Source: Margaritifera margaritifera (taxonomy: Eukaryota; Mollusca; Bivalvia; Unionida; Margaritiferidae). From it: DNA of 64,000 bases. Positions 1 to 64,000 of this stretch are shown one piece after another. The stretch is taken from positions 202,001 to 266,000 of the forward strand of contig JAQPZY010001414.1 in assembly GCA_029931535.1 (NCBI GenBank). The letters run 5' to 3'. A model generated the notes under the pieces. That model ran no database searches. It worked only from the letters and a program-made list of their open reading frames with translations, and was not told where the DNA came from. The translations under genes were made by a program, and so were the position numbers. Numbering within the stretch: the stretch's first letter is position 1; each line of letters opens with the position of its first letter.

Positions 1-958
1 TTATATAATAAATTTGTTTGGTTTTTTAAAGGCCGTTTCTTCCGCTCCGTTTGGAAAAATTGCTTGTGTTTTGTGCTGACAATGAATTCGATATGAGAGA
101 AAAGCTATTAAAAAGTATGCCTTTTATCTTATATCAATTCAATATTTTTTCTTAAAATATTAATTAACTTTGAAAAAATAGGAAGATCTTTGAAAATGTT
201 GTCTTTATGGTTATTCACTGACGGTGGGGGAAAACAAAACCTTAACATACGGTGCAATTTTTGCATAACAATATTTAATAAACGCATACACATCTTGCAA
301 CAAAATTTTTAAATACTTGTTATCGGTCATATTATACTACTTGTATGAAATTCTTTATGTGAATCAATCAGCAAAATAATGTAAAGAATGATAGTAAATA
401 TTAGGGTGACACATTTTTTAACCCTGATGCTACTGTCGCCAAAACGCCTACATAGTGACAATGAACTGTCACCGTAATGACGGTTGCTCTGTAAATAACA
501 CACACACACACATGTTTTTCTTCCTATTGGAGCTTAGTTGTGTCAGAGTCTCTACTAAGGAGTAAAGGTTCAATATTGTAAATAGTTTCCTTCCCATTTA
601 TCATCGTATTGGCGTTGTCATGATCCATTCCTCCATTTTTCAGATGTCAACGAGACATTTATTAATACAATAATGGTTCAATAAGGATTATGCTCACTAA
701 TACATAGTTTACGCTCAATAAATCAAAACAAGCCCATGTCAATTTTGCTTTCACGTTTCAAAGAAAATATATTTCAACTCTTGAGACATCCTTACCATTT
801 CTCAGGCGATACATTTTTCTGAATTCTAAGTTGGCTGATATCATCTTATCATAGCTCTCTACCCAGATAGGTGCCAACACAAATGCTATAAATTATATTA
901 CTGAAGCGAAATAGATTTAATAGTGACATTGCTAAATACTGAGCTGAACCTGTCTTAT
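1..958. other. AT-rich non-coding flank
   Basis: I see no coding potential, RNA gene or recognisable repeat here apart from short CA and A/T runs. Open frames are under 65 codons and look random. Confidence 0.6.
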
Positions 959-959
959 T

Positions 960-1563
960 GTTTATGTGCCCGCTTTTGGTCATTACAGCATGTATTTTAT
1001 CCATATTACTTCTAATACGAACATCATAAACTATATATTGTAATTAATTTTAACTGATATGAGTACAAAAATTACATTGATGTAATTGCAAATATGTAAA
1101 AAAAAAAATTATTTAATCAACGGTCATTCGAACAAACAAGTTGTGTTTGCTTTAATTGCCAAAAGTATTTTAAAAAGTTGATAAACGTTCAAACGATTCA
1201 TATTGACTCCATAAACATGTAGTTTTAAAGCTGAGGTTACTCGCCCGTAACATCATTGTCCACAATGGCGTGAAGACATGGGTGCATGTGCTTTCATGTA
1301 CATGTATAGGGACTGTTTAAATATATTTTAAATTCATTGGACTTTGTCAATTTTAGTGAGGTTTTGGAAACCAAAATATAATGTGCTGGTTCTAGTGGCG
1401 GTTGGTTCAATATGTTTACCTATTCGCAATTTTAGTAAGTTAATCTAGTTACTCATATCAGTTTTAATTAATAAAAATGTAAAGTTTATGCTGTGCTCAT
1501 TTGAAGTCATATGACCCAAATACACGGTGTAAATAACCAAAACGGTCTCACAAATCTTAAGCT
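960..1563. mobile_element. MITE-like element, copy 1
   Basis: The left arm (about 960-1080) and the right arm (about 1445-1563) are diverged inverted complements of each other. For example TTGGTCATTACAGCATGTA on the left answers ACGGTGTAAATAACCAAAA on the right, and both arms contain the motif around AACTGATATGAGTA. The central 360 bp has no open frame of note. The same arms and part of the core recur at about 35797-36705, so this is a dispersed family. Long inverted arms and no coding sequence suggest a non-autonomous DNA transposon. Superfamily and target duplication are not determined. Confidence 0.6.
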
Positions 1564-1962
1564 CTTTGCTACTCGCAATGTATATGAACATTATACAAAG
1601 TATCATAAAATCACAGAACACAGAACACACCCTTTATTTAGCATTTAATTGCAAAAGCAGTTTATAGCTACAGATGTGAGGATGCAAACATCTATTACTA
1701 CAGAAGATAAGTAACATAATTCTATTAAGCATTAAATATAATATTGATTTCATTTAGTGAAAATAATTACCATTAAATATGCATAAATGTACAGACCAAA
1801 TTATAATTAATTATATTAGTCTTTGAATACAGTATAATCATAATCACTTATATACTAGTTATTTTCTGACCTTTTCTGTTGCACAAAGTATACAAATTTA
1901 GACAATGCAATTAAAATTATTTTGAATTTGCAGACATAGTGGCTTTACTTTTTTATATTCGG

Positions 1963-2420
1963 TCATGAGCAATGATATCGTGGTAAATATTTTCTTCGCA
2001 ATTCCTTATAAAATTGACAAGCAAGCAAAAAATGATATTCCTTTTTGACAGCTCTTATATTACACCTGTTATATAGCCGTTCGCTCTTAGGTACTATCTC
2101 GTAACGACCCATTTTTATATTCAGGTTATGCGATACTGCTCTAAATCTACTTAGTGCAATTTTAAAACGAGCTTCATTTATCACATCAAAGTACACTTCT
2201 TTATACAAATAGTAATACTATAGCCTGTTTGATGATCTCACGGAGGATATCCAATTTTTCTCTTATACTGATCTAAAACTCTCTCTCTTATTTCACTGAC
2301 TAGTCTCACAATAGACAAAGGCTTGTTCCATACGTAAGAAAATCCTAGATCATCTAATAGTGATTTTAATTGAAAAGCCCAATTTTTCACATTATAACGT
2401 CGCTTTTTAACATCGTATAA
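1963..2420 (-). pseudogene. Decayed LINE-associated C-terminal protein fragment
   Basis: On the reverse strand an 81-codon frame (2208 to 1963) contains a run of the type SRFR-SHNL-GRY, then an RLYNRCN segment, then EYHFLLACQFYKELRRKYLP. This matches the pattern, known to me from many mollusc and cnidarian genomes, of a C-terminal domain in LINE-type polyproteins (R-x2-S-x-FR-x-S-H-L-x-I-E-x-GR, then C-x2-C, then E-x-HFLL-x-C-x2-Y-x2-LR). Another reverse frame just upstream (about 2420-2230) continues the family, with a W-x-LLDDLGFSYVWN segment. The two are separated by stops and a frame change, so this is a dead fragment. I saw no reverse transcriptase nearby. Confidence 0.55.
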
Positions 2421-3791
2421 GTTCTAAAAATCAAACTATCTCTAAAATAATAAAATGGTATATGAGGCTCTTGCATGTTTGTAGTCTATTATATACGTAT
2501 TTTAGAAAGGTATGTTTGTTATTATTTTGAAATAGCACTTCTATTTAATTATTCTTTATACCGTCTTATTTTATACGTCTTTATACCATTCTGCCATGCG
2601 GTCATTCCTACAGGTTTCACGTTGAAAGGCATGTACAGTGTTTAGGGGTTTTTTTTGTTTTTGTTTTTTCTTTTCTTTTTTATACCTTTTTCACAATGCC
2701 TGCACATGACAGTTGAATAAATTGCTGATGCAACTGTATAGAGGATATCTAAGTCTGTGTTAGTAGAATTAGGAAATATTTCACGAATGAAGTCGAAATA
2801 TTATATTGTCACGAGCTTCACTACTCTTGACACTACAAGATGTTTCTACTTCACGAGTGAAATATTTGCTTATATCTCCTAAAAGGGTAGATTTTCCTTT
2901 TATCATATACATGTATTTTAAAGGCGAAAGCCGTCGACTTGCGTGTTTATTTTATTTTTTTGTTTTTTTTTTGTTTTTTTTGTTTGTTGCTTCCTATTCT
3001 GTGCCGTTGCGGTTACCGGCTGCATTATTACATCGGCAAAAAGAAGTTCCGAAATTTTACAATACTGTAGTACAGTAAACGTTTTACAAATTTATCCCCT
3101 ACATAAAAAATTTCAAGTTTGCATTTAGTTTAATTAATTTTGTTTTCATACTAAGCTAAATATATTTTTAATTTCGTTTACACATTTCTTGCGCGGATTG
3201 ATACAGTGAATATTGTTATGTTGAGGGTACAGTAATATTATCACGTACCGGTCGCATCAGACAGACTTAAGAGCAAAACGTCTTTTTGTAAAGGAGTTTA
3301 ATAATTGCATGTTTACGTATTAGCATTTTGGCTATTTCTTTTGTTCATTTCTGCATTGAAACTTGAATTCAGTGGTCTTGTCAAGTTTGCAGTCCAGTTC
3401 GGTAACACGCTGCACTCAAATTTAGATTGTAACTTTTATTTCTATTCGCAATCAACACTAATCTATCCCTGATTTCTGCATCGTTTTTGGACATGATTCT
3501 GAGTGTGATGGGAATAACAATCGTTAATTAAACAACAATCGTTTACCGTTTATCGTGTAGTGTAACAAGTACCGTATCGGTGACACTGCATACCGAACAG
3601 AAACCGGGCATGTTAATTCAGTCGTTGCCACTTAATGCGTTTCATGTAGAAAACTATTTGAAATAAGATAACAGTTGAAATATACTTGTTGTTGTTTGGA
3701 GTTCGATATCTGGCACATATTGATATCATTCTCATTGCTTACATAAGTGTACAGTCTTGGTATATTTTAAGATCTGTTCGTTCTGGCGAAG

Positions 3792-3794
<3 letters not shown>

Positions 3795-3857
<63 letters not shown>
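3795..3857. repeat. (GA)n microsatellite
   Basis: Uninterrupted GA dinucleotide run of about 63 bp. It creates artefactual Arg-Glu and Ser-Leu frames on the two strands. Confidence 0.98.
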
Positions 3858-3859
<2 letters not shown>

Positions 3860-4332
3860 ACAAAGAATAAGCAAAACGACTTAGTCTTAAATCTGTAAAT
3901 ATAAGTTTGAATAACGTAGACAAGGGCAGATATATTTTAAATATGGGAAAATAAAGTTGTTTAAGAGGTGATATCGCGACATTGGTGACACCACTTTTAT
4001 CGCCACAATGTCGATACACATTTTTCTCGCGTTAATACATTTCAATAGCTCATTATGAAATATATAACAAAATTTCATATGCATTTTTAGGAGATAACTT
4101 CTGATATTTTCAATGGCAACGTACGGTATATTTTAACTACTTTATAGTTCATGTGATGTATCTTGTTACATGGCGTCTTAAGATGCTATTTGACGTCTTC
4201 TCCTTCTCAAAAATCTTGTAGATGTATCTGTATTTACTATGTTCCTTGCTTTGAATCTTAAAAGGTGTGACGGAAGGTGGCGAGAGTGTATAAAGTAAGT
4301 GGTTCAATTACTCGGATGATCGGGCTTCATGT

Positions 4333-4363
<31 letters not shown>

Positions 4364-4867
4364 TCCCTTGTTAGATAATTTGGAAAGAATCAATTCTATA
4401 ATTGATATCATTTCCATACTCTGAAGAAGCTGACATGGTTGATTATTGTGATATATATTTCCATGACAACAAATGACTTTCAAAATGTATCTGAAATCAA
4501 GGCCTCCTATGTGCAGCTGTAGATATTATTATAATTGATTATTTATAAGCTAAACTTGGGTTATATATAACATGATTTGAGAGCAAATAATGATTTATCT
4601 ATCAATTAAGGATTACACTGATATAATCGAGAGAGATTTCAGTTCCTTTTGTATCTTGTGTATGTGTGTGTGTGTGCATGTTTACCCTTCTTCCGCCATG
4701 TAGGTCCTATATAAATCATCACCATGCAATACACTTATATTCACCCTGACTTTTAGTAACATAGTAACAGGAGAGTAAAAAAATATATTCATGTCACTGT
4801 ATAATGAAAATACCTTCTCCTAGAGATCATATTCTCTCTCACCATATCATCACTGGTGATAAGGTCA

Positions 4868-4869
<2 letters not shown>

Positions 4870-4944
<75 letters not shown>
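4870..4944. repeat. (TA)n microsatellite
   Basis: Uninterrupted TA run of about 75 bp. Confidence 0.98.
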
Positions 4945-4952
<8 letters not shown>

Positions 4953-6006
4953 GAGAGCTATTTACCCTATTCTATTCCTGAAAGGTACATATTTACATAT
5001 TTATATACGGAAGATAGTGAAAGAGATGGAATGTCAGCGATGACTAACGTCCCAAATGTTCTAATTTCAATGTTTCACTTAAGAAAAATTTAAAATAAAT
5101 TAAAACATTATTTTGCCACTGGATCGGGAATTTCTTGTTACCATAATAATAATTTGCTTGATCCAAATACATTTTGATTTATATTATCTGTCAATCAAAG
5201 CAAAATATTAAAATATTAACAGCACAATAATTGCAAAATATCAAGAAGAAATTAGTCCTACTATTTCTCTTGATAGTGTATTTCAAATTTCATGTAAAAT
5301 GAATATACCTTCAAACAACTCTAAATCAAAGGAAGATATATATTTTTTTATTCTTCATGTGTTCCTATATCACCGCACACTCACATAGGAATTATTTTTT
5401 TATGATCAGTCATAGGAACATAATTCACGTCATAGTGAAATCTAAAGCAAGTGTGTTTCATAAGTAGACAGTATATACTTTTACTACTTTTGAAACAAGG
5501 AAAATAAGCCTCTTCCTCATCATATTTAACATCAAAATGATTTTTGTAGGAAGTGTGCTTTGTGGATATTATTATGACTCTGCATCCCCCCTTCACCCTT
5601 GCACATGTTTTATTTTATCTCAGTTTTAATTTTGACTATTAATAATTTCCAATTCTATGATTTTTTCTCTTATTATTATGAAGTGATTAAAATGTTTTGT
5701 AAGAATCAGGCCAGTGAATTTATCAACCTTTTGGTAATTATTCCCTGCTGTATAATTGTTTTACCAGTTGTGTATAGAAAGACTCTTTAAAATCATCTTG
5801 AATGTGCATCTATTATTTTTTTCATATCATTTTGGACATCACACGATATATATTGTATCAGTAAACTTACTCTGAATTGTTTATTTTTTTATTGTCTTCA
5901 GTTCATCCTTTCTCTTACTTCATTGTGTCACATACCTAACAATGACATAATGTGTTACATTCAAATTCATTTATGTATGAAAGTGTGTGTGTGTGTGCAT
6001 ATATAT

Positions 6007-6240
6007 AGTGAGTTACAAATATACACCATACAGAGCGGAAAGTGCTATCCCTGGATCCTACATGACGATGCGTGATAATAAGAAGTGAATGTTTAAATAA
6101 GGAGAAGGAATATTATCATACAAGTTAGAGAATTTTTAATTCTTAACCCCCATATCCCATCGAGAAAGCACACATCCCTAGAAAAGGATGCTACAAAGTC
6201 GCTGATATAGGCATTCGTTTGTAGCAGACACACCCACTTA
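6007..6240 (-). repeat. Dispersed repeat copy lacking its tRNA-like insert
   Basis: This segment is nearly identical to 6324-6620, from AGTGAGTTAC at the left to the CAGACACACCCACTT end. It lacks the 64 or so bases present in the other copy at about 6463-6526. The two lie in direct orientation 83 bp apart, so this is either a tandem duplication followed by an internal deletion or two insertions of the same family. Confidence 0.75.
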
Positions 6241-6323
6241 TCGACCCAGTAATTAATTGTCATCTAAGTATACAATCACTGCCGATTTCTACGCCAGAAA
6301 TCAAGGTATATCGAGGTTATTTT

Positions 6324-6620
6324 AGTGAGTTACAAAAATACATCATACAGAGTGGAAAGTGCTATTCCTGGATCCTACATGACGATGCGTGATAATATGA
6401 AGTGAATGTTTAAATATGAAGAAGGAATATTATCATACAAGTTAGAGAATTTTCAATTCTTACTCTACTGAGATTCGATCCCGGTTCCGCGGGTTTGGGC
6501 ACCCATCGCCTTTCCTGCATGCACTAACCCCCATATCTCATCGACCAAGCACACATCGCTAGAAAAGTATGCTACAAAGTCGCTGATATAGGCATTCGTT
6601 CGTAGCAGACAAACCCACTT
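6324..6620 (-). mobile_element. Probable tRNA-related SINE (fuller copy)
   Basis: This is the longer member of the pair with 6007-6240. On the reverse strand its extra internal block reads as a tRNA-like module with a B-box-like ACCGGGATCGAATC (plus-strand GATTCGATCCCGGT near 6472-6485). An A-box-like GGGGGTTAG lies about 60 bases upstream on that strand, near 6530. The B box departs from GGTTCGANTCC at one or two places, and the A box is weak. A SINE is the best reading. A non-autonomous DNA element with a chance B box is the alternative. Confidence 0.45.
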
Positions 6621-9600
6621 AAGTTACAAAAATGTTTCTTATAATAAAGCAGGCGTGTATATCATCTGTACAGTTTAGCGTGCTATTAAATTGATAAATT
6701 TCAGATATTTGGTGGTTTAAAATAGTGATAGAGCAAATAATACCAATAAAAACGTATCATCGGCTAAAATACATGGTGTCGAATTTGTACATTTTTTGGA
6801 AACATTAACATCAAAACATAACGGAAGAGTTCTTTTTTTTTCTTTAATGAGAATGCTTCAGTTGTTTCTCTTTTTGATATGCTCGGTAAAAATACAGAAG
6901 TATAACAATACAAACTAATCTTTGCTACTGGTTCACAAAATAATCAATACATACATTATTAGATGTCATAAATACAGTAAATAAAAAAATAATAATTGTA
7001 GGTACCGCAGTGCCCTACCCATTGCTAAGGACAAGTTGATCATACCATGCTCTTCGACTGGTAATTATGAAATCGCAGAGGCCAATCATGCTAACAATAG
7101 AAAGGGCATGGAGTATTCTTGTTTTCCGTTATAGCTATAATATCACAGTGAATTGAAACCACTGTACTATTATTTTGTTTTCAAATGGAACATATTGGCA
7201 TGTCAGTTAAATGATGTGTTCTGATTTCACCATTTGTTCGTATTGATTTTCCATCGTTGAATGGTAGAGAAGCCTTTCGGACCTGTCCTTATTATGGTGG
7301 TGTGTAGGCTAGAGTAGTTCAGCTTTCGAAAGATAAACAGTTATTGATAGGGACAGAAAATACTGCTCTCCGTCTTAAACATAATCCTTTCTTTATCTGC
7401 AATTTCTAATCTACAAATCGACAAAACTTAAAGCCTCTCTTTTTGGACAAAATCGCTAAATTGTAAATCCCCAAAACAGGGGGCTATGGGGTATATATTG
7501 GTAGGATTACTATTAAGAAACTTTAAAAACTTTTAAATCATTATTATTATCATATATATTTGTGAATTTTATCCTATTGTTTCCACATACAAATCATTGT
7601 TTGTTGGATCTTTGGGTTTATGCAACCACGCAATACACAAAAATGTGTACCGCACGAAAAATAGTAAATTCACAGTATATCGCTGTTTCTAAAGGTATAA
7701 GGTATATGAGGTAACAAGTAATGAATTAAATTGGGGTCTCACTGTTCGTCCTTGGCTTCTTTTGACCTCGATACTTCACTTCAGAGTTCTATTTGATATA
7801 CAACTACAAGAGATAAGATTATATTAATTCTTAGCAAATTAAAAATTCCCCCCCCCCCCCACCATTTAATACCCAATTGAACTGATCTTTTTTATTAACA
7901 ACATAATATACAAAAAGCTACATCAGAATCAAAATGTATCTATTAGTTTAATGCTTCATGTTTAATTATGGACCGAGACAAAGTAAGAGCCATTGCCATT
8001 TATAAGCATTACAACATAAGGTGACATAATGAAAAGGCGCTTTGTAAAATATAAAGAATATCCAAGGCTGGGTACTGAGTCGATAGTTCCAGACCAAGTA
8101 TTTTTTTAATTCTTTTAATTATGGTATGATCAAAGCAAATAGCTCATGTATCCTATAGGCGAGATCAAAGATGAACGGAACCAACAAACTGAGCAAATGG
8201 AAGGCCGCAAAGCTAAAGGTTTTTATGGTATAATTCACAAGTAGTGTAGAAGTGTCGAGTTTAGGCTCAGTTGCTATTGCTTTTCACCACTATTTACATT
8301 TTTAAAAGTGCGCTAGAAAACAGTCTAGGATTTAAGATAGGAAAAACACCATGTTTATTGCTGGGATGTTGCTGATTCACTTTGTTACTTATACAAAAAT
8401 CAAATGATCTGTGATTGTGGTCATATCTTGAGAACTCATTACCGTTTTCAAATTTCACTGGGTTTGACAATTTTGTGCATTTAGTTTATCTTTGACTAGG
8501 TTTCAATCTTTATGTAGTTAGTTTTATTATTTGCCGGATGTAGTTCATTTTGATCGAAATTTTCTCTTAAATAGCTTAACGATGCTAGTTATTCAGAATA
8601 TTTAGTCCAAAGCGGGGTCACTGTCTTTCTGGCAGCTTAGGTCTCCTATTTCTAGACATTTAAATAGCAACCTTAAAATGGGTTTCATTTTCAATGTGCA
8701 TAATGAAATCACTATTTCCAACTCCAGTAATGACATACTATCTTGGTTTGTATAGCAAAAATTTACCTTGGTTAGATTGTTGTGAGACACTCAAATATCA
8801 CATACGGTATATAACCCATGACTAGGACCTGACTGAAAGCTCACCTATATGTCAAAGTCACTGGATTAAGTTCTAAAACTGTGTCTGACATAGGTCAATT
8901 CACAAATAGTGACTGTCTGTTCGTCGTATATGGGTGTAATTCCTAATACAAAATTATGCTTCAGTTTCCATTTTAGGGATGTTTGCGATATAGAAAGATC
9001 TACGAATCCTCTATAATGACATACTGTCATTTTTAAACGAAATATCATCATTGGTGAGTGACCTCAGCTGACCAGTTAGGGCTGCGCAGTAATATTTATA
9101 CATGTTGGATGAACCACATAAATGTGATTTGTTCCGTGTAGAATACACATGGTTGGTGTGTTTGGCAAAGCATTCTATGCATTACATGCTGGCCAACCTC
9201 TGTTAAGACTGATACAGTAACTAGAGCTCAAATGCATGTGTGCAGGTTTTGGATGTTTATATCATTATTATATAAAAGTATTTTGATTATGATTTTTGAT
9301 GAATGACATTTTCCAATGTGTTTGACAGGAAAATGCGTTTGTGGTCTGACCAAATACATATTCAAATCAACTTGATATTGTGTTACGACTCTAGGTCTTA
9401 AAAAGTATGTAACAGAAAGAAAGTGAAAACAACAATGTAAGTAATATCAGCAAGCAATGTATTTCCTTATAGTACAAAGTGAAATTCAAAAGATAATGTG
9501 AATACAATTCCAAATAATCCTAAATGTCCTAATCACAAGTCCAAAAATATAGAATGTTCCGAATGAGTTCGAATAGTGTTCAATGTCCTGATATCACACA

Positions 9601-10838
9601 ATAATACAATCCCGAATGTCTTTGAATGAGTTTAAAAAAAGTCTAAAATAATGAATTAATTCAAAAGTCAATGAGCACTTTAGTAATTCCAATGAATATA
9701 TATTAAATAAAGAATTAATCTCGAATTATATCTGATGTCATCGGCACAATGTAAAATCTGATCACAACATGATTCCCACAGACTGGTCCAAAACAGGAAT
9801 GAATTATTTATGTACCAAATCCCTATTTATACACATTTTCACTATATCAACAGGATATGAAGCAATAAAATGAGTAAATATCAGTCTAACTGTCAACATG
9901 CTTGGCCTTGAACTCAAATGCTATTAAACATTCTGTCTACTAGTGACCAGAATCAAAAGTGTAACCTACCTTCATGACTAGATTCAAACACACGTTATAG
10001 ATTTAATATGCTTAAGAATTGTCCAATAGGTGTATTATTGGAATGTGTCGACAAAGCTTCACATTGTATGTATTTTCAACTATCTGTCAGAAAAGCGTTT
10101 TAGAGCCCATGTCAACTCATTTGTAGCTTTCAATACACATGTCCGTAGAAGATTATCTTTGAAATTAGTAATTTGTCTGATATTATCCCACAAACTCTCC
10201 TTCCAACGACACACAATGGCGTGTTTGACGTATATTTGGACATTTTGTGACACAAGCGACCGAATAATAATGCAGTCATATTCAGTAAAAGCAAATGTTA
10301 CAATCAAAAGCATTTTGCATGTCACATAAAATACAGGGCATATTAAATAAATGACGTAGACAATACGCACAAGTGTGCACATGTAGATATGTAGCAAACG
10401 TCTCCTCAATAGCAGAATGATTTGTCTAATGTACAGTTGATAATCACCATGCTTTATCTACCTGATCATCAGCGTCCAGCCAATCGTTGATTATTAAAAA
10501 GGCAAATGGACCGCTAAAGCCCGGCTCCGTTTAGGTATTAGGCTTATCTGACTATAAGGCGTGTTTGTTCAATGATGGGCCGGCACGTCGAATAATTTCA
10601 CTATTTAGCATGTTATGCTATGATATAACTTCGCGCTTTTATTCGGTCTTCATGAATTGTTAAAGTGGCAACATTTTCAAAACCACTCATTAATGTTATA
10701 TAAAATATCATGGTAATTAGCAGGATTTGTCATCTCTGGTTTTGGGATTTGTGAATGTTGGAAAGAAAGCTAAAATCTCGAGAAACCGGTAAAACACGTT
10801 CAGACCATCATGCTTGTTAAATACGTTAGTTTGTTTTC

Positions 10839-10889
<51 letters not shown>

Positions 10890-11375
10890 CCGACACTCAA
10901 ATAGTTGGTCGAAGTGTGAGTATAAGTGTATAAGAAACCGATACTGTGTTAAAGCGTATAATAGGTCGAAAAAAAGGATTGCGATCTAATGTTTCGCGAT
11001 CAATTTCTTTACGTTTCTCCTTTTTCAAATAATCGACTCTATGTCCAATAATTAAGCTCCAAATTGTCAAACATGTTGGTTTCAAAGATGAGGGGGCTAT
11101 ATCTAGCTAGTGTAAAAAGTACATTATGTTGAAAGCCCATTTTGTTAGTTTCTGTGAAAATAGGTTCATAACTCTGCCGAACTCATAAAGAAATAGCTTG
11201 ATATCTGTTTTTAAATAAGCGTGTCTTCCGTATGAATGTGCATAAATATAAATATTTAAAAGATATACAATTTTCAAGAGTCCAAATATCGCACTTATAT
11301 CTTTATCTAGCGCCCGCTAGCGGGTAAAGGACAGTGAATGTAGAGCAAACATGTCGTTGTTTTTATTTATTTACT
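6621..11375. other. Non-coding interval
   Basis: No exon or RNA gene could be supported. It holds a 13-nt C run (7848-7860) and a TA microsatellite. The stretch about 9390-9830 is rich in short related AATGTCCTAA/GAATG-like segments, which may be an old unclassified repeat. The opposing frames at 10030-10409 overlap each other and show no family resemblance. Confidence 0.55.
10840..10888. repeat. (TA)n microsatellite
   Basis: Uninterrupted TA run of about 49 bp. Confidence 0.97.
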
Positions 11376-11663
11376 GAGTGGTGCAATAATGTATCCTTCA
11401 TTGTATTTACAGAGTGGTGCAATAATGTATCCTTTATTGTATTTACAGAGTGGTGCAATAATGTATTCTTTATTGTATTTACAGAGTGGTGCAATAATGT
11501 ATCCTTTATTGTATTTACAGAGTGGTGAAATAATGTATCCTTCATTGTATTTACAGAGTGGTGCAATAATGTATTCTTTATTGTATTTACAGAGTGGTGC
11601 AATAATGTATCCTTTATTGTATTTACAGAGTGGTGAAATAATGTATCCTTCATTGTATCTACC
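11376..11663. repeat. 36-bp minisatellite, 8 copies
   Basis: Eight head-to-tail 36-bp units, each starting GAGTGGTGMAATAATGTAT. Variants at three positions (GCA or GAA, TCC or TTC, TTC or TTT) define subtypes. Units 3-4-5 and units 6-7-8 share the same subtype order, so the last six copies arose as a 108-bp higher-order duplication. Because 36 is a multiple of three, the array stays open in several frames on both strands and creates long but meaningless repetitive frames. Confidence 0.95.
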
Positions 11664-13104
11664 AATCATTTTGCATTTATCGCACTCGTTAAAATGTAGG
11701 TCACGAAACCAAGACAAATCGTGTTGAATGAGAGTGGTTGGCAAGATCGAGGCTGGCGATACGATTAACAAATAATGTACACTCAGCTTCAACCACTGCA
11801 AATATTTACAAATAGATATGACATTTTCGATTATAATCGCATCTGACTCCGATGTATTCATCTATATTAATTATTCATCATGCCCCTATTTAACTTAGAT
11901 TAAAATATTAGTGCTAAATTCAGGCTTGGTAATTTTAAAGAATATTGTAATTAGATCTTTTTATAATTTTAGTGAGCAATTTTGGAAACAATATAACCTC
12001 TCGACGAGACAACCTTTCCAGTAGACTCATGTAAATACTTACAAAACGTTAACACAGATCATATAGGTATACATGAAATATAAACTTAGAGAGTAAAGTT
12101 CAATTCAGACAGGTAGATACATACACATACAGACAAGCAGGCAGATATACACAAAGAGTCAAAGAGATCATAGTATTATCAACAACTTATTTTCCTTTAA
12201 AACTAACCTGTTCGAATAAAAGTTTTGTCAAGTAAATCAAATATACTTCAAGCTTGAATAATAAACCAAGTTGATCTTCATTTTCAATGAAATTTTATAC
12301 CTACATTACGTGTGTCTGGTTCTCTTTTGCATTTTGTCGTCTACCGCCATGTGCAGGGTTCCTTTTATACCATCAATCGCCACTGGATTCTGGTTCTCCG
12401 GTTGCCTATACCTCAAAAGATCTCCACTAGCTGTGCTGTCCGAGAGTACTTGTTATAAGATGCTGGTTGTAAAATAGACAGTTTACATCCTATCGATTGC
12501 TGAGATGTGCTATATTTCCCACAAATGTTATTTTCTTATTTATTACGCATAGAAATGCTAAAGTTTACATTTACATCTTCTAAGAGTGAAAACTGATGCA
12601 TGCTGTTTAGGGACCAAGCATTAATTATTTATGTTTTTATTCTTATTTTGTTTGGGGGGGAGGGGAGGGCCTGAGATTTGTTTTGAGAAATGAAATTATT
12701 TTGTTTCTGAAATTGCTTGACAAAACATTCTTGATCTGATTTATAGCAAAACAAATCATTGTTTTATCCATGTATTAGTTGACAAAATAAATAATCGTGA
12801 GAAAAGAACAAAAATATCCCCGCTTGAAAGAAAATCCCCGCGCCCTCCTTACTCCTCCTCCCCCCCCCCCCGCGAGCGAAAATTAAATAGTTGGACCCTT
12901 ATAATCAATAGTTGGACCCTTATATTCATTGGAGTGTAAAGTTGCAAAAAATTGGCTGCGACACCTGTGTGAGTGCGTGTAGTCGCGAATATGTCGAACA
13001 TTACTTTCTCTAAACGCAGTATGCGTAAAATGTAAATTATTAACAGTGGCATACATACAAGAGTTGTGAAACTTCTGCAGATGTTCTCTTTTGTATGTGA
13101 AATA

Positions 13105-13142
<38 letters not shown>

Positions 13143-15839
13143 TTGGTCTAAATCGAGGACATTCATGAGATTACACACCAACGTACTGAGGACACACCTC
13201 CAACCGAGAACGTCCTCGGTGCGTAAAAGGGTACAATCTTGCTTCTATCAACAATTTTAGCCCAGAACAATGTAAAAACACGATTTGTAGGAAGGTCCCC
13301 GTTTACACGCTTGGTGCTTGTTCGCGATTTTGGAGTCTATCGTTCCTCCAAAGCTGGCGATACACACGCCCGAAACCATGTCCTCGATTGCCCGGTGGAA
13401 AACCTGTAGAGAGATCTGCGCTATCAAAAAACTATGTTTCCAAAAATTATTAGCTCCTTTTAGATCTAAACATCAAATACCAAAAGCTAAACTAGAAGAA
13501 GAAAGGCTGGTGCATATAACGGCCCTGGTATTTTGTATTAATATTTCATGCATGTGAGTCAATAGTGATGGGATACACTCGTGCTTTACATACAGGCAAA
13601 TAAATCTACGACACGTCATACGAAAGAAGTACGTGAAACTGATATTGATAATACGTATAAATTCCTTGCATAGTTGTTATCCGACCCGAATGTAACGTTA
13701 AAACGCCCTGTTTGCGGCGAGGTTTTACGCATCTGATGCTATTGAACAAACGACCTTGATATGCAACAATTCTATTATTCAGTGAACTATATCTGACCCT
13801 ATTACATCATTTGCCTACTTAGTGTTCAAAACAGGACAGAACGGTTGTGCATCTCATAACGGATCCTGTTATAGTGACATGGAATTACGACAAACCGAAT
13901 TTGGACGTTACCCGCATAGCACTTCAGTAGATAGATAGAAAGAAGTCAAACATTTATCATGAAGATGATCAGTCCCAAATGAAAGCATTTCATTGAAGCA
14001 ATATGTGTTTTTCATCATCGCACTCTTAAGACTTGCAACTATATGTGCAAGCAATCATAAACTGATGTATGCATTCAATGTGCTTTGATACGTATATGCC
14101 TGCTTCAGTTAGTGATTTGATGACTTTGATTTACATATCATGCATTATGTTTGTATCCAAATCTCATTAAAATAGTACACACAATATAAACACCAAAACA
14201 CCAATCCGTATAGGAGTTCAGTTATGTCAATAAGGTATTGTTACATTTTATTTGCTTTTCCAAATTTAAACAGATTTTATGATAACCAAAATGCACAGGA
14301 TGTTCTATAGGATCAGCCTGTATACCATAACTTAAAAGTCAATTTATTAAGAACTGTATTAGACATTAATATTCCTACTAATACCCTTCTAATACAGTCT
14401 TTTTCCAGTAAGTTTTACACAGAAGGCGTTCTGAAGATCAGACAACTGTTAAAAAATTTCTTCGCGTTCCCTATAAAATAGCAATCAGCGATGCAAGGCA
14501 CCTTTACAAGGTATTATGAATTGCCAAATGTATAATCAAAGTGACTATGAAAGTAAACCGCGAGAGTATTGTACCATTAATGTGTATCTTTTCATTAATA
14601 GCGCCAAAACAATGCAAAAGGATAAACTGTTTGTAAGTGTGTATTAGACAATTATCCCCATCCATTAACTCTATACATACATGTACTATCATAGAACAGT
14701 TTGACCCCTTGTACTTCACTTCTGGAATTACATAATATCAAGGTAATACACGAGCCATCTGGGTGTAGCAATATATAGGGACTTAATATTCGGTTAAAAT
14801 AGATATGCTGTGGGGTTTCTTTTTTGTATATTAGTATTCTTTGTGTTGGGATTATAAAACACTCTATAAAATACAATAGAAACTGGGTTGTATTCATGGT
14901 GGATTTATTCGGCCTAAGCGGCTCGAAAAATACTACATCACCACGAAATACATAGTATGGTAAACACAAACATTCGCTCCTTTTTTCAGCATTAAATTTG
15001 CACATGCCAGAGAGAGAGAGACAGACAGACAGAGACAGAGAGAGAAGACGCATACATGTATTATATAATAAAAACATTGCTCTTTTGGTCAACACAATTA
15101 GTCATTGACGATCACGCCAGTTTTCTGACATGAGCGCTCAAATCCAGCTAAGCGGTGGACTATTCCTAAACGTGTTATATCACACTAAAGCCTAATTGCA
15201 GGACGATCGGTCAATCAATCAATCAATGAGTCAATCACAATAAAAAAATATTCAAATAACAATGTACTTGCCATAATGAACTGAGGATAGTTGTAGATGA
15301 AACCCTTGTGGAGGTTACAGTTACTTAATACTAGTATGTATTATGAAGCAGCCGTATCTAATACGGTATTTGAATTCGGTCATTTTCTTTGACAAAGTTT
15401 TAGAGGGATATAGTTAGCGTGGATGATGTTCCTATCCGAATCAAACAGTTTTAAAATACAGGTCGAGCAAAACTACAGTTTTCTGTATCTTTGTCTGACA
15501 TGGCAGTGATTACTTTCGGATAATTAAATTGTGTAAACTTTTATTCATGTATGTTTTATAACTACTATAATTTTTTAAACGTTATTCCTGATATTCATGC
15601 AGAATGCTGGTGTTGGTTTGGGTTCAGATCTTGTCAATTACACCATAATGGGTGAAGTATATTTCGAGACTTCTCTAAAAAAGAAACAAGAAAAGCGCAA
15701 ATAGACCAGCTCTATAGAATATTGACATCGAGACCATTCAGAACAAACATTATTACGACAATCCTAACTTCCAGAGTTTACGTGCTATTTATATGTATTG
15801 CCGGTACACTGATAATGTGAACACACACTATAGCTGTCG
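11664..15839. other. Non-coding interval
   Basis: No gene supported. It includes a GT microsatellite, a G-rich tract near 12650-12670, a C run near 12860 and a short GA/GACA run near 15010-15040. The longest frame (reverse strand, 14652-15095) is partly this low-complexity tract and resembles no family I know. Confidence 0.55.
13107..13139. repeat. (GT)n microsatellite
   Basis: GT dinucleotide run of about 33 bp. Confidence 0.95.
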
Positions 15840-16072
15840 TTTATTCCACTCATCATTCTGAACGAAAATCGGACCCATTTTAGTTCTGTTTAGTCTTTTG
15901 TGGCAAAGCACCACAAGTAGTTTATTTAGTGCCAAGGCAGCTAGGGGTAAAGTGCCTTGTCCAGAGACACACCAGTGTAGCCGACCCAGGCTAACCCAAT
16001 CGCAGGATTCGAAACCGCAGCCTTTTGGTAGCGACTCTGGAAAGCTAACCCCTGAGCCACTGCGGCTCCTAA
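15840..16072 (-). mobile_element. tRNA-derived SINE
   Basis: Read on the reverse strand, the element starts near 16072 and carries an A box TGGCTCAGGGG (plus-strand 16049-16059), fitting TRGYNNARNNG. A B box GGTTTCGAATCC (plus-strand 16005-16016) differs from consensus by one inserted T. Spacing between the boxes is about 33 bp. Downstream is a conserved-looking core containing CTGGACAAGGCACTTTACCCC, a type of sequence shared by several animal SINE families, then a weakly defined tail toward 15840. The left boundary is approximate and no target duplication was identified. Confidence 0.75.
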
Positions 16073-19000
16073 AATCCGACCAGTACATTCATTTGTTTAC
16101 AAAAAGCCAAGTTATCTACAAAATAAAACACATATCACTTTTGACAGTATACAAAAGCACCTTTTAAAAATGAACATGTCAAATGATAGTTTTACTTTAT
16201 GGTTCCCAATAAGCGTTTAAGTATCGATATTTAAAAAACTGCCCCTACCAATAGTTCTTACCGAAAAACTTCGCTTTAATTCACAACAAGTGTGATTTGT
16301 CTCTATAATTATATACATGTTGTGCAGATAACAGTTTTCCCTTTAATTAATTTCCCTTCCTTCTCAAAAGGACACACAAGTTCGATAAACAGAAAAGTAT
16401 TTTAATTATTTTTTCTCGGAGATTCTGACACAGCCCAAAGAGTACATTGATTATGCACACTGATTGTGCACGCTCTGTGCACATAACAGTTTCTTCAAAT
16501 TGTTTTCATTGATTATGTTTTTTAAACTAGAAGTTATATCTCCCAAAATATGATAACATATGGGTAATAGGGTGAGATTTATATATGCAACAAAAAACTG
16601 TCTTCCAGAATCGGTCTTTGTTTAACAAGAAGTGATTATAAATCATGTTATTTACAACTACGTCCTGGAGTTGGTTTTAGGTAAGTCAACTGAAAGTGGA
16701 ATCTTCAACTCTATGTCTTTGAACTGAAACTTACTATACAGGGATTTGTGTCTGCTTTAACTCCTGACAGGTTTTTACACCCCAATGACCTTATTTCTTG
16801 ACCAACTTGCATACGAAGAACAAAACCTAGATAATTAAATGTATCTTAAATTGTAAAGAAACGTATTGTTTTATTAAATTTTATTTTATTTTTGTATACT
16901 GTAGTTTTCTTGCTTTGAATTTGTGAAGAAAGAAAAACAAAAAAACACCCCCCCCAAAAAAAACAAAACAAAAACACTACTGTATTTTAAAAATAATAAG
17001 ATTAAGGGTTTTTTTTATTTCATTTTTTTAACAGACTTTTAATATTAGTCTGGAAAGTAAGCATAAAAATTATCATTCTTTAAAATTGAAATCTGAATAT
17101 TGGCCTCAAGAATTTATATATTCTTTGTTACTAATTAGCATATTTTTAATTATTCATAAACGAGAGAAACAGAAACTTTAGTTTAAAATGTAATATAGTG
17201 CGAGTTTGCTCATTTTACAGAAGTTTTTATTTGCTATTCTATGTGCATAATCCTCCCAGCTTTAAACTGCAGGTAAGTGGCAGAACAAAATATATAACAC
17301 TCGTGATTTCAGCGCTAATCTAAATTTTCCAAGTTGGTCAAAAGGGCATTTGAAATAACGTTTTCATAGTTACGCACTGACGAGATGCAGCAATCTCTCT
17401 CATGTGCAGCTCCAAAAGGTGAAATAGAGGTCAAGATAGCAGGCTTGTCGCATTTTATGGGGCCAACTGGTGTAGTATAGACAAAATAAGTATTAAATTG
17501 GGGCACGACAAAATGAAGTTATTATTTTTTTTTAAGCAAAGTTGTTTTTCAATAAAAAAAAATTTAATGAACAACAGTGGAGGGTCTTACACGAGTGCTT
17601 ATTTCATCTGAAATCTATGAAACGAATTGAATGATTAGGGACTCGCAAAAGATTTAATATATTCAAATGATTGCATAAATTTAATTTGAAATAATCTCAA
17701 ATGTAAGATGATATTATATATAAATACCAACGTTACTGAATAAGAACCTCAAAAATAATATGAAGAATTGACTTTAAATTACAATCGGCTGTCTTGGTCA
17801 TTACACCTTCAAGTTATATATCGTCATGCAATCATTCGTTATGTCACTGGGTGTTATTAATCGTGTGTAATATTGGAAAATAGTATATGGGTATATAGAT
17901 CTAAGTAACACAGTAACAGTATGATAAACTCATATATTTCAAGCAGATTATACACATAAATGAAACAACAAAAGTATTTACATAGACTTCGTAATTATTA
18001 TTTTCGATGCAAGACGGTTTCTTTACAATGCCAAGATGTGACGACATAACCCGAAGCAACGACGCACCAACGTTTCCATAATTTTCTATTTGATTAAAAG
18101 CATTGATTATTTATTTATATCGCCATCTGTAGAGTGAAAAAGAGATATAAATTCATTTAGTCTGCCAGTGTTTGAAATTTCCTGTTCGACTTTCCATTCG
18201 TCACAATCTATGGTTCGTTACATAAAAATATTAATAATAAAAATTACCTCTTCCAGCAATCAGCTAATCATCGGAAATGTTTAAACTTCGCCACCCCACC
18301 CCCTTCCAACCGACACCCCCACCCCCCTGCACAGGTTGATTGAAGCATCTGTCTTAAGAAAGGCTAAGAATCTTATAAAAGAACCTTTACGTAAACCTCA
18401 GACAAGTATAAATTTATTAGTAACAACAATTAGTTTCAACGGCTATCAGAAAACATAGATCTGCCACTAAAACAAAACAAGGTTTAAAGAACGTTCAAAC
18501 TATCAAAAGTTAATGCTTGTTACTCTGTGATTTTTGACATGAATTATCGACTACCAGCAAAACAACACTGGCTTTTTTATCTTCTTATCTTTAAAATAAA
18601 GGTTCTAATTTTCAAACAGTAGTGTTTCTTCCATTGTGATATCAAGGTTTGACAAATGTGTCGATCCATCAAGGAGTGTATTATTTCAAAATATCAAGAC
18701 AGTTCCCAAATTTTATCTCAGGTATACACGGTATTTACATGTATGTGTAATCTACCCCAATGTCGATTTCCATTCGCAAGGTTTTTGTGACAACCGTCAA
18801 GCAAAATGCAATCTGAGCAAATCAAACAGTCTCCTTCCCTCCATATATCCCTAAATAATAGGAGTCACATTTCATGTCCGTGTCCACTGACCTTCTGGAA
18901 ATTCCTAGTATCTCCAACTTAAGACTTGTAAACTCCATGGATGAATGGAATCCCAGATTTGTATGGTCAATCTCTGGACTTTTTGAGTACTGACTAAATA

Positions 19001-19832
19001 TGGATGTTACAAGATTTGATGTACCACACTTAATGCCAGCTTTAAAGACATTCAGGATTTTACTTCCATCAACATAAAATATCAAAAATATGTTTCATAA
19101 AGCAGTATCACCCATCATGCAACGAGCGAATAAGCAAAGGCTGACGCAGTCCTAATATCACAAGACCAATATGCGACTTACAGATTGCAAACGCTTTTCT
19201 CTGTTTGCAAATGTAGCCGTGATTGATTAAAAATATGTAAAAGGATATTTGTAAGTCCCATTTCTGTAGGTTAAGAAGAGTGGAAATAAAAGTACTACCT
19301 AAAACATATATTTTTCTCAATTTATTCATTTAATAAAGTACAACACACACACACACACTCACACACACACACAGAAATTAGAGTTCATTTAAAGATGGCA
19401 ATCAGTTACAATGTACAGGTATTGTTTGAATTGGTCTCTATATCTGGTTCACAGTAAATTGCCGTTCCCTTTACAATTACAGAAGTCCATACTACATAGC
19501 TCCCCATAATAATGTGATTTCAAATTCCGTGCTTTTGCAATATAAAAAAACAACAAAAAAAAAACAACTTTTCATCAGTTTATGAATTCGTCTATATGCC
19601 TTTGATTGTGATGGGGTTCTGTTGTCTTCATAGATGGATAAGTTTTCTTTGTGTCTGTATATTCGAAGTTTATGGCAACTACGGAATCCACGAAAACTGG
19701 TACCAAACGAATAATAGTCAATACAGTACATCTTTTCCTGTCAGGTTTTAGGGCAAAACTCTTAGCACTTGCACAGGGCTTTGTTGTTATAATACAAATT
19801 ACTTATAACCCCGTTTTTCATGGATTAATATT

Positions 19833-19902
<70 letters not shown>

Positions 19903-21205
19903 TGTATGTGTTATGTTATGGTTAGGCATCAGGAATATCAGTCAACATCCTGTTGACAACCTAACCAAAACTTAAAATGCGACTTACTACATGGACAAGG
20001 TTACTCGCACTTAATAGATTCAATATACATACCAATATATATTTCCATCGGCTACACGCTGGATTCATGGAGATCGTTTTTGTGAGAAATATAATTGTAT
20101 CTTGAACTAACAGACACGATAAAGAACGGAATTGGTGTGTAACTACTTTGGCGATTTCTATAGCTAGACAAACACAAAAGATACACAGATGCCAAAACGT
20201 AAAATGTAAATAACAAATGTACTTAAAACATAAGATGTAAAAATGAACAGTTTTGTGTACAATAAAGCCGATCACTGTTGCTTACCATGACAATAACAAT
20301 TACAGCAACTGGAATAAAACATAATTTCGTATCCACTTACTTGGATTAATGCCATTATGAGAATCATAAGACCTGCAGACACCAATGTGACCTTGCACCG
20401 GCAAATATATGGGCAGGATATTATTCAGACAAACCAACAAGTAGAACAGATTTGTCAAGCAAAATTTTATCTTGCTACGATAGTAAGGCTGAGAACAAAA
20501 ATAATATAAAGAACTTTTCAAAAGAAATGTCGTCGAGACCATGATACAATAATAATTATCTGAATAATGCAAAAACTGACAATTACGTAACATGAAAACA
20601 TTATTTGATAGAATGTACCTCTAAAACACTGCTATGTAACTGACAAGTAAATATGGATTTAAATTTGTACGTGAAACGTCGTTCCAATATTACTGATATA
20701 AAACATTCAAATAGAAAATAATACAAATTGTCCACATTGAAGGGCATCTGTGCCCCACTATCAACGACCCACTCCACAAATGTACACCAACCTATACGAA
20801 GTCATTTACTGGCTTCTCTAGGCAGTTCGTTTCCAGTCTGTCAGTCCCAACAAAAATAGGCCATCTAGCCGGTTACTAATGTACATACTATCAGGCTTTT
20901 CCTTACCTGTCATTATTTAACAGCCGACACTTTCGTGTGCATTCTTATATTTTTAGATCACCCTTACGAAGAAGAGAATAGCTATTGTACTACTCCAAGA
21001 GTCCGCACATATAAAAACATATACATATGTACTACCGCTCTGCGTATCAACCATTCTTTCTTCCTATGTCCTAGTGGGAGTGGGATTCATAACACCTATC
21101 CCATGGGGAACGGGGTTACGGCGGGATTGACTTAGCTCATATATGTACACATATATGTACATTAGTTGTAAATTCTTTGTTATGTTTTGCGTTTTGTTCA
21201 GGATT
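16073..21205. other. Non-coding interval
   Basis: No gene or RNA supported. Short C/A-rich tracts occur near 16945-16975 and 18295-18330, with a CA run near 19343-19372. Frames here (for example 17315-17506, 18822-19085, 19961-20275) are short and unlike known families. Confidence 0.55.
19835..19899. repeat. (GA)n microsatellite
   Basis: GA dinucleotide run of about 64 bp. Confidence 0.97.
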
Positions 21206-22135
21206 TTTGCACCTCTATACATACTGTTGTACCTGCAATCATGAAACTTGCTAAGAGGGTGCATCTTGATGAGTCCTACACCCTCGTTACTAAACCGAGT
21301 ATAGTAAGTAGACGCATTATTAAAATGTATTTCACGATTTACTGACTTTAGTTAAATTGTGTGCTTCAAGTTTATTTTTTAAGCTCTGTTTATGCTAGAA
21401 TCATCAAGCTAGATGAGTGTATGCATCTCTATTAGTACCACACCCTTCCGACAAAAGAAGATTACTGTGACATACATTTCACATTTTACTTGAATTGGTT
21501 AAGTGTCTTCGTATAGCTCATAACCAAATATTGTTGCACTCTGTATACATACTTATATACTTAGAATCATGGAACTTAATGAGTGGATAGCATCTTGATG
21601 TGTACTACACCCTCATTACAAAAGTAGGTCACGATACCCATATTGCACGCTTCACTAACATGGGTTACATTTTTTGTTTTAAATTTCTTTCTCATAATGG
21701 CGTTCATGCTAGAGTCAGAACACTAGATAGCTGTATGCATCTCCATTGCTACCATTTCTTCCAACAAAAGAAAGTCAATGTGACCTACATTTCACATTTT
21801 ATTAGCTTAAAATAGGTTTTTGCGCTTAGCTCATGACCACAAAGGCTCGCAGCATTCTATGCGCATACTATCCTATTTAAAATCCTGACATTTGGTGAGG
21901 GTGAGCGTTTTGATGAGAACTACTCTCTCAGAAGTTGGTCATTATGGTCCATATTATAAGCTTCACTGACTCAGGTATGTTTTATATTTGATGTTGATTT
22001 CTCAGGCATTATTCATGCTTGAATTGTGAAATTAATGATGATATCCAGCTCTGTTAGTACCACACCCTTACAACAAAAGTAGCTCATTGTGATTTATATT
22101 TAATCTTGTACTTGGTTTGGTACAGTGCACTGGCT
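21206..22135 (+). repeat. Diverged tandem dimeric repeat, three dimers
   Basis: Two related monomer types alternate. Type A contains GCATCTTGATG then TACACCCTC then GTAGGTCA; copies start near 21232, 21562 and 21877. Type B contains TATGCATCTCYATT then ACCACACCCTT then ACAAAAG; copies start near 21398, 21710 and 22020. Neighbouring monomers are about 145-166 bp apart, giving a dimer of about 315 bp. Each monomer ends with a recognisable CATTTCAC or CACTGACT stretch and an AGCTCATGACCACAAA stretch. A fourth dimer lies at 28046-28410. Confidence 0.7.
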
Positions 22136-22892
22136 TTGTTTCAGTGTCAAATCAGGCTGTGCCTGCTAGCGTAAGTAAAAGTAGACGGTACTACCTGTGA
22201 CTGTTGACCAGGAGCGGACAGCTACACCTGGCTCCCTCTGGAAAGTCCTCTCTGGCAGATTAGGCAACCGAGCAGATATGCTCACCCCTCCGGCTGTGAA
22301 GGCAGATGGCAAAAGCTGGTCATTGAGGGTGGATAGGCGCTGATTATAGTTCCGTGTCTTTTTTTAAGGACAACGGACTTCTCTCCAATTTTCTTCCTAT
22401 GATGTATATTACAAGCATGAGGTGGTTGAATTTCATTTTTCACATAAGCATTGTGTTCACGTGCTGGTTGCCATGGAAACCGTGTGTTTAAACAATATCA
22501 AAGAAGATAGGTCAATGTTCCCTCTTTCCTTTCCATGTATATCTTATTGATACTGTGTATCCATGAACTATTGACTTAATTTAAAATGACATGTATTATT
22601 ATTATTTTTCTGGTATAAAGTTGCATAACATAAGGTTTAAATTTGTTAACAGAATGACCACAAATAAACCATTGTAACCCATGCTGAATAACTTAAAGCT
22701 ACAATTAAACATGAAACTGTTTTAAGTTCCGTTGCAAAAATAAGATACTCACTGGTAAAATAAAAAACTGTGTGCTTTTGAAACATTGTTTAATGTTGTT
22801 AGCATATATAATTGAGTATGAGACCTTTCTAGAGGCTTCTGATTTCTCGTATGAAATATGTTCTTTTTACAACAGTTTTGCGTAATTTCATG

Positions 22893-22957
<65 letters not shown>

Positions 22958-25764
22958 GCCTTAAGCCTTTGAACGATTTAATACTGGGTTGAGCCATGTG
23001 AATTTATTTCGTCTTCCTCGTCGAAAACCTTTCTATACCTGTCAAGTTTTAAGACTGGTGTCGTAAGGATACGTATTTATCGATTTCATACTTCACGTTT
23101 CCTCGTTCAGGAAGCAGTGTCATCTCGCACTGGAGATCTGTGTGCACCGCATTTCGTTTCTGCCCCTATAAATGTGCTCGCACAAGAAGATAAGAAGAAA
23201 AACAAACACTAGCTTTACGTGAAGTATTCTTTGTATATTTAGTTTTGAATACAACGGCTCATAATAACGTAAAATGTTATAAATTGTATCTCAAAAGTAT
23301 TTCTGTTGTGGAACAGTCACACTAGTTTCTCATATTAATCTTTATAACTAGAAGACAAAATAGCACACGATATATCGCTGAACCGTGATTTATATAATAG
23401 TTTCAGACATAGCGCTGAAATTTCGATTTCATTTATTTCCTCCACGTTTAATATCTGACTTGGGATTTTTTGAGCTTATTCTTCAGTTTCTTGCTTAATA
23501 AGTTTCGAAAATACGGGGACTTGTTTTCCTTGCTGCTTTGTAGTATATATCTTATCTTAAAAGCAAGCCATTATGATTTAGGTTTCATATGTGACATTAC
23601 AAGGACTATACATTGGATCAATAAAATCAAACGAAACAAATACTAGTATCCCAATTCACGTATCTCTATCAACCATGGGTCGACATACTTGCCTTGCGAC
23701 AAAGAAATGCTCCATTTCAAATTATGTACATATACTACTTGAGAGATAAATACCGTACATTAAGGATCATCTTTCCCGTGCAAGTAGTGTTGGTTTCCTG
23801 TAATAAGGACCACTTGAGGTCTGTTCATAACTAAACAAATCTAAACCTTCATTATAATGTGCAGAGTGCAAACATTACCAATATCCAACACCACACCCAT
23901 TCCATGTAATCAACGGTACTAAAAATAAATTCTTAATTAATAGGACGAAGCTTTAGAACTTGTTCATAAAAATAATACTAATCATCATTGTCGACAACAT
24001 GATTCCATCGTTAAACTTAAAACCCTTGCAAAAGGAGGTGTTAAATAGCACCGATCACCTATGTTTTATTTTTACTGAGAGACAGAGGGAGTCAGTCAGT
24101 CAGGGAACATGAAGAATTGTGCTTATGTGATCAAAAGGGCATAAAAATCATATATGATTATGTACTGTAACAAATATGGTAGCTTTTTCAGGACTGGTGG
24201 AAAGCTGAAATACCGATATTTCTTAAACATACATATTTTATCCAAATAGAGGTACATGCATTTTATTCATGCACCCGCACGAACATATTGTAACACGCAC
24301 AGGGGTTCCTCTACAGAGCGAATCAACACCTGCGTTCTGTTGGGCTTGAAGTCTCTTGTTTTCTCATATTTCCAAGGACTTCCCGACTACATTCGCAGTC
24401 AACTGGAAGTTCTTGTAACGCGCCAAGAATAGAAACAATTTTTCTCTTTATTAATAAATAAATGACCACAATGTCACAACTATAACTTCACAATTGGATG
24501 GCTTTCCCTTGTTAGCATGCCATGGCATGAAGTACATAACACAATTCAAATACCCAATACAGGGAACTATTTTCCGATTTAATCTCTGGGTCAATAAAAA
24601 CAACAGTCTGAACCACATTCCTCACGTGCACTTCCACGAGCTATTACAATGAAAGGAATCTCCAAAAAAAAAGGGATGACCTCTTCCCAATTATTCCATG
24701 GCACAAAACAGTGGTTCTTGTCACGAATATCTCCCACCAAAAGGCACAATCAATCAACACCTCTGAATTAAGATAGGAACTACTTGGTTCTATGTTCATT
24801 TATGCTACTTATACTAGTCTGACCCCATCTCAAACGACGAAACAAATTTATGCCACTGCAAAGTCTCTTAACAACTGTAGGTATGACGTCTGTTCCTAGA
24901 AATTGGCTAATTACTCGGGCTGGGAAATGGTTTCCCAACGCCGACTTCCCATAATCAAACCACTAATCACTAAAATCTAACGAACCTATAAATGGAGACG
25001 TAAATACAAATGGAACATACCCACATTTATTACAATATTATGCAAGATACTGAGTGTTCAATTTAGTGTTTGTCGGAGATATGTAAGCCCTGTTAGATAC
25101 ACGGACATAATTTTTTTGTTTGCTGTTATTGTTGCTTTTAACGGCACTTTTAACACATTATTGACCATATCATGCCAATGAAATGTGAGCTAAATGCCTT
25201 TCCCAAGGAAGCACCAAAGCAGTCGACTAGGGCTGGCCTAGGCGGTTATCGCTTGTTTGATATTGCCAAAAATGTGCTAAAAGTGCTGTTAAAATAACCC
25301 CAATCCCACATCTTTATTACTGTTATCTAGTATTTGTCACATTCAAAAGGTTAGTAAATTAAAAAAGAAAAAATAAGCTCTTTACCAAAGTTCAAGTTCA
25401 ACAGATGGCTTACACTGCTAGCTTGAAGCTGATATGTCCTTCTGTTCAACAATCCCTTTTTAACTGACCATTGTAAAAAATTTCCTTTTTTCCTTACAGT
25501 TTTGGAGAAAAATGAAGCACTGTATTTACATTTCCTATGTGGCAGACATTGTATATTTTATATTACATTTGAAAACGATCCTTTTTTGTGCACTCCACGG
25601 AAGTACGGTATATTACAGACCCATTTTGTTTAAGTTAATACAGCTAGAACTTCAAGACAGATCGACTGAATTTAATGTCTTTAAAGCATTTTGGATTTGA
25701 CCTTACATTTCGGATAATAGCAAGCAGTATTTTAGGATATATGTGTGTGCATGTGTGAAGAAAT
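22136..25764. other. Non-coding interval between satellite and LINE
   Basis: No gene supported. A GC-richer patch at about 22145-22345 stands out from its surroundings and could be an untranslated part of a retroelement, but I cannot assign it. A CA microsatellite follows. Confidence 0.5.
22896..22956. repeat. (CA)n microsatellite
   Basis: CA dinucleotide run of about 61 bp. Confidence 0.97.
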
Positions 25765-28045
25765 GCACTAAATTGAAACAAGAGAATGTGAAACAGTTGT
25801 TTGTTGAGGAACTGTTCAGCCAACTCCAAACAATGTATGCGAACTCATAGAAAAACTGAGCATCCTTCAGACACGCTACACGTTAACATCAAGACGGGTT
25901 TGATGAGAATACGGAGACTACTGAATTAGAAACATCGGCTCCAAAACAATATGTTTAGAGGGCAGCACTTCATCATCCAAAAATGCAACCTTCAACAACA
26001 TCAAGAGGACGGTACAATGCATACTCAGTTGCAAGAGTCATGGCTGATCAAGGCAGGTGAGATTCAGTCCTACGCAGACAGGAATGACATGAAGTACTTC
26101 AATGATGCTTTGAAGACAATCTACTGGCCACAGTCATCAGGTACATCTTTTAATGCTGAGTGCTGATGGCACCAAACTACTCACTGACAAAGAAAGGATG
26201 CTACAAAGATAGGCAGAACACTTCAACAACATCTTCAATCAATAATTATCTATCAGAGCAAAGGCAACTGGTAGACTGCCCCAGATGGAAATCAATGTAT
26301 GTCTTACTGATCCTCCAACGCTGACTGAAGTTGAGAAAGCAATTGATCTGTTGTCAAGCGGCACTGTACCTAGATCAGAAGCTATACCAATAAAATCTAC
26401 AAAAGCCTGAGACTCGCACTTGGCACATAAACTGACTGAACTCTTCAATGTAGACTAAATGCACTATACCTAGGAGTATAAGAATGCGTCCATCTTCCAC
26501 TTGTACAAGCATAAAAGCAACAAACAATCCTGCAACAACCATCGGATCATCTTCTTGCTGTGAACAGATTGCAACATTCTCGCCCGAATTGTGTTAATTG
26601 TCTTGTGCGTCACATCGTTTAAAGGGTCCTGTCTGTGAGTCAGTGTGGCTTCTGGAAAGGGCATTAGACCATAGACATGGTGTGTACAGCTCGTCAGCTC
26701 CTGGATAAATGGTAGGAATAGAACTGCAACTTGTACTCGACTATCGCCGATCTGACGAAAGTCTTTGACATGGTCAGTCGTGTGGGCCTCTGGAATATCA
26801 TGGCAAAAATGTTGTTGCGAAAATAAATTGGTCGAAATGGTTCGGCAATTCCATTATTGCATGCTTGCTCGCGTCGTAGACGATTGTGAGTCATCTTGAC
26901 CATTCCCAGTCACCAATGGAGTCAAGCAAGACTTCGTGTTGGCCCCAACCCTATTCAGTATGATGCTGTCTGCCATGCTCATAGATGCCTTCCGTGGCTA
27001 TGATAATGGGATCTACATCAGGTACTGGATTGATGGCAAGCTCTTCAATCTGAGGAGACTACGGACGAAGACGAAGTTACAACTAGTAACTGTTCGTGAT
27101 CTCCTATTTGCTGACGACTGTTCCCTGAATATCAAATCAGCGTCTTAAATGCAACAGATTATGGGTCTTTTGTCTTCAGCTTGTGACATTTGCGCCAACC
27201 TGCGCTAGAAGAGCCTACCATCACTGAATGGCCAAACCCTCCAGGCAGTGGACAAGTTCACCTATCTTGGCAGTACATTGCCACGTGCCAAACGAGTATG
27301 ACCTTTGGCAGACTACGCGCAAAGGTATGGGAACGCAGAGGCATCAGTCTGCAAGACATAATGAAGGTCTACATAGTCATTGTGTCGCCTACCCCGCTGT
27401 ATGCATGCAAAACCTGGACGGTGTACAGACGACATACCAAGAAGGTGAACCATTTTTGCATGGGCTGCCTGAGGAAACTGACAAGGATAAGATGGCAGAA
27501 AAAGGTCCCAGACACTGAGGTTCTCACATCTGCAGGAATTCCAAACATCCACACTCTGCTGATGAAATCACAGATGAAATGGTCTGGACACGTCTCCAGG
27601 ATGTTAGACGAGTGATTACCAAATAAGATCTACGGCGAAAGTGGAAAAGCGATCTCAGTGAGGTCAGAAGAAATGCTTCAAAGATTCACTTCAGTCACCC
27701 TTGAAACACTTCAACATTTACACTGAATCTTCGAAAGATCTCGCGCAGGATCGCTCCACCTAGCACAGTCACATCCATACTGGAGCTACAGGCTATGAGC
27801 TGAGGAGAATTGTAGAGGCAGTGCAGAAGTGCAAGCAGTGTAAATCACTGAAGTGCAGCCGGTCTTCTATTTATCAAGCAGCACCAAGCGACATCTCCTG
27901 TTCAGTGTGCAACAGACAGGCCAGAGCACAAATTGGCCACTCACGTGCAAACTGAAATCAAACCAGTTAGTGATATCATGGTCATCTTTGAACTCAAAGG
28001 AGGAACAACAGCACTGGCTTTGGTCGTTATTTGTTTACGTTCAAA
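25765..28045 (+). mobile_element. 5'-truncated non-LTR retrotransposon, copy 1
   Basis: A degenerate LINE body in broken plus-strand frames. It lacks the endonuclease and starts in the linker between endonuclease and reverse transcriptase, aligning with about 61710 in the second copy. Recognisable reverse transcriptase parts are a DLTK-VFDMVSR-like stretch (about 26745-26785), a GVKQ-FVLAPTLFSMM stretch (about 26918-26955) and the catalytic LLFADDCSLN box (about 27100-27130). After these come the LYACKTWTVY and LRKLTRIRWQKKVPDTEVL segments (27390-27530) and TGHV-like GHVSRM (27587-27604). A C-terminal C2H2-like remnant lies near 27900-27945. This is the widespread mollusc family whose endonuclease is often mislabelled craniofacial development protein 2-like. 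The clade (RTE, Nimb or other) is not resolved. Stops and frameshifts throughout mean it is dead. Confidence 0.85.
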
Positions 28046-28410
28046 TCACTGCCACGTGTTTTTGGCATGCTATATGTATACCATCCTATCTAGTATCATA
28101 ACTATTGGTGAAGGGATGCATCTTGATAAGTACTATACTCTTATTACAAGAAGTAGGTCAATGTGATCTACATTTCTCGCTTCAGTGACTTCGTTTAAAT
28201 GTTTTAAGATAATAACATTCATTTTTGGGTGCGTTTTATGTTCGAATTCCTAAACTTTATAAGTGGATGTATCTCTTATAGTTGTACACCGTTATAATCA
28301 AAATATGTACATGTGACCTACATCGGATGCTTTATTGACATAGATTAAGTATTTGCATTTAACTCATGACCACATAAATTTGCCTACGCTATATTACAGC
28401 CATTTACGAC
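28046..28410 (+). repeat. Fourth dimer of the 21.2-22.1 kb repeat
   Basis: An A-type monomer (GGATGCATCTTGATAAGTAC near 28112) is followed by a B-type monomer (GGATGTATCTCTTATAG near 28263) with the AACTCATGACCACATAAA stretch. It directly follows the 3' end of LINE copy 1. Confidence 0.65.
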
Positions 28411-30667
28411 TAGTGCAGTTGCAAGTATGATTTAATATGTTTATTCAATGGTAAATTTTCCATCTGAATGACCCTCAGCAGGTTAATCCTGTATTATACA
28501 TGTGAATGAATATAGGAATTAGATGAGTAGACTGCCTGCATTTCATGTGAGACCTCAGCTGTTGTGGCTAATCAGATAATTACCGTTTCATACAATACAT
28601 TTCTAATAGTGGTTACACTCGACGCCACTCAAAGAACTATCTGAGCCTATAATTTTCATCCAGTAAAATATTGCTCCAATGAGTAGTAAAAACTTCAAGA
28701 GCAGAGTTTAGCAACACTGATTTTTAAAATACGATAAAAAGGAATGACAAAAAAAAATGTATGGCTTTAATAAACTCATGATAGTATCTCTGCTTTGATA
28801 TCATATAAAGTAATTGTTATGTCAGGTATACCCTGTTAGGCCTGACCAACATTCCATTGTCAAGATCACTTTTGTTTGAATTTTTTTCTGCATAATCATT
28901 CACGTTTGCAGTGGCTACTGGAGACTACCAACATTTTGTAGAAGTGAGCTGTGTAATCGGTTAACTACATTCTGGTTATATATTGCTTCCTCAGTCTTGG
29001 AGGGGTGAGATGCTGGGGACGTGGTACTCTAAGCTTCGTAGATAATATCGACTGTTGTTTAGTCATTCTAAACCAAACATATGCAAGTAATGTCTTTGAG
29101 AATAGAAATATAAAAGACTAAACCATTTACTTAATATATGCATTGTATATTACTCAGAAAATCGCTGATAATAGCCAAGTTCGAACTTACTACAATAGTG
29201 GGCAATACAGGCTGACCAAACTTCTAGTCTTCGTTTCAGTGTCTTTATCCGACTCCTTAAAGGTAATCTCTCAAAAGAATTATACATATTCTATAAGATT
29301 CTATCGTTTGAATGACCGATTTTGGTTACTTTTGTCTATCATCAAAATAATTTGTATCGTTAAACTATGTACCATAATGGCGGTTAGGGGGTAAGTCTGT
29401 ATTTGTTATATGCGTGGAGAATGCTTTTTCTGTCTTTATGTTATGTATAAGTTATTAGACGTCCACTGGGAAAACGAACAGATGACAAACGTTTTGTACG
29501 TATTTGATATACTGACAGACAAAAAGTACACACACACTGCATAAAAAATTGTCCAAACCGGATCTGATAATAGGCATATTTTTCTGTCTTGGAAAGAAAC
29601 CGATTTATTTATTAATTAATAATTTTATTTAATTATTTATTTATTTTGTTTCTTAGTATTTGTATATATTTATTTATTATTACTAATATTTCGTGTGGAA
29701 TAAAAAAAAAAAAAAAAACCTGGGTTTACATATGTATTTTGTATGTACTTAATTCTAGCCTTAGACGAAAATAGTATAGACTGTCTTTGTTTATATGGGT
29801 GTTGTACACACCTATACAATATGCTTCTGTAACTATTAATATTTTTTTATCCAAACATTAATCGGAAAGTAATAAAATAGTGGAAATTAGAAGTATGACG
29901 ATGAGATTTTTAAAATGGGTGTTTGGTATTACCCTTATGCTATCCGAAAGTATGCGTGTTATTAGTTGGAATCCACCACACGTTGGTCTGAATTATACTC
30001 CCCTGGTCGGACTTAGTCATGTGTTGCGGATGGAATTATCCATTTCTTTGCGGTCGAAATTACCCCCAAAAGATTTTGTTTACTACAATCTTATTTTCAG
30101 TCGCTGTTTATTGTCTGTGACCAATATTTGTGATCTCGTGTCAATGATGGTGCTAAGCAAAGTCACCTTGGGTCCGCTAATGTGAGCCCGAATATGGTGG
30201 TGGTGGTAGTCGGTGGGTGGGTAAGGGAAGTGTCCCAACAAAGCTGTCTGAGTAAGACCTATTTATCCTATCGTTAGTACTGAATCAAATTGAAAGTAGT
30301 GGAGTTTCTAGTAGTTTATCAGTTTTAGTTCTTGTTTTATTCGTAATCAGTCGAGCGGAGGCAACAACAATATCTCGTCTTAAACTGATACCGAATATCT
30401 AGCCTAGACAACAATGTGACCGCCCAGTGTACACAATATTAAGACTTTTGGTTATTGTATAGCAGTTTATCAAAAACTCTCAGCAACTTGCCGGAAAAGG
30501 AAAGCGTGGCTGTAAGTTAACATTGAGACCAATGGGACAGTCTTAACTGAGCATCAATTGGGTCCTTCCAGGTCGTGCATTACACTGAGATGAAAAGCAG
30601 GTCGTGTTGAGCTTGTTACAGTGTTCAGGTTAAGGAGGGAACCTGGAGATGGTATTTCTTTCTTCAG
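28411..30667. other. Presumed 5' region of the TNF-like gene
   Basis: The N-terminal cytoplasmic exon and promoter of the downstream TNF-like ligand should lie here or further upstream, but I could not identify them. A candidate ATG followed by a GTAAGT donor at 29377-29394 has an incompatible phase. Frames at 29143-29394 and 29880-30185 show no convincing homology. Confidence 0.4.
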
Positions 30668-30907
30668 TGCGTTCTTTTTATTGTATTGGTTATCGCGCTG
30701 TCATTGACATTGCGATACTGGAAATACGCAACACCATCCAACTCATCTGCTCAAATTCAAAACCTTCAGCAATTTTGCTTCCAGTGTCAACACGTGTCAG
30801 TGCATCCTATTGACGATGAGGACCTGCTTAGAGACTTTGAGAAAAACACTGATGGCGAAAAATGCTGTACCAAAGACAGTTTACAAGTGAAGCGTTTCGT
30901 ACATCAG
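30668..30907 (+). CDS. TNF-superfamily ligand, exon with transmembrane anchor and stalk
   Basis: An internal exon opened by a pyrimidine-rich TTCTTTCTTCAG acceptor and closed by CAG|GTATTC, phase 0 at both ends, 80 codons. It begins with a hydrophobic segment of about 15 residues (CVLFIVLVIALSLTL), ended by basic and aromatic RYWKY. This fits the signal anchor of a type II membrane protein. The following stalk has an acidic stretch (PIDDEDLLRDFEKN), a C-x2-C pair and a CC pair (GEKCC). A CC pair near this place is, as I recall, common in molluscan TNF ligands. With no start codon in frame, the cytoplasmic N-terminus must come from an unidentified upstream exon. Confidence 0.75.
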
Positions 30908-32943
30908 GTATTCTAATATTTTTACTCTCCCCTTTTCGTCTCTCTCTCTCTCTGTCTCTGTCTATCTGTCTGTACGTGTGTGCATGTGGAAAAGTCAATG
31001 CACATTTGCATTTGTTATATTTACAGAGAAACTATCAATCCGTTTCCATAAGACTCCTTGTGCTTTTGGTATGATATGTCTTGTTTTGACAGATTAGTAT
31101 CTAATAGATAGATACATGCCTATATGTAGATTTCTCAATGTTTTGTACAAACGAAGGCAAATGCTATATATTAAAACAAATACTACGTTTTAAATACATT
31201 TATTCACTGATAAATGAACTACCGTGTAATTTCCATGTGTATCTTATTATTTAAAAATATGAAAAGATTCAGCCAATTGGTCATTCTATTAATAGTGGTA
31301 TGTTTAAAACACATGTTGTTTTAAAGACTGTATCTTTTATGTTGGATTAATCAATAAATTCGTTAAATAGGTTGATCAATGCTAAACTGCTATTCAGCAG
31401 GTATCTCGTAATTAGGCGTAACCTTTGCTTGGGAACCAAGCAAACATAGTTCTGCTGTTTGACAGTACCTGTAAGTATCATCCTCCTATTACTATCGACA
31501 CTGTTCCGTAGCAAATCAACACTGCTCTTCACGGATTATCTAGTTTATAAGGAAAATAAAATACAAATATGAATTTGATTTAGTGATCATGTATTTTATT
31601 TTAATAACTCTATACAGAGTATATGTTCTCACGTGTATAAGCTAGGCATTTTTAGCAATATTATACATACAGAAAAGCTGTAAACCCTATTTTGAAGATT
31701 TTATGTCTTGTTATCATAAAATATGTTGTGACAGACTCTTTATGTGTCATTAAATCTGAGTAGAATTACAATTTACCATTTATACTCAAAAAAAGAGACT
31801 TTTTGAATGGCTACCAAGCATGGACTTGAAACGTACAATCTGAATACTGGAGAAAAAGTCATCGCAGAATACACAGAACATGTTTTCTGCCTCTGCTTTG
31901 ATTCAATGTTACAGACAAAAATATTGTGAATCTTAGCTTATACCTACCATTCTAAATAAATACCCGTGTGTGATGTGTTCCATGTTGCATCATAGCACCA
32001 AACAATCTATTTTTATGTCTCTTTACGATCGATAGTGAGTAGAAGGACTTTATACAAAGAGCTTTGCTCAAAATGTTCATTCACTGAACACAGAATAAAG
32101 ACTTCTGTCAAAACGTCGACGATAACAAACTATGAACTCTGATTTTATATTTGCACTCAAAACTCAGCAATAGTTCTGTATAATTTCTGCACGGTCTGTC
32201 CGTAAATTAGATCTCTAATGACTTTGTATACCTGACCACAATCGATATTACAAAGAAACGTATAAAACATCAGATTAATTTTATTTGCTTTCCAGGTAAG
32301 TTCGTATCAAATAATGCTCATTAGTCCAATGTTCATGGGTTGCACTGCTCGTGACGGATCAAAAATATGTAACATTATTTTCTATTTTTAATTTTTCCAA
32401 AAAGAAAAGAAAAAATATAGTGATAAAACTCTGAGCAATTCTTTGTATCTACAAAGATGACAACGCATGAGTACTTGCATTTTTGAAACCATAGGTAGAA
32501 ATAGGGCAACTCCTTGAACAGAGGAAAATAATCGCAAGCTTAAAGGAAAGAACATGTCTGTACATTTTCTTTCAAGATGGAAATGCAGATAAATGAAGAA
32601 GAAAGAAAACGAACATAATGTTGAGACCAATATCCTATCATAAGCTTGCGCTGTTTGCTTTAATTCAAAACATTCAAGAACAAACCATAGATACATGTAT
32701 TACTGCCCCTTTACTTGACCTTATACTCTAAATTGGGGTAAATTGACATTCAATACTAAAGATGTTTTGTTCAATGAAATAGTATTGAAACTATTTAAAG
32801 CTTGTTAAACTTATAAAAATATATTTTGTTGAATTTTATATCATTTCAAATAGTATATTTAATTCTTTAAGTCATTAAAAGATAGTTAACAACACACACT
32901 CTCTCTCTCTCTCTCTCTCTCATTCTATCTCTCTATCTTGCAG

Positions 32944-32980
32944 TTTCTGGAGAGAAAGCACCGACTTTCTAGGGCCACTG
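32944..32980 (+). CDS. TNF-superfamily ligand, 37-nt micro-exon with dibasic site
   Basis: Bounded by CTTGCAG and GTAAGA, entering in phase 0 and leaving in phase 1, so it cannot be skipped without a frameshift. It encodes a basic peptide ending ERKHRLSRAT, with two overlapping R-x-x-R motifs. These would suit furin-type shedding of the extracellular TNF domain, which is known for several TNF ligands. Shedding here is an inference. A CT microsatellite (32899-32921) supplies much of the polypyrimidine tract. Confidence 0.75.
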
Positions 32981-33295
32981 GTAAGATATTAATATTAAGA
33001 TACTTAAAAAAGCATGATGTAGCATGTTTGAAGTACAGTATTATGTTTGTGTCCTTATTCTGCGCCATAATCATACTCATTTTAATGTTTATTTTTATTT
33101 TATAAGGCCCTTTATCTTATGTTCTTTTAAATACAAATTAGCTTCAAATCACTATCATTATTGTATATATAGATATACAATCATCGTCGTCGTCATCATC
33201 ATCGTCGTCGTCATAATCATCATTGTCTTCACCGTCTTCTACTTCTTTTTCTGTTCAATCCAGGTAATTTTCTGAAGATTTTCTTCAAATTACAG

Positions 33296-33382
33296 AGGGA
33301 ATAACTATCCTAAATTGTCCACATTATGAAAATGTGAAGAAACCGGCTGGTAGAGTCGTAGGCGCAGACCTTGGTCAGACAG
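33296..33382 (+). CDS. TNF-superfamily ligand, exon entering the TNF homology domain
   Basis: The acceptor is AAATTACAG and the donor AG|GTATG. It is 87 nt and phase 1 to phase 1, which matches both neighbours. It encodes a linker and then KPAGRVVGADLGQT, which resembles the start of a TNF homology domain: the first beta strand, often K-P-x-A-H-L-x-G in vertebrate ligands. A trinucleotide TCA/TCG/CGT-rich tract precedes it in the intron. Confidence 0.75.
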
Positions 33383-33899
33383 GTATGTTGTTTTCGTTCA
33401 TATACAACAATATTTCAATAAAATGTAGCTAAAATTCGATGGAAAACTATTTTACGTGGAATATGATTAGCGTTTATATTTGTTTTCTTTAATGGTACCA
33501 ATCAATCTTTTTATGTGACCACCATTAAAGCTGTATGATTATGCAAAATAGGTGCTTATATATGTCGGCTTCTATCCAGTTTCCACGGTTGATGGTCACG
33601 AGAGCCATTTGATGATAGGACTACAAGATACGGCGCAACAAATTGCTCCTTGTTTGTAAGATCCACGTTTCTTGCTTGTATGAATTCTCTAATCTGAATC
33701 CACTTAATGCTGGATTTCCAAAATGCACCGGGCACTGGAGAATAGAGACATTGAGAAAACGGAATGAGGATACTTTTTTGTAAGTTTGATTCTGATAATA
33801 AAGACATCTACTGAATCCCTTAAAAATTAATAAAGAGTAGCAGTGTAAAAAGTGCATGTAAAAGAAATAAGCAGGCAACATACACGCACATACGCACGC

Positions 33900-33907
<8 letters not shown>

Positions 33908-33957
<50 letters not shown>
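33908..33957. repeat. (TA)n microsatellite in TNF intron
   Basis: TA run of about 50 bp in the last intron of the TNF-like gene. Confidence 0.97.
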
Positions 33958-33959
<2 letters not shown>

Positions 33960-34200
33960 AATATCTACTTATATATTCTTTTTCGTAATCCGAGTGGCAA
34001 CGAGTGTCAGATAGTAAATCGGATGGGATCAAAGCGCAATAATGTCATCATATGTGACCTAACATGATACTTTTTTAACATCACATTTTTTAAATTTTGT
34101 TTGCATCCATTCAGGTAATGGAATAGCGTTGTATGCAACTTCTGAGATAAACGTGCTACTTTAATTTTCTTTACTGAGTCTTCTTCTTCTGCATCCTTTG

Positions 34201-34202
<2 letters not shown>

Positions 34203-34278
<76 letters not shown>
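34203..34278. repeat. (TA)n microsatellite in TNF intron
   Basis: TA run of about 76 bp in the same intron, 245 bp from the previous one. Confidence 0.97.
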
Positions 34279-34282
<4 letters not shown>

Positions 34283-35194
34283 GAACCGTCATGGAATTCG
34301 TAATATTCACGTATATCAAGGTCAGTGATATTCGGAACCAGTCCTCTCGTTTGAGGAAGACTAAAACTGATATAATATACCATAGCATCCTTAAAAAATA
34401 TAAAAATATGTGGGTGGTTTTTTTAAAAGGTTTTTGTTGGGTGGATTGGGGTGGGGTGGGGTGGGGTGGAGAAGGGGCTAAACTGCAAACCGTATTGTTT
34501 CTAAAGTATTAAAACATAGTCATTATATTACTCGTGGAACGTCATTCATTAGTAAGTTCTAGCAATTGTGTGATATCGTCAGATCAACTAAAAATTAACT
34601 GGTCAAATTTAATACAAACTTATAAGCTAGTGTTAACTCCCAAAATAAAGACACGGATATGTTTGTGTACGATTTTCGACACAATACGTATAGAACTATT
34701 AAATTGGTCAGCAAACACGGAGCTAGTCAAGAAGACTTTGGCTGCAATACTCAGGGAAATCAGTCTTAGGTGTGGATTGAATAGTAGTATATTTATATAC
34801 TTTGCATGAAATGAATGAATAATTGATTTTGTTGAAAGTATTCTGATTAGATTGTAAAAAATAGTTACTGCACTTAACGAACTGTATAAGTTTGGGACTA
34901 GAGTTATCTAGCATAATCTCAGGAAAAAGAAATAAGTTAATTTTTTTTATTCTCGTCCATAAATTGTTTGTATCCACTATATCACTATAACAATAGATCA
35001 CGATTAAATTCAAAAATCTATTTAGTTCTGGACAGCGATTACCGAAGACAGAGAGCTTGAGGTCTAAAGATTCGAAAGAATGCATGATGAATCATGCTAT
35101 TTATAAAGTACTACTGAAATGCTATTTAAAATTCCATCAAAGGTATAGTTCTTCTCGAGCTTACGTTTTCATTAGATTGTTTCTCGCATTGCAG

Positions 35195-35610
35195 ACACTG
35201 AGGACAATGAGAGACAAGTTCTTCGATGGTTAAATACGAAAGAGGGTTCCTACCAAAAGTCAGGAGTAATGTTTACCGATGGGCAACTTGAAATCACCGT
35301 ACCTGGGTATTACTGGTTCAATAGTCGTGTTACTTTCCGGGACACAAACACCACTTTCGCGCAAGATCATTTTGCTTTTTTCCACGCTATCTTCAGGCGG
35401 TCGGCTGAGTATCCGTTACGAGAGGATCTGAAATTGGTACAGGCCGGACAAACTCGATGCAAGCTCCAATCCGGATTTACATATCGCAGTAGTTTCATTG
35501 GCGATATCGCTTATTTCAAGCGTGGCGAGAGGGTAATTGTTAGGGTTTCTCACCCAGATATGGTGTCACGGACTCCGTACGATTCATTTCTTGAAGTACG
35601 TCTATATTGA
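35195..35610 (+). CDS. TNF-superfamily ligand, terminal exon with TNF homology domain
   Basis: A secreted or membrane-bound cytokine of the TNF superfamily, expected to trimerise and bind TNF-receptor-type receptors. The exon starts after TTGCAG in phase 1 and runs to a TGA at 35608, encoding about 138 residues. In order it shows VLRWLN near the start (tryptophan typical of strand A'), GVMFTDGQLEITVPGYYWF (the family's G-x-L-x-V-x2-x-G-x-Y-x-v signature), a strand region FFHAIFRR, a conserved-looking C in TRCKLQSG, then IAYFKRGERVIVRVSHP (the L-x-x-G-D-x-V-x-V pattern) and a C-terminal SFLEVRLY where family members end in an F-G-x-F-x-L-like strand. The splice phases of all four exons agree. 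The subfamily is not assignable. No polyadenylation signal is obvious before the MITE that starts about 190 bp downstream. Confidence 0.9.
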
Positions 35611-35796
35611 ATCTATATTCCGACATAATTAAGGTTAAATCTTCACATACGTAAGGCCAAGGATAGACTATAAAAGCGATCGGGTTACTCTTGGCTTTAG
35701 CCTGAATTTACCTATCGAGAAAGGTCACTATATATTGAGATCTGATTGACTGTTAGGAATTGGAAACTTTCTGATACAGTGATTGGCCTGTTAGAC

Positions 35797-36705
35797 TTTA
35801 TTTGCTTCTGTTTGGTCATTTCGTCATGTATTTTGGACATATGACTTTATATGAGCACATCAGAAACTACACATTGAAATTCATTGTAAGTATATGTACT
35901 TAGATTACATTACTGTCATTACAGTTCGGTAAGCATATGTAATCAACTGCCACTAAAAAAAGCAGTTAACAAAGTGCAAAAAATTCACATTCAGCTTCGA
36001 AACAACCCCTTAAATACACAGTTGTAAAATTGAGATTACTCACCTGTAACACCAGTGACCACCATTCGGAACTGCCTCGGTTATTTCTGCAAGACTAAAT
36101 TATGCCGGCGCAGTAATTTACAGAAAAATCATACGTTTTATTTGCCAGGAATTTCTCCGCCAAAAATAAATCCTAATCTATGAGCACTAATTTGGTTATT
36201 TCTGTGATTGGATTGACTGTAGAATTAACCGAGATGTTACGAATGAAACAAATAGTTCTATCATTCGTAACTTCTCGGTCAATCCTTGTTTGGTAAATAG
36301 CCAAAGTGGTCCGAATGGGAACCATCGACATATATTCGAAGTATGATTCGTAACATTGACCTCGAAGCTGCGAATGGGGTGTCCACAATGATTTGAATCG
36401 ATGACACTATGGCGTAAATTCATGTGTGCATGTGGTGTTGTGTACTTGACAAGGATTGTTGCAAATTTCTTTTGAAAGGTTTTGGATCACAAGAAGTTAC
36501 GTTGACAACACACGGAAATTGATACCCACGAAAATAAATGAATTCACAGTAATCAATATGTTTACCTATTTACAATTACAATAATTAATATAGGTAACCC
36601 TGTCAGTTACAACTGATATCTATGTGTAGTTTCTGATGTGCTCTTTTGAAGTCATATAGGTTGAGGACATGGTGTAATGACCAAAACTGGCACATAAGCC
36701 TTGAG
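35797..36705. mobile_element. MITE-like element, copy 2
   Basis: The arms are inverted complements. The left arm has CATATGACTTTATATGAGC then ACATCAGAAACTACACAT (about 35838-35875). The right arm has ATGTGTAGTTTCTGATGTGC then TCTTTTGAAGTCATATAGG (about 36622-36661), an 18-20 nt perfect core inside a longer imperfect arm. The arms end with TTTGGTCATT and AATGACCAAAA. The centre shares CACCTGTAACACCAGTGACC-like sequence with copy 1 (about 1240-1260). A second inverted pair sits inside the core near 36220-36290 (ACGAATGA and TCATTCGT around CTCGGT). No coding sequence is present. Confidence 0.7.
36515..36558 (+). repeat. 44-bp exact repeat, copy 1
   Basis: A 44-bp block containing TTGATACCCACGAAAATAAA is identical to 37166-37209. 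This copy lies inside MITE copy 2. Confidence 0.9.
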
Positions 36706-37165
36706 CTGAACAGAACAGGGAGGCTAAATAGACTACTTAATCACTATACAGTATGGTTGGCTAGTAGATGCCTATTTTATTCACAACTTGCTTGACGCGG
36801 TAAGGGTACTTATTCCCACCTATTCCATCAACCACAGTCCATGACTGAGTCTTTAGTTTGTGACCTCTGTGGAAAGTTTAATTAAGTCAAAACTATTACA
36901 TTTTTATTTCTACTGTAATGAGTTGAAGCGCAAATTGTTCTTTCATACATGTTTAACAAGACTCCATTTTTTTTCCTTCTTCTTATCCATATGAAATGTA
37001 CATAAATACCTTGGATTCGCTATATTTAATTAATTTCCTGGACGGAACAAACCACGAACATAAAGATCCAACTAATATTGATCCTTTTTTTGTGGAAACA
37101 GTAGTATTCCCTTCCTACTTCACGACTTTAAGTACCGACACAAATTTTTTTAAAAACAAAACACT

Positions 37166-37209
37166 GAAATTGATACCCACGAAAATAAATGAATTCACAG
37201 TAATCAATA
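37166..37209 (+). repeat. 44-bp exact repeat, copy 2
   Basis: Identical to 36515-36558 but outside the MITE. It is probably a fragment of a related element, because the flanks do not match beyond a few bases. Confidence 0.9.
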
Positions 37210-37947
37210 ATACTACTGTTATTAATTAGTGTACGTACTATTTTTGCAACTACATTAACATATTTTTCTTCTAAGCGCATTGAATAACAAGTGGGAAAAA
37301 ATATTACAGAAGTGTCTCATATTACTTCATAAATATTACTATTCAACAAGACGATACATACTGATGATGGTACATGTAGCTATACTACATTCATACAAAA
37401 TGGGGCCTACATACTGAGTGTTTCATAGTGGGTGTTTGATGTCTTGTTCATTTAGAACCCCCAAACAATCATAACAAGTAACTAAAATTTTGAAAAGAGA
37501 GGGGACTATAAATTCCTAAAGGGTCTATAAACGGTCTATTCTTACCACATCAAAAAATCATATTACCATCATTTGTGTACCTGCAACGACAACTTATTGG
37601 TTTAGATTCCAAATTCCCGTGTTTCTAAAATCTTTTCACAAATCTTGAAACCGTTGTTTGATTTATTCCCCTCATTTCACAGGCTGACCACATGTACATT
37701 TCTTTCCTGCATTATGCCGATTTTGAAGTTGCCGATACGCGGACGTATTATCTTTGACTGCAGACCTTTTCCATCGTCGAAGTACGTTGCGAACATTATT
37801 ATTTATTTTGAAATCCTGTATCTAAAGCTTTTCTTTTCTACTGTCGTTGACAATGGTGTCTCCTTGTTGGCTTTTAATATACTGTTTCATTTTATCTTTC
37901 TCAGCGAATTTACCTTCTTATAAACAAACTTCTGATGAAAGAGACAA

Positions 37948-37951
<4 letters not shown>

Positions 37952-37999
<48 letters not shown>
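37952..37999. repeat. (TA)n microsatellite
   Basis: TA run of about 48 bp. Confidence 0.97.
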
Positions 38000-38001
<2 letters not shown>

Positions 38002-40555
38002 GAATGGCTATATATATATTCCTGCTTTCACACGCTTTATTGTATATAGCATACAGATACATTATTTGAAAAACCATAAAGAAATACTTTTATTTGAAAG
38101 AAAAGATACATATCAAATCAAAATACAATATCATTTATTTCGTAATATTAGATTAACTTGAAGCAGCACTGCATACCATTTTCCCAATGAGAGCAATTAA
38201 GGCAAATGTAAACATATAATTGGACAATTAATAATTTCAATAATTAGACTATTATCATTATTTCACCTCTGATTTGTATTTGAACATCGATGCACACTTT
38301 TTATGTAATATTTATATAAATTGCTTGAACACTTATTGTACTTTTTTACAATATTTAGAGTTTTATTTACTTTGTACAATATTTAGAGTTTTATTTGATG
38401 GTTTTTATATTTGTGAACGTGACCTTATATTCATTCATAAACGCAATTTTTAATTAATTAGAAACTAACCTGTATGAGCTTTCCGTGTCTCCATCTGTGT
38501 ATTCGCCTAATGCGAGATTTCAATAATTTCAAATTATCTGTTCGTGTTACTAAAGTCTTTCATTGTATTGGTACTAAAATATCACTCGTCAGAAAGATCC
38601 TTATAATCGCAATTGCCTAAAGAATCTTCTCCATCTTTTTTGTGATAGTCTTATAAATAAAACCATGTTTATTAGACTTGCTTAACGCCATGAAACAGCA
38701 GTAACTTAGTTCCTTTACTTTTGCCTAAAATGGTGAAAAGAAGAAAAAAAAGCATCTGGCGGGCCCGATTTCCTAATCAAATATGTATATACGTTTAGAC
38801 TAATCTGATTAACAATTAATAACATATTCATTTTATTGTTTGTTATTTGATGAAACATTCTTTTTCCCTATTTGTGATTAACCGGTTTATATAAATCCTT
38901 GAAGAATTTTAAAGATTTCTATGCGAAGTGAAAATTGGTATCTATTTACTCTCCTTTTCTAAGTGTAGGGTGCATTTTTACTCCGCTATATCAGCGTTAA
39001 GAGCAAATTTTGTGTCATCCGGAAAGTAAAAACTTAGATGTTAATTTTTAAATTACAGCCATATCACTTATTAACATAACCAGTTTAATTATCATATATA
39101 TTCTTATATTTTGCCAGCATTTTATATTGGCTGCAACAAGTCAATTGACACATTTTGTAAACTCATTCCAACACGTGCTTGAACAAATTGTTTGTGCGTT
39201 ATAGTACGCCCATTGTTGTTTGAGTTATACCTAACTGCAGTCTCTCACATACACGTTCTGGAAACAAACTTTGACTTTTTGCGTCTTCACATCACGTTTT
39301 TAAACCTTGAAGATACGTTGCGTTCAAATATTTCATAGTCTGCACGTCTAGCTTAATGCGGTTGATTCAACAAAATTTTTAACATATTTCAATAATGCAA
39401 AATATAAAGATAGCGCTGATGTGAAGATACGAGGAAAATTCGTAATACAGACATAATACAGACCCATTTCGCGGTGTTTACGTAAAGAAAATTTTTATTT
39501 AAGAAATAAATGCTTGCAAAATATGCACTTTTACATTTTTTGAACAATTTGTTCCGTAATTTACTTAGAAAAAGACCCAGATATCTATATATGAACGTCA
39601 AAAGGTATCCCTGCGTTAGAGCAATTGATGATGAAATTATAATCTAAAACTATTTGCCAGAGGTCCATGTAGTATAGTTTCTAGACAAAAGTGGATTATG
39701 AGGTGAAAATACAAAAGAAATTGGATTGCTTGCCTAGTTTTAACATATACATAGTTAAGACACATACGTGAGCTTTTCATTTAATTAAATGTTTATTGTT
39801 TTTTTTTTATAGAGATTATAAGGCATTATAATAACTGAATTATATGATTTGAGCACGTATATTTCTAACTCACTAATTCTGGGCAACTAAAATTTTAACA
39901 AATTTATCGTGTTTTCATGAAATATGATATATGACAAAACATTAAACATGGGAATGCGGTCATAAAAATCTAAAAGCGATCTCAGACAAATACAGACAAT
40001 GTACCTACATGACGAACATCAATGACAATGATGCGAAAGCACTTGAAGGCATAAAGTATGATTGTATTACTGATTTTCTGTTAAACAAAAACAAAAACAA
40101 AAAAATTATATTTTTGATTGCATATTTGTTTCTTGTTACAAAATATATATGTTATTGATTGCATATTATTTACCTGTTGAAAGAACAAGAATATGTTGTT
40201 GATCTCATATTATTTAACAATAAAAGCTTTTTACATTTTAAAAAGCTATTCCGATTTCTTTTTAACCCACTAACATAACAACGACTGTATGCATGTTAGT
40301 ATGTTTTATTTTCTTCTTTTTTTGTCGTTTTTTTTTAGAAGTATGTTCACCAAAATTCTAGAATTAGATAAGTTAAATTTTCCCCAAATTTCTGGCAAAG
40401 CATGCTATTCTTTAACGTTTTCCGTAAAGGATTTAATTATCTTACGTTAACCTTCAAACGTATAAAGTGACCCCCGACAAGTATAATAGACTCATTATTA
40501 TTTCTATATTGAATGTGCACATCGCTGCACATATATTGCAACTACTTATTTTCAG

Positions 40556-40557
<2 letters not shown>

Positions 40558-40592
<35 letters not shown>
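40558..40592. repeat. (CT)n microsatellite
   Basis: CT run of about 35 bp. Confidence 0.97.
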
Positions 40593-40596
<4 letters not shown>

Positions 40597-41518
40597 GATA
40601 GATACATTACTATTGCTGTATTCGATTTTTTGCACGTCGTCGCACATATATTACAATTAGGTATTTCCCTTGAACTAGTTTGAGATAGCAATCTTATTGG
40701 CATATTAAATACTCGGTTGCCACAGCATGTCATATCCTTTACGACACACTTGGGAATAGAGCAGCAAAATGTACAGTAAACAACTCTGATACATAACTAA
40801 TTAATCTTACGTACTGGACCTGGCGTTCGATACAGATGATATCTTCCGTATTCCACACATACATCGGTGCAATTTAGGTGTTTTCCCTGAAGTGGGCGCG
40901 TCGATATTCTTAGAAGAGATGGACTGAACTTTAAGAAGTCCCAGCTCTTTTGAATTGTATTCAAACTGTACATCAAAACTATTTAGAAAGCGTAAAAATA
41001 GATGAATATCATAAACACAAAACCACATTTATATTATTTTGTTTTCGTGTCTGATGTGGCGTATGAATACGTCTAAGCCTGACGGCCTTGACGTATCAGC
41101 ACGCCATATCAAACTCGTTCTTTCCGCCGACTAGGAACGAAACACGTATGTAGTTTTGTGCATGTAACGGTGGTTCTTTTAAAGAAATGACTACTATAGT
41201 GGAAACGATCAGTCTTGTATGGTTTCCTTTCTATTCTTTTCGGTACCTTCTTGTATAGACCCCACGTGATGAATTGATTGGTGAATACGACTGTTACAGG
41301 CGTCATTCGAAATATCCTCGACAGAATACGAACATAATGTTCAGCTGAAAGAAGCTTGGTGTTAATCCTAATAGTATTTTTACATTTTGACTCACAGGCA
41401 ATAATAATAATAATAGGAAGAAGAAGAAAAGTTCTCTTTATCTAACATTTTTATATATCCTTGGCTCACGGCGTAAACTCGGATTTTATCGATAACACTT
41501 AGCTTAAAAATCATATGT

Positions 41519-41520
41519 TG

Positions 41521-41575
<55 letters not shown>
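41519..41575. repeat. (ATA)n microsatellite
   Basis: Trinucleotide ATA/TAA run of about 57 bp. Confidence 0.97.
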
Positions 41576-41579
<4 letters not shown>

Positions 41580-42604
41580 GACGAATACTTGATAAAATAT
41601 TTTACTGTATTAGTTTTGCAGGCTTTTTCTCGAAAAATTGCAGAGAAATCATTGAATGTCAGATTCACAACTCATTGGATATATTGCCAAGGCTAACGAA
41701 TACTCATAAGATAATTGCGTTTTCATAAAGTTATCACAATCACAGTTCAAGATAGCCTAAGATTCGAAATATCATCAACTCTTTCCAATGAGGGTTGAAT
41801 ATACTCAACTCTCAAGATTCGGAGGTAATGGTAGTCTCGATCAACCAGACCATCGCTTTGCTCTGGGAGCACCGTCAAACTTGGGTAGGGTAAAATGCTT
41901 CAGTGATCTGTTAACGATAGAAGATGCTTCTTTTAAAATCTGTAGAAGCGGAACTTCACAAACTGTTTATCCCTTTCTTACAAAAATATATCGCGACATA
42001 CGTTCCACAGTCATTCAAGCCAACATTATACAGTAAACTTAAAGAGAGTAGTAGTTACATGCTATGTGTCTCAATCAATGAAAATGGACATAGGTACGTG
42101 AAACATGATGTCACCTTATCATCACATGGATGTAATACTTCACCTTATCTCATTATCTAATCAGATCTCGTTTGCAATGTTTGGTGATTACAACCGTACA
42201 TAAAAAAATAAACCAGTTCAGACTGTATTTGCACAGATAATTTGCATATATCCATCTTGGAAAATAATAAAAAGATGGCAAAACTAGTTTATATATCCCT
42301 TTAATAAGTGTTGACATAACTGACATTATGAAGTCATACTAATTTTACATGGGTTAAAAGAGACGCTTGGCTTGTATACAATTAAATTGTTCTCACAACA
42401 TTATTCCAGGCCTATAAGAAAGAAAGAAATAATCCCTTACCTTAAATGTGTTAATTGGCAAACTTTGTTTTCGTTATATATTAAATTTACCTTAATCATA
42501 TATAAGTAGTTATGGGAGGGAACTGGGCCTCAAGGGGACATCCTTGGTCAAACAGGTCCAACAATTTATATCCTCAAGGGGAAATTAACATGGATGGGAC
42601 ACTA

Positions 42605-42672
42605 TAGCCTCGAAAAGGTTTATAGCCTCAAAAAGGTTTATAGCCTCAAAAGTGTTTATCGGGTAAAAGTGT
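42605..42672 (+). repeat. Short tandem repeat at the Polinton left edge
   Basis: About four degenerate units of 17-18 bp with the form TATAGCCTCRAAAAGGTT, decaying to TATCGGGTAAAAGTGTT. It lies just outside the part of the left inverted repeat that I can match to the right end, so it may be element terminal sequence or host flank. Confidence 0.75.
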
Positions 42673-42696
42673 TTATGGGACAGAGGTATTTTATAC

Positions 42697-42797
42697 GGAC
42701 AGAATAGACACATACACTTAAATTACAAACAAACCAATTTTTTATGCAATCATGGAGTGATCTTTTCTAAGAGATGTGGGTGGCCCTGAAAATGACC
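42697..42797 (-). repeat. Left inverted terminal segment
   Basis: Read on the - strand, this matches 59385-59483 on the + strand with indels. Shared blocks in order are TTTTCAGGGCCACC, a TAGAAAAGAT-ACTC block, an ACCAATTTTTT-type block (AAAAAATTGGT on this strand), a run of TTTGT words, and GTGTATG ending at TCTGTC. It includes the 3' end of the outward-facing left gene. Confidence 0.75.
42782..42797 (-). terminator. Histone-type 3' stem-loop, left gene
   Basis: On the - strand the sequence is GGTCATTTTCAGGGCC followed by ACCCA. It has the 16-nt layout of the replication-dependent histone mRNA stem-loop (GGYYYTTYTCARRRCC-ACC), with one mismatched pair and one G-U pair. It starts 21 nt after the stop of the 42819-43052 gene. 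A purine-rich AGAAAAGA (plus-strand 42761-42768) follows 13 nt later, where the U7-pairing histone downstream element would lie. Confidence 0.55.
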
Positions 42798-42818
42798 GTT
42801 GGAGTTTTGTTAACGAAG

Positions 42819-43052
42819 TTAACACATATAACACCTCTTCATGGGTCTTCTTCTCCTTAAACGTCTACGCACTTCAGGTCCGTAGATGAGCACCCGCTGC
42901 AGACACCCTTGTCTCTCCACATAGATGCGTCTCTTCCAAAGAGCTGTAGCTGTAATATTCGTAATAGCCCATGATACTTTGATGTACATGGGGTAGTCCG
43001 AGTTGAAGAGCATGCCCAATAGGATGCTTGAAGATTCTACGGATGTATACAT
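42819..43052 (-). CDS. Small Arg-rich protein, outward-facing left-end gene
   Basis: A 77-residue frame from an ATG at 43052 to a stop at 42819. The frame stays open further upstream to a TTG, but a TATATATA at 43096-43103 lies 44 nt before the 43052 ATG. That matches the spacing seen at the other genes of this element, so I chose 43052. The protein has a mixed N-terminal half and a strongly basic tail (EVRRRLRRRRPMKRC). I do not recognise a family. It is followed at once by a histone-type stem-loop signal. The basic tail suggests nucleic-acid binding or a nuclear localisation signal, as an inference only. Confidence 0.5.
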   Translation of the reverse strand: MYTSVESSSILLGMLFNSDYPMYIKVSWAITNITATALWKRRIYVERQGCLQRVLIYGPEVRRRLRRRRPMKRCYMC

Positions 43053-43095
43053 CTTTGTCTTGAGAACAGGTGAAAGTATGTCACAAAAACGCTGG

Positions 43096-43103
43096 TATAT
43101 ATA
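43096..43103 (-). promoter_or_regulatory. TATA element for the left - strand gene
   Basis: TATATATA, self-complementary, 44 nt upstream of the ATG at 43052. Confidence 0.5.
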
Positions 43104-43206
43104 GCCTAAGATAGAATCAAAACGGATCGAAATGGTCCACCAATCCAAAGGCGCGTTACAAAAGGGGTAGGATCTCTCTTCCAATCAGAAGAGAGCGGGG
43201 GGGGGG

Positions 43207-43214
43207 TGACGTCA
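43207..43214. promoter_or_regulatory. CRE/ATF-type palindrome
   Basis: A perfect TGACGTCA palindrome after a run of ten G. It lies 8 nt before the + strand TATA and about 104 nt from the - strand TATA, inside the divergent promoter region. TGACGTCA is the consensus site of CREB/ATF bZIP factors. Use by this element is inferred. Confidence 0.5.
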
Positions 43215-43221
43215 CCTTCAG

Positions 43222-43227
43222 TATATA
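43222..43227 (+). promoter_or_regulatory. TATA element for the coiled-coil gene
   Basis: TATATA in AGTATATAGGCG, 51 nt upstream of the ATG at 43273. Confidence 0.5.
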
Positions 43228-43272
43228 GGCGTCACAGCGTTCGTACGGTTTTACCTTTGCGGCATTTTGAGT

Positions 43273-43850
43273 ATGGCTGATACAACGAAGCGGTCAACAT
43301 TCAACCAGACAGATTTTAATTTGGATTTTGTGGATTTTCTGTCGTCGCAAAATTTTTTGCCTGAAACAACTACAGTAGTAGTACCACCTTCCTTACCCGT
43401 TATGGATGATATTAGAAAGAGGCTGAAAGAAGAATTGGAAAACTTTTTGCAGAGTCAGAGAGAAGCAGAAGAAGCATTTCTTCAGCAAGAACAGGAAAGA
43501 AGACAACAAGCAGAAGAAGAAGAGAAGCAGACATCTTTGAAGTGTGAAGGCCAGAAGGAAGGGAGTGATGACAATTTAACGGTGAGTCTGCTACAAGAGT
43601 TAAAGAATCTGAGAAACATGTATCAAACTTGTGTAACTCAACCCAAGAGAAAGAGTTAAAAAATCTGAGAAACATGTATCAAACTTCTGTAACTCAAGCC
43701 AAGAGAAAGAGACCATCACGGGCGAAACATTCTAATCCCATCACATCATCTACGCTCACTACTACTACTGAGATGCTACCACCACCACCATTGACTACTA
43801 CTACTACACCACCTTTACTAAAGCAGCAGCAGCAGGAGGAGGAGGAGTAG
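43273..43850 (+). pseudogene. Acidic coiled-coil protein disrupted by a 56-bp duplication
   Basis: The start is ATG 43273, 51 nt after a TATA box (the frame also opens at an upstream TTG). Residues 1-45 are mixed. From about residue 48 a charged heptad-like region (IRKRLKEELENFLQ onward) runs through a Glu/Gln-rich tract, consistent with a coiled coil. A stop falls at 43657. It is created by a 56-bp tandem duplication (43598-43653 and 43654-43709) that shifts the frame. Beyond it another frame (to 43850) continues with basic KRKRPSR, a Thr/Pro-rich tract and a QQQQEEEE tail. The intact form would have been roughly 170-175 residues. The function is unknown. A histone-type stem-loop lies 85 nt after the final stop. 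Confidence 0.6.
43598..43709 (+). repeat. 56-bp tandem duplication inside a gene
   Basis: Two adjacent 56-bp units starting AGTTAAA-AATCTGAGAAAC differ at three positions. Because 56 is not divisible by three, the second copy is out of frame. Confidence 0.95.
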
Positions 43851-43934
43851 GACTTGGCCGTGGAAAGGGATTGAGGCAGTTAAAACTCATTATGTCCAGT
43901 CCATGGGTTTGTTTTAAAAAACAAACACCCCAAC

Positions 43935-43950
43935 GGTCCATTTCAGGACC
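43935..43950 (+). terminator. Histone-type 3' stem-loop, coiled-coil gene
   Basis: GGTCCATTTCAGGACC followed by ACCCA. Five perfect pairs close a TTTC loop with one mismatched pair at the loop base. CAAC precedes the stem, as in many invertebrate histone genes, and AGAAAAGA (43964-43971) follows 13 nt later. This copy is not part of the terminal inverted repeat, yet it shares about 40 bp with it. Confidence 0.6.
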
Positions 43951-43971
43951 ACCCACATTTCTTAGAAAAGA

Positions 43972-44159
43972 AATCAAATTGCCAAAATCAAGTAAAACTT
44001 AAAACCGATCATTGGATTGTGTATGAGTTCGTGTGTGCTTCCATACTCTAAAACAAAATCAAAACCAAGAGACACTTAATATTTTCCTTTTTTGTATATT
44101 CTCTTTTTAAAAATCACAATGCACATTTCATAACACATCACTCAAGTTCAATTTTTCTT
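43972..44159. other. Intergenic spacer
   Basis: I see nothing coding or structured here. It is the convergent space between the coiled-coil gene and the - strand zinc-knuckle gene. Confidence 0.5.
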
Positions 44160-44586
44160 TCACTGTCGGTCTCTCTTTGTGAATTTTTTGACAGGCATCA
44201 TGGGTTCTTCCTCACTGTCTTCCAGTCGTCTTGCCTTCTGACATTTCTTGTCGACGGGGATGGGTTCTTCTTCTGTTTCTGAAGAGCCCTCTGCCTCCTC
44301 CCTCTCTTGTTTGTTTTCTTGTTTCTTAGGACACTCTGAAGACCAATGTACTTTTTCTTGACAATTATAGCATGTATCTTTCCCATTGTCTCTGTTTTCT
44401 TTTCCTTTACTTTGACGTTGTGGACATTCTGGAGCCCAATGTCCTTTATCGTGGCAGATATAGCAAGTATATTGACTTTTATATCGAGAAGAGGAGGAGT
44501 AGTCCTTAGTCTTACTGAAAGCGGTATACTTTCTTATGACTCTGTAAATTTCTGACCAGAAAGGCGATTTGTCTTGACTTTTCCAT
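44160..44586 (-). pseudogene. Tandem CCHC zinc-knuckle protein, minus strand
   Basis: The - strand frame ending at TGA 44160-44162 is open back to 44588 and encodes two CCHC zinc knuckles. The first is CYICHDKGHWAPEC (about 44460-44420) and the second CYNCQEKVHWSSEC (about 44370-44330), both C-x2-C-x4-H-x4-C. An acidic then basic tail follows. Such knuckles bind single-stranded nucleic acid. No ATG precedes the knuckles in this frame. An ATG at 44586, 56 nt from a TATA element shared with the polymerase promoter, opens a different frame that stops after 24 codons, so a frameshift near the start is likely. Splicing is the alternative. It is unusual as a reverse-strand gene between + strand genes. 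Confidence 0.6.
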
Positions 44587-44641
44587 CTTCACAGTTTGAA
44601 AGTTGAATAACGAATAGTTACTCGGAGGGTAAGAAGCTCTT

Positions 44642-44689
44642 TCTATATATAGGGAGAGAGCCTTTTCTATATATAGGGAGAGAGCCTGT
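44642..44689. promoter_or_regulatory. Duplicated TATA block, divergent promoter
   Basis: A 24-bp block with CTATATATAGGGAGAGAGCC occurs twice in tandem (44642-44665 and 44666-44689). TATATATA reads the same on both strands. The right copy (44668-44675) is 49-56 nt before the polymerase ATG (44724). The left copy is 56 nt from the - strand ATG at 44586. It probably serves both genes. Confidence 0.55.
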
Positions 44690-44723
44690 GTAAAACTAAA
44701 TCATATTAAAGTTGGACATCAAG

Positions 44724-47700
44724 ATGAAACGATCACACCATTTCATTGAGATAACAGAAGAAACTAAGAGACCACGACGGCGACTTTCCGTGCCGCCTCA
44801 TACGCCGCTAGCTGAAGTGTTAGCCCAAGTTCATGTCAGTGATTTTGAAGAGGACATGAGTGAGTCTGAAACCATAACTTCCACAAGACCAAGAGAATCC
44901 AGAGCCCCTAAAAAAGAAAGTCGTTCCGTAGCTCCCGAAAATTACTATCACATTCGAGAGACCCAAAAAGTAACATCCAGAAAATTTAGATCCACGGCTT
45001 ACACTTACACGGTCCGCTTTAAAGACTTCAAGTCTGAAGTGCCCCAAGAGAAAGCCGCAGGCTTCATTACCGATTTGTGTGATTCTTTGTTAGAAACATT
45101 GAAACGGCAATGCGGAGCCAAATAGGACGATCGGTTGAGACTTTCCATCCTGTCTGGATCGAGTTCAGTACGCCGGCAGAATTAACACCGTCTAAAGTCA
45201 TGGACAAAATTGAACACTTTCAACATATCCAACGACGAGTTTACAATCACCAATGGAAAAGCCACACTTCACATGACCCACGTTTCACCTCCTAGAGGTA
45301 GCGGACCACGCAAAGTGTTATTGGTGGACGACCTTCGCAGTACCAAACGCAGTATCGTCCAGGTGTTTCGAGGACCCAATTTCCCCTAGGGAAAATACAT
45401 TCACGTGTATCATCATCAATAACATCAATAACATTTCGATGCCATCACTAGTATCATTAGATTTCTTGGATACGCTAACTACTGCGAGAAATGTGACAAA
45501 CGATTTTGTAGTCGGGACAAACACATTCATTGTGGAGAGAGATGTCGGGGCTGTTTAGCTTCCACACCATACATTCCTGCAGAACACATTCATTGTTCGA
45601 CGTGTCAACGAACCTTTGTCAGTTCCTCTTGTTACGAACAACATCGTAGGACACAAGCTCACCAACAGAAAGTGCTTGTGAATTATTGAGATTGTGCTCC
45701 AAGTGTGGACAACTAATTCGAACCAATAACTCCTAGGCACACGTTTGTGCCGGAAAGAAAAGATGTCGTATTTGTGACCAAATCGTAGACTTTGAACATC
45801 AATGTTACATTCAAAAATATAACAACGAACTGGTGAAAGAATTAAAGGGTGATTAGCAGCAAAAGAAGAACAAGACAAAAGTTGATTTTATCTTTTTTTA
45901 CTTTGAATGTATGCAAGAAACGGGTATTCACATCCCCAGTTTCTGCGTTCCTCATCGGGCTTGTGAGAAGTGCATACAGGAACCTATCTATTTTCACTGT
46001 CCTCATTGTAGTAAGATTCCAGGAGGACGCGAAAAAATCTTTCCGATTTTGCCCAATGGATCTTAGACCCTATCGACGACACTTGGAGCGAAGAGGACAT
46101 TCAACGTTACGGGGACTGTCATCGATATGCTACCGTCATGGCTCACAATTTCTCGGGATACGATGGACAGTTTCTTCTAAAATATTATTCAGAACAAGGC
46201 ACCGAATGCCCCAAAGTCACCATGAACGGAGCCAAACTCATCTATATGAAAGTGGGGGAAGTAAAATTCAAAGATTCCATGAATTTTTTTACCATGCCTT
46301 TGAGTCGAATGCCTAAAACATTTGGAATGACAGAAATGGCCAAAGGGTATTTTCCCCACTTTTTCAATACCGAAGCCAATCAACACGTAGTGCTTCCGCA
46401 TGTGCCTGACATTGACTATTACGATCCCGATGGGATGCACACCGAACACAGAGAAGCCTTCTACGCTTGGCACCACGCTCACGCTTCAGACCCGTTTGAC
46501 TTTCAAGAAGAAATGCTGAAGTATTGCCGATCCGATATGGACATTTTACGCCGTTGCTGTAGAAAGTTTCGACAATTATTTCTGGATCACGGAGAAGTCG
46601 ATCCTTTGAAGGAAGCGTGTACCCTAGCCAAAGCGTGTGGATTAGTGTACAGAAAAAAGTTCATGCCCGAGAACCAACTAGCCATCATATACCCTAACAC
46701 TTATCTTTCGGTCAGCCGCCAATACTCGTCGAAAGCTTTGCGTTGGTTGCATTACTTGTGCAAAAAGGAAGACACATGGATACAGCATGCGAGAAACGCA
46801 GGGGGGGGGGGGAAGAAAATTGGAAGTCGTTCTGTGAATGGCTGGGATTTAGAAAACCCTCAGACGGTGCACGAATTTCAGGATGGTTGTTTCACGGATG
46901 CCCTACCTGTTTTTCTCAACGAAACCTACAAAGTCCTTTTTCAGAGTTCACCGTGGAAGAGTTATACGAACACACATACCAAAAGCGTCTGAAGTTAGAA
47001 AGTCAAGGATACCAAGTGGTAGAAATGTGGGAGCACGAGTACGATCGACGTTTCAAAACCGATCCAGAATTTAGACGCATTGCCGAAAGTTACGACGTAG
47101 TAGACATCGAACATATGGGCCCACGCCACAATTTGTTTAGAGGACGAACCAATGCCACACGCTTGCTGTACGACGTAGACGAATCTCGAGGAGAAAAAAA
47201 AATCAAATACATCGACGTGTGTTCGTTGTATCCTTGGGTGTGCAAATGTAAGCGATTCCATACCGGACACCCTGAAATTTTGACAGAACACATCGAACGT
47301 GGAACACTTTCGTCAATACGAAGGATTGATCAAATGCAAAGTCTTACCAACGACCCATTTGTACCATCCTGTCTTACCCTATCATTGCCAAGGAAAACTG
47401 ATGTTTCCTGTATGCGGTACGTGTGCTGAAACATGTAATCAAGATCACCCTTGCCACCACACGGAGGAAGAGCGCGCTTTGACAGGAACGTGGGTCAGCG
47501 TCGAATTGTTTCGGGCTCTGGATCGGGGATACAGCTTGTTGAGAGTATACGAGATTTGGCACTTTTCCTACCACAGCACAATACCAATAGGACGACGCCT
47601 CGAATCCAGGTATTTTCTCAAGCTACGTCAACGAATTTCTCAAACTGAAACAAGAAGCCAGTGGCTATCCCTCTGGATGTCAGACGCCAGAAGACTAAGT

Positions 47701-48560
47701 CCAATTCAAAGAACAGTTTCGTTCCGTAGAAGGTATCACTTTGGAAGAAGTAGAAACAAACGACGGAAGAAGATCGTTTGCCAAAGTCATGTTGAATTTT
47801 TTGTGGGGAAAATTGGCACAAAGTCCGATTTTGCCCAAGACGGAATACTTGGCAGATCCCAGTCGCTACTTTCAACTGGTAGACGACAAAATCAAAACCC
47901 ATGAAACACGTGGAAATCATCCGTGAAGATTTGATCTTGGTGAATTACGAAGAAGATCCTAAGTTTGTTCACCCCGACGGCTTTTGCAATGTGGTCATTG
48001 CAGCCTCCTTGAATGCTCGCTTAAAATTGTACGATGGGGCTTTAGAAGTGTTGGGAGATCGAGTCCTGTACTTTGACACCGACAGTTGTATGTACATCAA
48101 TCTCCCTGGTTGCCAACACCCCACCATCGAAGGAGATCGTTTAGGGGCATGTACGGACAAACACCCTCAAGAGACGATCCTCAGTTTTACCAGCGGTGGA
48201 TCTAAATATTACGGCTACCGATACCGAGACCAACAAGGCCAACTCCATACCAAATGCAAAGTCAAAGGATTGAGACTGAATTATCGAGCCAGTCAAGTGG
48301 TGAACTTTGATATCTTGAAAAATGACTTACAGTCTGGACAAGATCAAGACTTTCGAGTGAAAACTTAACAACCCCACAAAATCGTGCGTTTGACAAACCA
48401 CCAAATCGTCAGTCGCCCTTTAGAAAAAGTTTACCAAATTGTGTACCAGAAACGAGTGCGACTTCCAGACCACACCACTTTGTCGTACGGACACACCAAT
48501 CTTCGGTATAAAAAGGGACAACTTCCAAGACCAAGAATTCATTGTGACTACAAACGTTGA
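44724..48560 (+). pseudogene. Protein-primed family B DNA polymerase (Polinton pPolB), broken
   Basis: The element's replicase, about 1,280 codons from ATG 44724 to a stop at 48558-48560. Exonuclease parts are visible: AHNFSGYDGQFLL (Exo II, about 46141) and YCRSDMDILRR (Exo III, about 46525). Polymerase motif A is YIDVCSLYPW (about 47210), motif B lies around VMLNFLWGKL (about 47788), and motif C is YFDTDSCMYI (about 48069). The N-terminal part has a YTVRFKDF segment and a Cys/His-rich region (about 45480-45650). A stop at 45123 ends the first frame. 45125-46130 is riddled with stops, and further frame changes occur near 46880, 47300, 47600-47740 and 47900. The last stop-free stretch ends at 48366. 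A 12-G run at 46801-46812 is a slippage-prone site. Protein priming is inferred from the family. It is non-functional as it stands. Confidence 0.9.
48507..48516 (+). promoter_or_regulatory. TATA element for the BIR gene
   Basis: TATAAAAAGG inside the end of the polymerase gene, 72 nt before the ATG at 48579. Confidence 0.5.
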
Positions 48561-48578
48561 CCGAGCAAGAAGAAGAAG

Positions 48579-49218
48579 ATGAATACTAATTCCACACAGC
48601 CACCGAGTGATGAACTCACTGTGAACTTCAAGTTCAATGTGGAGACCAGTACACAGACACCGATACTGACGAACTCGACACAGCCACCGAGTGAGGAACC
48701 TACTGTGAACTTCAAGTTTTATCACGACCTCGAGTGTGATGCGGTGCTTTGCGACGAGACGGATGCCGTACGCTTTGATATCAACGATGCAGCTTGCCGT
48801 TCCCCTGGGACCATCGAACGCGATGCCGTTCGTGTGCCTTACCGCTCCACTGGCGAAAGCGATGTAGCGCGACGCCCTTTTTTCTTTATTGGTCAATGTG
48901 ATGCTAAGCGTGTACCTACTTGTTGATGCCATCCATTCACTGGCAAAGAATTCATATTGGCTGTGGCTTTGCCTGGCTATTGTGACTTTGAAAGTCGATT
49001 CCAGACGTTCAAAGATAAATGGCCTAAATATCTGCAAGGACATACTTCCAAAGCATTAGCCAGAGCTGGATTTGTCTCCTTGGGAGAATGCGATAAAGTT
49101 CAGTGTTTCAGCTGTGGTGACACTTCACGAATGGGAGTATAAAGACTCAGCTTACTTGGAACATTCCAGATGGTCTCCGCGCTGTCAGTCCCTGCCTTTG
49201 GTTGGTCCAAAGATGTAA
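48579..49218 (+). pseudogene. BIR-domain (IAP-like) protein, broken
   Basis: The start is ATG 48579. The N-terminal half has two copies of an NSTQPPS-E-TVNFKF block (residues about 4-20 and 31-48), then a low-conservation region. The C-terminal half is a single baculovirus IAP repeat. It has R-x2-TF-x3-WP near 48990-49020, an AxAGFVSLGECDKVQCFSC stretch near 49068-49118, and then H-x6-C near 49165-49188. Spacing of the zinc ligands fits C-x2-C-x16-H-x6-C. An in-frame TGA (48924-48926) separates the two halves, and a frame change near 49119-49130 lies inside the domain before the His and last Cys. BIR proteins bind caspases or other partners and can block cell death. The role here is inferred. 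No RING finger was seen. Confidence 0.75.
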
Positions 49219-49219
49219 T

Positions 49220-49694
49220 ATGTCGGATAAATTACAAGAGCACATTCCTTGTTTGCCTTTAGAGCTGCGAGAATGCATTTACAGAAAGTTGGTCCAGATT
49301 CAAGTGAAACGCAAAGAACAATTGCATCCTTTACGACATAGACGTTTTAACCATTGGTATCTGAATGGTATAAAAGTACTAATTAGTTTCAAAGTATTCA
49401 AATTGTCAGACATTCATGATGGACTAGATGACACCTTTAAGAGTTTGGATGGTAGCACCTACAATGTGACACTGTTACACAGAATTCGATGGAACGAAGT
49501 TCAGGAAAAAGTGACAAAATTAGAGGAATACAAAACTTTTAAGAGAAGTGTCACCTCAAGAGGAAACACCTTCACGCCGTTTGAGGTGTAGAAAGGTAAT
49601 CATTGAATGTCTTGGATATCCTTTACCATCTGATTCCATTTGGCAATTGTGTGGCTATTTCATCAAGAAGAAAGACGTGCCTGTAAATGACTAG
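49220..49694 (+). pseudogene. F-box-like protein, paralogue 1
   Basis: The ATG (49220) comes one base after the BIR gene's stop. The N-terminus has LPLELRECIYRKLV, resembling an F-box or SOCS-box start (LPxEL-x3-I-x3-L). A second block, RIRWNEVQEKVTKLEEYKTF, lies at about residues 90-110. The frame stops at 49589-49591. A frame change after the second block would lead into a stretch with KVIIECLGYPLP that ends at 49694 and overlaps the next gene's start. The duplicate gene that follows supports a real family. An adaptor function with ubiquitin ligases is a guess from the motif. Confidence 0.5.
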
Positions 49695-50046
49695 TTTAGA
49701 GGAGCACATTCAGAATCTGTCTTTGGAGCTGCAAGAACGCATTTACAGAGAGTTTGTCAAGATACAAGCGAAACGCAAACTCAGTCATTTCTCGATTTAT
49801 AAACTATTGCAATTTCCACAGTATAAGAAGACTGATCCTTGGGAGAAACTATCACAGACGCCTTGGGGTAGACTATTACCAAAGATACAAACCTTGTGAA
49901 CCTGGATATAAAAGCTGACCATGCCAGGACCGTTGTCTTCACTCCTGGAACGAATTCCGTGGAAGGAAGTCAATGATAGTGTTGAGACCTTGGAGGATTA
50001 CAGACTACTGATACACAAACTGTTTCCATTGTGGTGTGTGTGTTAG
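49687..50046 (+). pseudogene. F-box-like protein, paralogue 2 (split)
   Basis: ATG 49687 opens a frame with LSLELQERIYREFVKIQAKRK, clearly paralogous to LPLELRECIYRKLVQIQVKRK of the previous gene. It stops at 49897-49899. A second frame (49921-50046) carries RIPWKEVNDSVETLEDYRLL, paralogous to the second block of the previous gene. The two parts therefore belong to one protein now separated by stops or a frameshift. Its ATG overlaps the presumed stop of paralogue 1. Confidence 0.55.
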
Positions 50047-50058
50047 TGACTACTTTTC

Positions 50059-50418
50059 TTGGATTTGGTTTTTGCAGGAAATTCGTTGTGGATTATTTTT
50101 CATGAACAGTATTCATTGTGGACTATTTATGAACGGTACATGCAACCAAGACATGACCATTCACACTTTATCGGTGCCGAAAGACAAATTGTGCTTAAAG
50201 TGTTGAGAATAGCGATGAAAACAAGTTGTGTACTTCCGTGTGAAGAAGACATTTGTCAAACTTTATCTACACTTCATACTTTCCAAGAAGTGTGTATCGC
50301 TAGTCTGTTACACCAACAACTTAACGATTGGAAAGATGCACGTGACTGGAAAAGTTTTGGTTTTGATGCTTGGCTACAAGAAGTGGCACACTGTGCCAAG
50401 GACCTAGCGTGTCACTAA
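50059..50418 (+). CDS. Uncharacterised protein
   Basis: The frame is open from 50059 to a TAA at 50416. The first ATG in frame is at 50140, giving 92 residues; the upstream part could belong to a broken longer gene. The sequence is mixed, with several Cys and His residues and a WKDARDWKSFGFDAWLQEV stretch. I recognise no family. It may be the C-terminal part of the preceding F-box-like gene, or an independent gene. Confidence 0.4.
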   Translation: MDLVFAGNSLWIIFHEQYSLWTIYERYMQPRHDHSHFIGAERQIVLKVLRIAMKTSCVLPCEEDICQTLSTLHTFQEVCIASLLHQQLNDWKDARDWKSFGFDAWLQEVAHCAKDLACH

Positions 50419-50554
50419 TCATCCAAGACAAGAACACGTTAACTTAGAACCAAAGTCAAAAGTAATTTTTTTGTGCTTGATGTATTTTTTCGTGTTTCAA
50501 GACATGTGAATATGTTTTTTGTTTTTGTTTAAAACATTAAACGTGTATGAAACG

Positions 50555-50560
50555 TATAAA
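50555..50560 (+). promoter_or_regulatory. TATA element for the packaging ATPase
   Basis: TATAAA, 54 nt upstream of the ATG at 50609. It lies within the upstream extension of the open frame, which supports 50609 rather than 50519 as the start. Confidence 0.5.
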
Positions 50561-50608
50561 ATGTCTTGTGTCTTTCGTGTTCCTCTCAACATTCTCCATA
50601 TCTCAGTC

Positions 50609-51334
50609 ATGGCTGCATCCTCCTCTTCCTCCTCTTCTGTTGTCAAAGTGATTGACGAAAAGTTAGATCGTCAAAGTTGGGAAGCTTTGTATCTGCGCCA
50701 TCCTTTTAACATGTTGATTGCTGGACCGAGTGGTTCAGGCAAAACCGAATTTGACAAACGTTTGATCGAACAAAAATCTCATTTGTTTCATCGTCCCCAT
50801 CAACGTATCGTGTGGTGTTACAAAGAGAGGCTATCGTCTTACACCTTGCTTCAAGAAAGTCAAGGAGAATCCATTTCGTTTGTCGAAGGCATTCCTCGCG
50901 AAGACGATGGGATCGTGTCTGACTTGAGTCAAACACATCTGGTCATCTTCGATGACATGTTAGGAGAAGACGAAGAAGAAATTAAACTTTGGTTTACACG
51001 AAAAGGACATCATCGTAATGCCAGTATCATTTACATTACTCAAAATTTATTTCAACGAAGTAAAGCCGATCGTACCATCAGTCTCAATGCCTATTATGTG
51101 GTGTTGTTTAAAAGTCCCAGAGACAAATCTCAAGTGCAAGTGTTAGCCAAACAGTTAGGCACTCCTTGGCTAAATTATGCGTACGACGATGCCACTCAAA
51201 CACCTCATGCGTATTTACTCATCGATTTAAAACCCACCACTCCCGATTATTTGAGATTTCGTACCCAATTGTTTCACCATTGTTGTCAAAAAGTAGGTCC
51301 AATCATTTACACGTCCCCTTCGGCAACTATCTAA
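50609..51334 (+). CDS. Genome-packaging ATPase (FtsK/HerA, A32-like)
   Basis: A 241-residue intact frame. After a Ser-rich N-terminus come HPFNMLIAGPSGSGKTEF (Walker A, GPSGSGKT, residues about 39-46) and then THLVIFDDML (Walker B with acidic DD, about residue 114). IIYITQNLFQR at about residue 148 is the sensor-like strand with a Thr-Gln-Asn, typical of the A32 group. The length suits the Polinton ATPase. It is expected to pump element DNA into capsids. It is one of the few undamaged genes here. The start was chosen from the TATA spacing; an upstream in-frame TTG is less likely. Confidence 0.9.
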   Translation: MAASSSSSSSVVKVIDEKLDRQSWEALYLRHPFNMLIAGPSGSGKTEFDKRLIEQKSHLFHRPHQRIVWCYKERLSSYTLLQESQGESISFVEGIPREDDGIVSDLSQTHLVIFDDMLGEDEEEIKLWFTRKGHHRNASIIYITQNLFQRSKADRTISLNAYYVVLFKSPRDKSQVQVLAKQLGTPWLNYAYDDATQTPHAYLLIDLKPTTPDYLRFRTQLFHHCCQKVGPIIYTSPSATI

Positions 51335-51341
51335 AAAAAAC

Positions 51342-51348
51342 TATAAAA
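51342..51348 (+). promoter_or_regulatory. TATA element for the basic core-like gene
   Basis: TATAAAA immediately after the ATPase stop, 93 nt before the ATG at 51435. Confidence 0.4.
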
Positions 51349-51434
51349 ACATCCACCACGTCATTTCGTTCCCACAGTCTTCAAGATTACTTCCTTTCAA
51401 TCTCATCCTCCTGCCAAATTGATTCGTGGCCTGT

Positions 51435-52246
51435 ATGGCATCAGTCGCGAGAAAAAATGCACAAGTCCGTGCCCATTTGTTAGAAGCTAGTCTCAAAGAA
51501 GTTTTACGATGGTTGACTTTGACAGCACGTCAGTTACTTCAAGGCATCATTCACGTTTTTTTTGAAAAACATAAAAGTGCGTTGTCACAACTGGCAGATC
51601 CAAGAATCGATCCAAACACTAAAAAACAAATCATTTTCACACCTGGTGGTAGTGGTTCTTTAGGAGGTGTCATGATTCGTTCTCTTTTGAAATGGGATCC
51701 TAATGTCCAAGCCAAAACCAAGAAAAAGAAAAAAAACAAATCCCCTCAATGTCGACCACATACAACTACCACACACAAGAAAAAGAAAAGCCCCAAGAAG
51801 AAAAGCCCCTCCAAGAAAAAACCCAAAACAACATCTCCTGCTGCCAAAAGAGAGGTACTGCTGCTAGGATGCTCACGTACTCCCGAAAGCCACGCAGTGT
51901 GGTGACTGTGTCTCCTTCTCCGTCCACTTCTGCTTCTACTTCTTCGCCATTCGTGATGATGCCTGCCAAACCTAATTTAAGACCCGTGTTGCCTAATTTG
52001 ACTCTAAAATAGAAACCTATTTCGAAAGACACTTCTCTGGTGGCCTCTACCTCAGCTCCTCTGGCCACTGCGGCTGCCGCTAAAAAAGTGGCCTCACCTA
52101 AAACCAAAGTCCAAGGCAGAACAGGCGTGTTAAAAAGTTTACTGGATTTATCCAAACAAGAACTGACACGATTTAGTCCGTTGAAAACACCTCATCGTCG
52201 AGTGATGCCTATCATAAAGTTGAAACGTCGTGGTGGCCGTCAGTGA
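51435..52246 (+). pseudogene. Basic, Lys-rich core-like protein, broken
   Basis: The ATG at 51435 opens a frame with a globular-looking N-terminus (LLEASLKEVLRWL...) and a PGGSGSLGGVMIRSLL segment. A long Lys/Ser/Pro/Thr tract follows, resembling histone H1 tails or virus core proteins. That frame ends at 51903. Another frame takes over near 51840-51880 and continues, interrupted by a TAG at 52010, to a TGA at 52244. Its C-terminus, VLKSLLDLSKQELTRF to KLKRRGGRQ, is basic. The total would be about 270 residues. DNA condensation inside the particle is inferred from composition and from its place among virion genes. Confidence 0.55.
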
Positions 52247-52259
52247 AGACGAGTTCCAG

Positions 52260-52265
52260 TATAAA
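52260..52265 (+). promoter_or_regulatory. TATA element for the pX-like gene
   Basis: TATAAA, 60 nt upstream of ATG 52320 and 13 nt after the preceding gene. Confidence 0.45.
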
Positions 52266-52319
52266 AAAGAAGTGTGGCATCAGAATGACCTCAGTTCTAT
52301 TTTGCTCCTGACACCAAAG

Positions 52320-52748
52320 ATGGCCTCAAAAAGTGCACATCACCAACAAAACCCTAGTCGTCCCAAGAAAGGCAAAACCAAAACAGGACCTCCACCTCGT
52401 CTCGCCAAACATTGGAATGTGTTGTCCGTCCTGAATAAATCCAATCCTCCCATGCGAAAACAACTCATTCAAACAGCCTCGAAAGAAATCATCGATACCG
52501 TGTGTGAATGTTGTTTGAATGTGTTGAAAGGAACGGTGCATTTGTCCAAGATACACAAACAAAAATTAGGAAAACATCGGAACGTTCTTTGCCAAATGGT
52601 CAAAAAGAAAATACCTTTCAGTCAAAAGAAAAAAATGCTGGTGGAACGAGGAGGATTTCTACCCAAGCTGATAGAACCGTTGTTAACAATAGCGGCTCCT
52701 TTGTTAGGAACGATTGTTGGACCTCTTTTAAGAGGAGTCATGAGATAA
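52320..52748 (+). CDS. Adenovirus pX-like conserved Polinton/adintovirus protein
   Basis: A 142-residue intact frame starting at ATG 52320, 60 nt after a TATA; an upstream extension to 52230 is less likely. The protein is basic. It has the pattern I know from many Polintons and adintoviruses: R-x-LI-x2-A-x3-I-x2-x-C-x2-NVLKG, then K-x3-L-x3-R-x-L, then KKK-x5-K-x-x-L. A final GGFLPKLIEPLLTIAAPLL segment is hydrophobic and glycine-initiated. In adintovirus literature such proteins are compared with adenovirus core protein pX or other membrane-active minor virion proteins. That assignment is tentative. Confidence 0.65.
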   Translation: MASKSAHHQQNPSRPKKGKTKTGPPPRLAKHWNVLSVLNKSNPPMRKQLIQTASKEIIDTVCECCLNVLKGTVHLSKIHKQKLGKHRNVLCQMVKKKIPFSQKKKMLVERGGFLPKLIEPLLTIAAPLLGTIVGPLLRGVMR

Positions 52749-53088
52749 AGACGAGAAGAAAGAAAGAAGATAAAAAAGACACCCATCTCTGGAAATACAG
52801 CACACTTGTACCTTTGGATCTTATGGAAGGACGAAAACTGTCTTTAGTTTCTTACTTAGTTGGTACGAACAACGGATACCTCATTTACCTCCCAATCCTA
52901 ATCTCAACGAGATGTCACAGTTACAACAAGAATTACAATCGTTCATGGATCGAAGTTATTTGTCAGAAGCAGAAAAATCGTAACGCTACGGTCAACTATT
53001 TCAACGTCTTCAACTCTTTCACCAGAAAGCTTTAGACGAAACAGCTAAACCCACTCTGAGAGACTTCAAGGCCATGATGAAAAACTAA
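52749..53088 (+). pseudogene. Small conserved Polinton-type protein, decayed
   Basis: The region after the pX-like gene holds remnants in two frames: YSTLVPLDLME near 52797-52832, then LQQELQSFMDRSYLSEAEKS near 52919-52980. A stop (52980-52982) and further coding-like sequence follow to a TAA at 53086. I recall a family next to pX-like genes in metazoan Polintons with the same architecture (LVP-x-DL near the start, then L-x2-LD-x2-M-x-x-IL-x-LS-x-x-EK-x3-Y). It is at best a broken member. Function unknown. Confidence 0.4.
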
Positions 53089-53150
53089 CCTAAAACCACC
53101 AAGACAGCAGACACCGCCATTGAGATGACAGAAGAAGACGACACACGAGA

Positions 53151-53450
53151 ATGTTTCAAACTCCATCTGCTCCCATACCTAGTAAGATTGCAGCTTCCTT
53201 GTTGACACCCTCTCCTACGCCTCAACGAGAAGAAATGAAAGCTTGGGTTGAAAAGATGATGTCCACCCCTTCTTCAGCAGAAGACAAAGAGAAAAAAGGG
53301 AAGACAGAAGTGAAAAAGACATCAAGAAAAAATTCACCACTTCACAACCAACTCCTGTGGCTCGTCGGACGCGTCAAGTTTCGTTAAAACCTTCCTCACT
53401 CCACGACTTCAAAAGTAGTAGTATCGAACAGTGGGTGACTTATTTAGCAG
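53151..53450 (+). pseudogene. Pro/Ser/Lys-rich remnant before the integrase
   Basis: ATG 53151 opens a 78-codon frame rich in Pro, Ser, Glu and Lys, ending at 53387. After an A-rich stretch (about 53326) another frame continues with ARRTRQVSLKPSS. This looks like the low-complexity basic tail of the preceding small protein, or a separate linker gene. I recognise no domain. Confidence 0.35.
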
Positions 53451-53462
53451 TAATAAAAAAAC

Positions 53463-54568
53463 ATGAAGTCACTTTTAGCGAGCATTTACTACAATCATAC
53501 ACATGCTGCTGGTTACGGAGGAGTTCAAAAATTGTATAGGGCATCTAAAAGCAAATTGAAAAGTGTACGTTTGCCAGAAGTACGACAATGGTTACAAGAA
53601 CAATCGACGTACACGTTTCACAAACCCATTCGACGAAAATTGTCCAGAAGTCAAACCAAAGTGGCTGGCATCGATCATCAATGGCAAGCAGATTTAGCTG
53701 ATGTCTCTCATTTGTCAACGTACAATCGTGGTTACAAATATTTGTTTTGTGTCACTGACGTGTTTTCCAAATTTGCTTGGGTCGTTCCTTTGACTTCTAA
53801 AAGCAGTGCCGAGTTAGTACGCGCTTTAAAACTTGTGTTGAAACAAAGTAGTCGTAACCCTTTACGATGACAAACAGACAAAGGTACCGAATTTTTAAAC
53901 CAAGATTTTCAAAAAGAATTGAAACAACGCCACATTCATTTTCGTACCACTGAAAATCCTGAAACCAAACCCAGTGTCGTGGAACGTTTTCAAAGAACTT
54001 TGAAAGAACGCATGTGAAATATTTTACACATCAACACACTCTCAAGTACATCGACGTGTTACCACGTTTGGTCAAAGCTTACAATCAATCGTACCATCGT
54101 AGCATCGGCTGTGTCCCCGAAGATGTCACCCCTGAAAACAAAGTCAAGGTGTTTGATCGATTGTTTGGTACACCTTAGACTGGACACAAGAAAGCCGTGG
54201 TGCTCAAGACGGGAGATTGGATTTGCATTGGAACAAACAAACGCACTTTTGACAAAGGTTATTTACCTAACTGGACTACCGAATTGTTTCGTGTCAATGG
54301 ACAGGTGCGTGTACGTGATCCTCCCGTCTACAAATTGGAAGACATGCACGGAGAAGTGTTAAAAGGAACTTTTTACTTGCCAGAGTTACAACGAGTGACC
54401 AAAAAAGAAGACTACTTGTACGATATCGAAAGCATTCTAGATCGAAGAACACGTAAAGTAGGTAAACGTCGAGTGGAAGAAGTCAAAGTGCGTTGGAAAG
54501 GATATCCTCCTAGTTTTGATTCTTGGATTGCCGCTTCCAAAGTCGTAGACTATAAAAAAAAGAAGTAA
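53463..54568 (+). pseudogene. Retroviral-type integrase with C-terminal chromodomain, broken
   Basis: The DDE integrase of Polintons, which inserts the element into host DNA. ATG 53463 starts with a YYNHTHAAGYGGVQKLYRA stretch typical of this class, in place of the retroviral HHCC zinc finger. The core shows the first Asp in HQWQADLADV (about 53694) and VTDVFSKFAWVVPL (about 53753). The second Asp is in TDKGTEF (53877 onward) and the Glu region is near ENPETKPSVVERFQ (about 53950-53990). The C-terminus (about 54413-54545) is a chromodomain with YDIESILDRR and VRWKGYPPSFDSW. Breaks are a TGA at 53868-53870, a stop with frame change at about 54015, and a TAG near 54177. The chromodomain may steer insertion to methylated-histone chromatin, as known for chromoviral integrases. 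Confidence 0.92.
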
Positions 54569-54670
54569 CCAACACGCCGTTCAACACAGCAGCTACCTTT
54601 TCTTCACAGAGTTCCTCTCTTTAAAAATTACAAAAACAACCTTTGTGGGTGTGGGGCGGAGAACGTGTGA

Positions 54671-54985
54671 CTAAAAATCAAATCGTCTTTTTTCTGCCAA
54701 ATCTTTGTGGTGTATTGTGTCATCGGAGCAGCGATTGCCAATCTGAGTCTGCAACAAGGTGACAAACAATTGTGGACCATTTTACTCAGCAGTTGCATCG
54801 GTTATCTTCTGCCTAGCCCTTCCATGAAATACAGTAACAACAACAACAACAACCACAACGGTGAGACCAACGCCAGTCATTCTTCTTCCAGTCACAACAA
54901 CAGTAGGCACCTTTTGGAACATTTTGAACATCATTCTCCTTTGACAACGAGTGACTCCTCGGACACCAGAACCCTCGAACTATGA
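54671..54985 (+). CDS. Small membrane protein, start uncertain
   Basis: The frame is open from 54671 and overlaps the minor capsid ATG by 4 nt (ATGA at 54982). It has a hydrophobic segment VVYCVIGAAIANLSL and a second one, LWTILLSSCIGYLLPSP. A low-complexity tail rich in Asn, Ser and His follows. A short protein with an SC-GYLLP-P segment directly upstream of the minor capsid gene is something I recall from other Polintons, with unknown function. No ATG precedes the hydrophobic part in this frame, so the true start is lost, non-ATG or frameshifted. Confidence 0.5.
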   Translation, partial: LKIKSSFFCQIFVVYCVIGAAIANLSLQQGDKQLWTILLSSCIGYLLPSPSMKYSNNNNNNHNGETNASHSSSSHNNSRHLLEHFEHHSPLTTSDSSDTRTLEL

Positions 54986-55857
54986 ATAACCAATTTTATT
55001 TAACCTTACCCAGTTATATGGATGTGTTTCCCAACAACACCTTATGTTGTTTCACGGCCAAATTACCTCAGTCCATACAATTGGATCACGAATCTCATTG
55101 GGAAGTGGCTTTGGTAGAAATCGTTCATCCTACGCAAATTTGGAATGTGTCTGGAGATCAAACCACTTTTGTCGTCGAAATCCTGAACGAACAAGTGCAA
55201 GAACACTTGGACAAAAAAGATCCTGGCTTTTACGAATCTGAAAGACCAGCACCGGCCAATCCTCAATTAAGTATATATCTCATGAGAATTCCTGCAGGCT
55301 ATTATTTTAGTGCTCGACATCTGGTGGACACCATTGCGGCCATTTTCAATGACCAGTTTGGCAAAGCCCTGGTCAAAACCAAGAAAAGTGTCCTGATCGA
55401 GTATCATGATATTTCTCACCATGTAAAAATGCATTTTTTGGACGCCAAAATATTTCCCATCACTTTTGCTCCTGAGTTATTGGCTACCAAAGACATCAAC
55501 AACAACGATCGATTTTATAAGCATTTTCGCTACACAGTCAAATTGAACGAAAGGCTGAATTTATTATTTGTGTACTCCGATGTGGTGGAGTACAACGTGG
55601 TGGGAAACACAGCCGCTCCGTTACTGAGAGTCATTCCTTTCAAAGTGGATTCTGCCTTCGCTGTGTACGAGGTAGGTGGAAACACGTATCACGTTCATAG
55701 TGAATTTGTACATCCTCATTATCTTCCAGTCAGTGAATCGTATTTTGACTGTGTTAACATTAGTATTAAAGGAGATCTGGGACCAAATATTCTATTCTCT
55801 AAAGGAAAATTCATGGTGAAACTACATTTTCGAAAAAGGTTCTCCAGCGAATTGTAA
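54982..55857 (+). CDS. Minor capsid protein (penton-like)
   Basis: A 291-residue intact frame. It begins MNNQFYLTLPS, then FPNNTLCCFTAKLPQSIQL, then WEVALVEIVHPTQIWNV. This N-terminal signature (FY-x-TLPS-x-NTL-x-F-T-KL, then WEV-L-EI-P) is highly characteristic of the Polinton and adintovirus minor capsid protein, predicted to be a single jelly roll occupying the capsid vertices. The ATG overlaps the preceding frame. It is followed by the pVI-like gene after 6 nt, so a virion cluster with co-ordinated expression is likely. No damage was seen. Confidence 0.9.
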   Translation: MNNQFYLTLPSYMDVFPNNTLCCFTAKLPQSIQLDHESHWEVALVEIVHPTQIWNVSGDQTTFVVEILNEQVQEHLDKKDPGFYESERPAPANPQLSIYLMRIPAGYYFSARHLVDTIAAIFNDQFGKALVKTKKSVLIEYHDISHHVKMHFLDAKIFPITFAPELLATKDINNNDRFYKHFRYTVKLNERLNLLFVYSDVVEYNVVGNTAAPLLRVIPFKVDSAFAVYEVGGNTYHVHSEFVHPHYLPVSESYFDCVNISIKGDLGPNILFSKGKFMVKLHFRKRFSSEL

Positions 55858-55863
55858 CACAAG

Positions 55864-56300
55864 ATGTATCCTGTGTACCGAGGAGTTGCTCGACAACGAG
55901 GACATGGTTTAGGAGATATGTTAAAATCTGCTTTTCGGACGGTAGTCCCAACCTTGAAACCCATGGTGACTCGAGGATTGCATGCCTTAGAAGATGCCGC
56001 TTTGACGCAAGGAAAATAATTTCTTAAATACTTCCTCATCGACAAACAAAATCCTAAAGAAGCCTTTATGAGAGCAGGAAAAAATGCGTTGCTGCGGACT
56101 GGAAAAGATCTTTTGGGTCGCCGAGAGACTACTATAAATTAGTGTCACACTTCTGGCCCTGGCATAACTTCTTCCTCAACGCCACAGCAAGGACAAGGCA
56201 GAAAGAGACGTCGACATCCTTCAGAGCTCATAAACACGGTGTTCCGAAAAAGAATAAGAAAAGAAGAACTGTCAGAGAATTAGACGTGTTTGATTACTAA
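55864..56300 (+). pseudogene. pVI-like minor virion protein, broken
   Basis: It starts at ATG 55864, 6 nt after the minor capsid stop. The N-terminus RQRGHGLGDMLKSAFRTVVPTL has the GxGLG-x2-x-FR-x2-PxL form of an amphipathic membrane-active segment, seen next to the capsid genes in Polintons and comparable to adenovirus pVI. Stops interrupt the same frame at 56017-56019 and 56140-56142. After the second stop a basic GRKRRRHP segment continues. A frame change just before the end gives the short DVFDY terminus at 56298. Location and N-terminus support the call. Function is inferred. Confidence 0.65.
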
Positions 56301-56317
56301 CTGTGACACACACAAAA

Positions 56318-57629
56318 ATGATGCACCGAGATTCTTGCGAATGTACCAAGTCATTACTGGATCTGTTTGCCATGCCACCTACCATGACGACGATGCAAGA
56401 CTCCCAATGGGTAGAATTTCATCCTGTGTCGTCTTTGACGACAGCAACCCCTATCGAATTTGAAATCAAAGGACAAACCGAAGATTACATCTATCTGAAT
56501 AGCAGTCACTTGTACCTGAAACTCAAAGTACTCAAAACGGACAATACCAATCCTGGGGCCGAGGCCAGAGTAGCACCCGTCAATAATTTAATGCATTCGT
56601 TGTTCAGTAAAGTTGATTTGTACTTGAATAACAAATTGGTCAGCAGCAGCATGGATACTTACCCTTACCGTGCTTACTTGGAAAATCTCTTGACGTACGG
56701 AAAAGAAGCCAAGAATATCCATCTGGATGATTCCGTGATATGGAAACCTGACACCTCGGAAAAGTTCAACGACACAGAGTTGCGTGCAGATAATGGTACA
56801 GACGAGCACAATGTGGGATTTAACGACCGTCAAAAGAAAATCAGACAAGGGCTCACTTTAGAACTGATGGATCGTTTGCATTTGGACATGTGGTTGCATG
56901 ACAAGTATTTGTTGAACGGAGTGGATGTACGCCTGAGACTGAATCGCAGTAGTACCGTCTTCCATTTGATGGCTAATGCGAACGAGTACAAAACCATCAT
57001 CGAAGAAGCCAGACTTTACGTGCGCCGTGTAGAAGTGTTACATAAAATATCCAACGACATCAGTCAAACGTTGAGCAGAACCACCACCAAGTATCCTGTG
57101 CGATGAGTGGAAGTGAAAACGTTTACCATTGCCTCTGGACTCCGATCCAAAGTCGAAGAGCATGTGTTCCAAGGACAGCTCCCCAAACGTTTGCTTATCG
57201 GCATCGTCAGTAATGCAGTCCTCAACGGAGGCATCGATCAAAATCCTTTCGACTTTCAACACTTCAATGTCTCGAAGATAGAAGTCACTCGAGATGGTCA
57301 GAGTCAGACCTTTTGAACCTAACTTTGCCCAGAAAATTTACTTGAGATCTTACTGTACTCTGTTTGAAGCCACCGGACTGTTAGGCTCCAACAGCAGCCA
57401 CGGCATTTCGTACGAGGATTATGCAGGATGATATGCTTTGTGGGGATTTGATTTCACTCCTGACAAAGACAGCGACGAAGGACATTTCCACCCTATAAAA
57501 TCAGGCCAACTTCTTGTGGAACTTCAGTTTGCCACAGCTCTCGTCAACACCGTGAACGTCATCTTGTATGCAGAATTTGACAATACTCTGGAAATCAACA
57601 GTTTGAGAGAAGTGATTCGAGACTATTAG
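56318..57629 (+). pseudogene. Major capsid protein (hexon-like, double jelly roll), broken
   Basis: The principal shell protein, about 437 codons from ATG 56318 to TAG 57627. The N-terminus runs through SQWVEFHPVSSLTTATPIEF and then a characteristic YIYLNSSHLYLKLKV and VAPVNNLMHSLFSKVDLYLN. These are the conserved first-jelly-roll strands of Polinton capsid proteins (D-L-x-x-t-x-L-x-V, N-L-HSLF-V-x-L-N). YPYRAYLENLLTYG follows at about residue 113. The second jelly roll starts after about residue 245. The C-terminal part (57438 onward, GFDFTPD) ends LREVIRDY. Breaks are a TGA at 57104-57106, a frame change near 57310-57320, and a TGA at 57429-57431. The first 262 residues are intact. Confidence 0.9.
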
Positions 57630-57634
57630 AAAAG

Positions 57635-58144
57635 ATGCAACACGAAGAATCTATGGAGATGGAAGATGAGGGATTTTGGGATCTAGAAGAACCACAGCAG
57701 GCACTAACCACAAATGAAAAAGAAGAGAAAAGTAGTCGGAACAGTAGTGTTACAAAGTGTAATGCATTTATGCAATGTAGATGGCCAGAATAAGAACAAC
57801 ATTTAGTCTCCTGTTTTGTTACGGATTTGGCTGAAAGAATTGCAGCCCTGACCAGAGAACATTGTTATGGATGTCAAATCAATCATCCGAGTAAGAAACA
57901 ACACGACAAATGTTTGATGATGAGTGCAGAAGAAAAATTGGAAGAGTATCTGGATGAGGCATGGTCTCTGATCTCAGAAGAAAAGGTGTTGATAAAGTGG
58001 TATAAAGACTTGCAGGATCGTTCCTCACCTTCATCTCACTTCTCTGGAGACCCAACGCATCGAAGCTCTCTTGCAACAGAGTACAGAGACTACCCGTTCA
58101 TCGACTTACTTGACAGACATATTCAAGCACAAAATCAGGTGTGA
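57635..58144 (+). pseudogene. Conserved Cys/His Polinton protein
   Basis: ATG 57635 opens 5 nt after the capsid stop with an acidic N-terminus. A TAA at 57791-57793 interrupts the same frame. It then continues to 58144 with a conserved block CYGCQINHPSKKQHDKCLMM followed by a helical LEEYLDEAWSLI region. I know the C-x-x-C-x3-HPS-x3-H-x-CL block as a recurrent, uncharacterised protein encoded next to capsid genes in metazoan Polintons. It looks like a metal-binding module. The ATG may instead mark a separate short gene. Confidence 0.55.
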
Positions 58145-58179
58145 ATTGATGACTTATCATTACCTGTGAAAACAAAATG

Positions 58180-58508
58180 GATACCTGGGAACATCATTAC
58201 CTGTTGACTGGCAATTCGTACAACGCTTCTTGGAATCCTGTGGTTCTAAAAATGAACTTCCACATCGCAAACCTAAAGTCGTTCAAGCCTATGTCATCAA
58301 TATCGACGACTGTGATCGATCAGGAACCCATTGGGTGGCAGTGTACTTTCCTAACGATCACAGTGTGGAATATTTTTATTCTTATGGATTACCTCTTTTG
58401 GAAGACGACATCATTGACTTTACAAAATGAAATGCTGTCTCTACTCGATTCAATAATGTGAGATTACAAGGATCAGATTTCATCAAAGCTGTCTTGGATT
58501 TCCCTTAG
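58180..58508 (+). pseudogene. Adenain-like maturation protease, missing the cysteine region
   Basis: A cysteine protease that would process virion proteins. The frame around 58230-58430 has KPKVVQAYVINID and then GTHWVAVYFP, with the catalytic His in the GTHW motif. The acidic position lies in the VEYFYSYGLP segment, as in adenovirus-type proteases. A TGA at 58428-58430 interrupts. Beyond it a NNVRLQGSDF stretch keeps the conserved LQG that precedes the active-site Cys, but the expected C-G and helix do not follow; the frame ends at 58506-58508. The start is not defined. The gene is inactivated both by stops and by loss of the cysteine segment. Confidence 0.75.
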
Positions 58509-58827
58509 AACATTTAGTGACTTGTTATGATAGGGAGTACGCTAGAAACATTGCAAAAATAGAAAGATTGTTTTATGAACATTATGGTTATATTTTGTCT
58601 TTAGCTCAGAAACGTAGTGTGCATTGAGGGCAAAATGATTTAGAACAGTGGAAGTCCAGTTTAACTTCACAACGTTGTCAACCCTGTAAATACGTTCATG
58701 TTTAAAAAAATGTGTGTTTGTATTTTGTGTTAGAGACGCTTCTTATTGTTGATTAAAAAAATGTAGATGTTTTGAAAAAAATGTGTCGTGTTGTTTATGG
58801 ATTGAATTTTGTTTTAGAATGTATATG
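58509..58827 (+). other. Leftover coding-like sequence and spacer
   Basis: 58512-58626 is open in one frame, with a helical YDREYARNIAKIERLFYEHYG stretch, but has no start codon and no family I know. It may be a protease tail or a broken small gene. 58705-58827 is T- and A-rich spacer. Confidence 0.35.
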
Positions 58828-58890
58828 TTCACATTTCTCTCTATCGATCTGAGGTACCTACTCTTTCACATTTCTCTCTATCGATCTGAG
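58828..58890 (+). repeat. 26-bp direct duplication upstream of the right-end promoter
   Basis: A 26-bp block containing CACATTTCTCTCTATCGATC occurs at 58828-58853 and again at 58865-58890, 37 bp apart. It lies 33 nt before the TATA element of the Q-rich gene. A duplicated promoter element is possible. Confidence 0.85.
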
Positions 58891-58922
58891 TCATGTTTTC
58901 CATCGCGTCCGCGCTTCCAGCA

Positions 58923-58928
58923 TATAAA
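58923..58928 (+). promoter_or_regulatory. TATA element for the right-end gene
   Basis: TATAAA in GCATATAAAGCGG, 58 nt before the ATG at 58981. Confidence 0.55.
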
Positions 58929-58980
58929 GCGGTGCCTTTTGCCAGTCGGGTCACTCTCGTTGACTCGTCAACACCTCAAC

Positions 58981-59358
58981 ATGACTTCGAAGATTGGTAA
59001 ACTAAATAAAGCGATGGTGAACATGCAGCGAGTTAGACATAACCTGATTCGGAAGAACCCAGAGAAGAAGACGATGATCTTCCTGCAAATGGCCCAAGAT
59101 CTGGTGGAAGAAGTTTTGCGAGAAGAGATCATCAGGGACAGAGCGGAATGGGAGGAGAGACAAAGACTGCAGCAGCAACAAGGGCAGCAACAACAACAGC
59201 TACAACAACAACTCTTGCAGCAGCAGAAGCAACAAGAAGGAGAAGTGTCCTGTAAGATGGACTGTGAGGCGTTTGCCTTCTCCTTCACAAGAAAGCGTCC
59301 TTGTCCATCGGCAGTGAGACCTGTGGTGAAACGTGACCGTCCTGCTGCCAGAAGTTAA
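58981..59358 (+). CDS. Gln-rich coiled-coil protein, outward-facing right-end gene
   Basis: A 125-residue intact frame from ATG 58981, 58 nt after a TATA box and a duplicated upstream element. The basic N-terminus (KIGKLNKAMVNMQRVRHNLIRKN) is followed by a long charged helix (MAQDLVEEVLREEIIRDRAEWEERQ), a Gln tract of about 30 residues, and a basic Arg/Pro tail (RKRPCPS, KRDRPAARS). The layout (charged coiled coil, Q tract, basic tail) is reminiscent of the left-end coiled-coil gene, but I see no alignable similarity. Function is unknown; regulatory or DNA-associated is a guess. It is followed at 27 nt by a histone-type 3' signal. Confidence 0.65.
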   Translation: MTSKIGKLNKAMVNMQRVRHNLIRKNPEKKTMIFLQMAQDLVEEVLREEIIRDRAEWEERQRLQQQQGQQQQQLQQQLLQQQKQQEGEVSCKMDCEAFAFSFTRKRPCPSAVRPVVKRDRPAARS

Positions 59359-59384
59359 ACTTCTAAACAACAACCACTGGCAAC

Positions 59385-59400
59385 GATACTTTTCAGGGCC
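59385..59400 (+). terminator. Histone-type 3' stem-loop, right-end gene (decayed stem)
   Basis: GATACTTTTCAGGGCC followed by ACCAAGA. The 3' arm, loop and ACC are consensus, but the 5' arm has mismatches. AGAAAAGA (59413-59420) follows 12 nt later, at nearly the same spacing as in the other two copies. Confidence 0.45.
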
Positions 59401-59483
59401 ACCAAGATCTCTAGAAAAGATTACTCTATGAAAAAATTGGTGTGTTTGTATGTTTGTATGTTGAGTGTATGCTTGTATCTGTC
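59385..59483 (+). repeat. Right inverted terminal segment
   Basis: The counterpart of 42697-42797. The similarity ends at TATCTGTC (59483); sequence beyond this does not match the left side. It includes the 3' processing-like signal of the Q-rich right-end gene. Confidence 0.75.
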
Positions 59484-60176
59484 TTTTTTCTCCAACCAAA
59501 AAAATCCCTTTCATTGTGTGTTTGTACAGAGTGTGTTATATAACCTGCAGTAAGCTAGCTCGTCATGAGCTAAACAAACAAAATTACTTATGTTAGTAAG
59601 GCATAAGATGCAGGTCAGAGACGTTAAGTTGTAAAGTGTACTACTAACAGAGATGCATCCAATTATGAAGCTCATAACTCTAAAAACTCTAAAATTAACA
59701 CAACACATAAAATTAACTTTAAAACAAAATTACAACAAAATCACAGAAGCATGAGATATTGGTCAAAGAGATTTATTTTTGCAATAATGGTGAAGTAATT
59801 ATCAAGATGCTTCCCTTCGTCAGGTTTCATGAGTCTAGGTAGGAAAGTTTGCATACTGCATGCCAGAACCCAACAAGTTAACCAAAGCCAGTTAAAGGTG
59901 AAATATGGGTCACTTTGACATTTCATTTATCTTAAGGATGTGGCACTAATAAGGGTGCATTGAAACCAATTAATTGTGTGCAGATCATGCAATGCGTAAC
60001 CTAAGTTTTTGTATTGACACTTTTCTCTTAACCGGGTATCGAAATTTAGCAAACACGTAAATTATACTTCTAATTCATACACAATTGTCTCCAAAAAGCC
60101 AACTGAGATGAATACAATGATATTATGAGACACTCAAACTATGGGTTTAAGATCGTTAATGTTGTTATGTTGTTGC

Positions 60177-60229
<53 letters not shown>

Positions 60230-60559
60230 TCATTATACCCGCATTTGGGAAAAAAACTGAATGTTAGTTTCATCTCAGTGTCCGTCCGTACGTACATCAG
60301 TCACATTTCTTGTAAACGCAAAATCTTTTTTTTAAACCTTTCACAGGACAGTAGTCAAGCTAGGCAGCTGCATAATTTCCTTATAGGCTGTATATCTGTA
60401 GTAAGATTTTGAAATTTCTCTGGGAGGCCCCAAGGCAAGATTAAAGATCCAGAATACATAAAATACTCAAACTTCTCTGTTAATTATGATTTTCATTTGC
60501 ATTGTAGTACAGTTCTTAAACTATTCCAAATATACCCTACATGTAGCGTGCTATTCACG
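59484..60559. other. Non-coding flank right of the Polinton
   Basis: No gene supported. It contains the ATA microsatellite and, from about 60400, sequence related to the satellite-like monomers that flank the LINE. Confidence 0.5.
60179..60227. repeat. (ATA)n microsatellite
   Basis: Trinucleotide run of about 49 bp. Confidence 0.96.
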
Positions 60560-60869
60560 GTCTGCCCAGAATCTCTGATATGATGGGAGAGAAAAGTGGT
60601 CAATGGGGTCAACAAATAGGACATCACTAAGACATGCCATAATGCGTGTCAAACCAAAGAGCTTGAGAGTATTTATGTTTGAAATGGATTTTAATCCTCA
60701 AAGTGACTCCTCAGGGTCTAACAGCAGAGGTCCAAAGGTATAAAAAAAGATTTCACTAAACCATGTCGTTATGGGCATCACATTGAAGGCCTTTGAGATC
60801 TTTGTAACTGGAAAAACATGTTTCTGTTCTTGATACGTCATTCTAGTTCAGTAAGTGACTCCCATTGGG
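60560..60869 (+). repeat. Satellite-like monomers left of LINE copy 2
   Basis: Two diverged monomers of about 130-150 bp. One has ACATCACTAAGACATGCCATAA, GAGAGTATTTATG and TGGATTTTAATCCTCAAAGT. The next has ATTTCACTAAACCATGTCGTTATGGGCATCA, AAGGCCTTTGAGATC and ends at AGTGACTCCC. A third lies right of the LINE. Confidence 0.55.
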
Positions 60870-63230
60870 ATTTAGATTGGTTGTGGATAACATCGGTTCC
60901 TGGAATGTGCGTACACTAATGGACAGTACATCAGCAGATCGACCTGAGAGAAGAACAGCTCGTATTCTCCATTCCGATAGCGGCCCTGAGTGAAACACGC
61001 CCTGCTGAGGAAGGACACCTTGCCGAAGGAAGACCCGGCTACACCTTCTTCTGGAGTGGCCAAAAGTAAAAAAGAGCGACGTGAAGTGGTGTTGGGTTTA
61101 AATCAAATCACAGCTAGTAGGCGAGTTCACAAATCTCCCAAACGGCGCGAATGAGAGACTAATGCAAATGGGACTTCTGCTGTCTGGAAAAATACATGCA
61201 ACTGTCATCAGCGCCTATGCACCCACCATGACCAACCCAGATGAGATCAAGGACATATTTTAGGAAGACCTGGAGTCTCTTATCGCTGAAGTACCGAAGG
61301 CAGACAAGTTCATCATCTTTGACGACTTCAATGCTAGAGTTGGCACAGATCACCAGGCATAGCAAGGCGTCATCGGCAGAAACGACTTTGGCAAATGCAG
61401 CAATAACGGACTCCTTCTATTGAGAAAATGCACTGAACATGACCTTCTAATCACCAACACAGTCTTCCGCCTGCCAAACCACAACAAGATGTCTTAGGTG
61501 CACCCGCGCTCCAATTACTGGCATCTCAATGACTATATCATTGTCAGGAGAAGGGACAGGCAGACTATCCAAGTGACATAGGCCATAGGAAGTGCAGAAT
61601 GCTAGGCTGACCACAGGCTCATAGTCTTCAAACTCAATATCCGGATACTGCCTTGCAGACGACCACAAAGCAAACAAGAGGCCAAACAAACTCAATATAT
61701 CCAAACGTTAAAAGAAGAGAATATGAAAACCAGCGTTTGTTAAAGAACTGTGCAGCCAACTAGAAAAAATTGATACGAACTTTGAGAATGTCGAGAAAAA
61801 TTGGGCATCCTTCAGAGACTCGGTGTACTCGGCTGCATCCAAAACTCTCGGTTCCAGCACACGTACAGATCAAGATTGATTGGATGAGAACGACTACTGA
61901 ACGAGAAATTGGCTCCAAAAGACTTGTTTAGAAGACATCACTTCATCATCAAAGATGGCAGGCTTCAACAACATCAATAGGACTGTCCAATGCAAACTCA
62001 GAGAGTTGCAGGACTCATGGCTGAGCAACAAGGCAGATGAGATTCAGTCCTACACAGACAGGAATAACATGAAGAAGTACTACGACGCTTTGAAGACAAT
62101 CTATGGGCCACGATCATCCAGAGCATCTCCAATACTGAGTGTTGACGGTACCACACTGCTCACTGACTAAGAAAAGATACTACACAGATGGGCAGAACAC
62201 TTTAACAACATCTTTCAATGAGGGGGCAATTGATCAAATCCCTCAAGTGGAAATCAACATATCTCTTGCTGATCCTCCACCACTGACAGAAACTGAGAAA
62301 GTGATTGACCTCTTGTCAAACGGTACGCATCCAGGAGCAGATGTTATCCTAGCAAAGGTCTACAAAGCCGGAGGATCGCACTCTTCCAGTCTTTGTGGGC
62401 TCAAGGAACTGTACCCCAGGAATACAAACATGCATATATCGTGCACTTGTTCAAGTAGAAAGGCGACATACCATATGAGCATCTTCCTGATGTAAATAGC
62501 TGGCAACATCGTCGCCAGAATACTGCTGAATTAATTAAGAGCCCTGCCTGAGAGTCAGTGTAATTTCAGGAAAGGACGAATTGCCACATATATGGTATTT
62601 GCAGCTCGTCAACTCCAGAAGAAATGTCAATAACAGAACAACAAACAGTGCACGACATGCGTCGACCTGACAAAGGTCTTTGGCACAGTCGATCGTGGGG
62701 GCTTTTGGAAGATCATGGCAAGATTGGATTGCCCAGAGAAATTCATTGTAATTATTCGGCAATTCTATGATGGCATGTTCGCTTGCGTCATGGACAACCG
62801 TGAGTTCATCTGAACCATTCAGATTCACCACTAGAGTAAAGCAAGGCTGCGGTCGACATCAGATACTTCACTGATGGCAAGCTCTTCCAATCTGAGTAGA
62901 CTACAGGCAAAGACGATGTTACAGGAAGTGACTGTTCGCAATCTCCTATATGCTGACGAATGTTCCATGAATGCCAAATCTGAGTCGGACATGCAACAGA
63001 GTATGGACCATTACCCTTCTTCTTGCGACAATTTCGGTCTTACAATCAGTATAAAGAAAACAGAGGTGATGCACTAACCCACGGCATCTTCTTCCCAGTG
63101 CACCACAGACAGTTCAGATCACAAATTGGCCCGATCAGTCACGCACTTGTTCACAGAAGCCAAACCATTTAGTAATATCATGATCATCTTCAAACTCGAA
63201 GAACGAACAACAAGAACAGAATGGCTTTTG
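60870..63230 (+). mobile_element. Non-LTR retrotransposon, copy 2 (internally deleted)
   Basis: The same family as 25765-28045, but it includes the apurinic-type endonuclease. Visible are SWNVRTLMDS near 60890, ALSETRPAEEGHLAEGRPGY (catalytic Glu in the ETR motif) near 60985, an [11 protein letters not shown] box near 61318, and an ADHRLIVFKLN box (usually SDH) near 61600. The linker and reverse transcriptase begin near 61710. DLTKVFGTVDRGG is near 62668, and the catalytic box reads LLYADECSMN near 62945, with Glu replacing the second Asp. Deletions remove the VLAPTLF region (near 62850) and about 700 bp of the C-terminal region after 63075. The 3' terminal C2H2-type remnant (about 63100-63230) aligns with 27900-28020. 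Many stops; dead. Confidence 0.85.
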
Positions 63231-63239
63231 AAATTTCAG

Positions 63240-63530
63240 AGGAACCATAGTCTCTCTCATCCCCATTAAAGCCCCTGCGCAGAATTTATAAGGTCAAAAG
63301 TACATTTCTACCCATTTCTCTGTTAAGAATTTTTACTTTCATTCTGGTACAGTTCTTTAATAACTCAAGACATACAGTGTATGCTATAACGCGCAATTGA
63401 CCTTAGCAATCCTGGGGTAGGGTCCAAGAGGTAAAAGGATAGGGCATCACCGAATCATGTCGTCATAGGAATCAAATCCAAGGTCTTTTTAGTACTTTCG
63501 CACGGAATGAATCTTAATCTTTCAAGACTT
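63240..63530 (+). repeat. Satellite-like monomer right of LINE copy 2
   Basis: It shares CATTTCTCTGTTAAGAATTTTTACTTTCATT-like and CATCACCGAATCATGTCGTCATAGG-like stretches with 60470-60810 in the same order. The LINE therefore sits between related repeat units. Confidence 0.55.
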
Positions 63531-64000
63531 ATAAAAGGTGCAAGGCAGGTATGTAGATGATGTAAATAATTTGTAAAGGTACTATTACAACTGGATTTCG
63601 CTACAGTAGTTCATAAAGTAGAATTTGGATATTGATTGAATACTAAGGCAACATCTTGCCTTCATGAAAATATAGAATATGTGAGCTGATTCTCCAGTGC
63701 TTTACGTCAATAACGTGCAGCATCATGTATGTAGCGGTGAAGAGTTTTCTGAACTATGGGTAGGGTCATGCGCTCTAGCCCTAGATGTGAACTTATTTGG
63801 CAAAGGAATGTGTTGCGTAATGGCTTCTCAGCTGTGTTGTGAAGGGTTGCATCGGTCGCTCCTTAGCTATGTCTATTTTTTGGTGAGGGTATGTGCATTC
63901 CGGACTATGAAGTCTATATAAAGGACTCGCAAACCTCGGATGTAAGCAAGTACTATCACTGATATATAGCGACGTTTGTTTTTTAAACTTTGTACATAGA
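63531..64000. other. Non-coding window end
   Basis: I see nothing supportable. The one frame (63697-63921) is short and unlike known families. Confidence 0.5.

Follow-up and report, generated by a model that had tools for sequence, protein, structure and literature searches.

The three histone-type 3′ ends found in a Polinton (Maverick) element of the window, by which we mean the whole 64-kb stretch of DNA analysed, are probably decayed representatives of functional histone-type 3′-end signals that one lineage of such elements carries in large number. The best reading of the sequences is that accessory genes of this lineage may use the SLBP/U7 pathway by which the host forms its histone 3′ ends. 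Since several element genes end in signals of histone mRNAs, it is suggested that the host histone pathway has been borrowed and that expression is tied to DNA replication. The evidence covers one genome, in which the signals were seen to resemble those of host histone genes in sequence and spacing, to keep a constant position and orientation, and to be widely spread.

Three Stem-Loops in a Decaying Polinton Copy

The three stem-loops with a downstream element that had been reported in a preliminary description were all recovered at their positions, with TTTCAGGRCCACC followed by AGAAAAGA at 42791 (− strand), 43941 (+ strand) and 59391 (+ strand) and at no other place in the 64-kb window. In a first-order Markov null, TTTCAGGRCCACC gave 1 match per 300 simulated windows vs. 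3 observed in this one window, the three sites being related copies and not independent events. The left histone-type 3′ end (42758–42802, − strand) consists of a stem-loop at 42797–42782 and AGAAAAGA at 42768–42761. The internal one (43930–43983, + strand) contains a stem-loop at 43935–43950, AGAAAAGA at 43964–43971 and TTGCC at 43979–43983, and the right one (59385–59420, + strand) a degraded stem-loop at 59385–59400 and AGAAAAGA at 59413–59420. They had been described as stem-loops of the replication-dependent histone type, but no stem among them is fully paired: 5/6 pairs are formed in the internal copy (GGTCCA/AGGACC), 5/6 including one wobble in the left copy (GGTCAT/AGGGCC) and 4/6 in the right copy (GATACT/AGGGCC). 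The Rfam model RF00032 (Histone3) gave its highest score to the internal copy, 27.2 bits, with E 0.0005 when all 4,227 families are considered; the left copy followed with 20.5 bits (E 0.15), and the right one had 12.2 bits. None of them reaches the gathering score of 34, and a scan of the window at Rfam gathering thresholds gave no match.

The element that carries them is a decaying Polinton copy. Pfam searches detected the Polinton/Maverick gene set, namely a DNA polymerase B broken into pieces in different frames (46138–48368, + strand), of which the first piece matched PF03175 at E 5.8e-15 and the piece at 47901–48365 gave no Pfam family, a Pox_A32-like packaging-type ATPase (50519–51334, + strand; PF04665, E 2.5e-07), and an integrase with an rve core, also in pieces (53463–54568, + strand), whose first piece matched PF00665 at E 7.4e-06 but stayed under the curated cut-off. 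An ORF with 146 relatives at E 0.001 in a protein database (54982–55857, + strand) is a candidate minor capsid (penton) gene, which we take it to be from the gene order, and the ORF at 56303–57106 (+ strand) is a candidate major capsid gene; neither matched a Pfam family above its cut-off.

At the left end a listed ORF for a small basic protein (42819–43184, − strand) stops 21 nt before its stem-loop, and at the right end the stop of a Q-rich gene (58981–59358, + strand) lies 26 nt before the stem-loop. The internal stem-loop had been placed behind a coiled-coil gene; the order was confirmed, but this ORF (43273–43659, + strand) is broken, overlaps a 56-nt tandem duplication (43595–43706), and stops 275 nt before the stem-loop. 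The outer units are about 16.7 kb apart. Of the earlier view that two copies lie in terminal inverted repeats and the third outside them, the internal location of the third was borne out, and the repeat proved weak, a single match of 92 columns with 77% identity. No 6-bp target duplication was recognised by eye around the element. AATAAA depletion, as expected if all mRNAs of the element were made without poly(A), was not seen (3 observed vs. 4.1 expected on the + strand, 5 vs. 7.5 on the − strand).

Spread Through the Host Genome

A pattern running from the loop to AGAAAAGA matched 1,652 places in the 2.45-Gb host genome, and the reversed pattern matched none. In an even sample of 20 places out of the 100 matches listed from this search, all six stem pairs were formed in 20/20 with wobble allowed, the 4-nt U-rich loop being fixed and the 5′ arm free in the pattern, and 19/20 sit 3′ of an element-family gene in sense orientation. 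The low Rfam scores and mismatched stems of the window copies would fit a chance resemblance in a degenerate window, yet both the reversed-pattern control and the pairing of the free 5′ arms contradict this, and chance, whose probability we regard as negligible, was rejected.

Matches to the covariance model in related elements, proposed earlier as a check, were also found, as all of the 75 genome places scored (75 of 508,685 first-look candidates) were above the gathering score. Among 30 loci cut around the best RF00032 matches, 24 match a window-element ORF, and the other six (L033, L034, L042, L048, L051, and L052) bear gene4 or gene5, further genes of the family. These are not 30 independent places because L037/L056 and L039/L059 overlap. 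When 17 other element loci were scanned, eight matches above the cut-off (34.0–44.6 bits) were found in seven loci, yet ten of the 17 gave none. Proteins at the matched loci were 34–85% identical to those of the window element.

Anatomy and Gene Linkage of the Units

A total of 87 candidate stem-loops were collected, and six stem pairs were present in 69 of these. Four candidates (L055:1998, L012:179, L029:65, and window:14857, with 0, 2, 3, and 4 stem pairs, respectively) were dropped by eye as unrelated, leaving a set of 83 in which identical sites were counted once and which is skewed to good copies because the loci were mostly picked by pattern or by RF00032. AAAAGA was found in all 83, starting 14 nt after the stem in 65 and 15 nt after it in 18, and TTGCC follows 6–19 nt past AAAAGA in 76/83. 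The typical unit is a 16-nt histone stem-loop, usually ACCCA, then AAAAGA, and usually TTGCC about 26–40 nt from the stem.

Relatives of the left gene lie upstream of 27 of the collected stem-loops, those of the coiled-coil gene upstream of nine and those of the Q-rich gene upstream of eight; in all, 80/83 are preceded by one of five protein families that showed no mutual resemblance in BLASTP. In 54/83 copies the end of an ORF with 60 or more codons lies no further than 97 nt before the stem-loop (at 10–36 nt in 49); the antisense control gave 3/83. The scattered, unrelated host repeat that had been named as an outcome speaking against the signals was not obtained. A DNA-level motif, such as an integrase end-binding site or a terminal repeat with an accidental likeness to histone signals, is very improbable: two of the three window copies do lie in the weak terminal repeat, but the third is internal, the units sit 3′ of genes in sense at a short and narrow distance from the stop, and the same layout is present in host histone genes. 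An explanation by terminal repeats only was ruled out by the internal, gene-linked copies.

Core genes were covered by 24 rows of pieces, of which many were broken ORFs and one had no downstream sequence; none had a stem-loop within 300 nt downstream, so the signal seems to be limited to part of the element genes. No histone-type stem-loop was found within 300 nt past the stop of the L012 relative of the candidate penton gene. Median dN/dS values were 0.17 for the left gene and 0.20 for the Q-rich gene, each from two usable pairs, which is too few to lean on.

Mean pairwise identity was 0.83–0.93 in the stem-loop vs. 0.31–0.45 in ungapped flanks, figures that rest on an earlier gene grouping in which some sites are misassigned where two such genes adjoin. 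Compensatory stem changes, another check proposed at the outset, are present as two-sided changes at two stem pairs (C-G to U-A at pairs 3 and 4), but their number was not enough to rise above the shuffles: the covariation score was reached by 142/500 shuffles and the number of paired cells by 192/500, because the motif hardly varies.

AATAAA occurs within 200 nt downstream in 9/83 copies, the background being 11.9%. Besides its part in 3′-end formation, SLBP acts in translation and decay, and both this and the nine AATAAA-bearing copies could fit stem-loops that are SLBP decoys or stability or translation elements on mRNAs that are still polyadenylated. We consider this improbable, as AATAAA is no commoner than background and as a decoy would not need the fixed block of AAAAGA at 14/15 nt and TTGCC, which is nevertheless kept much as in the host histone genes.

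Host Histone Genes

Eight host histone 3′ ends were read (three H3, two H2B, H4, H2A, and H1), all with a stem-loop. They contain an AAAAGA-like element at 13–15 nt, under a looser pattern that admits AGAAGA in H4 and AAAAGG in H2A, and TTGCC is exact at 33–35 nt in 4/8 and present in looser forms in three. The layout of these tandem genes is common to the element units. With RF00032 seven host stem-loops scored 36.1–40.6 bits, and the best element copies scored higher (44.6 bits). A search for U7 with RF00066 gave no match among the 65 scored of 776,085 candidates, a result that does not show U7 to be absent because no control genome matched either.

Over the 22 nt past the stem, identity of element copies to the nearest host histone flank had a median of 0.73 and a maximum of 0.82. 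This resemblance, the strong likeness of the block among copies and the covariation not above shuffles would be consistent with a histone gene 3′ end captured once and spread by copying as a passenger of no present function. This is quite improbable, since the stem-loops have stayed alike while flanks and matched proteins diverged to the extent given above, the unit is at one and the same place in five gene families, and the eight host 3′ ends all lack ACCCA, which most element copies have.

Comparison with Known Systems

Functional signals used by the element genes remain the preferred reading. Compared to the 3′ end of replication-dependent histone mRNAs (RF00032 plus the U7-pairing element), the units share the letters and pairing of the stem-loop, an ACC(C)A-type flank, AAAAGA at the host spacing and a place just past the stop of an uninterrupted ORF; the difference is that this putative processing signal is carried not by histone genes but by small accessory genes within a mobile element of virus-like type. 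Compared to Polintons and adintoviruses, the window element shares DNA polymerase B, the rve integrase and the A32-like ATPase, and is set apart by the histone-type 3′ ends of its terminal and accessory genes. Among the matches listed in literature searches, no title or abstract described such 3′ ends in these elements. To our knowledge, gating of expression with SLBP/U7 would be new for a mobile element or DNA virus.

Searches beyond this genome showed no relatives of the window-element proteins in viral contigs. Contigs of prokaryote genomes gave none for the penton alignment, phage records gave none for the capsid ORF, and for the Q-rich gene and gene4 there were no protein relatives at E 0.001. 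The canonical stem-loop pattern had 0 matches in viral contigs; a loose pattern had two, with an unpaired 5′ arm, which were judged by eye to be chance.

Viral histone genes are a further case of a virus-like element using something of the histone system; they encode the protein, whereas in the Polinton lineage the RNA 3′-end signal would be used. A text search of a review on viral histone genes (PMC9145170) for stem-loop, SLBP, hairpin, and polyadenyl- gave 0 places. No histone-fold matches were seen in the element loci.

Proposed Mechanism and Implications

By analogy with what is established for histone mRNAs, the transcripts may be expected to use SLBP and U7, to lack poly(A) and to be coupled to S phase. 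In each unit, immediately 3′ of a small accessory ORF, host SLBP would bind the stem-loop and U7 snRNP would pair with AAAAGA, and cleavage by the histone cleavage complex would fall between the two. Messengers of the accessory genes would in this way finish with a stem-loop instead of poly(A). Their synthesis, translation and stabilisation would take place mainly in S phase, the time at which the element is able to replicate. More tentatively, and with somewhat more doubt than belief, the whole lineage may run on the histone mRNA pathway, with tail-less, S-phase-only messengers from the accessory genes and perhaps also from rightward core genes that would be 3′-coterminal at the right stem-loop.

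The rule that this signal marks histone mRNAs would have an exception in its many copies on the genes of a virus-like element. If so, such transcripts could escape RNA-seq that selects for poly(A). The element copies would constitute a natural variant set for reading the requirements of SLBP and U7, and a direct, testable link between expression of the element and the host cell cycle.

Histone-Type 3' Ends in the Window Element

The three histone-type 3' ends proposed in the preliminary description were all found at the positions reported there, left (42758..42802, - strand), internal (43930..43983, + strand) and right (59385..59420, + strand), and were the only occurrences of TTTCAGGRCCACC within the 64 kb; a Markov null gave 1 match in 300 simulated windows. 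Their resemblance to the Rfam family Histone3 (RF00032) stood, with 27.2 bits for the internal copy (E 0.0005 over 4,227 families), 20.5 for the left and 12.2 for the right, but all three fell below the gathering score of 34. The stems showed 5/6, 5/6 and 4/6 pairs, and none of the three was perfect. The stem-loop lies 21 nt after the stop of the left gene, encoding a small basic protein (42819..43184, - strand), 26 nt after that of the right Q-rich gene (58981..59358, + strand) and 275 nt after that of the coiled-coil ORF (43273..43659, + strand). A 56-nt tandem duplication was observed inside the coiled-coil gene (43595-43706), and the ORF stop falls within it.

The element was shown to encode a DNA polymerase B, an A32-like ATPase and an rve integrase (rve match below the curated cut-off), with the polymerase and integrase fragmented across different frames; it is a decaying Polinton. 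From the gene order, we take 54982-55857 to be a candidate penton gene and 56303-57106 a candidate major capsid gene. In the interval (43080-43260) between the left gene and the coiled-coil gene, which diverge, TATA-like sequences, two CCAAT boxes and TGACGTCA were noticed by eye, and these motifs look like a shared two-way promoter.

Copies of the Unit in the Genome

The genome (2,453,371,941 bases) is probably that of an animal, judging from its histone genes. A pattern joining the loop, the 3' arm, ACC and TAGAAAAGA gave 803 + 849 = 1,652 exact matches in it, and the same pattern read backwards gave none in the same 2,453,371,941 bases. Although the 5' arm is unconstrained in this pattern, all six stem pairs were present, wobble allowed, in 20/20 members of an even sample consisting of every fifth among 100 listed matches (18 plus loci L013 and L026). 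In this sample, AAAAGA was found at 14 or 15 nt in 20/20 and TTGCC at 27-35 nt in 17/20, and an element-family gene was present upstream in sense in 19/20 (coiled-coil 9, Q-rich 7, left 2, and 1 for gene4, an accessory gene of the element's relatives), with no gene-family match upstream in L026.

The Histone3 matches anticipated in related elements were likewise found: in a genome scan in which 75 of 508,685 first-look candidates were scored, 75/75 places reached at least the gathering score. Compared by eye with 150 listed histone-fold matches, none of these 75 places lay close to one, and on the single common contig they were more than 40 kb apart.

An anchor ignoring the 5' arm, run over the window and the loci, gave 87 candidates, a biased set since the loci were mostly chosen by pattern or model. 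Six pairs were formed in 69 of them, five in 9, four in 6, and three, two and none in 1 each; the fourth pair was C-G in 55/87 and U-A in 20/87. Aligned cells paired in 91.9%, compared with 11-58% when the partner was slid by 1-3 columns. Covariation of the stem alignment did not exceed that of shuffles, the motif being too conserved for a covariation test. After removal of four candidates by eye, the remaining 83 had a TTTC or TTTA loop in 82/83, AAAAGA starting 14 nt (65/83) or 15 nt (18/83) after the stem and at no third distance, and a TTGCC block 3' of AAAAGA in 76/83, which in the window lies at 43979-43983. This block may be an additional U7-pairing or factor site.

Genes Preceding the Stem-Loops

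Of these 83 units, 54 had an ORF with a minimum length of 60 codons ending at most 97 nt upstream, compared with 3/83 in the antisense control, and in 49 of those 54 it ended 10-36 nt upstream. The nearest upstream match was to the left small basic protein in 27, gene4 in 27, the coiled-coil protein in 9, gene5 (a further accessory gene) in 9 and the Q-rich protein in 8, with no gene-family match upstream in 3/83. BLASTP among the five protein families showed no mutual resemblance (best cross-match E 0.057).

At least one window-element ORF match was found in 19/20 of loci L011-L030 (none in L021), and in 24/30 of the loci cut for the best Histone3 matches (L031-L060, two pairs of which overlap); the other six carried gene4 or gene5 only. 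Polymerase, ATPase, integrase, penton-like or capsid-like matches were present in 5/20 of the former (L012, L019, L022, L027, L029) and in 0/30 of the latter, which are just 3 kb each. Gene4 is linked to core genes through L022, L027 and L029, and had no relatives in the protein database at E 0.001. Gene4 and gene5 were seen as accessory genes of other subfamilies (L021, L022, L027, L029, L030 and many of L031-L060) and not in the window element. No stem-loop was found within 300 nt after core-gene pieces (0/24 entries), a weak sample with many broken ORFs and one piece without downstream sequence. Besides, L016/L017 on another contig showed the window architecture, with a pair of opposite-strand stem-loops separated by about 1.1 kb and another lying 16.2 kb from the internal copy; L017 has an additional stem-loop behind a gene5-like ORF. 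The relatives of the element support the preliminary description far better than the window does.

Comparison with Host Histone Genes

Host histone genes were found as tandemly repeated units, each about 8 kb long. In L061 (G000:C642:603000-611000), H3, H4, H2B, H2A and H1 lie on one strand, each with a stem-loop end. The H2B 3' end contains the stem, TAGAAAAGA with its AAAAGA core at 14 nt, and TTGCC at 34 nt. Among eight host 3' ends, exact TTGCC was present at 33-35 nt in four (H4, H2A and two H2B, among them L061:2618-2670), H1 had TTGTC, two H3 had ATGCC or AGGCC, and one H3 had none recognised; a looser pattern placed an AAAAGA-like core at 13-15 nt (AGAAGA in H4, AAAAGG in H2A). Thus, the layout of the element unit is the host's own, sharing with replication-dependent histone 3' ends the form and spacing of the cis signals. 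Tandem histone-fold copies with in-frame stops were also seen (G000:C668, C751, C1281, C349 and others) and are perhaps histone pseudogene arrays.

The host stems examined are followed by ACACA, ATACA, ACTCA or ATCCA, with a TTTT loop in H3 and H4. ACCCA follows the stem in most element copies versus 0/8 host 3' ends, which makes it unlikely that the unit is a recent copy from one of these eight histone genes. Seven histone stem-loops scored 36.1-40.6 Rfam bits, with the second H2B (L063) below the cut-off; eight element matches scored 34.0-44.6 bits in 7/17 loci, and the remaining 10/17 had no Rfam match over the cut-off. These ten loci would fit a passenger, a histone gene 3' end captured by the lineage and spread by copying without present function. 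They make that improbable account slightly more likely, and use of the host pathway slightly less likely, than otherwise.

Discussion

In animals, as described in PMC6303110 and PMC5011920, the stem-loop is bound by SLBP and the downstream element by U7 snRNP, and cleavage leaves an mRNA without poly(A). Among the titles and abstracts listed from open-licence literature, no description of Polintons, adintoviruses or transposons with 3' ends of the histone type was found, and the terms stem-loop and SLBP had no occurrence in a text search of PMC9145170, a review on viral histone genes. A U7 model search of the genome found none, with 65/776,085 candidates scored and no match in control genomes, so absence is not implied.

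The preliminary description is correct at the level of sequence, and from this we infer its functional claims. Probably, the accessory genes of this Polinton lineage use the SLBP/U7 3'-end pathway of the host, as their cis signals suggest. The accessory messengers of the element would be processed as histone messengers are, and such processing would in turn make them available mainly in S phase.
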